Shown: piece by piece, positions 1 through 64,000 of the stretch
How positions within the stretch are numbered: the stretch's first letter is position 1
Layout: each line of letters opens with the position of its first letter
Origin: Eimeria necatrix
Taxonomy: Eukaryota; Apicomplexa; Conoidasida; Eucoccidiorida; Eimeriidae
DNA length: 64,000 nt
Reading direction: 5' to 3'
NCBI RefSeq assembly: GCF_000499385.1
Contig: NW_013654440.1
Span: forward strand, 62,001-126,000
Made by a program: the position numbers and the translations under genes
Notes under the pieces: model-generated
Seen by the model: only the letters and a program-made list of their open reading frames with translations
What the model was told of the DNA's origin: nothing
Database searches by the model: none

Positions 1-1940
1 CAGCAACCGCAGCATCGCTGCTACTGTGGCTGCTGCTGCCCCTGGCGCTGCGGCAGCAAGCTGCCAATACACCTCAAGTTTCCTCGCTACTGCAGCGGCA
101 GCAGCAACGACCACCGGAGAGCTGCCTGTACACCTCACTGAGCTTGCTGCTGCTGCTCGCAGCTCCAAATCTATCGCAGCTAGCTCTGCAGCAGCTAACG
201 AGCGCTGCTGCTGCTGTTGCTGCTGCAGGGCCCGAGCAGGATCCATTGCTGCTGCTGCAGCAAAGGGCTTGCCTGGCTGCCACGTGGCAAATGGGTTTTG
301 TGCGTTGGCCGCCACCAGCTGCTGCCCGCACCTTTGACACCTCTTTGAGCTTTTATTTAGTTGTCTTCCTTTATTTCCGTTTGCTGCATTTAAACTGGAG
401 GCATTCCCGTCGGCGTCGCTGGTGGGAAGCGGAGGCGCTGTGGCGAAGCACGAGTCCTCTAGTGCAGCCGACGGCAGCGGCCAAGAGATGCTGCCGCTGC
501 TGCTGCTGCTGCTGTGAAAGGAAAGCAGCAGCACGGGCTGCCTGTGTCTCACCGGGAGTCGATCCCAGCTCTCTTTCCTGATTTGTTGCAGCAGAACAGC
601 AATGGTTTCTGTCTCCAGGTGAGACAGCGCAGCTTCAACTCGCAGCAGCAGCAGCTCATGCAACCTGCTGCTGCTGCTGCAGCTACTGCTGCCGCTGCTG
701 TTTCTGCTGCTGCTTTTGGTGGTACTGCTGGAGTTGGCGGTACCTCTGCACGAGTCCACCGCGCCAGGATCAGCTGCAGCTGCAGCAGCTGCTGTTAGTG
801 CTGCTGCTGCTGCTGCTGCGTCCGCTGCTACAGCTGCTGCTGTCGCATCTGCAAGTGTTTGCAAATCCAAGAGCCCATCACTGAGGCCTGCCGCTGCTGC
901 GCCTGTTGCTGCTGTTGCTAGGGTTGTTGCTGTTGCTGCAGCTGTTGCTGCTGCCTGCAACAATTTGTCAGCCTCTGGGTTAGCAGCAGCAACGAACGCC
1001 TCTCCCGCTGCAGTAAAGGCTCTCAGTGCTGTAGCAAAAGATATAAAATCAGAAAGTGCAGCAGAGTCATCTACAGCGATGGGCACCACAGCAGCCACCT
1101 CAGCTATCTGCTGCTGCAGCTGCTCCCACAAGCTGCGCCGCTGCTGCAGCAGCAGCCGCCGCACTTGCAGCAAAAATAAACCCAGTCGCAGACCAGACGG
1201 GAGACCTCGTAGCCTCTGCCGCGCTCTTGCTGCCAATTCCATTGCGCTTGGGCTGTTGCTGTTGCTGCCACCTGTCGATTCAGCTGCCGCTGCTGCTGCA
1301 GCTGCTGCTGCAATGTCGAAGTCTGTTTTGCTGCTGCCAGCAGCAGCACCATCTTCCTCGCGTTGCGCTTGCCGATGCTTCTGAAGCTGCTCCTGATGCA
1401 GCTGCTCCTGCTGCAGCAGCATGAGCTGCTGCTGCTGTGCCTGCTGCTGCTGCTGTGACCATTCGTCCAGTACCCAGAGAGCCTCTGCTGCGTGCCACCT
1501 AATAAGAGCAGCAGCGCCGACGAGAAAGTCAAACAGCAAGCCCATCAGCCTAATAAGACAAGCAGCGCCATCGGCTGCTGCAACAGAAGTAGCGAGAGAA
1601 GCGGCAGACGGGAGGCCCAAGACATCTGCTGCTGCTGCTGCTGCGCCTGCAGCAGCAGCAGCTGCTGCTGCTGCTGCTGTCCCCGGACCAGCAGCAGCGT
1701 CCGGCAGCAGCAGCAGTCTGCTCCGCAGCTGCTGGCGCACCTCAAGGCTCTCAGCCTCTGCCTCTGAGAAGGCGGCAGCATCAGCAGGCACGTACGCAAA
1801 CAGCACCTGACGTGCTGCAGCAGCAGCTGCTGCTGCTATTGCTGCAGCAACAGCAGCGCCCACGGAGGACGAGGGGGGCAGCAGAGAAAAGGCGCTAACC
1901 GCAGAGTAATACAGCCCCCATGTGTCCTCGCTACTGCCTG

Positions 1941-1977
<37 letters not shown>

Positions 1978-2088
1978 TTTTGCAGGCCTTTTCCAGCAGC
2001 AGCTGCAAGAGGGGGGCGGCAGTGAACGCGCCGCCAACTGCAGCACGCAGCTGAGTTCGGATTTAAGTCTGTTGGTCATCTGCTGCGC
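1..2088 (-). CDS. 696-codon open exon in CAG-rich DNA (partial)
   Basis: Every codon read on the minus strand from 2088 to 1 is open, and the frame aligns with the first base of the window. The preceding in-frame stop is at 2110-2112, inside the AT-rich intron, just before the acceptor TGTCCTCAG. The encoded protein mixes homopolymer tracts (Ala runs of up to 11, Gln, Ser, Leu) with normal sequence such as [40 protein letters not shown] and VRRKLEVYW-like helices (here [12 protein letters not shown]). A short CxxC (RCQRCGQQL) lies near 290-300. Trinucleotide repeats give open frames on the other strand too, but only this frame is open throughout and contains non-repetitive amphipathic sequence. 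The 3' end is not in the window. Confidence 0.8.
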
Positions 2089-4491
2089 CTGAGGACACAA
2101 AAGAAGCAATTATGTCTTCGCGCGCAAATAAATATATAAATTTATACTTAAATATATGATATATACTTAATAAATATATGCATACAGTGCATATACATAT
2201 ATATGTGCCTCCTTGCATGAAGTGCAGCCGCTGCTGCAGCAGCTGCAGGCAGCTGCTGCTGCTGCTGCTCTCCGCCGCAGCTGCAGGTAACTGCAGCTCC
2301 TGCAGGGTTTAGAGGCAAACAGAACGTGAGGACTAAAGAGGCAGCAAATCAGAAGAGCAACTACGGGCAGACAAACAGGCTTCAGCAGCAAATGCAGCAG
2401 CAGCAGCAACCTCAGCAGCAGCAAACGCAACAAGAAATGTTGCTGCCCGCACAGGGCTCCACAACGAATGCGCTGGGACGCAGCAAAAGTTTGGCCACTG
2501 GATTATGCGCCTAAGCTGGACTGCCAAACAAAGCAAGGGTTTGGTGTTTAGGGTTTAGGGTTTAGGGTTTAGGGTTTTCAGACCTTTGCTGCTGCTCTTT
2601 TTGCATACAGCTGTATCTTCTGCTGCGCCTTTGGATCCACTTCTGGGCTTGCGCCGTTCACTCCTTTTGCATCAATTATATTATTTGTTATATTTGTTGC
2701 ATTTGTTGCAGTTATTGCATTTGTTATATTTGTTGCATTTGTTGCATTTGTTACATTTGTGCTGCTTGTCTTCGTAGAGATGCTTAGAGCAGCAGCTTCC
2801 ATGAGAAGAGCTGCCTGCAGCGGCAAGTCAGCAGCCGCAAAGGAGCAACTAGCAGCAGCAGTAACGGCGGCTTCGAGCTGCTGCAGCCGCAGCAGCTGCT
2901 GCTGCTCCTGCTGCAGCTGCTGCTGCCGCTGCTGCTGCTCCAGAATTGACAAAGGCAGCAGCAAATGGCTGCGGTGAAAGTCGGACAAATAAAAACGAAG
3001 CGATCTCGCTGAGACAAGTAAACCTTCTACTGCTGATTGGAGGCCCCTGCAGCAGTCAAAAGCAACGAGAAAAGAGCAAACAAGTTGCAAAATAACTAAA
3101 TAAATAAGTCAATGGTGAAAAAGTTCAACTATAAAATGCAAATAACTGAATTTATTCATTCAACAACTCAGCCCCACCCCAAAACCGAAGCAGCCTTCGT
3201 CAGCTCATCTCTCTGCTCCGCCACCAGAGCCTTTAAGATTTGAGTGGCCTGTACATACACCTCAAAAAAGAAAAGTAGAAATAAGTGAAGTTGCATTTGT
3301 TCGCAAAGTGCACATACACTTCTAGTGTACATACACTCCAGCCTGATGTGTTCGCGCGCTTTATTTCTGCAAAAAGGCACTTCATTAATTCATTCTTTTT
3401 CACTTATGCTGGAGCCCAACTGGCTGCCTAAGAGCCCCCACGCAGCCAACTTCAAGGCCTTTTTGATTAATTTAAAAATATATTTCAAATTTAACTTCTG
3501 AAGTTTTGTTAGCTTGAGAAACTCCCTGCAGCCTCCGCCTCTAAAACGCCCCCAAGGGATTCCGTGGACACAGCGAGACACCAGCCACGGCTAGGCACTC
3601 ATATGTACACATTTATCTATACTTATAATATATATATATCCATATACTCATACATAATATATATATATTCATATATATATATGTGCATACGTATACATGC
3701 ATGCATATATATAATACATATATACACAGATATGCATGCATTACAAATATATACAACATATGTATATATATATATATACATATATATACAACATATATAT
3801 ATATATTGTGTTGAAAGTAAAAGAGCTAAAGTGGAGAGAAGCCCCAGCCGTTCAAACAAAGGGGCAGTCAAACGCAGGCCATTTGGCCGTGGCCGCTGGC
3901 TGCGGGCGTCCATAGAGAAGCGCCCATAGTTAGCCGCAGCCCCAAGAGTTGAAGATAAGTCTAAGACTTTTTGCTAAAGAGGAAGTTGTGCAAAGAAGTG
4001 GCCCCGCTGACCTCCCCCTTGTGCTTCAGCAGCTGCTCCAGACGCACAAGAACGTTAACTATCAACTCGCCCTGCTGCGGCAGCTGCTGCAGCTCCCAGG
4101 CGACGCAGGCGGAGGCGCGGGGTGTCCGTGCGCCTGTTGCTGCTGCTGCTGTGCCTGCTGCTGCTGCTGCTGTGTCTGCTGCTGCTGCTGCTGCTGCGTC
4201 TGCTGCTGACGCGGACTCGTCTACTGTGTACACTTCGGCGAGGCGAGCCACGAACGCCTCAGCAGCAGCAGCAGCAGCGCAGGATCTGCTCTTGCCCTCA
4301 TTTTTACTTGCTGCTGAAGCTGAGGCGCAGCGGAGTGGCCCCTCGGTGTTGTCTGCAGAGGCATTCTTCTCCGCTGAGACGCAAGGGCTGCTTGAGCTGG
4401 AGACAGAGTGGCCCTGCTGCTGCTCTTGCTGCTGCTGCTGCTGCTGTTCAGCCCGCGCAGAAGCGGGAGCTGCAGCACCTGCGTCTGCCAT
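1..4491 (-). CDS. Spliced gene with long Ala/Gln/Ser-rich exon, 3' end outside window
   Basis: Function not recognised. I assemble four exons on the minus strand: 4491-4012, 3248-3178, 3046-2584 and 2088-1 (runs off the edge). Donors are GAG|GTCAGC, TTGGG|GTGGGG and AAAG|GTCTGA; acceptors are TACAG, CTGCAG and CCTCAG. All phases match (0, 2, 0). The ATG at 4491 is the first in its frame after a TGA at about 4575, but an upstream exon joined at CCCTCAG near 4570 is possible. The product has at least 1034 residues: an Ala/Gln-rich N-terminus, a helical stretch across exons 1-3 (fragments [52 protein letters not shown]), a Gln/Leu coiled-coil-like part, and a repeated Asn-Ala/Ile-Thr tract near 2690-2770. 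The helical part hints at a scaffold or tethering protein, but that is a guess. Confidence 0.75.
1942..1977. repeat. (AGC)n trinucleotide microsatellite
   Basis: About eleven uninterrupted AGC units, encoding a poly-Ala run in the minus-strand exon. This is the purest of many CAG/CTG runs at 1-2060, 2227-2270, 2390-2435, 2840-2945 and 4130-4210. Confidence 0.95.
2547..2574 (+). repeat. Interstitial telomere-like repeat (TTTAGGG)4
   Basis: Four perfect TTTAGGG heptamers followed by TTTT. They lie in the 495-bp intron between the exons ending at 2584 and starting at 2088 of the minus-strand gene. AGGGTTT is the coccidian telomere-type heptamer and is known to occur internally in Eimeria chromosomes. 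Confidence 0.95.
3622..3810. repeat. AT/ATAC dinucleotide-rich microsatellite block
   Basis: A degenerate (AT)n tract with interspersed ATAC and GTAT, about 190 bp. It lies inside the 763-bp first intron (4011-3249) of the minus-strand gene. Open frames of 96 and 121 codons across it consist of Ile/Tyr repeats and are not genes. Confidence 0.9.
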
Positions 4492-5539
4492 TCCTCTGCT
4501 GCGCTTTGCTGCTGCCGGCCCTGCGGCTGTGGCTGCGGCGGCGAGCAGCTGGTGGTGGCGCCTGAGGGCTCATTTGGGGCCCTCTGTGGCAAGCGGTGCC
4601 TTGGCTGAGGAAAGCAGCAGATCCGGTCAAGTGCAGAGCATCCAAATGGTAACCAGAGGTCCAACGGACGACGGGGAAGTTTCAGGGAAGCAAGAGGGGA
4701 TAAATGAGAAAATAATAAATAGAAACTCCCAGTGATGTTTAAAACACGCAAAGACAAGGAAAATACAAGAGGATCACGGCTCAGTAGAAACCCGCCGCAC
4801 TAGAGTGTATGCACGCCAGCCAGCTGGGGTTTTGGTTTTGCGGAGTTGGGACAAGTAGGTCTTCTTTCTTGTCTTCTTCTTTCATTCAAAAATTAATAAA
4901 TCCATTCAATTCATTATTTTGTCTCTGAAAAGAAACAAATCGACAGCCGGGACCTCCACCGAGCGCCGACGACGCATGCACGGCCTACTAAGCTCTGCTG
5001 AGAAATGAAACTCATGGGCTCAGCTCCTCATACTTTAGTTCTTGGCTTACATAATCCCATATTGATTTTTAAATTCAATATTTACATGAAGTAACCCAGC
5101 AGATGCAGCATTACTAGACAAACGACACTTGTGCTATCCGCTGAGTCCGTGGGGCAATTGCTCGGCAATTGCTACGATCAGAGTATCATCAACTTGAAGC
5201 TTATTTTTGTCTCGATCTATTAATTTGCCAGCTGGCTGCAAGTTTTACGTTTTCCATTATTTTTTACTGCATACTGCTTGTCTTTCTTTTCTAGTTGCTG
5301 CGCCACAGCACTGCTACGTGCTCTCGGAAATGAACAGTAGGACGCGTTTCACAAATTGCTACCAGCCACCTAAGTTAGTCGCAGCTTGGTAGGCAGCTCA
5401 TGGCATTATATCCCCGCAGCGTTTAGTGCTGCCGCTGTGGCAAATGGCCTCACGAGGCTCTAGCAGGGTCACATGCAGCACAAACTGCACTGAGACAGGC
5501 CTGTCCAACAGAGACAGGCCTGTCCAGAGCTGCGGGCCA
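4492..5539. other. Intergenic: no supported gene
   Basis: This stretch holds the presumed promoter side of the minus-strand gene starting at 4491 and the 3' flank of the gene ending at 5540. Short open frames of 60-70 codons occur on both strands without splice-bounded coding character. The CAG-rich bias stops at about 4620. A 5' exon of the gene at 1-4491 could lie at 4570-4757. Confidence 0.5.
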
Positions 5540-5992
5540 TTAGGGGCTGCATTGGGGGTGACTCGGAGTGGCTAAGACAGCGAGAAGTGTCACAGCCTCA
5601 GCAAGGCACTGCTGCGTGAAGTCCCACACTTTCTCCGCGTCTCTTGTGGGCATCAGAGCCCGACTGATAAGTTTCAAAGCGCTCTCAGCGTCTTCACTGC
5701 AGCTTCGTAAACTTCTTCCCCTCTTGACTAGGCCAGTATGATGCATGCAGCCGCTGCCGCCGCCTCTGCATGCAGGCGACGCCCCCACAGCTCCGCTCCC
5801 GAGGGCAGTTGGGTCCTTGGGGATTGGAGGTGGTGCCTACCGAAGACTTCTTCAGCTAATGAACCAGCTCTGAGGCATTCTGCAGTTGCTTGCAAGGCTT
5901 CTGTGTTGGTCCTTCTTGTCGCACTCGTTAGGTCTAAAGTGATAGGCTCCCAGTTACCGCTGGCGTTCATTTCCCAATGGTTCTCAAGCTGC
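5540..5992 (-). CDS. 3' part of spliced gene, function unknown
   Basis: There are two minus-strand exons, 5992-5841 and 5727-5540 (stop TAA 5542-5540). The acceptor is TGCTTAACAG, the donor is TTCG|GTAGGC, and the second acceptor is GGCCTAG. The phase-1 junction reads through smoothly (EEVF-VKRGRSLRSCS). The C-terminal 113 residues include EDAESALKLISRALMPTRDA and VWDFTQQCLAEAVTLLAVLA, a helical acidic/hydrophobic pattern. Upstream exons must exist because the first exon starts in phase 2, but none could be fixed between 6.0 and 7.8 kb. The frame overlapping 5738-6010 on the plus strand is an antisense shadow. Confidence 0.65.
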
Positions 5993-7796
5993 CTGTTAAG
6001 CACCAGTTAGAGTCGCAAGTTTCACTGCAACTTGCTAAAAGCTATTTTGCGCTGCACTTTATCATTTCTGCTACATGGCAGCAGCGCCTTCTCTCCTGTT
6101 GGCCACCACTGACATTGCCGGTTCTTGGCTTTGCTAGTTAGGGCACATCACCGCTAGCAGCTTAGTAATTTAGTCCCCTGTAACACAAGTGCCGGTTTCC
6201 GGCAATTAGACCGCCTCAGATTGCTATGGCTAGCTATAGATAGTGGGAGGTAACTGCGGGCAGCTGCGCCGAGCTGCAGCTTGCTGCAGCTACCTACAGC
6301 CACTGACAGCTAGCTGCTGCAGTATAGGACCAGACAAAGCTGCCTGCAGCTCGCTACAGCTACTTGCAGCAGGCTACAACTTAGTGCAGCTCGCCTCAGC
6401 TAGCCACAGCTAGCGGCTTCTGTGTGTATCGCCTCAGCTAGCCACAGCTAGCGGCCTCTGTGTGTATTTGTGCTCCGCAGAACAGCTAAATCATAGCGTA
6501 AGTGTTGCATATGCAACGCGCATTTTTTCCTTTCCATTAAATGCTACTATTCTCCTTGTAACTATTGCAAGTATCACAGTGGACCGCGAACTGTACTCCA
6601 GTTGTCTTGCTGCAGTACTTGTCGACAGGCAACATGGAAGAATTGGTTGCTCGCTAACGCAAACCTTTACCTCATAAACGCAGTTGCATGACTCATTCTG
6701 CGTGCCCGAAGATGATCCCCACCACATTATGACTATCGGCTTTGTAATTACCATTTTATCGCAAACTGTTTAGTAATCAGTGCTTTATCTGGCGGGAAGC
6801 GCTGCACTTACCAGCATAGGTGATCACCGAACTGTTTCGTCCTTTTTATCGTTGATATGCGTAGCTTGATCCTAATAAATATGTCTAGGAGTACCTTTTT
6901 CAATCCCGCTATGCGTCTTTATCAGCTCAATTACTTCACTGATTGTCGCCCCTCTTTTCAAGGCAGTGTTAAGCTGGAGAACTACATTGACGCATGCTCT
7001 AAAATTGCATATGAGTGATACGGTAAGTTTGGCTGAGTTCCTGAACGTTCACTTTGGCAGAATTGTCGCACGACTTGACAGTAGTAAGAAACGACATCGT
7101 CACGTGACCATTGTCCTAAGCCAGTGGCAAATGGGAGCACCAGCAGAGAATACGCTTGATGATTTCCTGCACTTATTTCCTTATTTCCCAAAACAATTTA
7201 TTTTTTGGAGGCTTCGGTCTGCTTCGGAAAGTGTGTCCTCACTTGCGAGTATATGCTTTCAGCTTCCCAGCCCCAGCGGGACATGGTCAGGTCACTATGC
7301 TCAGTTACCGGTGACCACTGTACATTGAGCGTCGGCAGCTCTCCTAAGCCCCAATAAGCTGAAAAAAGGGTAATATTGAATTAAATAGCTTATTTCTCGT
7401 TGAATGCTTTTTTTTCAAGAGCTAAAAAGGTGTTTTCAGGTCTTATTCTTCAACTTGCAGTGCCTGCAGATCAGATAGGTGCCGGTTGCCTTCGGCCGCA
7501 GTAAGTCATCCACTTGCAGGAATCTATTCACTCTGCGAGAAGTAGTTCATCAGAGCATATTACTTCAGTTTGTCTACTATTTCGTATTAGTGGATTTTGT
7601 TTACCTTCGGGCTTCTTCGCCGGCTCGACCAGTCAGCGCCGCTCCCATGGGTTTCCCCATGCTGCAAACATGAATAGCGCTCATCCTTACAATTATTTTC
7701 GTCTGCGTAGTGTTCCTTCCCTTTTCTTGGCTCTAAATTTTCTTAACAGGTGCCTCTAACACTCTTGGGACAAGATAACTCAAGTGTTTCTTTGCC
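5993..7796. other. Gap region: no confident gene; upstream exons of the 5540 gene possible
   Basis: The stretch contains a CAGCTA/AGCTGC-rich patch (6245-6410) and a 38-bp tandem duplication. Open frames of up to 120 codons occur on both strands (6966-7328 plus, 6982-7191 and 6491-6754 minus), but no splice-consistent chain was found. Around 7440-7795 there are several acceptor-like YAG sites that could belong to 5' untranslated exons of the gene starting at 7797. Confidence 0.4.
6391..6466. repeat. 38-bp tandem duplication (2 copies)
   Basis: Copies 6391-6428 and 6429-6466 differ by one base. Each contains two CAGCTAGC-type motifs and ends in a CTGTGTGTA stretch. Confidence 0.9.
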
Positions 7797-10700
7797 ATGG
7801 TGAATCATATTTCTGCTGGTGTCCACGAGCAGCAGCTCAACGCACCATGTGACTTCCCCCTGAAGCCCCCAAACATATGCCATCCAGGAGTCTCTGTCAC
7901 CTCTGTCTCTACTGCCAGTGGGAGCGCACTTTCGCTGCAGTCTCTCGGTGGTTCCTTTGCCATCCCCGGCTCAGCAGACACCGCAGGGTGCACCACCCCA
8001 GCTAGCTGTAGCTACCCCAGTAACGCTAGCGGCAGTGCCCGCTCCGCAGATGGCTCTATCACTGCAGCTAAGTCGAATTGGGGCAGCAGCAGCGCTCACA
8101 CCGTTCTCAAGCACCAGTACATCGCGGTGCTGCCCACCGGGACCCCCTCCAGCTCTCTAGGGATCCCGCAAGCTGCTGTGGCCACCACAGACTGCTCACC
8201 GGCTTGGGCACAGTACCAGACGAGCTGCACTGCTGGATCATGCACTCCTCTCTACTGCAGCCTTACCCCTACGCCCACTGCCCTCTGCCATGGCGGCACT
8301 CCCCTGGAAGAGGGACAGCTGCGCGGGGAATCCTCTGGGTCCAGTTGTCAGGAGACCCCGAAAAAAGAGCAACAAGAAGAGGCAGCGGAAGCTGCTACAG
8401 GTACTGCTGCCGTTGCAGGAGGAAGGGCTCATCGCTCTTCTCTGTTGTTGCAAGAGCGACCTTTGCAGGTTGCTTCGTTGCCTGAGGAGGTGCAGCAGGC
8501 CTTGAAGGAGAGCCACGACCTAGCCGCAGAAGCCGCTGCAGCAGAACAGCAACCCCACCTTGCCCTCCCTGACTGGTTCGACCCCCTCGCCGGCTGCATC
8601 CGCCGTGAGTGTCTGCCCGAGCTGCCCTCTTATCGTCAGACCCTCAACACTTCAGTGGCGCGATTGTCGGTCGCTTCACGGGTGCATCATCGCGTTCGAT
8701 GGCCAGGAGAGCCTGCGAAAATAACAGCTGCAGTCTCGTCAGCAGCAGCAGCAGCAGGGGGACCAGCGGGGCTGGGGGCGAGGAGGGTTCCACCACTAAA
8801 TCCAGGGCTTCTGCGGCGAAAATCCGACTCAGCTGCTCTGTTGTCATATTCACACTCTTCAATTGGGAGCGCCGAAGGAACTGCAGACACTCCAGTAGCA
8901 GCAGCAGCTGCTGCTGCTGCTGGGGTTGGGGCAGGCGTCGCGGCGCGACACAGGCGGGTGCGGTTTGCTACAGTGGCTTCCGCAAGGGAATTCAGGGACT
9001 CAACACCTTCACCAGCAGTAACAGCAGAAGCTGTTGCTTCTGGCTGTGGAGCTTTCTATAATACAGGTCTTTATCACGTACATACGTCACTGCAGCAGCA
9101 GCAGGCGGATACATCAGCAGCAACAGCTGAAGCAGATATGACCCCCAAGGAGCTGCTACAAAAAACAGCCGAGTGCCGAAGTGTCCTTGTGTTGAAGTTA
9201 ATGAAGCAAATGATAGAGCAATTAGTCAATCTTTCTTCGCCTCAATGCAGTGAAGACGCTAAAGTGAGCAGCACTTTCAATACAGTGCAGTTGGGACGCA
9301 TTAACCCCTGGAACTTCACATGCAAGCTTGTTCTGTAACAATTTCATTCGTTCTATTTTTTCCTTCTTCCTTTGCTAGAGCCAGCAGGAAAATAAAGCCG
9401 AGTCGAGGAAAACAGGCGATAGTGTTCTATAGACAGCGCAACTGAATTAATTGAAGAACAATGGGTGGAGTGCATCTTGTAACTTGGCTTCGTCATTATT
9501 TGTTGCCATACATCGATTCAGTGTGTGCCGCTTCCTTTTGTCAGTGCTTTTCGTTCAAGCTTTATGCGCATGCTATTGTTAGCTCAGTGCCTAATACACG
9601 TTTTCATTTGCAATTTCCGCTTTTAGGTTCTGCAAGAGAGCCTGCAACTGCTGCGTTCCTTCTCGTTGGAGTGTTCTGGCCGCCTTCCTGCGCTATGTTT
9701 CCTGGGGGATGCCTTGACTAACTGCGGCAAATTGATTGAGGAAAAACTGCAAACGAATGAAGAGCAACAGCTAATTCAGCTTGTCGACAAGACCAAGCAG
9801 CCCTTGCTGTCGAGAGATGCCGTCATGAGGCTCCACAGAATGAGAATGCAAATGAGGCATACTCCAGAGCTCGAGCTGTTCCTCACGCCACTTGAAACCC
9901 TGCAGGTACGCCCTTGACCATAACCCCTAGGTGCTAGGTCCTGAAGAATACAGAATGTAGACTGAACGGCAACCGATATAGGTCCATTACTGATGGACCT
10001 TTGTGCAGCAGTACTGATGCTGCACAAAGGCATAGAGTGTTGAGGGAGAACGATATAGAGCTTGAGGGGAGGATTTAGGACTTATGTTCTCGCCTGCAAC
10101 CTCTAGGAAATAAGGCGCAAGTTGGCCTTTAGGACAACAGCCTTCTGCAGGCCGAACCGTCGGGTGTGAAAGCACAAAGAGTGTATTAGTTTCATCGCAT
10201 TGTTTAGCCTGTTGACTTCTGTTCACATTCACCTCCACATGCATGTATATACTGGCTTTTTCCTTCACGTCATATATTCAAGCTAAAATCCTAGTCTCTT
10301 GGAACCAGTGGCGAGTGAGCTTGCATATCTGGCCACTGTCCTCAAGTGCTTCTATTAACTGTTTTACAAACTTTGAACTACCATTGTGTGTTCCAGTGTT
10401 GTTCATCGATTTACATGTGCTTACTGCATGTTTCTACAACTAATTTCAGCGCCTCAAGATATGCGACAGACGCAGGGCTACCTCTGGGCTTTGCCTTTAC
10501 GCCGCTACCGCCGACCAGCCACTGTTACGCTGTGACCCGCCGATACAACCCAACGTATTTGCAGTGTAAGCAGAGTAGACGCCTTGCTAAAGAAGAAAAG
10601 AGGGTATGGAACAATTAGGGCCACGAGTGCTGCATGCGCTGTCTTTCGTTCGATACGTGAAAGGAAAAATACAAATTTGTGCGGAAGCTGGCGTGCTGCA

Positions 10701-13510
10701 CCTTCCTTGTATAGCACAAGTTGATGATTTACTGCCTTTCCTGGCCTAGTGTAGCTTGCCGTTGCTATACTCTCTTGTTCCTGTAGCTTGATCTTGTGCT
10801 TGTGTTGACTGTGCCGTGGTGCTTGTGCTGCTGAGGAGATGCAGCTGTATCTGCACTAATCACAAGAAGAAGAACCTGTAGCATGCTGGGCCACAGACTG
10901 TCTGTGTCTCCCTCTTTTATCTATATTCACTTTTCTTGCTTTTCCACTTTTGTATTTGTTTACTGTTTTGTCCTATTCTTTTGCTTAGTGGGGACTCGGC
11001 GTGCGGTGTGGTATCTACGCGGCCCTGGCTCAAATGCAAGGATCCAAGGGCCTTCGCGACCGATATTTTGAATTTCTGCAAGCGTCAAATTCAACAAATA
11101 AAGCAAGCCGCACAAGCCAAACAGACAGAGCAATCAAAAGAGGCGGATGAAACACTGAAGACTGAATCAGTTTCCAGGCCATCAGGCCCAAATATTGGTT
11201 CATCTCAACTTGAATCAAACGTCAATTTGTCCCAACTTCATTCAAACATTAGCTTGGCTCAACTTGTCGAACAAGCTCTAGTTAACACTCAAGAATTCGG
11301 CGCCTGCAGCATCGGTTTACTGTGGCTTGACGATGCAGGTCAGCATTGCGGTGCTAATTTAGATATGTTTTCGTGCTCGCTGTTTAGCATGAAACGGTTT
11401 GCCATTGATCTTTATTCAGTGTATTAGTATAGGTGTTATTCGACGCAAAAAAACAGACTTCGTTCTACCCTGCATAAAGCTGTTGCATTTAGCCGTGAAG
11501 CATACTCTGTTCGCTTGAAGTATCAAGGCTGGTCAGAGTCTCGTGCTGCCTATACTTGCTTATTTGTGCCCGTTGTGCTGCCGCTGCTCTGCCCATTGGT
11601 GTTCGGGGTTAGAGCGCATGGCTTTGGCTGCTTTGTTTCTGTGGTCGTAGCCATGGAAAAAATTTGTGACTGTGCGTGAGACTAGAGCTCCGCTTGTATT
11701 CGTGCGTGCGTTTACTTGCGTTTCCGTTTTCCTAAATGCAAATATGGACACAAAAGATTTCCTCGCGAACTGTGAAGCTGCTCTTTGTAGATACTTGCAT
11801 ATCAAATATTGGCATTTCTGTTTGTACTTGTAGATTTCATATTTCTATTTATAATTGAGGCCAGATTCCGTCCTTGCCCTGAGCCGTTTTACTTCCTTTC
11901 TACCATGATTATTCGCCAAACTTAACTTTTCTCTAGGTCTTATTTTCTGTCGTTTGTGCTTGCTGGAACTTTGTGTTCATTTGTATGTCTGCCTTCAACT
12001 TCGTATTCGTGGTATGCCTTTCTATCCTTCAATTTTCTAAATATTTGGCCTGTACATGAAGGTGAACGACTTCGTTTCGCGACAAGTGGCTACATGCGCC
12101 TCTTCGTCTTGCGGCGCTCTCCGGCGTCGGGAATTTTGTCGAGGGTCGCGGAAGCACCAATGCGCAACGCAGCGATTGCTGCCGAGACGCAAATCTTCAA
12201 GTGGCCCTCACGGCAGCAGATACTCGAGCAGCAGGGACATTGCACTGAAAACAAAAGCTACAGAACTCGGGAGGCACACAAAGTAGAAGAAAAGATTGAT
12301 CCGGGGGCGCTCAGGTAAACTGCGGACAGTCACTGCGATGATTATATATCGATATTAAACAGAATCTGCAGAAGAAGTAGACCTCACCTGCTCTTACATG
12401 GAAAATTTTGAACATTTCAGGGTTTGTGCGTTAAGGATTCACCGTTTTGGAGTGAGCAATTGATATTCAGACTTAGATTACGTGAACACGCTTTGCAGCG
12501 TGTGCTTCTAAATGCCTCTTCATAGAAGGGATAATGCTCATTGTTGAATGCGCAGACATACGGCACAGTTGGATGGGCCTTGAGGTGTATGATTTGGGGT
12601 TTCTAGTTTGTGTTGTATACCAATGCAGACAGGGTATAATGCGCATTGTCGAGTGGGCTGACCAAGGAACAAATTGGAGCCACCGGGGAATGGTTGAGCA
12701 GGAAGTATTTGTGCAGGAAGGCGACTTTTTTGTCATTGCTGACGATAGTAAGCTATGCAATGAAGGACTCGAATAATAAGTAGAGAAACAGTCAATTCAC
12801 TAGGAAAACCAGCACTAAGAGAATCAACCAGCAGCACTAGGAGAATCAACCAGCAGCATGGTCCTGCCTGAATATGCAGCTGAACAGTGGAGAAAAACTA
12901 GTAGACACATGCAACACGCAGCGATAGCAGCCCTTCCCAGGCCACGCGCCGTTGCCTCATTTCCATTTCGTGCAGTGGGGAACACAGTAAAGGAAAGTAT
13001 GGCCGGAATGTGCTCGGCGCCTAACTAAACAAAGTGGCAAATGCTTTTCATTTTACTGTTATTTTTGTTGTTTCACTGTCTCTTTCAGTTCTATTCGATG
13101 TAGTCAACTGCGACGAAATCCGCCATCTGTTCTCCTGTTGTTTGACATCAGTCGAGGTAAACGAGCAGCTGTTGTGAACCCTAAAGTGTGCAGCTTACAC
13201 ACTGGACCATTAACGCACAGCCCCTGAGCCAAAACCACAAATCTTTTGCCTCTGCGTTCAGAGCAAGGACGTAACTGACGTTTCCCTCTGCATAGCTCCT
13301 TCTTGTTTACCAACTCTGCTGAAACGTCTGTGGAAGCAGCGCGTGCCAAATCTCCACTCCCTCCTGTCTAGAATGGAGGAGAGGCAGCAGCGGCTGGCCT
13401 CCCAAGCAGCAGGAAGAAGAGCCGTGGCTGAAGCACTTGAAGTCTGCCCACTTGACCTCTCGATTGCTGCTGGATGGATACGCAAAAAACCAGACGCGGA
13501 GGAGGCCTGA
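7797..13510 (+). CDS. Seven-exon gene, about 914-residue Ala/Ser-rich protein, function unknown
   Basis: The exons are 7797-9263, 9627-9905, 10450-10565, 10989-11338, 12062-12314, 12421-12451 and 13262-13510 (TGA). Phases are consistent throughout (0, 0, 2, 1, 2, 0), and the 31-nt exon at 12421 is needed to restore the frame. Donors are AAA|GTGAGC, CAG|GTACGC, AGT|GTAAGC, CAG|GTCAGC, CAG|GTAAAC and GGA|GTGAGC. The ATG at 7797 is in good context (GCCATGG). The first half is low-complexity Ser/Ala. Residues 387-390 form RVRF inside HRRVRFATV, a classic PP1-docking RVxF shape. The C-terminal half is more ordered (fragments ALCFLGDALTNCGKLIEEKL, APSCLPTLLKRLWKQRVPN). I do not recognise the family. 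Confidence 0.75.
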
Positions 13511-13799
13511 CGGTGTCACGTCGATCCTTTGCTTGGAAGAGATTAGAAACAAGCCAACAGGTATACTAAGTCATCCTGCAGCTGCTGCTGTTCCTGCAGC
13601 TGCTGCAGTGGGCGCGAACAGCAAGCCTACCCCCGCCGCTGTGGCTCATCTGCTCGACTGCAAACTTGCAGAGGCCAGGAAATATAGTTCTCGCTTCGTT
13701 CGTCAGCCGAAGTGCGAGCAGGAACAGCGAGTTGATCTCCGTCTTGTGTTCATGAACGTTGGTGGTGTGACTGCAAGCAGCAAGCCACAACCTACGTAA
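13437..13799 (+). other. Possible alternative 3' coding exon
   Basis: A different reading frame overlapping the last exon of the upstream gene stays open to 13799 and contains an Ala tract followed by ordinary sequence (LLDCKLAEARKYSSRFV). It could be an alternatively spliced 3' exon, for example with an acceptor at GCCAACAG near 13560, or chance. I could not find a donor that joins it in phase. Confidence 0.25.
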
Positions 13800-15072
13800 C
13801 GGTGCACCAAAAAGGGCTCGCTGCTCCCTTGACTGGCCCAAAGCGGCCCACGAACTACTCACGAGCAACGCTGCATAGTGAGCTAGCCACGCAACTGGCT
13901 GCTTAGCTGGCCAGCTAGCGAACTAGCAAGCTTGTCAAGAGGATACTTCTACAGTGCTTCATTGGCTCGCGCTGTCCTTTACGCATACACTGGTACTTTT
14001 GGCTGGCCACGTTAGGGCTTTCATTGTTGAGAGTTCCACAGTTTATGGTTACGAGTTTGCTGGCGCAGTGCTCAAGGTTCTGCGTTTGAGAATGGGTAAG
14101 CGGTGCACGAGGCCTCATCTTGCTTTTCGGTGATACAAAGAGTACATTGTCACTGTTGCAGACGCTAGATGTAGCGGAGCCGACCGGGGAAAACATCGGT
14201 CACTTCCGCTGAAAGTAGGGACCAGAACAGCAAGTAGGCTACAGGCGAAACATAAAAGAGATTGAGTACCGTTCACCTCACCGTTCAAAGCACAACACGT
14301 CCAAAGCCGGGGCTGCGGGCGATGCGCTGTTTACGTGACTTGTGTTCTGTACACGCACAACCCTGCCCTGTACAAGCTATACTCTGTGCCACACCCTTTG
14401 TACCCTGTGCAAACTACATTCTCAAAGAGCCTTGCACCCGCGTGCTGCTGCCTCAGCAGCTGCGCCGCCCGCAGAAATTCGGTTGCTCTGTACAACGCGC
14501 ACGCCTAACGTGCACCCCTGAATGGCGCTAGCCACCTGGCACGGACACAAAAGAACCCACTAACAAACTACCTGCACGGGTAGTCAACTAAGGCAAGGGG
14601 GCTGCTGCTGGCTACGGGCAGCCCTTGACCCTCTAACACAGCAGCAGGCTGCTGGCAAAGGGCCTTTCTAGCGTCCCACGCCTCAGAGTCACAGCATTTA
14701 AAGAACTTTGAAGTACAAAACAGAAAAAGCAACAGCAATCATCAAGCATTAACAAGTATTGCTTTGGCTTTCCCCGCCTCCGCCGAACTGGTTTTGTGCC
14801 ATACATATGTAGGATTTAGACGTTTATACAAATCCACGCGTACACACATGTGCCGCTCGCTAAGATAAAGCCACTGCAGCATCCTTGAGTCATCATGCAG
14901 ACGCTTTGAGTCCACTTGCGGTGTTCTCATAGGCGCTTGGCAGTACAATGGGCTTCTTGTTAGTCCGCCGCTTTCTGCCAACCCACTGCTGCTATAGCTC
15001 AAGTGCATGTCCGCTTTGGTATTCAAAATTCTGAGAAAGGTCCCTAACCCTCATGTAGACTTTAAACTCTCC
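13511..15072. other. Gap region: no supported gene
   Basis: Between the convergent genes ending at 13510 (plus) and 15073 (minus), small open frames (13915-14196 minus, 14262-14531 plus, 14742-15026 minus) lack splice support or coding character. This is probably the two 3' flanks. Confidence 0.4.
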
Positions 15073-17691
15073 TTATGCCGCCTCTGCGCTTTGTCTCGGC
15101 ACGTATTGTTTCTGTCGTTCGCTGCTCCAATCCTGCGCCCTACTGCGGCCTCTCGGGCGCCACTCTCCCCTCCCTGCATTTCGAAGCAACGAAATTAGAA
15201 ACATACAATCAGTTACATACATGACAACGAATACAAGTGCGACCTCAGACGAGAAGAACTCACACAGAACCCTGCCTCATTAGTGCGCGATCGTCACAAT
15301 GTCGTAATCTAGCTTCAAGCAACGTGGTCTACTTTGTCTTGTGCAAACCTCCATGAGTTCGCGTGCTACGTTGTGCTCACAAGGCTCATTTCTGTAGCTG
15401 CCGTTTCCACCAGTTCTGCACATAGTCATCGCACAGCAAAGATTGTTCAATGGAGCACTAAATATAAAGCCTTACGACAAGAGGATGCATGAATGCATGG
15501 CAAATAAACATGAATATGGTATACAGCAATATCAATGTGGCACGTATGAACGTCAAAAACCACGACAAAGAAATGTTCTGCGCGTTCGGCCAGAGAGCCG
15601 TGGCGAGATACCACATCGCAAATGAAGGAAACACACAAAAGCATGATGTTAACAAACGCATGCATCCCTTGCCTGCCGCCACGAGAACCGCGAGGAACCC
15701 AAGAATCCACTTGACCTCCACGTCTGTATCCGAAAGAGCCCCCGCGCCGTCCTGCAGCCAATAAACAGCCCAAAACACCGAATAAAAAGATTTGAAAACC
15801 AAGAGAAAGGAGCAACGCTACGTGTTCAGGCTCTGTTTCTTCTAGCCTCAGCGATATGCTGTCGCGGAGGACACGCATGTCTACACTTCCTCAATAAAAC
15901 CATGGTGACAAAAACCATATCCACTTTCACCCTAGACGCGCGTAAACCGGTGCAGGAATGCACTGCTTTCCTCTAGGCACTAGTCAAGTACATAATAGCA
16001 GCTAGTGCAGAGGTGACGGAGGGAACAAAGAAAGAACGCAGATGGCTACGGCGTTGGGCTTGATCCTTCTTGTCTCCCACGATCAAACGCACGCCTTTAG
16101 CATATTCATGACCGCAGGCATACATAAACAGATGCAAACACTAACCGAAACAATTGCTATTTCATTCACCGCCTTCAAGGTACCTACCGGGTCGCCGTCC
16201 TCTGTTCCAATTACTAAAGTTCGGCCTTTCTCCTGCCTCCTCTTTCTGCAGTTGCTCCCACATGTCGTGTTTCCACTCGCCTTCGTTTTCATCTGGGGTC
16301 CAGAGTTTCTTGCTGGAGCCTACTCTGCAGGGCGTCCACCATACAGGAGTGGAATCACAGCAAGTCAGGACCGCATCTCCTTTTAAATTGCGTTTCCCTT
16401 CCATTCTGTCACTTGCATGTTGCGCATAGTTTTCCCATGCATTTCCTCATTTTACTACTTGCTTTATCAGCTAAAACAAACGCACATAGTTTCCCCATGT
16501 ATTCCCTCGTTTTAGGAGTTGTTTTATCGGCCAAATATGACGTGAAAGGGTAGCCAATGTGCTAATATCCCTGCACAAAAGAAGGATACCCACCGCGTCT
16601 GAGTGCTCCGAGGTATTCTCGTATCCGGCTGGCTGTCGGAGTCCTCATCGGAGGCCTCTGATTTGCTGCTGTCGCCATCTCGCCTATCATCATGCAGAAA
16701 GTACCGCGTGGCTCTTGGCACGTAGGAGGGGTCTTCTTGCATAAGCTGAACGCAAATTCAGTACCCGCTGCATGTCCTTTTTGAATTTCATGGACACGAA
16801 TGCACTTAGTGAACTCAAAGAACACATTCATTAGGAGGGATCGAAGCTTGAACGAACCCCACAAAGAGAAGAGCCAAAGCACGAGGGCTTCAGTTAGCTG
16901 TATTGGCCAAGGGGCCGAAGGCACCCGAAACCGCGTCAAAATGCATGCAATTACCCACTTGACCCAATGCACTCATATCCCTCTTCAATATACTCAAACC
17001 AATCCACCGCCCCCTCCCATTAACCAGAGTTTTTTGTGGCCCAAAATGGAAGCAAAGGAAGCAGGAGAGCTCACCTGCCATGTTGACTTTGGGCGGGCTC
17101 TGAATCCGTCCCCAGAAGATGCACTTCTGTGGTGTTTGCCCTCGTCCCTCGCCGCTTCATTTCCTGCAGTTTGTTCATTTTCCGGGGTCTTTGGAGACTC
17201 CTTGGAGGCCTTGGGGTCACTCGAAGCCGCAAGGGACGCCTCAGCAGCCCCAGCGGAAGACGGAGAGGCAGAAGTCGTGGCTTGAACTGCTGAGGCGGAG
17301 CCCACCGAGTCGCCGCCAGTCGCGGCTGCGTCACGAGTTGCCTCTTCTGCCTCTTCATCGCTTCCCGAGCTTACTAAGGATGCATGCAAACGCACGTCGG
17401 GAAATAAACGGAAATACGCAAGAATGAGCACCCTTGAAACAAATATGGGTGGCGGTAGCTGTTTGGGGGCGAGGCGAGAAACACGGGCCGGGAAAAGGGA
17501 CGGTCCCGGCGCAGCAAACAACACCTGGGTTCTGAACCTGCATGTGCACTCCAAGGCTTCAAGTTAGGGCTTTACATCAGGATGTGGTTTACGATTACGT
17601 TTGGGTTTACACTTCAGCATGGACACGCATCCAGTGGGTGCAGTGTCTCACTCTCCGACTTGTCATCAAACACATCGCCCTCGTCTTCGTC
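15073..17691 (-). CDS. CASC3: Btz-domain protein (CASC3/Barentsz/MLN51-like), exon junction complex component
   Basis: CASC3 is the EJC subunit that clamps eIF4A3 on spliced RNA. Minus-strand exons are 17691-17652, 17373-17075, 16745-16594, 16324-16188, 15751-15654 and 15132-15073 (TAA), with every junction in phase. An acidic N-terminal part (DEDEGDVFDD, SDEEAEEATRD) precedes the split Btz domain: first half EDPSYVPRATRYFLHDDRR (family pattern PxYxPR...FFxHDxR), second half KKLWTPDENEGEWKHDMWEQ (family pattern KLW...W.HD). Next comes an RGG-rich exon (GRRGGSFGYRRGGQ, PRGSRGGRQG), then a short last exon with DWSSERQKQYVPRQ. The last exon and its GTTAAC donor are the least certain. The 5' end is unresolved: candidates are an ATG at 18248 (exon to 18225, donor GCA|GTAAGT) or the exon 18361-18323 (donor GCG|GTAAGT), both phase 0. 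Confidence 0.8.
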
Positions 17692-18322
17692 CTGTGAAGA
17701 CGCCCGGCGAAGATGCCGCGGATTGCCCATTTCACTCTGTTTATAAGATAGTTGTAAACGAAACAATGCTTATTTCAGAGCCAATGGCCACCGCTTTCCA
17801 CTTTTCTGCACGCCCGCAGTTGCTGCAAGCTGCAGCTGAAATCAGCACGCGCAGCAAAGCCCTTAGGACGTGCGAACAGACCCTTCACCTCTTCTTCAGC
17901 CTAAATCTGAACGTAGGGGGACCGTTTCAGTTGCGCAGAAGGCGAAACTTCAGTCTATTACGCGAAAAGTTGATTGGCGATTAGGGGAAGACAATCACAA
18001 CTGCACACTTACACCTTGTGGCTCTGGTGGGGACCTCCGCACAAAGCCTGCAGTAATTCTGAACATCTGAGGACTTAGCGACGGCGGCCTGCGTCCAAAG
18101 AGTTAAACGAAGCCCTGTGGGATAATACTGGTGCTTCCGCCAGCGCACCTCCAGAGTTAGAACGGCACCGCCTGCCTGATATAGAAATGTGCTGGATGTT
18201 TCTCTGAATGTTTTGCGCACTTACTGCAAGAGTTCCGAAGAAATGCATTCTAATTTAGCCCCTCAAAGGAAGCCGTGCTGGTGTGGTCGCAGCAGCATGC
18301 AAATAGCAGCTGCCGTACTTAC

Positions 18323-18361
18323 CGCCAGTCTTTGGGCGGCGGCCCGGCAGATAGGCAGCGC
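18323..18361 (-). other. Candidate 39-nt exon
   Basis: It is bounded by acceptor GAGATTCAG and donor GGCG|GTAAGTAC and is open for 13 codons in phase 0. It could be a 5' exon of the Btz gene or of an unrelated transcript. Confidence 0.3.
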
Positions 18362-18591
18362 CTGAATCTCTCACAAAAATTGATTCGAATGATCCAATTT
18401 GACATACGTGTGAAACGTTCTTCTTTTAATGAGCAGCAAACCACCAGACATGTCCCCTTTTTGACTGACATGTTCGCATGCCTCGCTGAGCGAAGCCTGG
18501 TCGAGGATGCACTGCCCTATGGATTCGAAACTCTTTGTTGTGCCATAATAAACTCAAATTGTCATTTCTGGCCACTTTAATATCCGAAGCC

Positions 18592-19095
18592 TTAAGATTT
18601 ATGGCAGGTTCGGCTCTGTCCGCTGCTCATCAGCGAACTGGCCCACTGCTGCGGGACGCAGGGGCGATAATAATGGCTATGGCCAAGTCCCGTGCTAAGA
18701 TACTGCATTGCCATTTTTGAGGAGACGGTGGCCTTTGCACACGTACAGCCTTTCACAGCATTGTCTACAATTGTACTGCAGTAAAAGCGCAGCACAGCAT
18801 TGCACGGAAAGGGCCAATTGCACTCTTCGAACCTTACGTGTGGAGGGCATTCAGTTTCACTCGTAGCCCTCATGCGGGAAGGAGAAGGGCTGGTGAGTAC
18901 GCGTAGAGTGTTCCCCAGTGCGGCAGGCGTGGCCTGCTTCTGACGGGTGCGGTGACAAACGAATCTGGCTTCTGCAATCTGACGCGGGGATTCGTTCCGT
19001 CGAAGGTATTCCGTCTGTCTGTGCACCATGCGCTTGAGAAGAGTGCGAGCTATAGCCCGGAAGACCGGGCTTGCGGCGTAGCAGTAAGCAGCCAC
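18592..19095 (-). CDS. Hypothetical 167-codon open frame
   Basis: An uninterrupted minus-strand frame from ATG 19095. It has a basic helical stretch (ARTLLKRMVHRQTEYLRRNE) and is Cys-rich towards the end. No domain is recognised and no splice support was seen. It lies upstream of the Btz gene on the same strand. It may be a real small gene, part of a longer one, or chance. Confidence 0.3.
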   Translation of the reverse strand: MAAYCYAASPVFRAIARTLLKRMVHRQTEYLRRNESPRQIAEARFVCHRTRQKQATPAALGNTLRVLTSPSPSRMRATSETECPPHVRFEECNWPFPCNAVLRFYCSTIVDNAVKGCTCAKATVSSKMAMQYLSTGLGHSHYYRPCVPQQWASSLMSSGQSRTCHKS

Positions 19096-19146
19096 TCGCG
19101 TAGCTAGCTTTTTATGGATACACTGGCAAACTGTGATAAGCTGCCT

Positions 19147-19412
19147 TCATGGGAAAGTCTGCGGGCACAAAAACCGCGTCCAATGATATGTATTCACTGT
19201 TGAGGTATGTAGAAGAGCAGTCCCAGAGGTCTGTTCCTCTGTCAAGACCTGCACAGTATTGCAGAGGTACTCCCAGATACAACACCGTGGCCTGCACAGT
19301 AAAGTTATGGGGCCACTACTACCAGCCACGGATGTGATGCTGCTAGCGTCAGCGCCCACGGATGAAATTCTACTAGCGGCAGGGTTTGCCACTGTTGCAG
19401 CGTCTCTTGCTC
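19147..19412 (-). other. Candidate spliced coding fragment on minus strand
   Basis: Possible exons are 19412-19323 (acceptor TTTATAG, donor CTG|GTAGTG; open, fragment QWQTLPLVEFHPWALTLA), 19291-19249 (acceptor CTGTGCAG, donor GCAG|GTCTTG) and an exon from CTCAACAG at about 19198 to a stop at 19147. The phases fit, but the first implied intron is only 31 nt, so this chain is doubtful. The same DNA is also open as one 131-codon frame. Confidence 0.3.
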
Positions 19413-20424
19413 CTATAAACAAAGCAACTGTCAATGAGAGTTGACATAGATTTTGCACATAGGAGCACGCAGTATACCTTTCCTGATTTCTACTTATTGC
19501 GGTTTGTTGCTGATCCCCTCTAGGGTTATTTTTTCCCCACAACGGAGACGCAGAATTCTCCTACACCTCACGTGCAGCGTTGAAAATCTGCGCTCATGCA
19601 GCAAATGCACCGCTACATCGCGCCACCATACGTCGAATACGTACATACAGGAACTGTGAGCGACAACGACATGAAACGCTTCACCACGATTTGCCCCAAA
19701 GAGAGCGGCACAGTGTCAGTGACAGCCGTTCACTTACGTTTCTTTAGCTTTGGTTACCTCTCTCTTGTCGTCAGTATGTGTAACTTAAGTTCGCCTTCAC
19801 GTTTGTTTGGTGCTTGACAGAAGTTTCTTGTTCTCACAGTATCGAAGTTTATTGCGTTCACATGTATTTTCTACTTGACAAAAATCATTAATTTTTCATA
19901 TCCGACACCGGAATCATGCAACTGACAAGCGACTTTCTGGCACAGCTGGTTGGTCCGCTACTGCAACCTGAAAAAGAAGATTGATTCTCCCACTCAGAAT
20001 CTTTTGCTTGTTTGCGTACAGCGTCAAGTGCTGCGACAGCATGCTGCGTTACTGATAGATTTCTCACTCAAGTTTTCTTTCTTTATAAAAAAATATTGAA
20101 AATTAAAAATAACTAAGTCTGTGACCTACAACACCTTGGTAGGAGGGCTTCTATAGAATTACGCGCTTCTCCCACCGAGGCGTTCTGCTCAGTTTAGGCG
20201 TTTTAGGACAAACCAAAGGTCGAGAGTGCCAACTTTCCAGACCTCAGGCATTACAAAGGGAGTATGAGACCAAATACACTGGCTTCTCTCTTCTCAGTTG
20301 TTTCAAACAAGCTTTTTGAAACAAAAGGTTGTTGCAATCGCTGGCGTTTTAGCCTTCAAACCTTTCAAAGCAACTGATTATGCTAAAGTTTCTTGATTGT
20401 GTGATTTTTCGTGGGCATTTGCAG

Positions 20425-20573
20425 TGGGCGCTTGTTCGGTATCCGCCTTTCCGAAGATTGTAGGGGAAAGGATGGCGAGATAGCCTCCTCCCACGGGTTT
20501 GAACTGCCACCACAGTATGCCAACTACAAACGAAAGTTCAATACTAACGAAGAATTGGCAAAGTCTCCACAAG
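20425..20573 (+). other. Candidate plus-strand exon
   Basis: The acceptor is GGCATTTGCAG and the donor is CACAAG|GTAGGA. The frame (fragment HGFELPPQYANYKRKFNTNE) looks protein-like and is open for 49 codons, entered in phase 2 and left in phase 1. No neighbouring exons were identified. Confidence 0.35.
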
Positions 20574-21580
20574 GTAGGAACAACAGCACCAGCTGAGGGG
20601 TTATCAGCAGAAGTCAACACTACTTGCACATAAACTGTTTATCCATGTAGAGGCATCAGACGAGGTCTGCTTTTCAGCAGACCACAATCCTTATAGTCTG
20701 AGGCTGTGACACAATGTGAAATGCGCAAGGGTGTTTAGTGTATCAGTGCAAGCAAAGGCGCAGCAGCCATCTCCGCGCACGTCTTCTACTCGCGCTAAGC
20801 AGTTGCAGCAAATATTTTCTTCATAATTGAAGCGCAATATCGTGCCTTTGTGTAGAAAATGATTTGCCCCATTACGGCGTTGCGTCATCGTGTGCTCCAC
20901 GCAGTGTTACCCATTGTTGCAGCGTGGAATCCTAGTTCGCTTCACACATGCTACAACTGTGCGTTGCTGCAGCATGGTATAATAACCCATTTGACCCTTA
21001 AAAAGTATTTGTAAAATAACAGAAAATATCAGCATAAGAAGGGAGAGGCTGTGAGCGACTGGAGGGGTACGCGTGGTGCGTGCCAGCTGGCGAGCCACAC
21101 TGTCCCCACAGTTGCACTGGGACAAGACCAGAACGATGCAGCGGCTAAGCGTTAAATTTCCCACAGAAAAAGAATAAATTAATAAATAGCACCGTGAAAC
21201 TAAGTAGTGCTCTTTCCTTCCCGTTACAACTGGCAAATGTGGTAAGGGAGCAGAGATTGGCCCAGTTTGTAATCATTCAGTAACAGTCCGCAGTAACTTC
21301 AGAAAAAGGAGAATTACGAAGAATTTTGTAATGTAGCTATAAGAAGCCCATAGTTAACTCCTTAAGGGTTTTTGAAACATTGATTCGAAGTCCGAACCCA
21401 TTAATTTTTCCCCCAAAATGTGTCAGAACCCCATGCTTCTTGTCCGCTGCGCACACGAAGCCGACCGGGGCTGGCTCTCAGACGGCGTCTCCAAATCAGC
21501 ACTGGAGAGGTTCAGAGCGTTTGAATTGTTTTTCTTCTTGATTTTTGAAACTTCGGCAAGCTTAACGTTTTCAAGCGAAA

Positions 21581-22161
21581 ATGGTTCGTTCCTTCGCCTC
21601 CTTTGTCTTTTTCGCCAGTCTTGCAGCTGTGACTGCAGCTGCGAGCGGCCCGACGCCGGCGCTGGGTTCCTTCGGATATGAGGCTCAAACCGCCTCACAG
21701 GTTTCAGTTGATGTTCCTCTGGGCCAGCAGAAACATGAAGCAATTTTACGTAGACGCTCTAGGGGTGCTCGAGTGCTCCTGGCGACGTCTGCGCTAGCCG
21801 CCACACTAGCAATGGCCTTCCTCATCATGCACTGCTTCATGTTGCTAAAGAATTCCCAACATCGTGGCTCCCGCCTGCGCCGACTTTCGTCTGATGATGA
21901 AGGTGCATGCGAAGTAAGCCGTGGTGATTCAGGGATGAATAAGGTTCGCCGGCAGGTGGCCCAACGAATGCGAATCGACTCCAACGACCGCAGCTCATTG
22001 GGTCTTACGTTATGCTGCCGATTGCGAACCCGACGCTTTCGTTTGCCACAAGTAGATACAGATTGGCCAGTAGTGGCTTCGCCTGCTGCCGAGCTCGCCA
22101 ATGGGGACAGACGGGGGGATGAGGCGTCGGATATCGAGGGACGAGGAGAAATGCTCGTCAG
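21581..22161 (+). CDS. Exon 1: signal peptide and single-pass transmembrane protein
   Basis: The ATG at 21581 (context GCGAAAATGG) begins a signal peptide (residues 1 to about 21, [19 protein letters not shown]). A luminal part of about 40 residues follows, then a transmembrane helix at about residues 66-88 (VLLATSALAATLAMAFLIMH) and a basic/acidic tail containing RLRRLSSDDEGA. The frame closes with TAG exactly across a donor: CGTCAG|GTAGAG (exon end 22161, phase 2), or alternatively CTC|GTCAGG (exon end 22156, phase 0, which would suit the downstream single-codon exons). No family is recognised. This organisation is common in secreted or apical-organelle coccidian proteins. The 191-codon minus-strand frame across it is a shadow. 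Confidence 0.7.
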
Positions 22162-25100
22162 GTAGAGGCCGTAAATTCGCTGTATTTGCAGCAAGTGGGT
22201 CTTGTCAATGCAGCCCCTGCTTTGCATACAGGGAGCACGTGAAGGGCCTCCTTTACTCAATATTGAGTCTTGCTTTGCAAGCGTATATCCAGTGTTCCCT
22301 TGAGCTTCCTACGTTAAGAGTGCATGCGTATTGCAGCATGGTTTGCATGAGTGGTGGTTAAATGTAGGGATCACACTTATTCCTTTATCTTGCTGACTTC
22401 ATGCGCCTCCATCGCTTTCTCGCCTATTCTCTTGCGCCTTGAGCTCGGCGTAACTTGCCTTGTCAACAATACAGTACTGCGGTTGCCTGATTACATGATC
22501 GGCGCACGCCCTTTTTTGGGACTGCTGCCATACGGTTTTGCTGGTATCCGCGGGAGATCGGTTCGCTGCTTGCATTTGCCTTCACCATGTTCAGGTGGTA
22601 AGTTCTGCATTGTAGGCTCAGATTGGTGCCTTTCCAGAGGAGCTTTCCGTATTCTTGGTTGTTTGTGAAGCCCGTTTGCCGCCTGCACTTGCTTTTGCCA
22701 GGTTGAGGAGGTGAGTTTTGCATTGCAGGCTCAGATTCGTGCGTTTCCAGAGGAGCGAGAGCGGCCTGCAAACCTCCCCAAACGCTCCAGGGTATTGTGG
22801 CGAGTTTTGCATGAGGTGTGCGTGATTGTTGGGAGCATGTCCCTTCGTTTAGATTATTGACGCCGCGATCATTCAGTTTTCGTTTTCTTGGTTGTTTGCT
22901 CCTTGGGCCTGGCGTGGCTCGTGTTGTCAATTGGACAGTTCTGTGTTCGTCAAATTACGGGGCGCGGCGCAACGCTTTTTTTGCGGATACTCCCAGGTGT
23001 GTACTGTGTCTCCGCGTGAAGCCCGTTTGCCGCCTGCACTTGCTTTTGCCAGGTGGTGAGTTTTGCATTGCAGGCTCAGATTCGTGCGTTTCCAGAGGAG
23101 CGAGAGCGGCCTGCATACCTTCCCAAACGCTCCAGGGTATTGTGGCGAGTTTTGCATGAGGCGTGCGTGATTGTTGGGAGCATGTCCCTTCGTTTAAATT
23201 GTTGACGCCGCGATCATTCAGTTTTCGTTTTCTCGGTTGTTTGCTCCTTGGGCCTGGCGTGGCTCGTGTTGTCAACTGGACATTTCTGTGGTCATCAAAT
23301 TACGGGGCGCGGCGCAACGCTTTTCTTGCGGATACTCCCAGGTGTGTTCTGTGTCTCCGCGTGAAGCCCGTTTGCCGCCTGCATTTGCTTTTGCCAGGAA
23401 GAGGTGGTGAGTTTTGCATTGCAGGCTCAGATTCGTGCGTTTCCAGAGGAGCGAGAGCGGCCTGCATACTTCCCCAAACGCTCCAGGGTATTGTGGCGAG
23501 TTTTGCATGAGGTGTGCGTGATTGTGGGGAGCATGTCCATTCGTTTAGATTGTTGACGCCGCGATCATTCAGTTTTCGTTTTCTTGGTTGTTTGCTCCTT
23601 GGGCCTGGCGTGGCTCGTGTTGTCAACTGGACAGTTCTGTGTTCGTCAAGTTACGGGGCGCGGCGCAGCGCTTTTCTCGCGGATACTCCCAGGTGTGTTC
23701 TGTGTTTCCGCATGAAGCCCGTTTGCCGCCTGCACTTGCTTTTGCCAGGCTGAGGAGGTGAGTTTTGCATTGCAGGCTCAGATTCGTGCGTTTCCAGAGG
23801 AGCGAGAGCGGCCTGCAAACCCCCCCACAAACGCTCCAGGGTATTGTGGCGAGTTTTGCATGAGGTGTGCGTGATTGTTGGGAGCGTATCGATTCGTTTG
23901 GATTGTTGGAAGAATGTCCATTCATATAGATTATTGGCCGTGTGCCGTTTTAGTCGCGCAGATGTTAGCATGGCGTTTTCTGGACTCTTTCTACACGTTT
24001 TGCGTGTTTTCACGTGAGGACAGTTCTATGCCTTCATTTATTCTTTCCAAGCGGGGGATTTGAGTTCTGCACTGCAGGCTCAGATTCATCTCTTTCCGGA
24101 GGAGTGGGATCGGTTCGCCTACCTGCCCAAAAGTTTTGGAGTGTTGTGGCAAGATTCGCGTGAGATGTTCATTGCTACAGGGAGTCCGTTAATTGTGCCT
24201 TCATTTATTCTTTCCAAGCGGGGGATTTGAGTTCTGCACTGCAGGCTCAGATTCATCTCTTTCCGGAGGAGTGGGATCGGTTCGCGTACCTGCCCAAAAG
24301 TTTTGGAGTGCTGTGGCAAGATTCGCGTGAGATGTTCATTGCTACAGGGAGTCCGTTAATTGTTTTATGTTGCTAATGCTACGCGCGTTCGCTTCATGCT
24401 GTTAATGCTATGCGCGTTCGCTTCTTTTCCGTATGTTCTCATGCCTCGTGCTAGTTACTTTGGCAACGGGGCATCAATGCTCTGTGCCTCTGCGTGAGGC
24501 CGGTCTCCCGCGTTCATTCATTTCTTCCAGGCTGAGGGAGTGTGTTTTCAACTGCGAGCTCAGACTTGTGTCTTCATAAGAACGAGAGCGGCTTGCTTGC
24601 TTCGCGAGAAGCTTCAGGGGTCCATGGCGAGACTAGCACAGCTTATGTGTAGTTGCAGGGAGTACGCCTTGTTTAGTGGTGCTTAGCGTTTTGTGCAAAT
24701 CATACACGGCATGAACCTGCAGGCTTGCTGCTTGTTCTGTGAGACGGTGGAGTGTGGTGAATAGGAGGCTACCGATATGCACGCTGCGGCTGAGTGGCAT
24801 GCGAGAGCTGAATGAAGGGCGCTTTTCCTGCTTCGCGACATTCGTCTTTGCGACAGGAGTCTCCTGATCATGGTTTCCAAGTTGCAGGTGAAAGCATTCT
24901 TTTGCATACGAGTGACTTGTTGAGGTTTCCTGCTGACAGAGCTTGCAGGCTTCCCGTTTCGTGCAATATTGATTATAGGCCCATGCATTCGATTAAGCTT
25001 TCAGTGGTGTTGGAGTCGGTTGAGTTTCACAACTTGGTGCTGGTGGGGAAAAGACGTGTGGAAGTCACACACAGCTGCTACGCGCTAACATGCGTGCGTG

Positions 25101-28100
25101 GCACGCTGTGTTGCGCATGCTCCAGTTGCACAGTGAAGTCAAGGAGAAAATGCTGCAGTTGATTGCATCATGCGTACATCGGTTTTTTCCTTTTGAGAAC
25201 AGTCTATTGCCGCTGCGGCAGCAATGTAGTGCGTGTCAGACACGTTTGTTGTTCCCCAGGTAGTGCGTCCATACGTGGCTCTGATTTGAAGAATCGGTGG
25301 ATCTTTTAAGGATGGCGTTTGTGATTGCGCGGGATGAGGCCGTGCAGCACTTCAGCTAGAGGTGGCGCGCATCTAAGATACCAGCTATGGGCCCTGGCAT
25401 CTGGTTACTTCTCATGGGGTTTTGGATGATTCTGCACAGCTTGTTGGCGCACGCAGCAGTGGCAGTGGTTGGTAGTGCTGCAGGGTTTGATGGGCTGGCG
25501 ACGTCGTGGGGTAGTGACTGCTGGCTTGCTGTCATTCGTCGCCTCAGACAGTGCGTTGATATCACAATTTGGCAACGGAATATATCCGAAAGCGGCTCAT
25601 GATTGCTTTTAATATGCACGGCTCAGTCAAGCTGGCCTGCTTGGTACAGTGGTACCCATGGGCGGGAGTGGTTCGCCACTTGCTGAGAAGAATATGCATG
25701 ACTTAGGAAGTGCGCAGCAGTCCCCTTCTTTCCTGCCATTGTAGCTGTCCGCAATCCGTCACTGCTTTAATTGAAGGCACTGCCAAGCTCACGGACAAAA
25801 ACAATGGGGCAGTTGCTAGCTAAGCAAATGATGCGCGTGTGTTTTAGCACTCGTCGGCCCTTAGAGGACTGCGTAAGCAGTCACGAATTCGGGAAATTCA
25901 CATAGTGAAGGTACGGGCCACTTTTTCGCTGTAAGTAGTGCAGGGTTTAGGATGGTGCGTATAGAGTAGCAGTACAGCGTGCGGCGCTGTGGCAGAGATG
26001 GCACTGCTGGTATAGGAAGTGCGTCTACAGAATTTGCTAGCTCATCACCAAAATAAGTTGGAAAGGTACTGCAGGCTGCCGAATTGATGGGACAAGACGG
26101 CGGTGGGACAGCGCGCTCCTCGTACCAGTGGGGCGGGCCGCCAGTTAAGTCTACAGGGAAAAGTGCCGATCTAGTCTTTTGGCAAGAGAGCCATCGGCGT
26201 ACTTGCAGAGAAACAGTACACCATGCGGTACTGCTACTCTTGCCACTGTGGTGTTGTAGGAAGTGCGCCAGTAGAGTGTGCCGGCCCAGCATGTAATTGC
26301 TCTAGTTCGTTGTGAGGCAGACAATGGAAGGAAGTAGCTGCAACAGGGTGCTTCTTTGGTGATCTAAGTTGATAAGCATGCGTCCACCGGTCCAGGTCTT
26401 CTTAACTGCCGCTACTGCCACTGGCTAGCGCAGCAGCACAGTGTACATCACTAACAACTATTTGCGTAGCCGCATTTATTTGATTTGTTCGCATGCTGCA
26501 GGCAGTGCGTTAATGCCGCGATGCGGCTATCTCTGCTGTTCAGGTGCCTGCCCAGGACGGATCTCTGGGATCTTATAATGATCGAGTTCCATGCCGAGTA
26601 AACTACTGTTTCTTCTAGCGAGTGCGTTTGAAACGGTGCCGCACGCCGATTTGCAAAATGCAGGCAAAGCCGTGCACAACTATCCAGGACGCGAATGGTC
26701 CAGCATTGCCACTTCGGAATGCACAAGCAACCAGGTTTTCTAATAAATAATTGTTGAACTCATGGAACATGTGATAGGAGGAGCACAAGCCTAACGCACT
26801 TGGGGCAGAAAGTGTGTCTGGCAGAAAACCGACAGCAACGCATTTCCATTTCTGCTTACTTTACTGCTTGGGGCGTTGCTCTGCTCATGGAACTTGGGCT
26901 TAGAAACTTTGGTCTTATCTGCACTTAACTGACTTGGTCACCAACATGCTCCAGGCGGTGCGTCTGCGCTTTTGCCAGGCGAAACGGGCGTATGCCGGCT
27001 GAAATAAGTAGGCTACTGTCAAACAGAAATAGTGGTTGCTGCTTTGGGGTATTTCTCCGCAGAGGTAGCGAGGAGAAAACAGAGGAACTCGAGATTGGAT
27101 CGAAACAGAGGGTGTGTTGGATTTCTTGCTTTAATATTGTTTGTAAATGAAATGCCTTGTGGGGACTGGACACCTTCTTCTAATTTTTGGATCGCCATTT
27201 CGATGTGCCAGGATGTGGGTCGCCTGCCGGCTGCCTCTGGGCAGGAGGTTTGCTTGTATCTACGTAGCTGGGCTCATTGTAATAGGAATGTAATTGTGGA
27301 GCTAAGCATATCTGAGTGTCTGCTGCGGTGGGGTCGGCAAACATGGACCAGCAAGTGCGCAGGACATCTCCATGATGAAATGCGGTGCATCGTACAGGGA
27401 ATTTGACGCCTAGCGCTTCGCCACGTTTTTCAGCTTTTCCCGTTTTCTTAGCCTTTCATTTCCTAGGCAGTGAGTTGGTGGGCTGTGTGAGTACAGGGCC
27501 GACGCTGCCCTCCAGAAGCAGTGGCAGTCAGAGCACAGTGGCAGCACTGGAGCAAATCGGTTTTTGCAGTAAGACGGCCAGAAAGTCTTTTAGGCGCCAT
27601 CTATACTGTCGCTGCTACTGCTACAATAGATGCTTGCCGATAGAGCAGGACAAACTTTCATATATCCGAACCTCAGTGTTGGATTATGTGGAATGATCAG
27701 ATGGTATGTTAGTTTTTCGGCAAACTCATCTCTAGGGGCCGTAAAGGGAAAGCAAAATACCTCTAAGGCAAATTGGATCACTGTCAAAACAGGACGTGTG
27801 TATATTTTCAGTGTTAGTTGCTTTGAACGTTTAAGAAGCTTGAGTTCAGGGTGCGTTAGTGAGCACCTTTGTGATTTGGACTGTAGTGATATGCCCAGTG
27901 GAAATGCGGAGCCACTAAAAGAAGTTAATGTTGCTCGACACAGGCAGTATGCTTGGACACTTGATGAGTAGAGCAAGTGCCACGCTGCGTCACTGGTACC
28001 TAGGGCCATCCCCTACGGAGGCCCCTGAATGGCTTTTGGCACTCAGTTGGCCATACCGGGTACGAGGGTTGAGGTTTTAGAGCCTAGGACTGAGGGTTTA

Positions 28101-31100
28101 GGGTTTAGGGTTAAGGGTTTACTAGGTATCCTCCGTTGAAATGCTGGCCAAAAGTACGTTTGATTACTCAGCAGAAGAGAGCATACTCCTGATGCAGTTC
28201 GTACGTTTGCCGCGCCGGGATATTGCGTGTCCACTAGGTGTTCTTGGCATTCACTTGCGTGGTTAGGCGACGAGCTCATAAATTACCGGCCGCAGAGTCT
28301 GTGGTTTACTAGTGATGGATATTGGCATGGCTTAGCGAGTGTGTTTCCTGTAACTCGTTGTCCTACAAGACGTTGAAAGGATTGCGTTTTCGGGGCGGAG
28401 GATTTTTTTGCGGAGTTACGATTAAGCACTGATAATGTGCAAGTTGATGGCGCAGGAAGTGAGTGTAACAACATGGCCTTTTGAAGGCAGAGAATGTTTC
28501 GCCGAGGCCCCATTGAATACGTGAGAGGAACTCTTAGCGTGCTCAATGCTGTGCAAGAAGCCACCGTGCTTTATGAGTTTAGTATGTACGTTCGTACGGG
28601 CCGTTTAGTGGCCAACTATGTTAATCAATCGTTGCTTTTGACGGAAGACTGCCAAAACACCCATCAGCTCACCGGCGGTGCTTTGTTGTTGGGAGTGAGC
28701 TGGCAGTACCCAGCCACTAGCAGCGCTGTGTTATAACCGCTTGCGTTACTATTATCTCTTCAACATCCCCGTTTCGCCTGGCATGCGTCTTGACCACTTG
28801 CGACGCTGCGCTGTTATTGGTTCGCTATCGTGTAGATTGTGCGTCTTACGCAAACCTACTACGAAACCTGTCTGGGCAGCGCCGCTTCAACCTGCGTTTG
28901 AGGCATGAATCTACGTTGCTTGGGATACCAAACAGAGTGTAGGTGAAGCGAGCTAGATTTTACGCCGGCGATCTTCTCAGCATCTACTGAACCCCATCAA
29001 GGCTTTGAGCCAAGGCGGTTTACGGAAGGACATTTTTGACGATAGGCCGTGCGCGATTTGGCTCTTTTAGATCGGCATGTGATGCGAAAATGTGTAGCGA
29101 TGAACAGCGCGTTGGTAGCTCATACTCTGTTTCGTAATGTTGGAGGGCTTCGAAGCACACGCCACGTGGACATGCAACTAGCTGCAAGATGACCAGACTC
29201 TCCATGTGACATAAGTTTGCACTTTCGCATCGCGAATGAGGCGACAGCAGAGAGGCTTTGCTCCTTTTAAACGTGCGTAGTTCAATCCGCTGACGTTTCG
29301 AAAAGGGAACTGTTCATTTCTTTGCGCTGCACTGCTAGAGCATATTGCATTTCTTAGACAGTGCGCAGGCTCCCACTAACAGATATAAGAGGGTTAAGAG
29401 TCAGCCATATGCACGCTGCTAGCTAAAAAGGCAGGACATGGAACTACACAGTGCCGGCGTGCGGTGACTGAGGCAAAGCTGCATAAAGTGGTAAATTTTG
29501 ATGTCGTAGGAAGTTCGTTTCCACAAGGTCTAAATCCAAGAATAGCATACATGCTGGTGTGCGCCACTTGGTAGCCGGAGGCCGTTCAGTGGGCTTTATT
29601 CCGTTGCCTGCGGATACTGACGGCAATTATCTTGACCGAAGTAGCCCACGAATATTCGGCGTTTCTACGCGTTGCACGGCGATTACCTCTGCACTGTTTT
29701 CTGTCTAGAATGGAGTTAGCCAGTAACCAGTGCTGCGTTGACATTATAGAGAGTTCGTTTCCGAATAGAAGCTAATCAGGCCTGCTCTTAGTATTTTTCT
29801 GCAGCATGCGCAGTACGTGCTTTTCGGACGTGAACCATGAAAAGCAACTGGGGAAACTTATTTCGTATGGAACACTTTTCGGACGTGAACCATGAAAAGC
29901 AACTGGGGAAACTTATTTCGTGTGGAACAGTCAGTGCGTGTGCCATTTGATGCATTGCGTGGTGGCGATGGAACATTTTTGTTCGGCAGACGATTTGCCA
30001 ACAGCCAGCAGAGCAGGCCCTTGAGCACTCCCGTAGATGCTTGTCCACATCTAATGCACCTTGATTCTTGGTGCGGCATGAGCTATTTGTTGCTGAACGT
30101 GTTGAGTGCACCAGGTTTGTTCGGATGGTGAATTGATGCGGAGGCGAACCTCCTGTTCCGCAGTTCCTGGGTGCAGTCAGCTCTGACGTCAACAGAACAA
30201 GCGCGAGCTACATTCACATGTTATAGCACGTGAGCTCGATCAATAGCTAGCTGACGAAGCACCTAGATGCTACATTGATGGTTGTCTAACAGGTACTGGC
30301 ATGGCAGTTTGTTAGTTTCTTTCACCTTGACTACAGGCGCATGTTTTTGTTGGAACAGGAAGTACGCCCAAGGAAAAGAATTGCACACTTTCCAGCACAT
30401 GCTGGTACTACACTGCATGCGTTTTGGTGCTGAGTAGCTTTGTGTTAAAAGATTATTTTGTCTGTGCCCGTTAAAGGAAAAGAATTGGACACTTTCCAGC
30501 ACATTTTGGTACTACACTGCATGCATTTTGGTGCTGAGTAGCCTTGTTTAATAGATTATTTTGTCCGTGCCCGTTACATGAGTTCCTGATTTGCCTTGTA
30601 CTTGTCCGTATGAAATGCCTACATTTTCCCAAAGACTATTCCTTGTTTTGTTCCCGAAACGAATAAAACAAATTGCTCTTCCAGGGAGACCTAATGAGGA
30701 CAATAAAAATTCGAGAGCTTTGCATACGAAATTAGCAAATATTAATATATTAAGTGTTTGATGCTCAGATACGTGATACTCAAACAATGTCATGAATTAC
30801 ACTGCGTAGGAGGTAAGTTCTGGAGACTGATTGCATTGCACGTTTCGGCATCTCCGCGATACCTGCTTGTAAGGAACTGCGGTAGGTTTTTGACATTACA
30901 CTGCAACGTACGCAACAAGGCAACGCCACCATTTCCATAGCTGAGTGGAATATGCGGAGGTGTGCAGCTGAGCTGCGTTGTGACACAGACAGTGGGCTTG
31001 TACTCAAATCCTGCTTGTGGCAGTTGCATCTTGCCAGGCAGCTTCAACAATGTTTTGCCTTTCGGCCGAATTCGCAAGACCCTGACTTGTAACTCGGCTG

Positions 31101-34100
31101 GCTGAATTGTTAGTTGTACTGTTGAAACAGATCGTGCGCCGAAGAAATAGAATGCTTGATGTAGATGAATCACCGATAGCCACTACTAGTATTCTTATCT
31201 GCTTGCTGACTGCATCCAAGGCAAGCCCGCATGACAGCGGTGACTTGAGCGTGTATGAATTACGAAGAGAGTAAGTTTGCATGCGCCCGTATCATTCCAC
31301 TACACTTGCATCCGAGAGAAACGCCCCATGCAGTGGCAGGAGGCTTATTTTTGCAGCGTGAGTAAGGCTGTGGGATCTGATGGCATGAACCAGCTGGTGC
31401 GTAAAAAATTCATGGATATAATGGCGTGTACTCAGTGCTTTGTCATGGGCCTGGATAATAACGGATTGCTTCTGTTGGAAGCACACTTGCGGGATGCAGG
31501 CAGTGGGTGTCGTTAAATATATTCCAGTTGCACGAGGTAGATGATCTCACAATCTCCTCGGCTGAGAAGCTTTGACAAGCATTAACAACCGTCTACTTTA
31601 GAAATGACGCAAACCTTTAAGCATGTACGTTTCTGTCAGGCGGCACATCGTCGTTTAGGTGGCTCAGTGAAAGTAGTTGGGAAGACCGCGAAGGCTTTTT
31701 TTTCTTGGCAAGGAATGATACCGTTTAGCGCGTGCGTTTGGTGTCTCTACCCCTCCCCGCATTTCACCTTCCACCCTGAACGGCTGAACGCACTTGGCAG
31801 GCTTTTCTGAGTGTCATTGCCTTCACATGATCATTCCTGGGGGATCTGAGCCAGCTTGTGCGTCGGACTTGAGTATCTCCTGGCGGACCCCTGTATCAAA
31901 CAAGTGGGGTAGATGCGATTTATCAAGTGGAACACAGGCCATGGCTGTGCTAGAAAGGAGTTTTTCTCTCAGGCGGTGCGCTGATGTTGCTCGGCAGTGT
32001 TCAACGTAACAGTGACTAGTTCCAGCGTGCTGTTTTTGACGGCGCAGCGCAACAGGGGAACGCTATTGCTGTTGAAGGGGTTTGTTAATTTAGGATGTGA
32101 GATTGTATTCAGAGAGCATTTTGGAAAGCCCAAAGAGACCAGTTGCTCGTTGCTTTCTATGGTGTCCGACGGAGGTAATGAAAACGATTTACACAGCTTG
32201 CGGCTTGAACTCATACTTCTGCGTAGGCAAAAACACACAATGCGAATCGGCAGGCGAAGCCCCGCATTGCTTTCTCGGGAATTTATTCGCTCTTACTCAG
32301 ATGGTGCGCTTTTGTTCTTGTGCCGCCCATTATATAGTGCGCCCAGTAGCATCAAGGATGGCACTGCAAAAAGACTGGCAGATGGGCGAAAATCTGAGTT
32401 GTTGGCTTTGCCTGTCTCATGCCACAAAGTGCTGTTTGGTCAGTGCCTACTTGCACGGTTGGGCATTCTTGCTTTGCTTAGATTGTACGCTTACGGCTAT
32501 ACTGAATGTGATTTTATCATGCCGTTTCGAGAAAAATGAATTGTTCTTTCGAACACCATAAGCACCGAAACGGCATGACAGTGGAAGAAGGCCTACTTGC
32601 ATTTTGCGTGCCTGTGGGAGCGCAGCATTACAGTTCTGAAGATTTGTCTTCTAATAAATTCATGCCTTGAAGGAAGCGTATGTGGGTGTTAGTTACTCGA
32701 TACTAGTGGAATGAAGAACCTGCGCAGAAATTAATTGCAACATTGGCTGGTGGCAGTAACCTTAGCACTGCATCATCTATGTGCATGGCGCTTACCAGCC
32801 TGCATCGGAGGTCAGGACAACACGGCAACGTTTTTGCGCCGCTCAATGAGCCGAGGGGTTACTGCGACAGAATTGGCCAAACTTTTTGAAAGCCTGTGAG
32901 CCTTTTTTTATAGACCGCAAATGCGATGCGTTGTTCACATGCTCATACTGGGGATCCAGCAAGTAGTAATTGAGTCTTTGAAAAGTAGTAATAACATCCT
33001 CGTTCTAAATGTGATAAGCAAAGAAGAGGCATATCAAGCCTAGACGGTCTGCGAAGTGCAGGAATGGCGAGCGCGGCATGCGAGTTTTGTAGTGCAACGC
33101 CTGTTGCCTGTGTTGCATTCCGGACGTTTTCAACTGCACATTCCGCCTTTGAGTGTGGCAGGCTGGTTTTGGTTCTGAATAGAAAATGAGCAAGATGGGT
33201 TCTAGGCGATAGTGCGGTCGAGGTCCAACGTTTCAACGGGGTAAGACGGATTCAAGTATGGCATATGACATAATGGAATTGTGTTGCGTACTATGCCAAA
33301 GAAACATGCTTGGGACGTTGGCAAAACGATGACAAATCAAACGCATGGTGTCATTGAACCTACACGGCGGTGATGTGCTCAGCACAGCAAGCATAAGTCT
33401 TACCGGTATAGACAGTGGGTCTGGCATGATAAAGGGGCCACTAATTGCTGGTCCAGCAACGTTGAAGTGGCGTGCGTCACTCTAAAAAGCCATTTGCGCA
33501 GTAGCCACTATGATGGCACTAAGCGGTAGTGCCTTTCTGTAGAGCGGAAAAGGAAAATTGATGAAGCCTGGTCGGTTTGTAAAGCTGGAAAGGAGCACGA
33601 GTATATTAATGCATGACACTGGATCAGAATGCGCTCATGATAATGGCTTGGCCTATGCAGCGGTGAAAAGAGATGAAACGCTCGTTCTCTATTTGGAGAC
33701 AGGAACGGTGAAAGTGTTTTTGTAGTTAGAAGCTCCTAGTTTGACTCCCAGCCCTTCAACGCTTGCTTGCCCGTTATAAAGCTCATGGGAACATGACAGT
33801 CTATTCAGTTGAGGACAAACATCTAGTTCGTGCGTTCTTCGTTATACGTCTTTATTTTTAGAGCTTGATTGAGACTGAGCAAGCGTTCAAATCCAAGGTC
33901 AGAGCCGTGGAAGGAGCTTGAGAGTGTGCTGGGATGACTGCAAGGCTTCTAGGTTGCTGTATCTTGGGGCATCTGCCTGATGAGCATTGGTGCAAGTGTG
34001 TGTATGGCGCTTGCCGGTCTGGTAAGAAGTTCAGGACGACATGTCAACGCTTTTGCGCTACTCAGTGAGCCGAGCGGTTACTGCGACAGAATTAGCCGAA

Positions 34101-37100
34101 CTTTTTGAAAGCCTGTGAGCCTTTTTTTCTAGACCGCAAGTGCGATGCGTTGTTCACATGCTCGTACTGGGGAACCAGCAAGTAGTAATTGAGTTTTTAA
34201 AAAGTAATAATAACATCCTCGTTTTAAATGTGATAAGCAAAGAAGAGGCATATCAAGCCTAGACGGTCTGCGAAGTGCAGGAATGGCGAACGCGGCATGC
34301 AAGTTTTGTAGTGTAACACCTGTTGCTTATGGCGCATGCCGGAAATTTTGCATTTTCCGCCCTTGTGTGTGGCAGGCTGGTTTTGGTTTTGAATAGAAAA
34401 TGATGTGCTTTAAGCGAACATGTGCCTTTGATTTTGCTCTGACGGGCTCTGAGGCCACGCCAGTGGCGTACGTTGATGCTGCTACACTGCATATGCTGGA
34501 CGGATTGAAAGAGTGGATCGAGGATTAACGTTGCAACGGGGTAAAGAGGATGCAGGTATGGCATATGGCATAGTGGAGTTGTGTTGTGTACTGCGCCAAA
34601 GAGACAAGCTTGGGTCGCATGGCGTTCCTGAAGCTACATGGCGGTTAAGTGCGCAGCATATCTAGAATAAGTCTTCTAATCGGGATAGTCAGTGGGTCTG
34701 GCATGGCGGAGGGGCCACTAATAGCTGGTCCAGCGCCGTTAAAGTGGCGGCTGTCACCCTACGGGCCAGTTGCACAGTAGCCACTATGATGACACTAATT
34801 GGTGGCACCTTTCTTTGGAGCGGAAAAGGAAAATTGAAGAAGCTTTGTTGGCTTGTAAAGCTGGAAAGGAGGTTGACTTGTAAAGCTGGAAAGGAGAACC
34901 GGTTCATTAATGTATGATACTAAATCAGAGTTCGTTCATGAAAATGGTTTGAGCTATGCAGCTGCGGCAAGAGGTGTTAAAAATCATTTTCCATTCAGAT
35001 GATTTTCCATTCAGAGACAAAAAAAAGGTGAAAGCGGTTTTGGCATTAGAAGCTTCGAGTTTGACTTTCAGACCTCCAACGCTTACTTGCCCTCTGAAAA
35101 GCTCATGGGGGCATGACGGTCTATTCCGCTGAGGGCAAATGTCCAGCTCGTACGTTCTTAAAGTTTGATTGAGACTGAGCAGCGATAAACTCCAAGTGCA
35201 GAGCCGAAGAAGAAGCTTTTGAGTGTGCTGCGATGACTGTCACGCTTCTAGCGTGCTACATCTTCGTTACTGGGCATCTACCTGATGAAATGCGCCACGT
35301 GCGTTGGCGTTTTGGGGCGATTGCGTTTTCGGTATCCTTGCGCAAGAGTATAGAGTCTAAAATCGTCACCGCATGTGGCTCAGACCGTGAGGTTTTTGTC
35401 ATCCTTGGAAAGACAGATTTTCTCTTCAGATTGCTTGCTCAAGTGCGTGCCAAAGGGTTATTTTACACGGAAAATGGTAAATGAGTGGTTTGGGCGATAG
35501 AGTGTAAGTCCATAGCCCAAGCACTGGCTAGTTATTTGGTTTAGTGGATATGCACCAGCGTGAAGAAGCAATGATCGCGCTCTACAGGATGCCACTTAAT
35601 ACAGCTAGTGCGTCTCGGCACCAGATTTGTGCACTTAGTCATATATATGTTTAGATGCAATTGCCTGATTTGAATTCATGCGTGTCAGCGTCCCCTGAGT
35701 CATTGTCGCACCGCGCAGTTTGTGCGTAGAGAAGAAACATATATGCAGCCAGAGTTGCCTGTGCCAGCTTGTGCTCGGCGAAGGGAAAAATTGTGCAGCG
35801 ACGGAACGGCTTTGACAGTGGGCTTAACTTACATGTGTGGCTAAGGGGGTAGGTCGAGGATTTTCGACGGGAAGGATTTTTTGTTCCAGAAGGCAATTCC
35901 TTCGGTGCAAATAATGTATGTAAAAATGTATCAAATTACGCAGGATGATAGCATGGAGTTGTTGTGGATGAAACAGAAAGTTAGTCGAGCTCACTCACAA
36001 GACATGCTGGTTCTCCAAGCACTAGCGAGCGTTCAGAACATAGGAGGAACACTAACTGTGCGAGAGGATGGCGACATACTGACCAGGCCGTGAGTTCTAT
36101 ACCTCAAGGCTAGCACGCTCGCAGGCCTGATACCTTCTTACGGATATCCGTTTTGCACGTAGCATGCTTTGCATGTGTTAGTAACCTCGCTCGCACCATA
36201 TTGAGCAGGTTGTGCGTTAGGGATGAGAGGCCTTTCATGCACGCAGAGCTGAATCATTGAGATGGCCTGATGGAGTTCATGCAAGTGGTGGTGTCGGACT
36301 GGGACGATGGATCATGACGATTGCAGGAAGTGCGTCTACAGTCCCTTTTGCTTTGAATGGAGCGCTTGCGCCTCGTTGGATGCGTATAATGTAAAATTTT
36401 AATTCGCGGGAGAAGTTCCTTGGGCTTCGAAAGCTTGCATTCGTATGTTTCAGTTCGTGTGTTTCGAATCATGCGAGTTTCTCACTTCTCTTTGGTAGCC
36501 ACATTGTGAACGAAGAGAGCTATTGCACTACGTGCACATGGCATCCCTAATGAAGCTCTGTACGGCCAAGACAATGGCGGTGTTGGTGGGCAAAACGGCT
36601 GGGACTTCAGCGATAGTTCATTCGCAGGTATGCTAAAGCCAAGCGCTTTTGAGCAGTTTGTACGTCTTTTCATAGCCTGAGCGTGTTTTCTGCCATCAGA
36701 CCACAGCAGTCCTGTCACATTGTGGAAAGACCCTTAATAGCTGCGCCTTAACGCATTTGGAGGAGAACCAGATAAACCGTGATTTGATGAGCATTTCGCT
36801 CCTAATCTCTACCCTCTGAAGCTTATATTTTTTCATTGCATTTTTGGTTTACAAACAATCACATTTTTTAACCTAATAAACCGTATTAAGCAATAACAAT
36901 AATAGCATGTCAAAAAAGTGTGTATGGAGAGACTGGTGCAGAGTGTAAGCATACGGCGTGCGTAGAAAATTTTTTTATGGGCTGGAAGAGGCTACAGTCT
37001 GCTAAGCATAGCATCTGTGGCTGAGTCCGGACTTCTCAGGCTGTACGGACTTAGACCACATTTGCAGTGCTGACGAAAAGCATTGGTGGACGTAATGGGT

Positions 37101-40100
37101 GGGATTATGCAGAAGTATGAGCTCTTGGATTCACGTCGGGAAATATGCTGAGTAGGGTTAAAGACTCTGCAAAGAGACCATATGTTGACGGCAAATACAT
37201 TGCAGAAGGGTGCACAGCTGCACTCTAGTTAGTCTCAAGACGGCGTTTAGCAGTGATGCGGCCAGTTTGGGATGCATTTGTTGTCTACAGATGGTGCGTT
37301 TGCAGAACGCGCAGCACAAGCATGCATTGATGTAAACAAAAAGCAGCTTCAGTGGCACATGAAGGGCAGAATGAATTGCAGTGCTGCGTAGCCACGGAAA
37401 TACGTGTGGGATGCTAATAATGCAATACCCAAGGACGTGAGTGGACTGGGTTTCCTCAGGAAGAGAAATCTTTGTGAATCTCTGAAACGGTAATGGGCGC
37501 GCCATGTATCGCGATTGCCAGTCAGAGCATACAGTGCAGCATTTCAGGCGCAGCACGTATGGTCCAGCAAGTATGTTTGTGAAGCTGCTTTCCGGATCGT
37601 ATTTGTTACGTTTGATATGCCCGCATCATAGTCTCCACGTTTACGATGCGGCGAACAAGCAAAGCCACGGTGCTAACAAACATGGTACAGGCAGTGCGTT
37701 CGCCCATCCTAAAACAGTGCTATCTACAGATATGCCTTCATCGAAGCATCCATTGTCGATTTTAGTCAGATGCGTGTAAGAGTGGTCCTAGCAACTTTCA
37801 GAGATATCAAACGGTATGCTCACAAATTTCGAAGGGTCCGTGTACAACAGACGGTTGTAGTGGCTCGATGCTTCTACATGTTGCTCAGGCAGTAAGTTGC
37901 GTTTTTATCTTGCCTACCTCGCATGCATGCACACATGCTCGCAGGAAACAAAGGCAGGATAACCAGCGCAAATCAAGGGCAGCAAAGTAGTGCAGCTGTT
38001 GCGGAGCTGAAATCATATGCTTACAGACGGTAAGTTACTATGTTCCCTGTAGAGTGAGCGAATGAATACTGCGAATAAAAGTAGCCTCCTGCCTCTCGTT
38101 GAACAATGAATCGCGTGTCTTTTACGTTTGCTCCACTTGGCTTGTGTGCAGACGTTTTGCGGTGTCAAGGGTGTTAATATCGGATATGATGGAGAGAAAT
38201 GCAATCATGCGAAGGTAATTTTCCTCAGCAAGTGAGTCAATTGCTGCCGTCGTTTTGTGGCGCAGCGTCGTATTCCGGAACTCATTGAGCCAGGCTGCGT
38301 AGTGCTGCTTGGCAAAGCGTGTAGCAGCTCTGTGCATTTAAATTATTCATTTGCATACTGTTGGTGCGTAAGAAACACATTATGTAACGCTCTATGGCGT
38401 GAGTTGGCATCTCTTGTCCAGGGAGTATGCTGACTAATGAGTGGTATGGCTTCATTTTTGTGCTGTGGCAGATCGAGATTGCATGCGTTGCTAAAATTGA
38501 ATGCGTTTTTGTATGCATATCCGCCTGATGTGCAAGGTCGCTGATATGCTGATTGTGTGTTGCGGGAAAGCATTTGGATGAAAGTTGAACGGCGGGAGAT
38601 ATCTCGGTCAACCAATCATGCGACAAAGGTCGTACGCCTGACTTTGACTGTCGACGTAGTTTTCCGCTACTGTATTCAAAAGAATTTGTGTCAAAATAAT
38701 TGCCTTCTTGAAGGATAGCGCACATTTGGATTAGGTACATTACAAACTCTATCTTTAATTTTACTGTTTGGGTTTTCGAAGGTCGTACGCCCGTGCTTTC
38801 CTATCGCCAACAGAACAGATTTGCGCAAAAAGAAGAAATCGGAGGCCGCTAGAGTCTGCATACAACTGGGTTTTTTGAAGCGAAAGACGCATGCTACCCA
38901 CATTGGCAATATTTGGCTGTGGCTGGACTTCAAATGAGACGACTTCGAGGGTGAGCGCTCACTTTGGGGCGTTTGGGCTACGCAGATTGTAAGTTTGATG
39001 CCGTTGAGCTGCGCCACTGATGTCGTTGCCCCAGTGCGCCAAAAAGATGTCGTAACTGACGAATGTCTTTGTGTGCCGCCCAGATCTGGAAGCATGCGAA
39101 CTTTTTGCCTGTTTTGCGAACGTATATGGGTAGTGATTGTATTACGCAGCTCACGACTTCTGCAAGAATGCCCACATCCGAGTCAGCCTTTGCACTATTG
39201 AAATTCCGTGTGAAAGCTTAAGCCCCACAGTCCCAGTACGGAGTTTATTTATTTGAATGAGCAATAGATGCATTTCAGGCTTTCCTGTGATACCGACCTG
39301 TGGCTTGGGGTTTGCCAAGAACTGTTTGTGCATCTCTCCTTCGGTGAGCATGCTTTTTTCTCTCAACAGATGGTGAGTCTACTGCTATTAGTGGCTGTTT
39401 GGCGTCGCTAGCGATTTGCTTCATATTGGGAAAGTTAGTGGCTCCGGTTAGTTGCTTGGGACTATTCCTCTGTCTGCATATTGGGTTTTGTTGAGGCGGG
39501 GAGCTTGTGACGTTTCTTTGACATTACTTTCCAATGCTGCGAGATATGTGCGCTACGACAATGTTTGTTGGGCGGATGAGGTCTGGTTGAACTTCAGATG
39601 CTGCTCCCAGGAAGACGCATCCATTGGGTCGGCGAACGGTGCAGCTTCCTTTAGTTGATGATTGTACCGGCTCGTCGTAGAAAATTTACTTGGAGAGGTG
39701 GGCGCTGCTTTACCTTACCCTGGTGGCTTTGAGACCGATGTGAGGCCCATGAGGAAGCTGTATATTGTTTAATGAAAACGCGCCTTCCAGTAAGAGAAGC
39801 CAGATAATCTAGCTGACCGTAGCTGCAGTAGGGCATATAAATGTTTGGAGAAGCAAGTTGCTCCATGCGTAGTAGAGCGACCTTAAAAGGACAGAGATTT
39901 CTGTCGGGAAAGCAGTGCAACGAATTTGATAGAGCAGACGGCATGCATGCATGGAGCAGCCAGTACGTAGGCCAGGAGTCCCTCGAGGCAAAAGGCTTAC
40001 AGTGAATCAGGAAAATAACGAGAAGCTCGCAACGAAACAAATGTGCTGACACTTGCCGAATTTGCAGAGCTAACTGCATGCATGGAGCAGGCAGTACGTA

Positions 40101-43100
40101 GGCCAGGCATCCCTCGAGGCAAGAAGCTTACAGTGAATCAGAAGAATGACGAGAAGCTCGTAACGAAGCAAATGTGCTGACGCCCGCCGGATTCGCACAG
40201 CTAACTGCATGCATGGAGCAGGCAGTACGTAGGCCAGGAGTCCCTCGAGGCAAGAAGCTTACAGTGAATCAGAAGAATAACGAGAAGCTCGCAACGAATC
40301 AAATGTGCTGACACTTGCCGAATTTGGACAGCTAATTGCATACATGGAGCAGGCAGTACGTAGGCCAGGCGTCCCTCGAGGCAAGAAGCTTACAGTGAAT
40401 CAGAAGAATAACGAGAAGCTCGCAACGAAGCAAATGCGCTGACACTTGCCGAATTTGCACAGCTAACTGCATGCATGGAGCAGCCAGTACGTAGGCCAGG
40501 AGTCCCTCGAGGCAAGAAGCTCACAGTGAATCAGAAAAATAGCGAGAAGCTCGCAACGAAACAAATGTGCTGACACGTGCCGAATTTGGACAGCAAACTG
40601 CATGCATGGAGCAGGCAGTACGTAGGCCAGGAGTCGCTCGAGGCAAGAGGCTTACAGTGAATCAGGAAAATAACGAGAAGCTCGCAACGAAGCAAATGCG
40701 CTGACACTTGCCGAATTTGCACAGCTAACTGCATGCATGGAGCAGGCAGTACGTAGGCCAGGCGTCCCTCGAGGCAAGAAGCTTACAGTGAATCAGAAAA
40801 GTGACGAGAAGCTGGTAACGGAGCAAATGTGCTGACACTTGCCGAATTTGGACAGCTAATTGCATACATGGAGCAGCCAGTACGTAGGCCAGGAGTCCCT
40901 CGAGGCAAGAAGCTTACAGTGAATCAGAAGAATGACGAGAAGCTCGTAACGAAACAAATGTGCTGACACTTGCCGAATTTGCACAGTTCAGTGACATGTA
41001 TACAACTGTAGGGGAATTGCTTAGCGGCTTGTTGGGTTTTCAAAACGCGTGACAGCGGAATTCAGGTGGTGTGAGATTGCAGGCATTGATTGAGCTTCGT
41101 TTAGATTTCGCATCCGAGTCATGTGCTTAAAATATCAAGTCCGCCTGGCAGGGGACTTTCAAAGCGAAAGCTCGTTGGTCATTGGTGATGTTGCATATGT
41201 GGAGGAGCAGACATTTTCATGCAAATCGAAGGATCGACCTAAGCACACCATAGTCAGAGTGTGCTCTGAAGGGAATATTAAATGAGCCGGTAACGCGGTG
41301 CAGCGGAGGCAACGAGCGCGACTAAGTGCTCAAAGAGCATGCATGAACCAGCAAGTGTGTTTACGCTTTCTCCAGGATTCCCTGGAAACGAGAGTTCTTA
41401 ATGGATCAGGGAGGCGACACGGGCTGCCTAATGAAGCAGATGGCAGACATTTGGTAGAGCGTCGCGTTTGACTGACATGCAAGAGGCTGTAGACTTTTTT
41501 GTGTTCGGGTTATGGAGCCTTCAAAGCACATATTTCGTTATGTTTTAGGGAGGTGGAACAGATGATGTGGTTAGCAGAAGCGCTGGTTGAAATTTGATTA
41601 CGATGCTTGTTCAAGCAATACGCTCGGATTGTGAAGTGCTTTTATGCTTAAAGCATGGTGAGTTTTTCAAACGGGTTTTTGTTTTGAATGAAAATGTCAA
41701 TGCTGGTTTGAGGAACAGACGGTGACCTCCTACCTGGAAGATTAGCTTAAGCACGCCTGAATTACCACTCGCCCTGCTGGGCATTTCGTCAGCAACGCGG
41801 TGAAGCGGATGCAACAAGCGAGCGACTGAATGTCTAAAGTGCATGCATGGAGCAGGGTTAGACCAGGACTTTTCCAGCCCTAGTAAAGGACACAAGGGCG
41901 TGAAACGAAGAAAGTGGCAGCAGCTTGCTGCATCTGCGCATCTAAGCAACATACGGGGAGCTATACATTTATTTTTTGTATAAGCGTGCACTCAATTTGC
42001 TTATTCAAGTGATATGCTTGAATTGTGGAGTGCGTTTATGCTTGGGAGCATTGGGCTTTCATAGCGGGGACTTGTTGAGTGAAGCTGCTACAGATGTGAA
42101 GGAACAGAAGCCGAAATCCCATTCAAACGATTGGGCTAAGCACACCTTAATCGCCTTTCGCTCCGCTGAAGACTCGGGTAATTGGATGACTTAAACAGAC
42201 GTTGCATCAAATGCAGCAAACCAGTGGCTAAATGTACAAAGTGCATGTATGGAGCAGGAAGTGCGCCCATGCTTAAAATAGGAGTTACTGCAAACAATAA
42301 GTTTCCAGTGAATCAGAAAACTGACGGGAGCCTTAACAAAACAAAGGCTGCAGAGAGATCTTGTCTTTAGTAGCCAATACTCCGCAATGAATCATGAAGA
42401 GGCGCACGAGCCTTTCCAGGCAACAGCTCCAACAAGCATCTGCTACCCATTGCTTGATTATCCCGTATGCTGCAGGTGCCGAACTGAGGTGCTGCAGAAA
42501 GGAAAATGTTATGCTTTAGCGGAACCTAATATGAGGAATACAGGTATCTTTTAAGCAGGTGCCAGTTTGCTTTCGAAAATGCTTGCGTGGTGTAGTCAGT
42601 GAGCGATAAGCTTTTGGCCTGGTACCGTGCAGACGCGAGACAGTGTAAGCGCGACCCTGCTGCTAGAGCGCGTGGAGTAGTTTCAATCAGAAACGTGCAT
42701 TACACAGGACAGGCTTGCACGCAAGCTGAACTGGCCATGAATTTCAAGAGCTATCGTCTATTGAGCAGGAACGGCAGATACAGCTGAATCACATACAGAG
42801 CCGTGCAACAGACAGCGGGCTCGAAGTAGATGCTGGCAGTGGGATTGTCTACGCGAAGTGCTACCGAACCGAGAGGCTGGTCATACGACTTGTGGTTTCC
42901 TTTGTGGAATGTCAAGCTGAAAACTGATATCGAGCTGATTAGGAGCATAACGTGGGGCAGTTGGTAAGCTGAGTTCAGGCTCAACCAAAAAGGCTATTTC
43001 CATGCATCTAGAGCGTCTGCAAAATTGTTTTACTGTCTGGATCAGTCCCACCAATTTATTTACGCAAGTACAAGGTTCGCAACCGGCGGTAGCTTGGTAA

Positions 43101-46100
43101 AATGAGCAGACGGTATGTGTTTCGAGGGAGCCGCTAAAACATATCCAGTCTTCGAGAGAACTTCCAGGTCTTTCACGCGCCTTTGTCCGGTTAAAATGCT
43201 GGCTGGGCCAGGATGTACGTACTTTGAATTGCACTCTCAGATGCACAAAAGAGAATCACTCGACAGATCAGTTCGCGAAGGAGAGGATTGCTTAATTGGT
43301 TTGAGCGCCGTCAAACGTGCCCGGAAATGGCAAAGATTGTGTGTTGGCACTGGCTGCCGAGGCCACTTCGCTAATGTACTTGGTGCTTGGGGAGCTAGAA
43401 CTCCTACAAACGCTTTCATGTGAAATATCTCTCCAAATCAATCTCCGCCTGTGTCGAACAGGATGCCGGCTGCGGGAAAGATTGTTCGTTTTTCTCATGC
43501 TAGCTTGCATATACATCTTTGCGATGGTGGGCAGATGAATAGAGAGGCTTTCATTGTTACGTCACTGTATTGGTGGGTTACAGCATTGCGTCGTAGAAGT
43601 GATTTATGTAATTCAGTCGGTACGCGCGCTTGAGTCGCCTGCCCAAGGCATGTGTTTTGTTCTTCAAGTGAATCAGGCGTTATTGATTGTTTCATGCCGA
43701 GTGAGGGTACGGAGCCTAACTTTGATGCGGCAGAGTGTATGTTCCGCATGCAACTATTGCTGGCCGCAAGCTTCACGTAGACACTTTTGTGAAGCACTGT
43801 AACTTTGTTGCAGTATGACACCGTGGGGTTTAGCGGCTTTACTGGCGCAGGCCGTGCGTGTGGTGATGTTTTTCGAAAATAGCCGAAACTACATAGTGGG
43901 GCGCTGACATTGAATTTTGAGACAACGCGCAATACAGTTTACCTGAGAAATGGAAAGTGCCCCCAACAGGGAGTGAGCTTCTTCATATGTTGTTTCTAGC
44001 TCAAATCCCTTTGAATCTCTGTGAGGACATGCATTGCGCGATGCCGCTTAATCGAAAGGCAAAAAGCCGGATGGCGCCTCACAGTGGACATCGCAACTGT
44101 TTAGCACGTACGTTTATTGCCGGGATAATTAGATATGAGACATCACATAGGATGACGTTGAGAAACTGGCGTTGTGGGCACGTTGCCAGTAAATATGGAG
44201 CATACAGTTTTGCCTACACAACTCGTGACAGGCAGTGTGTTGGGGAAGCAGCTAGCAGCATGCGCTGTTCTGATTAGTTTGTGTGTGTGCGTACACGGTT
44301 CAAGTGAGTAGAATACCTGGGAATACGATAGCTTAGAAGGGGGCATTGGCGTTGCATTGCACAGGCAGTGTGTAACCACACATATGCGCTTAGTTTCATA
44401 CAGCGTGAATCCGCCGCTTCGCCAGCACAATTTTGGGCGGTTACAGAACGCCCTTGCGTGCTTCAGAGCCAGAGCTCACCTTCAGGAGGACCTGTTTTCT
44501 AGACAGGCTGGATACTGTAACTTTGCTTTCAGGAGATGACAGCGTAGCTCTAGAGCATTTAATAGATTTAGGGAAATATGGCATGCCACGTCATTCTGTT
44601 AGAAATTGCTAACTCTGGTTCACAGTTCTGGCTCTAGTCAAATCGTATTGCGTGCTGACTGATATACGTGGCAAACAGCTGCCCTTCTGCCTGCGCGTCA
44701 CAACGATCTGCGTGCAAATTGTGCTGTACACTTTGGGCACGGTGCATTATGTAGTCTTTAGAGAGGGTATATTTTTGGAGTTAAGAATTAACTGGCGCTA
44801 AATAGGCATTTTCCTAGTAACAGTTACCTGGTTTTCTCACGAAGACTGTGCGTGTGATGCCCACTCGCAGTTTGGCTTTTCGCAACGGCGTTTTAGGGTT
44901 CTCTCAGGGGTAACGCAACTACTCACTGCCATCTCAACGGAATCTTTCTCTGAAACGCAGCTCATCCTTACAGGCAGTATGTTGGTTTAGTGTTTGAAGG
45001 TGGCCACATGTATATTCCCCCGGTTCGGTAGAAACAAACCGTCTGGACGTTGCGTTGCAAAATCTCGCTGCATGACGTAGAGAGTAAGTGTTCTGCCATC
45101 TGCTATTCGCAAGCGAAGTGTGCATGAACTGGTGTGCTTCGTTGCAACGGCGATTCTGCATCACAGTAATCTGTCTCAGACGGTAGGTTGGATCAGGTGT
45201 CAGGCCGGTTGGCTAATCTGTTTCACGATACGTCCTTTTGCGGGTTCATTCTTGTTCGCTTTCGGAGAGGAACGAGAATCGCTCGTTGAACGGGCAATCG
45301 CTGGCATTGTCAAAAACAGGCAGTAAGCAGACCGTTTGACCTGGTCTACCTGACTGTTGGACAGACGCGCTGTGGTACCATATACACGCACATAGGCGGC
45401 AACTGATGTTGGACCACGTTGACTAAACTATATAGGCAGTGCGTTTACAGCAAAATCTCATGCGAGATATGGCTTGGTGGACGGTTGTGGGTGCCAGCAC
45501 ACCACTGCAGCACACGCAGCTCTTCTAAACAAGAAGCGGAGATCGGAGCTGATCCTGGACATCAGGCAGTATGCCACTGCCGAACACAACAGGTTGCGCT
45601 GCCACAGAGTAGACTAGGGAACAGTACTTGCATGGAGGTGGAGAGGAACTGCGCGCCAACTCACATACATTTAACGCAGCTTGTGAGTTAAACACACTGT
45701 GAAGGACAGTGTTCGCCTCTGACAGGGCTTGCCTGTCTAACTCCGTATTAAGCTGTTACTTTGAAATTGCCCATGCGCTACTGCAGGCAGTATGTTGGCA
45801 CTCCACTGTTCTTTTGGACCCTCAATGCATCTACAACGAGCGCGATTTGGCACCCGGTGTAGAGTTATTGAGGGTCCAGGACAGGTGAAATGTACTTTCT
45901 AACACTGAGGGATTGACAGCCCTCTACATCTTGCTAAATAAATGCTAAAGCCGTGGTTCTCTGCCCAGCATACTACCCCTTCGCCCACGGCGCCACAGCT
46001 GCGTGTTTTCTTGTTTTGTTCCCACGTCCGCATGAGATGCCTTTACATTGTTTTATTAGATTTAAAAGGATGCTGAGTTACCCCTTTGGTTCAGGCTGTG

Positions 46101-49100
46101 CGCTAGCATGAACAGCACGAATGGGGCTACTAACTGGGTTGTGTAGCAGTCGAGTCTCTTAAAACCAGAGACCAATGTAGTTGGTAGGAACATGACATTT
46201 CTTTTCGACCAGAAAATACTTGTGTAAAGAATCTGAGCGAAGAAGCACCAACGCGCCCAATCCCAGCAGTGCGGAATGGTACCGTGGATGGAATCTCTCG
46301 GGCGTGATGCGCAGCAGGACCTACTAGTTTCTTGTCCCATTTGTGCAGTACAGATGTTGGGGCTCGCTGAGAAGCCAAGAAACGTATGGGTTTCCAAAGG
46401 CATTTGGCATCATGCAGGCAGTGGGTTGAGGCCTTCAACAGTTTCTTGTTAGCTGATTACGGCTGTTGCCAGAGGCCAAGACCTTGCTGCATTAGACTTC
46501 CACATCGGGTTGACAACATAGGCAGTACGTTTTACACTTAAATGAAGTATTGCTGGGAGTACTGCTGGTAGCAGCTTCGACGTGGTTTACTCGTTTTTCA
46601 TTAGAAAGCGCACACATGCTGAGGTGGCCACATACTGTTTCAGAGTAAGTGAGCTCGACCAGTCGGTGAGTTTGCATGGGCTCGCAGAGCTGCTCATCTC
46701 ATACAGCCTAACAGTTTACTGCATCTTGACATTTATATGCCCCCCAATGAACTTCGTGCTGATGGAGATGGAAGCGGTTTCAGCAGGCTAGTACGGAATC
46801 TTGCCGGCTGGTCCGATATGTAACTAGGAGCTCTATCCGGTATGCTTGTAAGAGAAAAGTTTAACGCGTTTTTCAAAATGCTTTGGAACATAACAGCTGG
46901 TAAGTTACTGATATCTTTGTGAAGTGTATAATTTGAATGTGTAGGGAGACTATTTTTCCGTACGAAACTAAGTAATGGCATGGCTACAATGATAGGGCGC
47001 ATATGGCTGTGGAGTAGGCGGTGCGTTTCCCCCCGTTTCATATTGTTTTTAGTTTTTAAATTGTAGTAAAAGCTTTCGCGAGGGCTTGTCACAAAGCATT
47101 TTAGAGGACGACTGGCTTGGGGTAGTCGGTGAGCCTTTCCGAAGTGCTTGCAGTTGGCTGGTTTGGCGCGTTCAGCTGCTCTTGCTAAGATATTTTGTGA
47201 CGGTACAGACTTTGGCAGCGGTACGAAATCTTTACGCGTAGTGGATGAGCTCAAGGATGCATTGCATATGGGATTGCTTAGGCAGTGAGTTGCCTGCAAA
47301 GGCAGGCACGCCGCACTGTTGATATGGTGCAAGTTGTTCTGCTAGTCACGTCTCTTTTCTGGTATTTTTCATGTACTTTTTCTTTTCCCAACTTCCATGG
47401 AAAGTCGCTTATAGGATGTTGTTGATCGTTTTGTAGGCTCGGAGTCAGTGCAGTTAGCCAGTGCAATGCTGTTCCGCGAGCAATTTGGGTATGACACAGG
47501 CCGTGAGCCCTCAATCATGTTATCTGAGAAGTAGTTATGCTTCTAGGGGGAAAAGTCAGGTTTGTACTCCGATTTTCAAAAATCGCAATCCAGCGTGTAC
47601 GTGAAGCACATTGGCTCTGGGAGGTAGCGTGGCTGGCTAAGTAAGCTTGGGTGCATTGTGGTGCAGTGAGGGTCCTGCTAAGAGTCTCCGTGACATAGAT
47701 CACGTCACTTCCATGCCTAAGCTTGTGAGCCTGCGAAGATGCGCCCGAATCAGATGTGCTGGAGATCAGCTAATCTGTTGTGTAGGAAAGGGCTTACGAG
47801 TGCGCACATCAGAGCATCGGAGTTCAGACGCGGCCAGCAGGCATTGGTGTAAAAAAGAAAAATACTTGTCTTTCTTTTTGTAGAAATAACGTAATTTTGA
47901 CGAGGTTTATTGCAACTTCTTAGGACTGCTTCTTTGTCCTGGCGAAAGCAAATCTAAATGTAGACCGTGCGCTAGTCCCTGATTGCAGCACAGTGGATAT
48001 TGCAGGCGTGTGATGGAACGGACAGAATTGCTGATTTTTGGGGCAGAATTTCTTTCAACAACAAATCTTGTACCTAAGGGACAGTCAGGAAGGAATTGGT
48101 GTCTTAGCAGGTGCGTTGTTTTGGGGTGTTCGCACTCAGTGCGCGTAATCACTGCTCCGTCTTAAAGAAATAGATATGTAATGCAACAAAGCATGCGATC
48201 GTTACTGCGGGCCTGTTCCTAACAGGAAGTACGTCTGCTTCGACTTCCATTTGTAAAAACAGTGATTAGGCTGATCTCATTTGAACGTTTTTGCTGCCTG
48301 CTTGAATTTGTCGCTTACGTATTACTCTCACGGCACTACGATGCTTTGTACAGTGTGTGAGTTACTTTCTCTGCCGAAATTGAACAGTTCGGGCCTAGCT
48401 ATCCATAATGAGGCAAAGCCATTCAGCGGGAAGAGGAGAACTCGAAAGAAGTCTGGCAATCATCAGAAACTTGGATTTTCTATGTTGAAGGAGTGCATTT
48501 GGAAAAGGGAGTGCGTTAGGTACACGCTTCTGCGCCTGGACGATGCCTTCTGTTGAGACATTTGTCGCTGGGTTTCTGAATGCTGTTAGGCTGCTGAAGT
48601 AACGGAAGCCCTCGGCCCGTATCGCGCCTGCATGCCATCTCCCGAGAGCACGAACTCCAGCTACAAGCCATATTCCAGCTCACTAGGGTAAGGCCCTGTG
48701 ACTGACAAGAGCTTGTGTCGTTGCAGCATTAGCGCACTGCCGTCCAAGGCACGCCACAGCGTAAGGAGCACATATCGTTAAATCCAGTTATTTACGATAT
48801 ATATCACGCCTTCAGATGCACTTAGAGACTGGCGTCCTGGTCCCTCGCGTGTGAAGGCTACTGCAGCCTGCAAAGTTTGAAAATGCGTGTGGAGCTACTA
48901 AAAAAATGGATGCTTTTATTCTTGTCAAAAAGTAAACGGCATGTCGGCTTGCGCCCTGTGACGCTGTTCTATGGATGCAAGTGCATCTGTCATGCACGTG
49001 GACGGTGGCCTTCGCACAACTAGTGCCTGGCTAATGAGGCAATAGGTTCACTAGGAAGTCATGTAAATATAAAGCGCTTGCAGGGTATATTGATATGCGA

Positions 49101-52100
49101 TAGGTACGGGCCATTGTGTAGATTGGCAACTCATGCCCGCGGAACAGGTAGTAGGTCACGAGGTAGCTGCCAGAAACACCAGCTTGGTAACCACCACTAC
49201 TACTTTCCAAGGTAGTGGTATGAATGCGACCAACTCATGTTAGAATTGTACACGCGTTTGACTAGGTAAGTGGCAGTGAGATTGAAACACATCCGGTCAT
49301 ATGTGGGTTCTGAAGACATTGAATGCTTAGTTGTGCTAACTCCACACATACACCAAAATTCGCAACATTATTTCGGTTAAGGCGCTTCAGCTGTGACAAA
49401 ATACTGCTCACCCTATTAAAATGCCGATCGGCAGTGCTCCTTCGAAGACCAATATGCAAGCCATATTATCTTAGGTAGTCAAAAACAGTCTTGTCAGTAT
49501 GTCTTGCGTTAGGTTGGCTCTAAAGGAGCTTTGCACACTTTTTACTGCTTAGATATAAAGCGGCTAAGCTGCCGCGGTAACTGCTATTTAAAACGAATGC
49601 TGATGAGCAGTATGCTCCAAATCATGCGCTTGCCGCCTTGCTACAAGTGAATTTTGCAGGTAGTGGGTTGATGTGGCAGTGCGAATGCGTTTGGCATTCT
49701 ATTATTCTGGGAGAATGGGAGGGTGATACGCTTGTACTGACTGCAGGAGTAGGATGGGCTCAAATACCTGCAAAGAAATTCATACAATCTAGCCAGTGCG
49801 TTCGGCTGTCGTATTCGCGCACAGTACAATTTCAGAGTCTCGCTGTCCTAGACTTCCGGGGTCTCTCCCGATACTCGTAATTAGATGCAGCAGGTGCGCG
49901 GTGCTTAACTACTGTGGAATTCTGCAGCAAGTGCGTTTGCTGCTCTACAATTGCGCGAAGTTCGGAATTTTTATCGAATGCAAGAATGCGTCGATTGCAG
50001 GATAGAGGATGTTTCTTTCGTGTTTTCAAATCTTTCAGGACGTGAGTTCAGAGGTCGCTTGGCTTACAGGCTCGCTTATCATTCTGAGGAGTCCATATGC
50101 TTTTCTTTCCCTGGCATCTGTTAGTATTTATTATGTAGCAGCATGTGGCATTTGGAATTGCATGAAAACAGGAAGTGCGTTTAGTTATTGTGTTTGGCGT
50201 GCTCAGGGTGGAACAGGCGTACCCTGCGACACCTGATATACCCAGGGCAACTGCATGTAAAAATTGAGGGGCGAAACATAAACAAAACGCCCTCCTTACC
50301 GCAATGATATGCAGGACGTGCGCCCGCTACTTTGAAACTGTGCACGCCTGGGGCCCATAAGCTGTTTTATCTGCCAACAGGACTAATAATTTTGGAACCT
50401 ACCTATCTGTGACTTCCGAAGCGACGGAATCATTTGTGCACTTGTGTAATACCGAAAATGAAATTTGCGCGGCTCAGGAAGTGCGCTTTGCTTTTGAAGG
50501 TGGGAAAGGCGTAGGAGCGTGGATTCTCTTCTTGCTGCAAGAGCGCACCAGGCATACATGTGGGGATAGCGGAGGTTTGAGCGTCTATAAACTTGCTCAT
50601 CGTGCTGTTTTAGTGCAACATTACGCAGCAAGTGAGTTTCGCGGCTTTGCAAACATAGAGCAAGCTTAAGTATTAATTATTCCATTTTGCAGACTGCAAA
50701 TGAAAGGAAAAGCGCGGTGCTTTGCATCTGCGTGACCTAGGCGGTACGTCTTTGTGCCTCCTAGATTATATCTGTTCCGTCAGACCTTGTGCTATTGCGC
50801 TGTAGCTGTCGTGTTTCATGGCCGGTGAAGGTAAAGCTATGCGGTGCTCAAGTGTATGTAATTGCTCCCAACATTACACAGGTGGTGCGCCTGCAGACGT
50901 CACTGGCGTGCTCATGCTGATGTTGCAGGTGGACGGTGTTCCGCAGCCCTCAACAAACGGGAAAACAAAGCACTGGAGTGCATTGTTTTGCGTTGAGTAG
51001 GCAGTGCGTTCGAAGCTACGGGCGCGTGTCAATGATTACAAAGTCTTAAGATCGTGCTGCTTTTATCATGCTAAGTATAGCCAGGAGAGTGGCTTTCGTG
51101 TGATGTACCGTACAGCTAGTACGTGCGACTATTTAACCCCTGGATCGGACTGGGCCCCAACTTTGATGTATGTCCAGACATCAACGAATAAAAATCAGAA
51201 AAGGCTTCCCATGTGACTTCCAGCAAGGCGCGTTTATCACATAGCTTGTATGTCTACTACTGTGTCGCGCAAACTAACGGAATGCGCATGATAGTGTTAG
51301 GTGATAGCTGCTCAGGGCGATCAAATTGGACAGCGTCACGTGGCCGTATCCTTTGCTGATGGATTCCGAGGTAAAGCTGGGCTTTTGATGCGGAGTGCCT
51401 GTGAAGAAGAGCTTAAAATTGTGCTACACAGGAAACTTGTCCACTGCGTAGAGAGTGCGCCTACCGGTGATTTGCAGTTACCAAACTTCCTTCATGCTGT
51501 TTTGGGCTTCCTGTCATCAATGAATGAGGGCAATGCTTTTCCAACAAACGAAAAGAGAGTGCGGCTTGTTGGCCCATATTGGGGTGTCACGGCGTCACCA
51601 GGCACAGGAAGTGCCCAAAGTACTGTAGCTATAGTTTGCCGTCCTGTTCGGCCTCTTATGATGGCCATTCATTGAATGGAGGAACTCTCTTCTTGTTGGA
51701 GCAGAGAGGAAGACGGAGTGGCGAAGCCCAAACTGCCTCGGAGGTGCGTTTTAACTGATATTGCGGATATAGTCTTGCCACGTGTTGCAGGCAGTGCGTT
51801 TGTCACTTAGACCTGCAAGCTGTTGTGAAGTGTTTGCTGCCTTGTGCAGCACCGATGGTTAAGAGGAAGAAAGCCATTAACCGCTCCACAACTATATGCA
51901 CACAAAAGTCATAGGGGCTCTGCGCTACTGGATGACACTGCTATGAGCAAGCATTGCTGGACCCTGGATTATTCTGTGTGTTGCGTTGTAGAGCACGAAG
52001 TCTATTATGCTTGTTTTTTTTACAATGTGTAATAACAGTGTAACAACATAAGTGGCCACAGACGTTTGGGGGGCTTGCGCCGCATAGGCAGTGTGTTACG

Positions 52101-55100
52101 CCGTACTGCAGTTCTTCTGCCCTTGTAGATTGCTTGGCGATCCTTGCTTATGGAACGTATAGTGAAGTAGGCATTCATGTTGATTAGGTGCAACAAAGAA
52201 CAACCGCGTATGCGCAGGCAGTATGTTCTTTCCTGGCCCTATTTGGTCGTACCGGTTAGCAAGTCCATTTATGCATGTTTTTGACACCGTCGGCCTAGTA
52301 AAGCGGACTTTAGAAGCGATGAGCTATGTCCTGCACAGGTCGTGCGTTTCCCACATCGTCTTCACACGCAACATTCAGCCTCTAAACTGCAGAGTGCAGC
52401 TGACCAAACTGCTTTAAAACGTGCAGCTGCCGTGAAGAACTGCAGCAAATAGGGTGTTCCACTCCTGCATTCTGTAGCGTGAAATCATCTTCTCAGTCTT
52501 TAAAAATGGCAGGGAGTGCGCTGGGTGCTACTGCTTTCATTCGCGACGCATTACAGCTTCGTATATTAGAACGCAACGGAACAGCCGTCTTCTTGGCAGC
52601 ATGGGTAAAGTACAGGAATATGTTTGCACAAGCAGACGTTGGGAATTTGACAAATCCAGTATGACCCATTTGCTCGGATAATCCAACGAGCTTTTGCACT
52701 CCTTAGGGAGTAAGCTGCTAGGTCGCAGCAGTTGTTGCGTTTGGCGAAAAGGACCAAGAAATATTTGGAGCACATCAGTACAAACGTTCTGTGGCAGGTG
52801 CCGATTTGTCCACAGACTCTTCAGTCCGTATCAACTTACGTGGCAGAGTTCAGCGTGTTAAAAGTACTGTGGCGCAGGAAGTGAGTTGGATTCCTGGAGC
52901 ACAAAACGGCCCATGAACGCTTGTGAAATCTGGCAGCCCGAATAGTCCAAAATGCATAAATAAAATGTGGCCCCGCACTTCATTAGGTTCTATCCTGAAA
53001 CGCGCTGCAAATAGAGAGTGTTTAGGTATGATGCATCCTCTTTAGGCAGTACGGTAGCACTGGAGCCGGTGAACTGCACGGTGCTTTAAGATGCAGCTAG
53101 CCGCATATAGCTGCGGTGGCATCAAAACATGAAGCCTTTTCAGTAGAGGCCCGAATGCTCATAGGCCGCCACACCGCGCAGGCAGTAAACTGATTACCTG
53201 TTAGCATCTGCATATCATTTATCATAAGCAGATACTCATATGATGTTCCGCGGTTCGTTCAGGAAGGCTGCCACGGGAGGTACTAGCAGTGGTCAGCGAG
53301 CAAATTACGTCGATCCCGCAGCTAGTGTGTTTGTTAGCGACGTTACACTTACTGCGGTATATCGGAGAGAACATAGGGTATATACGTACTCTGAGGGTTT
53401 GAAGTTGTAAAGATGCCTGTAAATGCAGAGCTTTAGGTGAGCAATACAGTTGGTGCGTTATCTTCTAGTAACCCAGCTGGAAAGCCTTGGGTAGTGAGAG
53501 ACCAGCGAGAATGATGATTTGCGCATTAGTCGATGCTGTCCTGCTACGCGTAGGAGCCTTAACTCGCTCCATGGTGCATTGTACAATCTGCCTAGACTCA
53601 CGCTGGAAAGTCGGTCTTTCGTGTTCGGGAAGCTTTGTTGCCAGCCTTATCTTTTAGCGGAAAATTAATTGGCTTATCATCTGGGATTTTTAGCTTGTAC
53701 GTTATCGTGCCTTGGCATCAGAATACCCCTCAACATTAGTAAGGTACTTTTTCCCCTGGAGAACTCGGTGTATGTCGATGCAGTAGTTACTGGAGATTTT
53801 GGTCGATACTTGGTGACGATAGCGAGTGTGTCACGTGCACAGAATCTTGTAGGAGTTTTTGCGTTGTCCAGTGCACTCTTCCTCCGAGCGTCGCTGACTC
53901 TTTCACAGAATGCGTCATTAAGCAGGCCATTCAGTGTTTGATGGCAAACTGGCACTACATATTAAGAGCCGTTGAAAAGTGATTTGCGATTACTTGAAGT
54001 TTCATTTCTTGGGACTACGTACTAAACAAGCGTGGCACCCAACGTTATTCGGTTGTTCTGCCTGCCAGGGAGTGCGTCTGCGTAAACATGCTTGAGAACC
54101 GATGACAAGGCAACTTTCAGAGCGCCTAGGCGCTGCGCCGTGCGAAAAAGTGTGATTGATGATGGCCATGGGCATTTAGCATGCTTTGCATGAACCGCTA
54201 TGAGTCAGCGGTGCTAAGTCGTAATGCTGTAGACAGGCTGTTCGAAGATTTCCTGTTAGGAAGGCGTGATAGTTTGATATTATAGAAACATTTGCCAAAA
54301 GTGAAATCGCTTACTGATGCAGTGTGAAGCTTCGCAGTCTCCCGTGATTCGGCAACAGAATGTGAGCTCTTCCTAAGTCATTGCAGAATTAACCGGATAT
54401 CCTGTTCTTTTCAAATAGAATTGAAACTTTGTTTATACTGAAACGCGCTTCGCGCAACATGAATGGAACAGCGTGTATGTGCATTGTCCTTACGAGAGTT
54501 TTCTACAAGGATCGGCTGTGAATCTAGCTGATGTTTGGCTGACAAACCAATGTTGCACCTGTGCAAGGATCCACTACTACATTTGCTCTTGATGTTTCAG
54601 GGGTACTCGGCATTGCGGCACGGATGCAACTATGATTATTGTCTGCTCTGGCGTCGAAAACTTAAAAATTATTGAAGCTTCCCTGGCCTCCAGAAGTCTC
54701 GGAAGACTATTGTTTGTGGAAATTTAGCTCCGTGTCGCTGAGAGTTAGTACCTGGAGGATGAGCTGCTTCCTGCATGCAGCGTGTAAGGGTAGAACTGAG
54801 CTAGCAATGCACACCAAGCGTCAAATACGCAAGCGTCGAAACCGCACACGTTGGCATCGGAGGTAATCGTACTTTGCGATATGTTGGGAGGCTTTCAGAA
54901 GGAAATACTGCACAGGGTTTGCCAAACGAAAACGTTAGTGCAGTGACTGTCACCAGTCTGCTCTTGGGAAAGTGCATCTTATTATATGTTGTACCATAAA
55001 AGCGGTATTTTTAGGTAACCCGCAAATGCGAAGTCCATTACGTTATGGAACACGTGTAGGCCTACTACCTTACATTTCTGAGGATTATGCACTTTTTAGG

Positions 55101-58100
55101 TGGGGCGCATATGTGCTTGCGTCAGAGAATAAGAAAGCATGCGCAGTCCAAGGTTCTTACATTTTGGAAGAAAGCGAAGCCACTTGCCTGAAAATTGTTC
55201 CAGGTGTGACTTTATGCTCTCCGCGTTTTAGATCACGCACCACCCCAGCGTTGAAAATAGTTGAAAGATGTTACTGCTCTCCCAAGGGTATCTTATTGCT
55301 CAGTCAGTGCGTTTGGCAGCGTTTGCTTCTTGCACGTGTCAGTGGCAGCGCTGCGCTTAGGTTCCATTCTGGATGAAAACTTGATACGTCTCTGCCTGCA
55401 CTCCACTTTTCCAAAGCGCAAGGTGTGCATGAAAGCAACTACGACAACGCCTCATGGGTTTAGGGAGTGAAACATCAATTCAGACGAGGCGATGCCAGAA
55501 TTGTGCCATTCTTGGTTGCAAGGTACGCTGCCAGTCAATGTGTTGAAGCATAGGCAAACCAGACGCATCACGGCTCAGCACACGTTCATGTCGGTCTTCA
55601 GAAGGGCGTCCGTAGTCAGGCCGTCTGCTTTCACAAGCTTTTATATCCTGCAAATCAGTCAGTGAGTTGAAGCACAGATGAGCCATTTGTCAGGACGTGC
55701 GTGTTGCAGTGTCTCTGACTGTATTTGCTTTTCATCGGCCACGCTTCGTTAACTCTGAACTTTGTCGTGTGTGCTTGCATTATGCAGCCAGTAAGCCCCC
55801 TGCAAGGGAATAGTTTTTTGGCGAACGTAGAAGAAAACGCCACTGGCGCGGATGCGAAGAAACTAACAACAGAATGCCACTAGCTGCAAATCTGTGGGCA
55901 ACTAACTGAGTACGACTTAATGAATGCAGGAAGTGCGCTCACTGCAGCGAGGGTGACAATTTTTGATGTTTTGCTCTCGGTGCTGAGGCACTGGAAAGCC
56001 AGGCAAACAAGTATACTGCTAATGCGAATTTGAGCACAGCTAGGAGTAAGAACGCCTCCCTGGCGAAGCTTCACACATGGCGAGCATAAACTTTAGGCAT
56101 GGCTTTAGCTACCAAAGCTAATAGTTCTGCCGCAAAATCACCACGACGCAACTTGGTCTGCAGTTGCGCGTGGTGCTTGGCCAGTTCGTGGGTTCACCAC
56201 TTTTCCCACAGCCTTTCATGCAAATGCATGGGCCAGTGCAAGAGATTCAAGATAGACTGGAAATGGAATCAAGCGAAGCAATGCGGTAGCACTTAAAAGG
56301 CCTAGGGCACAACAAGATACATAGTAAAAATGAAATCCACTTTGGCGACGATCAGGGAGGTGTGGTACGGCTATTTGTAACTTGAAAGGGACGTTAGTGC
56401 GTTTCTTAACAGCTTGTACGTGGGGGATGCAGTTGCGTAGCCTTGGTGGTCGTTCCGAGGTTGAAAATCCCTTCCTCGATACAGTTGTTAGTGGCATGAG
56501 ACAGAAAATATTTTTCAAAGTCATCAGTTGCTCTCGGCACATTCCGATAAAATGAATGAACCACTGGGCTTCAATTGATCACAAACACTAAAAAGAGTTG
56601 AAGCATCTGTTACTGACTAAACGGAGTGAAGCTGAGAGGCAACTGAAATTCTGGGATGTGCTTGCACTTTGAGAACTGCCATGTAATAATAAAGAATTCC
56701 TATACTTGAGGACAGCCAGTAAGCCGACAAGATTGCAAACTTGGTAAAGCTGATGCTGTCTTTCCTGGAAGCCTAATGTCCCATGATGGAGCTCGCCACA
56801 CGGGAAGGATATTGAAGGTAAAGGCAGAAGCGCTCCGCTGCCGAAGGATATTGCTCAAGGGAAACAACGAATAGTACTGTGAAGATAGAAATGATGAATT
56901 GCTCAGGCTTCTTTCTGTGTCAGCCTGTACGTGTGCAGAAGGTGGTGTGCCGGTACTCAGGAAAGAAATGTTTGGTGTGTTCCATCCACAGGGCCCCCAT
57001 CGTATTCTTCTTGCTTTTTCGTTGAGGCTCATTTACATATATCATTAAGTGCTTGAGGCTCTCAGAGAGAAATAGATGAATGCATTTTTGTACTTGTGAA
57101 CAGGAAGTATGAAGACAGCACTCAAGCCTGCTTCAGTTGAAGGCATCCTCTATGAAAAGCTAGTGACCTATCGTGGATATCATCAGGGAAGGACACCGAA
57201 GTTGAAAACGTGAATGTTCAGCTTTCAAAATAGCTTACTTTATAGTACATAAAAGTATTTTTGTGCCTTTTTTGCTGTACTAGGGAGTGAGCATGCAGAA
57301 ATTCGATGCACCTGGAATCCAGGGAAGCAACGTCCGGCGAGCTCCATCCATACGATGCCGACATATATATATGTAAACTAAGTTCAACGCATGAACTCAC
57401 CCCTTGTCGGAGAGGGGCCCACACATTCGACATCAACAGTGCAGCTCGGAATTAACGGCACAGTATGAAGTCCTGCCAGCATAATGCATTTTTGTAGATG
57501 ACACAAATTGTTGGTGCGTACTCTTTAAACGTGTAACCATGTCAATTTGCGGTTCAACGAGAGGGGACCTGCTAGTTTGATGCCTTGGAGCATCCTCGAA
57601 CAAACAGGTAATTTTACAGGCGTCCTCACATTCCCCACACACTCGTCTTCACACTGCTTTAGGTCTGCAGAACTGGAGGACACAGGCATTGTGGCCTCAC
57701 GAAAGTGGTGCCTGACTGGTCTGCTTTTCGCAGTCCAATCTGATACTACTTTCGTGCAGCACATGTCCACCCTCCGGATTGGAAGGTTCGCTGGCGATTC
57801 GGCTTGCGATCAGTCTACACCCTGTCTCAGATTTAGAGAAAGAGTTCTGGTTTGACAGGTCCGCTTATTTATCACCATCATGTTCAGCTGCCATTTTGGA
57901 AGGCAATATCAGCGTCGCTTCAATTGCTGACGAGTGTCCCGGGAGCTTCTGAATTTGAGCAACAAAAAATGGCGATATGCTCGGTCATGAATGGATGCTA
58001 CTGCTTCTTACTGTATGCTCGCATGCATATGGATTTTAAATTAGTGGCTTTCTGTCTCCTTTTACTGCGTGGAAACAGTTTCATGTGTATGTGTTCACAC

Positions 58101-61100
58101 TGAGCGAATCGAATAGCCTAGCAACTTCCCATGCCGTTGAGCCTGCAATGCACAGTCACTAAGCTTTTTTCAGAGAAACGCCTCTAATTCGAAGGAGCTT
58201 TTGTAAGTTGGCCCAGAATTTTCCCCTGTTTTCGCCGGGCTCCCTTGTGTGCAGCCAGAATAGGGGATGTTTCATAAGTGCAGCGCCGCGGCATGCCGCA
58301 CTAGCCAGTGCGTGGACCTATTTAAACATTTTGATAGATTTTTTTGATGATTTAAGGCCGCCGCCCTGAAAATAGAGAGTTGCCCAATGATCACATGACG
58401 TTAAACTGCGTGGAGTTGGGTCGACCTCAATGGAACATTCCAAGCGCCTTACTGGGCTGGTGCAAAGCATTCTAATCGGCTTAATTTTGCCGCGTAGAAG
58501 TTAGAACGTGGCGCGTTTTGCAAGGAATCGGCTTAAATCAGCCTGTATGTTTTCTAGTTTGTTGCAGATATACGTGGATACTTCCGCTTCACAAAACAGT
58601 TTCCGATCGCAATTTTCCACGCCTTCGCTTTTCTGTGCACTGCAGGAATTAGAGATTACCCTTTAATTGGACGCCATGGCAAATAGAAAGTTTTTGTGGC
58701 CTATATATACATGTCTTATTACTTCAAGCAGGCGAAGTTGGAAAAATTGACTCTACTTTTTAGAAGACTTTTACTCACATTAGCGTAAAGCGGAGGACGG
58801 TGATTTGGTCGCTTGAGCTGCTTCAGCGAAACTACCAGTACACTATTGTCACATTGCTTTCCTTTGTAATAGCGAGTGCGTCTAGCCTTAATATCTTTTG
58901 CACCTGAGTAGCCTCCTTTCTTAAAAGTCTTCATTGAATGCCCTGCATCTTGCAAGCATCCTCTCTATTCAGGAGATACGCTTTTGTTTCATTCCATCTA
59001 GCACAGCACTGATTTAAGTCCCGCAACAGCCGTATCCCCTATTTAAAGTAGAATATTTTCAAAAACGGTCAATATTTTTGATATAAAATGAGGAACCCAT
59101 ACTGGTGATCCTAGTACAGTAATATATCCCGTAGTAAGGATCAAAGCGGGTCTTATTTTTATAGAAGAAGCAATAAAATTGAAAATAGGTAGTATTTTAG
59201 CTTGAGAGCCTTTCCACAAAGAACTGTCGGATCATTAGGTGTCAGTATTCACTTCTGAGTCATAAAATTTTACAACTAGAAAACTAGCGCTGTCTTTCTT
59301 CACGTGACGACGCCTTTTACAAATATTTATTACGTTTCATTACTTTGTTCTAATCTATCCAAAAATAATATATGTATAAACAAAATTTCAAACTATTTAA
59401 GCACGGAAGTGAAGAAATCAAGTATATGCGTTAGATTTCGCTTCTAATAGAACTTTTCTGAGCAGGAACGGAGGCTTTTGAGCAGAGGCGGGACGGCGGC
59501 GACAAGATATACAGGTAACCTTCCAGGAAATCACGAACTGTTTTCGCGTGGCTAAGGCGGTGCGTTTACCACACTTTCAAAGTTGCGAGTTTTTCCACGT
59601 TCAGGATTTTTTTTGTTTTAACCATGGTCCATGAGGCTTCCAACGGAGTGTGCTTAATGGCAGTCCCGCTTGACAATGAATGCAGAATGTGTGTTGCCGA
59701 CGAAAACTTCTTTTTCTGTCAGACTCTGTGGTGAAATCAGTTAGCAGAGCAGATCGTCACGTGAAGCACCTCTACTTGCGAGGATTCCGAAACCGAAGAA
59801 ATCTGGTAGTTCCACTCCTGTAGAGAGCAGCAAGGGATCTACTCAGCGCGGTTCGTAGTGACACCGCAGGACGTGCGTTTTCTTCGGCTCGCCTCTTGTC
59901 ATTGATAACGGAAAACACAAAAGCACGTTGCCGGGACGTTGCATGAGTTGTCAAGTGACCATCTACGGTGGTGCGGCGACCTATTTGTATGCTGATGAGG
60001 AAGCTGTATTCTAATATATGTGTCTCAGGCTGTGTGTTTCACCCGCACTTATCGCACCGATGGTCCTCCCTGTGTTAGGACACGACGCTGCTATAATTCC
60101 GTTTTGTGAGGTGGGCAGAAGACAGTGGAGACGTCGAGTGCTTTCGCTGACACGCCCAGGTAGTGCGTTTCATCCGTATCATGGCTCCAGCAGTAGCGCC
60201 GCAATTTGCCAGTGAATCCTAAACCCTAAACCCCAAACCCTAAACAGAAACTTTAGCAACGTTGGGGTTGCTTGACGTCGCGTTGCAGGACGTGCGTTAG
60301 CGTCCTGGCCATAGGTATGGCTTGGCACAGTATAAGTTCATATTTATAGTTGTGTGGCTTTTGCAGCCTCAACAGGAGCGAGGAAGACTCACGCATCGGC
60401 CGCAGCGGAACAGAAGTCAGGCAGAATAAGCGCAGTATTGTTTCAATTTGTCGCCCTGTGAGAGCCCTCCCACGGTTTCGGAAACCAACCTTCATTATTG
60501 ATTTTTTGGAGTGTAGCGGTCACAAAGATTTGGTTTTTGCCTTATATGCTACCCGCAGTTCCTCCTTGTGGTGATCGGCGACATTCTAGGCACTTTCGTT
60601 TAGTTGACGGGGAAGATGAATCGGTCTTCTTGCTCAGATGACTGTGGCTTTTCCTGAAGCATACGAGAAACAGCAAATATTTGGGCTGTATGCATTGGAA
60701 GAAACTGGATGATGGAATAGTTTTGGCTGGTGTCTTTTCGGTGTAGGCAGTAAGTGTCTGTTGCAATCTTATGTTTTACTTACACACTTCCGCATTATCT
60801 CCTTTTTTTTGCTCATGGGGCCGTCACCACAGCATTTGCGTTAAACAGCTTGTAAGGCTTCTTCCTTGGAAACGATTGCTGACCTAAGTACACTATCATA
60901 ATCTGTCTGTGGACACGAGTATCGCGAGAGAGACGTGTATTCACTGGTTTCTGCTGGAGAATTGTGAATGTCCAGAATTTGGGTGGGCTGATGAGTCATA
61001 GAGTGTACGTCTACGGTATTTTTATAGTGTAGTTTGCAAGAGGTGAACATTTTTGTGCGTTACGAGTAAGTGGCGCAGGCAGTGCGGACGGAATATGATG

Positions 61101-63933
61101 TTGCTTTTCAGGGAAGCTTTGCGTTACGCACAGCAAGTGGGTCAAGTTACTTTTGCTTCAAGGACATAGCGGTCAACAGTGGGGAGTCTTTATTGGCTTC
61201 AGTGAGGAAATGTCCTGAAGAAGCGCTCTACGCAGATGAGTAGACAGAAATCGCGAAGGGCAGGCAGTGAGTTTTTTCCCGTTACGTGAATGTCCCGGTG
61301 TTTGGTGCGACGTCTACTAGGTGAGGTACAGTAATGGGCTTTTCTGCTCTACTGCTGTGATCGAACGCTGTGCACGTTGCTCTGTGACATCTGTGTGGAT
61401 GACCATGAGCATTGTGAACAAGCTGCGCTTATTGCTTTCCGCACTTTAGAGAGTGCGTTAATGCAAAATGCGGACTGTAGGAATGATAGTTGGCTTATCT
61501 ATGGAAGACCTATCGCGTCTTCAGTGCAAATTTGATTCAAGAAGAGATGCGTCACTAACGAATTAAACTGATCCATAGTCTCGGCATTCCTGGTTTACCA
61601 AGTGCACCTAGAAATTGTGTCGCTTTGAAGACAGTTTTCGCCAACGCATTTTAGGGCTCACCTAGCTAGCCCGAAGGATCATGCAGGAACATTGCATAGG
61701 ACAAAATTATGGCGCAGGACGTATGTCTGCAGCACCACGCTGCCACTGGTCTTATCTCCTCTGCAAAACTTTAAAATACCTCAGCTCCTGGTCGTACATT
61801 TTGAGAGGTGTACGCTCACCTGTGTCCGCGGCACGCGCGAGTCATATGATCGATCAGGCTGTATGCTTACAGACTTCCAGCTGATTACCAAATAGGCAGT
61901 TTGCATGGTAGTAGTATAATAGGAGTTCACTTGAAGCAGAGTTGCGAGCAAAACTGAGCGATTCAGATTGTGCGCTTGTTGTTTTGGTCATGTTCCCAGA
62001 CGTTTCTGCAGGAGGACAACTACGTATCAAGAGTTTTTTGCAGCGATTAAACTAGTTTTTCGTATCTGCAACTGTAGCGCAATCACGTGCCGTGGAACTT
62101 TGCCCTGTGTAATAGGGAGTGAGTTCGGTGGATAATTCGCTTTAGCGCTAAATGCGGCGGCTTGGATAGCCGCTACATAACAGTGGAGCTGGTGAACCCA
62201 GCGTTGTGGGTTTGGTGTGACGCTCTTTAACTTTTGCGTGCATTAGGGAGTGAGCTGGCTGATACATCGCTTTCAGCATAGCTCCTTGCTGCGGCGCGGC
62301 GCGACACAAATACCGGTAGTTTTTCGTTGTGGATAATGGATAGTCGGACATGTAAGTCACGTAATGTAACGTCATCTGCCTTGATATGTGGCTGATCGGT
62401 CCCAGGAAATGAATGGAACTCAAGCATCTGGCATATGCAACGGAGGCACAGAGCTGTAGTGCAGTGGGTATGTTGATGATGCAGGCCGTATGTTTTTGTC
62501 GGTGGTTTCTGTGATGGACCTCGGTTGGCTTTAACAGTCCAGTGCTTGGCAGTGAAGGAACCACTTGCGGTGTAGGCAAATGCTCCACGGGTTCATGCAC
62601 AGCGATGAACGACCGTGCTCTCTAAGTGCTGTTTGCATATGATTGAGCCATTTCATGTTCATATCAGTTACAAACATGAAGCCGCTGCATTCTTACATGG
62701 AAGAGACTGTGGCTTTGCAATCCCAAAGCACAAGCAGCAGCGTTTTCGTCGCTGCGGAATGGTACATAGTAGCTTGGCGTGGTGGCGATTGTTTCATAGG
62801 AGTATGTTATTGCAGCTAGCATTTGACTACTGCGAGGAATGGAGGCACGGCGTGTACTAATGCAACAGGCGGTGAGATGTTTTCCTGGTAACGTTGTAGG
62901 ATTTCAACATCTAGTCAGGCGCTCCGAAACTCCAGCTCTTAGTCTAGTACTAAGGAAGTGGAAATATGCACGCCGAGGCTTTGAACACAGCCTGCGACGT
63001 AGCGTGCTCCTCGGCAACTTCGCTGTTTCACAGCTGCGTTGTTGCTTCAGCACTACCGCGTTAGCCACGTCTAGTGGCCCTGACTGTGCGACATTGTAAT
63101 ACTGCCGTATGTAGCATGTTTGCGTCTCTCAGGCAGTGCGTCTGCGCTTTCAAAAGAATGCGTGCTCCTTGCAACAGACTGATGCGGGCGACAACAAAAC
63201 CGTTTGTTCCTGAAACTTCCTGTCTTCTGGAGGGCTACGTCTACTGCCTACTGATTCTTCTTCTCGCTGAGCAGCTTCGCCTTGATTCAGAAGTAAAAGA
63301 TCAAGGAAGCTCAGTAGTGTTGAACAAATACAATTTTGCTATACGTCCTGCAGGCGTTCTTTCGCTACAGTTTTTTGTCAGGAAGATGGTAGTCTTATCA
63401 ACCGCAGGTACTTCAAATGTTCCAATCTGCATGCTGAGAAAGTAGTGCAGTGCCTGCGCAATGCACGATGAAAATGCTGTCAAAGGATGCACACGACTAA
63501 AATGCTGTCAAAATATTCCTTGTACAAGCAAGTGTGTAAAGCACCAATGCGAAATATTTTTCTCGAGTCTTGCTTAGGAGCGCTCAGGCATGTGGAATAT
63601 ATGCTCTATTCAGTAATTGTTGAGCAAACTAGGACGCGTCCTTTTAAAGCACTTTGTCATCTGAATCACGCCTTTATCTACGTCAGCTTTGTAGTGAATC
63701 AAGGCGCTCTTTTAACTCTTGCGTTGGCTGGTAAATTTCGTATCGTGAATGGATCTGGTGGGAGTATCGAAGATATCGTGAAAAGTAGAGCCGTGCACAG
63801 TATCTGAAAAAACCTATTCGATGGGCAGAGATGGCCAACAGCTTTGTAGACCGTTGAGAAGACGCCCCGATCTATTCTCAAGCAGTCGTTACTAAATAGT
63901 GTTGCACTAGCAATGGTTGTCGGTGAATAGGAT
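21581..63933 (+). CDS. Proposed giant gene made largely of single-codon (3-nt) exons, 3' end outside window
   Basis: A conventional first exon (21581-22161) is followed over about 42 kb by some 160 sites of the form (C/T/A)AG|NNN|GT(G/A)NG(T/C), spaced about 240 bp apart on the plus strand only. Each reads as an acceptor, a 3-nt exon and a donor. Donors are mostly GTGCGT/GTGCGC, also GTGAGT, GTAAGT, GTACGT, GTATGT and GTGTGT, the same range as in the gene at 7797-13510. About half the triplets begin with G and the last base is usually A. In phase 0 no triplet is a stop; both other phases contain stops. The residues form compositional blocks that look like protein segments. The product would be a secreted or membrane protein with a long tail of more than 170 residues. 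Individual sites are uncertain; some matches must be chance and some exons are surely missed. Confidence 0.65.
22594..23880. repeat. About four tandem copies of a 345-355 bp unit
   Basis: Homologous points recur at 22702, 23053, 23398 and 23749 (acceptor before the GAG-containing exon). The first copy is partial and the last grades into diverged sequence. Each unit contains several CAG and GT splice-like sites, including a zero-length CCCAG|GTGTGT. Open frames of 76-120 codons appear in every copy on both strands because the sequence is repeated. Confidence 0.9.
24029..24362. repeat. 167-bp tandem duplication
   Basis: Copies 24029-24195 and 24196-24362 are nearly identical. Each ends with GCTACAG|GGA|GTCCGTT, so the duplication copies a single-codon exon together with its intron. 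The unit is related to the 347-bp repeats upstream. Confidence 0.9.
25260..27469 (+). other. Micro-exon block B: charged residues
   Basis: Single-codon exons (first base): 25260 GTA, 25548 ACA, 25707 GAA, 26016 GAA, 26260 GAA, 26502 GCA, 26619 CGA, 26809 AAA, 26955 GCG, 27212 GAT, 27352 CAA, 27467 GCA. Reading: V, T, E, E, E, A, R, K, A, D, Q, A. Site 26809 has a CTAAC branch-point-like motif 17-13 nt before its acceptor. At 27846 a CAG|G|GTGCGT (1 nt) or GAG|TTCAGG|GTGCGT (6 nt) site may be an exon of another length. Confidence 0.6.
28093..28120 (+). repeat. Interstitial telomere-like repeat (AGGGTTT)n, imperfect
   Basis: Four AGGGTTT-type units, one of them altered, lie between the micro-exons at 27467 and 28336, that is, in a putative intron. 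Confidence 0.9.
29820..29929. repeat. 55-bp tandem duplication
   Basis: Copies 29820-29874 and 29875-29929 are nearly identical and end immediately before the micro-exon TCA at 29931. The duplication lies wholly in the putative intron. Confidence 0.9.
30371..30576. repeat. About 103-bp tandem duplication
   Basis: Two copies start at AAGGAAAAGAATTG (30371 and 30474), with a few substitutions and small indels. No micro-exon lies inside; it is intronic by the model. Confidence 0.85.
32800..35290. repeat. Segmental tandem duplication, about 1.2-1.3 kb
   Basis: Copy 1 (about 32800-33990) and copy 2 (about 34020-35290) align over most of their length with substitutions and indels. Each carries CAG|CAA|GTAGTA (32960, 34179), a second site (33412 ACA; 34689 TCA) and a third (33827 TTC; 35147 CTC), in the same order. 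Confidence 0.85.
33412..39372 (+). other. Micro-exon block D: hydrophobic residues
   Basis: First bases: 33412 ACA, 33827 TTC, 34689 TCA, 35147 CTC, 35605 CTA, 35719 TTT, 36209 GTT, 36327 GAA, 36454 TTC, 36657 TTT, 36942 AGT, 37291 ATG, 37691 GCA, 37889 GCA, 38027 ACG, 38229 CAA, 38422 GGA, 38629 GTC, 38782 GTC, 38986 ATT, 39370 ATG. Weak extra sites: 32960 and 34179 CAA with GTAGTA. Reading: T, F, S, L, L, F, V, E, F, F, S, M, A, A, T, Q, G, V, V, I, M, which could be a membrane helix. Sites 38629 and 38782 share AAG|GTC|GTACGC and look like a local duplication. Confidence 0.6.
39940..40985. repeat. Eight tandem copies of an exact 131-bp unit
   Basis: The acceptor-triplet-donor sites fall at 39960, 40091, 40222, 40353, 40484, 40615, 40746 and 40877, a constant 131-bp step. 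The unit length is not a multiple of three, so it is not a coding tandem repeat. Each unit has GCTAACTGCATGCATGGAG, then CAG, a triplet, and GTACGTAGG; most units keep CTAAC about 20 nt before the AG. Diverged relatives occur near 41350, 41850 and 42250. Confidence 0.95.
39960..40879 (+). other. Micro-exon block E: one Pro or Ala codon per 131-bp repeat
   Basis: First bases: 39960 CCA, 40091 GCA, 40222 GCA, 40353 GCA, 40484 CCA, 40615 GCA, 40746 GCA, 40877 CCA, all followed by GTACGT. Reading: P, A, A, A, P, A, A, P. The only variable base of the motif across copies is the first base of the triplet (C or G). Confidence 0.6.
41352..45789 (+). other. Micro-exon block F: Thr/Ser/Ala residues
   Basis: First bases: 41352 CAA, 41719 ACG, 42258 GAA, 42596 TCA, 43110 ACG, 43212 GAT, 43336 ATT, 43617 TCG, 43734 AGT, 43851 GCC, 44105 CAC, 44232 GCA, 44365 GCA, 44845 ACT, 44974 GCA, 45081 AGA, 45180 ACG, 45320 GCA, 45436 GCA, 45566 GCA, 45787 GCA. 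Reading: Q, T, E, S, T, D, I, S, S, A, H, A, A, T, A, R, T, then four A. Branch-point-like CTAAC or CTAAA precedes 43734 and 45436. A possible GC-donor site, CAG|ACA|GCGGGC, lies at 42812. Confidence 0.6.
46095..50884 (+). other. Micro-exon block G: Ala/Ser then Gln/Asp/Glu residues
   Basis: First bases: 46095 GCT, 46418 GCA, 46522 GCA, 46663 TCG, 46897 CTG, 47018 GCG, 47126 TCG, 47282 GCA, 47500 GCC, 47722 CTT, 47964 ACC, 48108 CAG, 48226 GAA, 48354 TGT, 48508 GGA, 49148 GTA, 49660 GTA, 49793 CCA, 49891 CAG, 49928 CAA, 50039 GAC, 50172 GAA, 50315 GAC, 50478 GAA, 50629 CAA, 50741 GCG, 50882 GTG. Two sites, 49891 and 49928, imply a 34-nt intron, so one is probably chance. The alternating D, E, D, E run at 50039-50480 is striking. 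Site 48226 has CTAAC next to its acceptor. Confidence 0.6.
51001..55932 (+). other. Micro-exon block H: Ala/Gly/Leu/Arg residues
   Basis: First bases: 51001 GCA, 51116 CTA, 51452 AGA, 51608 GAA (weak donor), 51791 GCA, 52088 GCA, 52218 GCA, 52339 GTC, 52513 GGA, 52707 GGA, 52878 GAA, 53046 GCA, 53182 GCA, 53322 CTA, 53450 TTG, 53694 CTT, 53823 CGA, 54069 GGA, 54472 CGT, 54781 CGT, 55304 TCA, 55659 TCA, 55694 GAC, 55788 CCA, 55930 GAA. Weak extras: 53015 AGA, 55464 GGA, 55620 GCC. Sites 55659 and 55694 imply a 32-nt intron, so one is suspect. Three Leu codons of different spelling (CTA, TTG, CTT) follow one another at 53322-53696. Confidence 0.6.
56716..60162 (+). other. Micro-exon block I: Pro/Gly/Ala/Asp residues
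   Basis: First bases: 56716 CCA, 56924 CCT, 57104 GAA, 57284 GGA, 58305 CCA, 58542 CCT, 58873 CGA, 59557 GCG, 59870 GAC, 60029 GCT, 60160 GTA. Weak extra: 58376 AGA. Reading: P, P, E, G, P, P, R, A, D, A, V. Density is lower here than elsewhere, with gaps of 0.7-1.0 kb that may hide exons of other lengths. Site 60029 has CTAAT before its acceptor. Confidence 0.55.
60218..60245 (-). repeat. Interstitial telomere-like repeat (CCCTAAA)n
   Basis: Four CCCTAAA-type units, one of them CCCCAAA, in the opposite orientation to the copies at 2547 and 28093. They lie between the micro-exons at 60160 and 60289. Confidence 0.9.
60289..63933 (+). other. Micro-exon block J: Ala/Asp/Gln/Gly residues, continues past the window
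   Basis: First bases: 60289 GAC, 60747 GCA, 61002 AGT, 61079 GCA, 61134 CAA, 61264 GCA, 61450 AGA, 61718 GAC, 61858 GCT, 61967 ATT, 62116 GGA, 62247 GGA, 62485 GCC, 62869 GCG, 63133 GCA, 63529 CAA, 63931 GAT. Weak extra: 61896 GCA. Site 62869 is preceded by TACTAAT, the canonical branch-point sequence, 13-7 nt before the CAG. The intron between 61079 and 61134 would be only 52 nt. The array is still running at the right edge, and no terminal exon is visible. Confidence 0.6.
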
Positions 63934-64000
63934 GTGCGTTTGCGTCGTAGTACTGTGAAACTGTCTACGCAGCTCGGAAGAATCTAGTATCCTTGGAGTA

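Follow-up and report, generated by a model that had tools for sequence, protein, structure and literature searches.

Known micro-exon architectures and the present locus

Micro-exons are regarded as difficult substrates for the spliceosome, which has to bind both ends of an exon, and the known ones of neurons and plants lie isolated between normal exons. To our knowledge, micro-exons of 3 nt are known as isolated cases. At the known recursive ratchet points an acceptor is directly followed by a donor, and the intron is removed stepwise with zero bases left. The locus described here differs from both, with hundreds of micro-exons in a row and with one codon left behind at each site. Exons of 3 nt spliced by the spliceosome exist among the neuronal and plant micro-exons covered in PMC8831610 and in PMC13149111, a review that also treats the recursive splicing of long introns.

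The closest known architectures are the micro-exon genes (MEGs) of schistosomes and the bicycle genes of aphids. According to PMC10526429, the MEGs of Schistosoma mansoni contain 10-20 short exons per gene, with a minimum of 6 bp and a commonest length of 15 bp in the body of the paper and a range of 3-81 in its abstract. Like the present locus, they are parasite genes with many tiny exons, mostly multiples of three, and with longer introns, and the same text describes their products as secreted. The MEG-type layout, in which tandem multiple-of-three micro-exons follow a signal-bearing first exon, recurs here (the signal peptide being judged by eye). However, S. mansoni belongs to another phylum, and the exons of the present locus number about 245 and are 3 nt long nearly throughout. 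As to homology with MEG families, general protein searches gave no relative of the joined peptide. The bicycle genes of aphids encode rapidly evolving putative effectors and possess many micro-exons of one phase (phase 2), with about 17 exons on average, while megacycle has more than 100 micro-exons for about 2000 amino acids, which comes to some 20 codons in each exon instead of one (PMC9168663). They resemble the present locus in that many micro-exons share one phase. Membership in the bicycle genes was rejected, since the phase there is 2, whereas here phase 0 is the sole stop-free phase and the exon-1 donor is also in phase 0. In the literature on tandem 3-nt exons, on apicomplexan micro-exons and on coccidian and protist exon structure, no gene built mainly of 3-nt exons was present among the matches listed, as judged from their accessible text and with few subscription papers or preprints covered.

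The window, that is, the whole 64,000-nucleotide stretch of DNA that was analysed, corresponds to positions 62001-126000 of a 139657-base contig in a genome of 44.0 Mb in 1148 contigs. Judging from the sequence, we suggest that it very probably holds part of one very long protein-coding gene of a coccidian apicomplexan, which would consist of a 111-codon exon 1 followed by about 245 phase-0 single-codon exons, a few of them having three codons instead. An earlier note on this DNA had proposed tandem single-codon exons, and this proposal gained support from the spike at a spacing of three, the strand bias, the absence of stops in phase 0, a helical periodicity of the codons, the phase-0 donor of exon 1 and the avoidance of stops at similar sites genome-wide. 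If this reading is true, there would in practice be no lower bound on how short the exons of a natural gene can be, the locus would be a natural test bed for stepwise splicing, and its roughly 250 three-letter pieces would form the most finely fragmented gene architecture known to us. Such exons are poorly handled by ordinary gene finders and RNA mappers, and the annotation of this parasite group may therefore lack entire proteins. The array would also offer a model of protein evolution by the gain or loss of one codon at a time.

Spacing, strand and extent of the array

We counted the pattern AG-N(k)-GTRNGY for k = 0-40 on both strands, with positions 24181-63933 taken as the inside of the array. 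The sharp spike at k = 3 that had been named beforehand as a check was observed, with 193 plus-strand matches inside and 9 outside. As had also been claimed, it belongs to the plus strand, the minus strand giving just 7 matches inside and 6 outside, and the spacing is exactly three, any other k giving 4-31 plus-strand matches inside. Two outcomes that the earlier note had named as refuting, a missing spike and an equal count on the minus strand, thus did not occur. When both strands of the whole window were taken together, 215 matches were found at k = 3, compared with 35.1 +/- 6.1 (maximum 49) in 100 dinucleotide shuffles. The base before the acceptor AG was C in 63%, T in 27% and A in 8% of the sites, in agreement with the reported CAG and TAG acceptors and occasional AAG. 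The sites thus combine an AG acceptor with a GT donor in consensus context on a single strand, as spliceosomal exons do; the donor form GTRNGY was fixed by the design of this first search, and the model described below picked up weaker donors too.

The extent of the array differs from the previous description, which had placed it at 24181-63933. It starts at about 22.2-22.6 kb instead and runs on past 63933. Another 51 matches of AG-N3-GTRNGY were found in the part of the contig that follows the window, with the array reaching 13.7 kb beyond the window to the contig end. The density of this pattern was 5-15 sites per 2 kb within the array of the window and 5-9 sites per 2 kb from there to the contig end, where the minus strand had 0-1, and the upstream flank, from 10 kb before the window up to 21 kb, contained 0-1 plus-strand sites per 2 kb. 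Since the array is still running at the contig end, the end of the gene and its full exon number would lie outside the contig sequence.

Exons were then predicted with a semi-Markov model composed of acceptor and donor profiles, in which exon length could take any value between 1 and 330 nt, starting from a flat distribution, and intron length was free. The 3-nt sites themselves served as the seed for the splice profiles, which counts against the single-codon reading, and the codons were unknown to the model. The model gave the following limits of the array.

22192..63933 in the window and on to the contig end, plus strand: array of phase-0 single-codon (3-nt) exons
22192, plus strand: first modelled 3-nt exon, posterior 0.34 only
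22595, plus strand: second modelled 3-nt exon, posterior 0.99
77253-77255 in window coordinates, plus strand: last modelled 3-nt exon

From 22.1 kb to the contig end (22.1-77.7 kb), 251 of the 269 exons with a posterior above 0.3, a few of which are mutual alternatives, were exactly 3 nt long, and 190 of 212 were so in the window from 24.0 kb onwards. The 3-nt exons with a posterior above 0.5 numbered 245, with 192 within the window and 53 beyond it. With the same starting profiles, the expected number of 3-nt exons was 239 in the array and 0.1 on its minus strand, compared with 0.2 and 2.0 on the plus and minus strands of the first 21.5 kb and with 0.2 and 0.9 in two resampled sequences. An in-frame stop is present in 13 of the 18 longer modelled "exons", and the 18 were for this reason taken as filler at places where true exons had been missed. 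The figure of about 160 sites given in the earlier note is close to the number left after modelling, since 164 of the 177 pattern matches outside a 131-bp tandem repeat were kept. The 13 dropped matches include a TAA at 46646, 17 bases before a better site. The repeat itself accounts for 16 of the 193 matches (8 overlapping pairs), of which the model retains 8, and a further 15 sites with weaker donors were added, giving a total of 187 3-nt exons in 24181-63933.

Nearly all modelled exons are thus 3 nt long, but four early exons are better explained as 9 nt, because the acceptor six bases upstream is clearly stronger.

22702..22710, plus strand: 9-nt exon GTT GAG GAG (V E E), acceptor score 1.98 versus 0.06 for the 3-nt alternative
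23398..23406, plus strand: 9-nt exon GAA GAG GTG (E E V), acceptor score 2.11 versus 0.31 for the 3-nt alternative
23749..23757, plus strand: 9-nt exon GCT GAG GAG (A E E), acceptor score 1.98 versus 0.39 for the 3-nt alternative
24531..24539, plus strand: 9-nt exon GCT GAG GGA (A E G), acceptor score 1.08 versus -0.59 for the 3-nt alternative

We considered whether the pattern could be an artefact of repeats or base composition, as the region is G-skewed and the array contains tandem repeats. The features relevant to this question are as follows.

22665..23908, plus strand: tandem repeat of 351 bp in 3.6 copies, with one modelled exon plus intron in every full copy
32780..35159, plus strand: diverged block pair, 80-88% identical; the pattern matches at 32891, 33410 and 33825 are the counterparts of those at 34110, 34687 and 35145, and the model kept only 33412, 34689 and 35147 as 3-nt exons
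39944..40986, plus strand: 131-bp tandem repeat, 8 copies, each being one intron plus one codon (GCA or CCA), reading P A A A P A A P
44974..48510, plus strand: 24 consecutive 3-nt exons with introns of 91-320 nt and no match in self-comparison, that is, without detected repeats

The duplications are thus few and local, the flanks of most sites look unrelated to one another apart from them, and a 2.6-kb slice of the array matches nothing but itself in the genome. Neither the shuffles nor the resampled DNA reproduced the pattern. Chance, repeats and composition were refuted by these controls, and we regard an artefact of this kind as having a practically negligible probability.

Exon 1 and the joined codons

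The first exon was located by donor scoring of a 585-nt open reading frame (21581-22165).

21581..21913, plus strand: exon 1, 111 codons, ending GAA/GTAAGC (the slash marks the exon end)

Its end had been placed at 22161 before, and the donor score makes 21913 more likely. Only two GTs in the reading frame score above 0, one at 21584 (1.13), directly after the ATG, and the other at 21914 (1.58), which leaves the latter as the single plausible donor. Its score is nevertheless among the lower ones of the micro-exon donors, which have a 5th percentile of 1.31 and a median of 3.36. The donor at 21914 follows codon 111 in phase 0, matching what the downstream array requires, a coincidence for which chance alone gives 1 in 3. 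Judged by eye, the layout of exon 1 consists of a signal-peptide-like start, an arginine-rich stretch, a transmembrane-like segment and then RRLSSDDEGACE. A 146-aa protein from another assembly, with no function assigned, is 89% identical over its length, and its differences from this reading frame, counted by eye, are 10 in the first 111 residues and 6 in the last 35. The predicted product is a protein, secreted or anchored in a membrane, in which a long part is helical.

The array does not form a single translated frame, since 179 of the 205 introns of 85-400 nt (repeats excluded) contain an in-frame stop. When the codons of the 3-nt exons with a posterior above 0.5 were joined, no stop was observed among the 245 codons of phase 0, while the other two phases contained 8 and 12 stops in 244. 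The chain is thus open in one phase and closed in the other two, as a protein-coding sequence would be. The number of stops expected among 245 codons was 11.5 from the pooled composition (P 7e-6) and 6.1 from the position-specific composition, the latter test giving just P 0.002 in this gene alone, which is a weak point of the reading. As a comparison set, AGNNNGT sites in the region that lack the donor consensus contained 18 stops in 275.

The joined codons read VEVVEGGGGVTEEEARKARDQAMDAFREYISTERYSHEETIRLAHRLADMITSLTSLFGKAVEFFSAMDQ... and have the look of a helical protein. In 18-residue windows the joined peptide has its highest mean hydrophobic moment at 100-110 degrees per residue, as expected of an alpha helix, a peak first noticed in a scan of 13 angles with 500 shuffles. 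At 100 degrees, z was 4.2 and none of 5000 codon-order shuffles was as high; with the repeats left out, z was 4.1 and 2 of 5000 shuffles were as high. The periodicity was absent in five controls, namely the two other phases and the trinucleotides lying +30, +50 and -40 from each exon, where z at 100 degrees ranged from -1.9 to -0.2. Raw pattern matches chained without the model also had no helical periodicity (z 0.04). This is a negative result for the reading, although we ascribe it to missed weaker sites and to false sites breaking the register. The following stretch of exons with a posterior above 0.5 looks helix-like by eye, the periodicity itself having been computed on the whole chain.

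25260..38988, plus strand: V T E E E A R K A R D Q A M D A F R E Y I S T E R Y S H E E T I R L A H R L A D M I T S L T S L F G K A V E F F S A M D Q A A T Q G V V I

The helical periodicity of the ordered codons indicates that exons next to each other code for residues next to each other. Provided that the model chain is correct, positions side by side on a helix derive from exons that typically lie over 100 nt from one another, a pattern that would be difficult to account for if the exons were not joined in order. The best proof would have been a conserved domain in the joined peptide; no relative was found in 5.8 billion proteins, in Pfam or in the PDB, one of the searches having scored the best 8000 candidates by shared words.

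These observations bear on two other readings of the splice signals. First, the sites could be recursive splice sites or decoys within one long non-coding intron, the trinucleotide having no code. An acceptor directly before a donor is indeed the layout of a recursive site, and the introns between the sites are short enough to be ratchet steps. However, known ratchet points have zero bases between AG and GT, while here k = 0 gave only 12 matches versus 193 at k = 3, stops are avoided in phase 0 only, with stop versions of the sites at chance level genome-wide (see below), and the helical periodicity is carried by the order of the codons. Based on these results, non-coding recursive sites were rejected as very unlikely. 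Second, the codons could be optional cassettes with real splice signals, in which any subset could be skipped without a frameshift to yield a huge set of protein variants. A variant-generating role of this kind has been discussed for the schistosome micro-exon genes. In the present case almost every skip would keep the frame, given that 251 of 269 exons are 3 nt, and the first exon looks signal- or membrane-like by eye; the micro-exon genes of that other parasite encode secreted proteins, with at least 87 proteins from 35 genes (PMC10526429). On the other hand, a single skipped codon would rotate the rest of the helix by 100 degrees, and a periodicity over consecutive codons implies that most of them are included together. 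We consider optional cassettes unlikely.

Proposed splicing and origin, and similar sites genome-wide

The distance from exon to exon in the set of 245 had a median of 150 nt, with 97 of 244 distances at 100-139 nt and one below 85 (61 nt). In the subset of 205 introns the median length was 143 nt (5-95% range 101-361), and the lengths fell into the three classes modulo three as 78, 62 and 65. The introns of this gene appear to be spliceosomal and are most often 100-140 nt long. The acceptors mainly take the form C/T-AG in a TTGYATGGCAG-like context, T being preferred at the sixth base upstream of the AG, and AG is depleted before them in a zone limited to about -15 to -6. Branch-point motifs had been reported at the right distance from several sites, but neither CTAAC nor CTRAY had a clear positional peak in the 205 introns.

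The GT-AG ends, the AG-poor zone, the U1 and U6 genes found in the genome, and a ribosomal protein gene on the same contig with ordinary GT-AG introns (by eye) speak for removal of the introns by the ordinary spliceosome, and we infer that the codons are present in the mature RNA. The ribosomal protein is L15, and its closest PDB match is 5xxb, a structure from Toxoplasma gondii. The pieces could also be removed by non-spliceosomal means, either by DNA elimination or by RNA excision through another enzyme, a view that would accommodate the difficulty of 3-nt exons for ordinary exon definition. Against it, the pieces begin with GTRNGY and end mostly with YAG behind the AG-poor zone, like spliceosomal introns, and the ribosomal protein gene and the U1 and U6 genes point the same way; we consider such a mechanism extremely unlikely.

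U1 and U2/U2AF cannot easily share an exon of 3 nt, and this crowding makes stepwise splicing in the 5'-to-3' direction the most likely route for the spliceosome. In each round the growing exon would be joined to the AG that follows, which takes out one intron. The newly attached codon would then end in a fresh GTRNGY donor to be used for the next intron, so that every site would behave like a recursive splice site at which one codon stays in place. The short introns and the donor right behind each acceptor fit such a stepwise removal. When we compared four of the five U1 matches in the genome, three carried ACTTACTTGG, one of which (C655) is below the family cut-off, and one carried ACTTACCTGG. 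In standard U1 pairing, ACTTACTTGG instead of ACTTACCTGG would make A the preferred last base of the exon, and the last base was A in 49% of the 3-nt exons. The variant U1 is a possible adaptation to single-codon exons. In at least one ordinary intron, A stands before the donor as well (CAA/GTGAGT, by eye), so that A at this place may be general to the genome.

With regard to origin, the array may have arisen through successive duplications of a unit made of an intron plus a codon, and the tandem copies of 131 bp, 351 bp, 167 bp and 331 bp would be recent cases. Growth by duplication of such units is suggested by the tandem copies in the array, each of which contains a single intron and a single codon and has retained the splice signals. 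In seven compared copies of the 131-bp repeat, the AG and donor columns were invariant and codon position 1 varied, with 104 of the 131 columns being invariant anyway. A recent burst of one mobile intron was unsupported, blastn finding no intron-intron matches beyond the local duplications.

The earlier note had described single-codon exons in this one gene. Exact patterns and two further stretches indicate that they seem to be genome-wide. In 20 stretches of 10 kb sampled from other contigs (7 of them partly N), a strong one-strand excess at k = 3 was found in two, C250 (13 versus 2) and C350 (24 versus 2); the stretch L019 gave 5 versus 1 and the remaining ones 0-3 on either strand. Pooled over the 20 stretches, k = 3 was not a spike, with 76 matches compared with 39-88 for other k. 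When the two stretches were completed, the counts at k = 3 were 29 versus 3 for C350, where a model of its own again preferred 3 nt (14.1 expected of 34), and 22 versus 4 for C250, where its own model was weak (4.3 expected 3-nt exons of 44).

We also counted gap-free patterns in the whole genome, with the same pattern read backwards as the control. YAG-GCA-GTGCGT occurred 69 times (reversed 2) and the sense pattern YAG-CRA-GTGCGT 110 times (reversed 5), whereas the stop version YAG-TRA-GTGCGT occurred 15 times (reversed 7). A dead donor, YAG-CRA-GTCCGT, gave 33 (reversed 10), of which 32 had CAG and represent CAG-repeat background. The 4-nt version YAG-CARA-GTGCGT gave 12 (reversed 1), which is lower but a weak control, since the pattern is one letter longer and has to be compared with a quarter of 110. 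Because CAG patterns carry the CAG-repeat background, patterns with TAG acceptors only were used for the comparison of sense with stop. The sense pattern TAG-VRA-GTRCGT occurred 139 times (reversed 39) and the stop pattern TAG-TRA-GTRCGT 8 times (reversed 14), while about 37 stops would be expected among these 147 matches from three sense first letters to one stop (controls 39:14; binomial P 7e-10). The stop versions at 3-nt sites remain at chance level.

This contig contributed 9 of the 69 GCA, 4 of the 110 CRA and 4 of the 139 VRA matches, and from these small shares and small numbers we derive a rough guess of a few thousand single-codon exons in the genome. On the basis of these patterns, we lean moderately towards a genome-wide architecture in which single codons serve as exons, with perhaps several thousand phase-0 one-codon exons over dozens of loci, with genes that would grow or change codon by codon through intron-plus-codon duplication, and with a spliceosome that would be adapted to stepwise reading, perhaps by variant U1 RNAs pairing with A before the donor.

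Among the matches listed outside this contig (GCA, CRA and VRA merged), 232 distinct sites lie on 139 contigs, of which 45 have at least two sites and 21 at least three, so that similar sites occur at many loci. Neighbours 60 bases to 20 kb apart in this set agreed in strand in 84 cases and disagreed in 2, some of these pairs being tandem copies (C633, C483), and 4 of the 45 multi-site contigs were of mixed strand among the matches listed.

Single-codon sites at other loci

Besides the main array, we found six GCA single-codon sites (predicted 3-nt exons) on another contig of the genome assembly, C633.

C633:23481-26316, minus strand: a series of six single-codon sites, all GCA, spacing 550-589 bases

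From this spacing, C633 may be another locus at which exon-plus-intron units were tandemly duplicated. Contigs C779, C561, C514, C621, and C275 each contain 5-8 single-codon pattern matches among the matches listed, and within each contig all of those listed lie on a single strand.

Spliceosomal RNA genes and a splicing control

L027-L030 (contigs C18, C912, C76, C655): U1 snRNA-like loci
C167:28423-29362 (L031, L032): two U6 genes
L004, about 6000-7809: intron-containing ribosomal protein L15 gene

When the four U1 snRNA-like matches were compared, with a fifth, weaker match (C1123) outside the comparison and the C655 match scoring under the family cut-off, two kinds were revealed: the 5' sequence is ACTTACCTGG in one and ACTTACTTGG in the other three. 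In pairing, the U1 base that differs between these kinds would face the last exon base. The U6 genes have equal scores and are separated by 832 bases. The ribosomal protein L15 gene, an ordinary gene with introns, precedes the window by 2-4 kb and is a convenient splicing control for the same genome.

Retroelement-like frames and repeats

L030 (C655), about 1500-2750, minus strand: reverse-transcriptase-like and protease-like frames
Window 665-4446: dense CTG/CAG runs and AGGGTTT repeats

The frames on C655 adjoin a variant U1-like sequence and, judged by eye, look like a Ty3/gypsy retroelement. On either strand the CTG/CAG runs give open frames rich in Ala or Gln, and the AGGGTTT repeats, at 2536-2577, occur again at 28093-28121.
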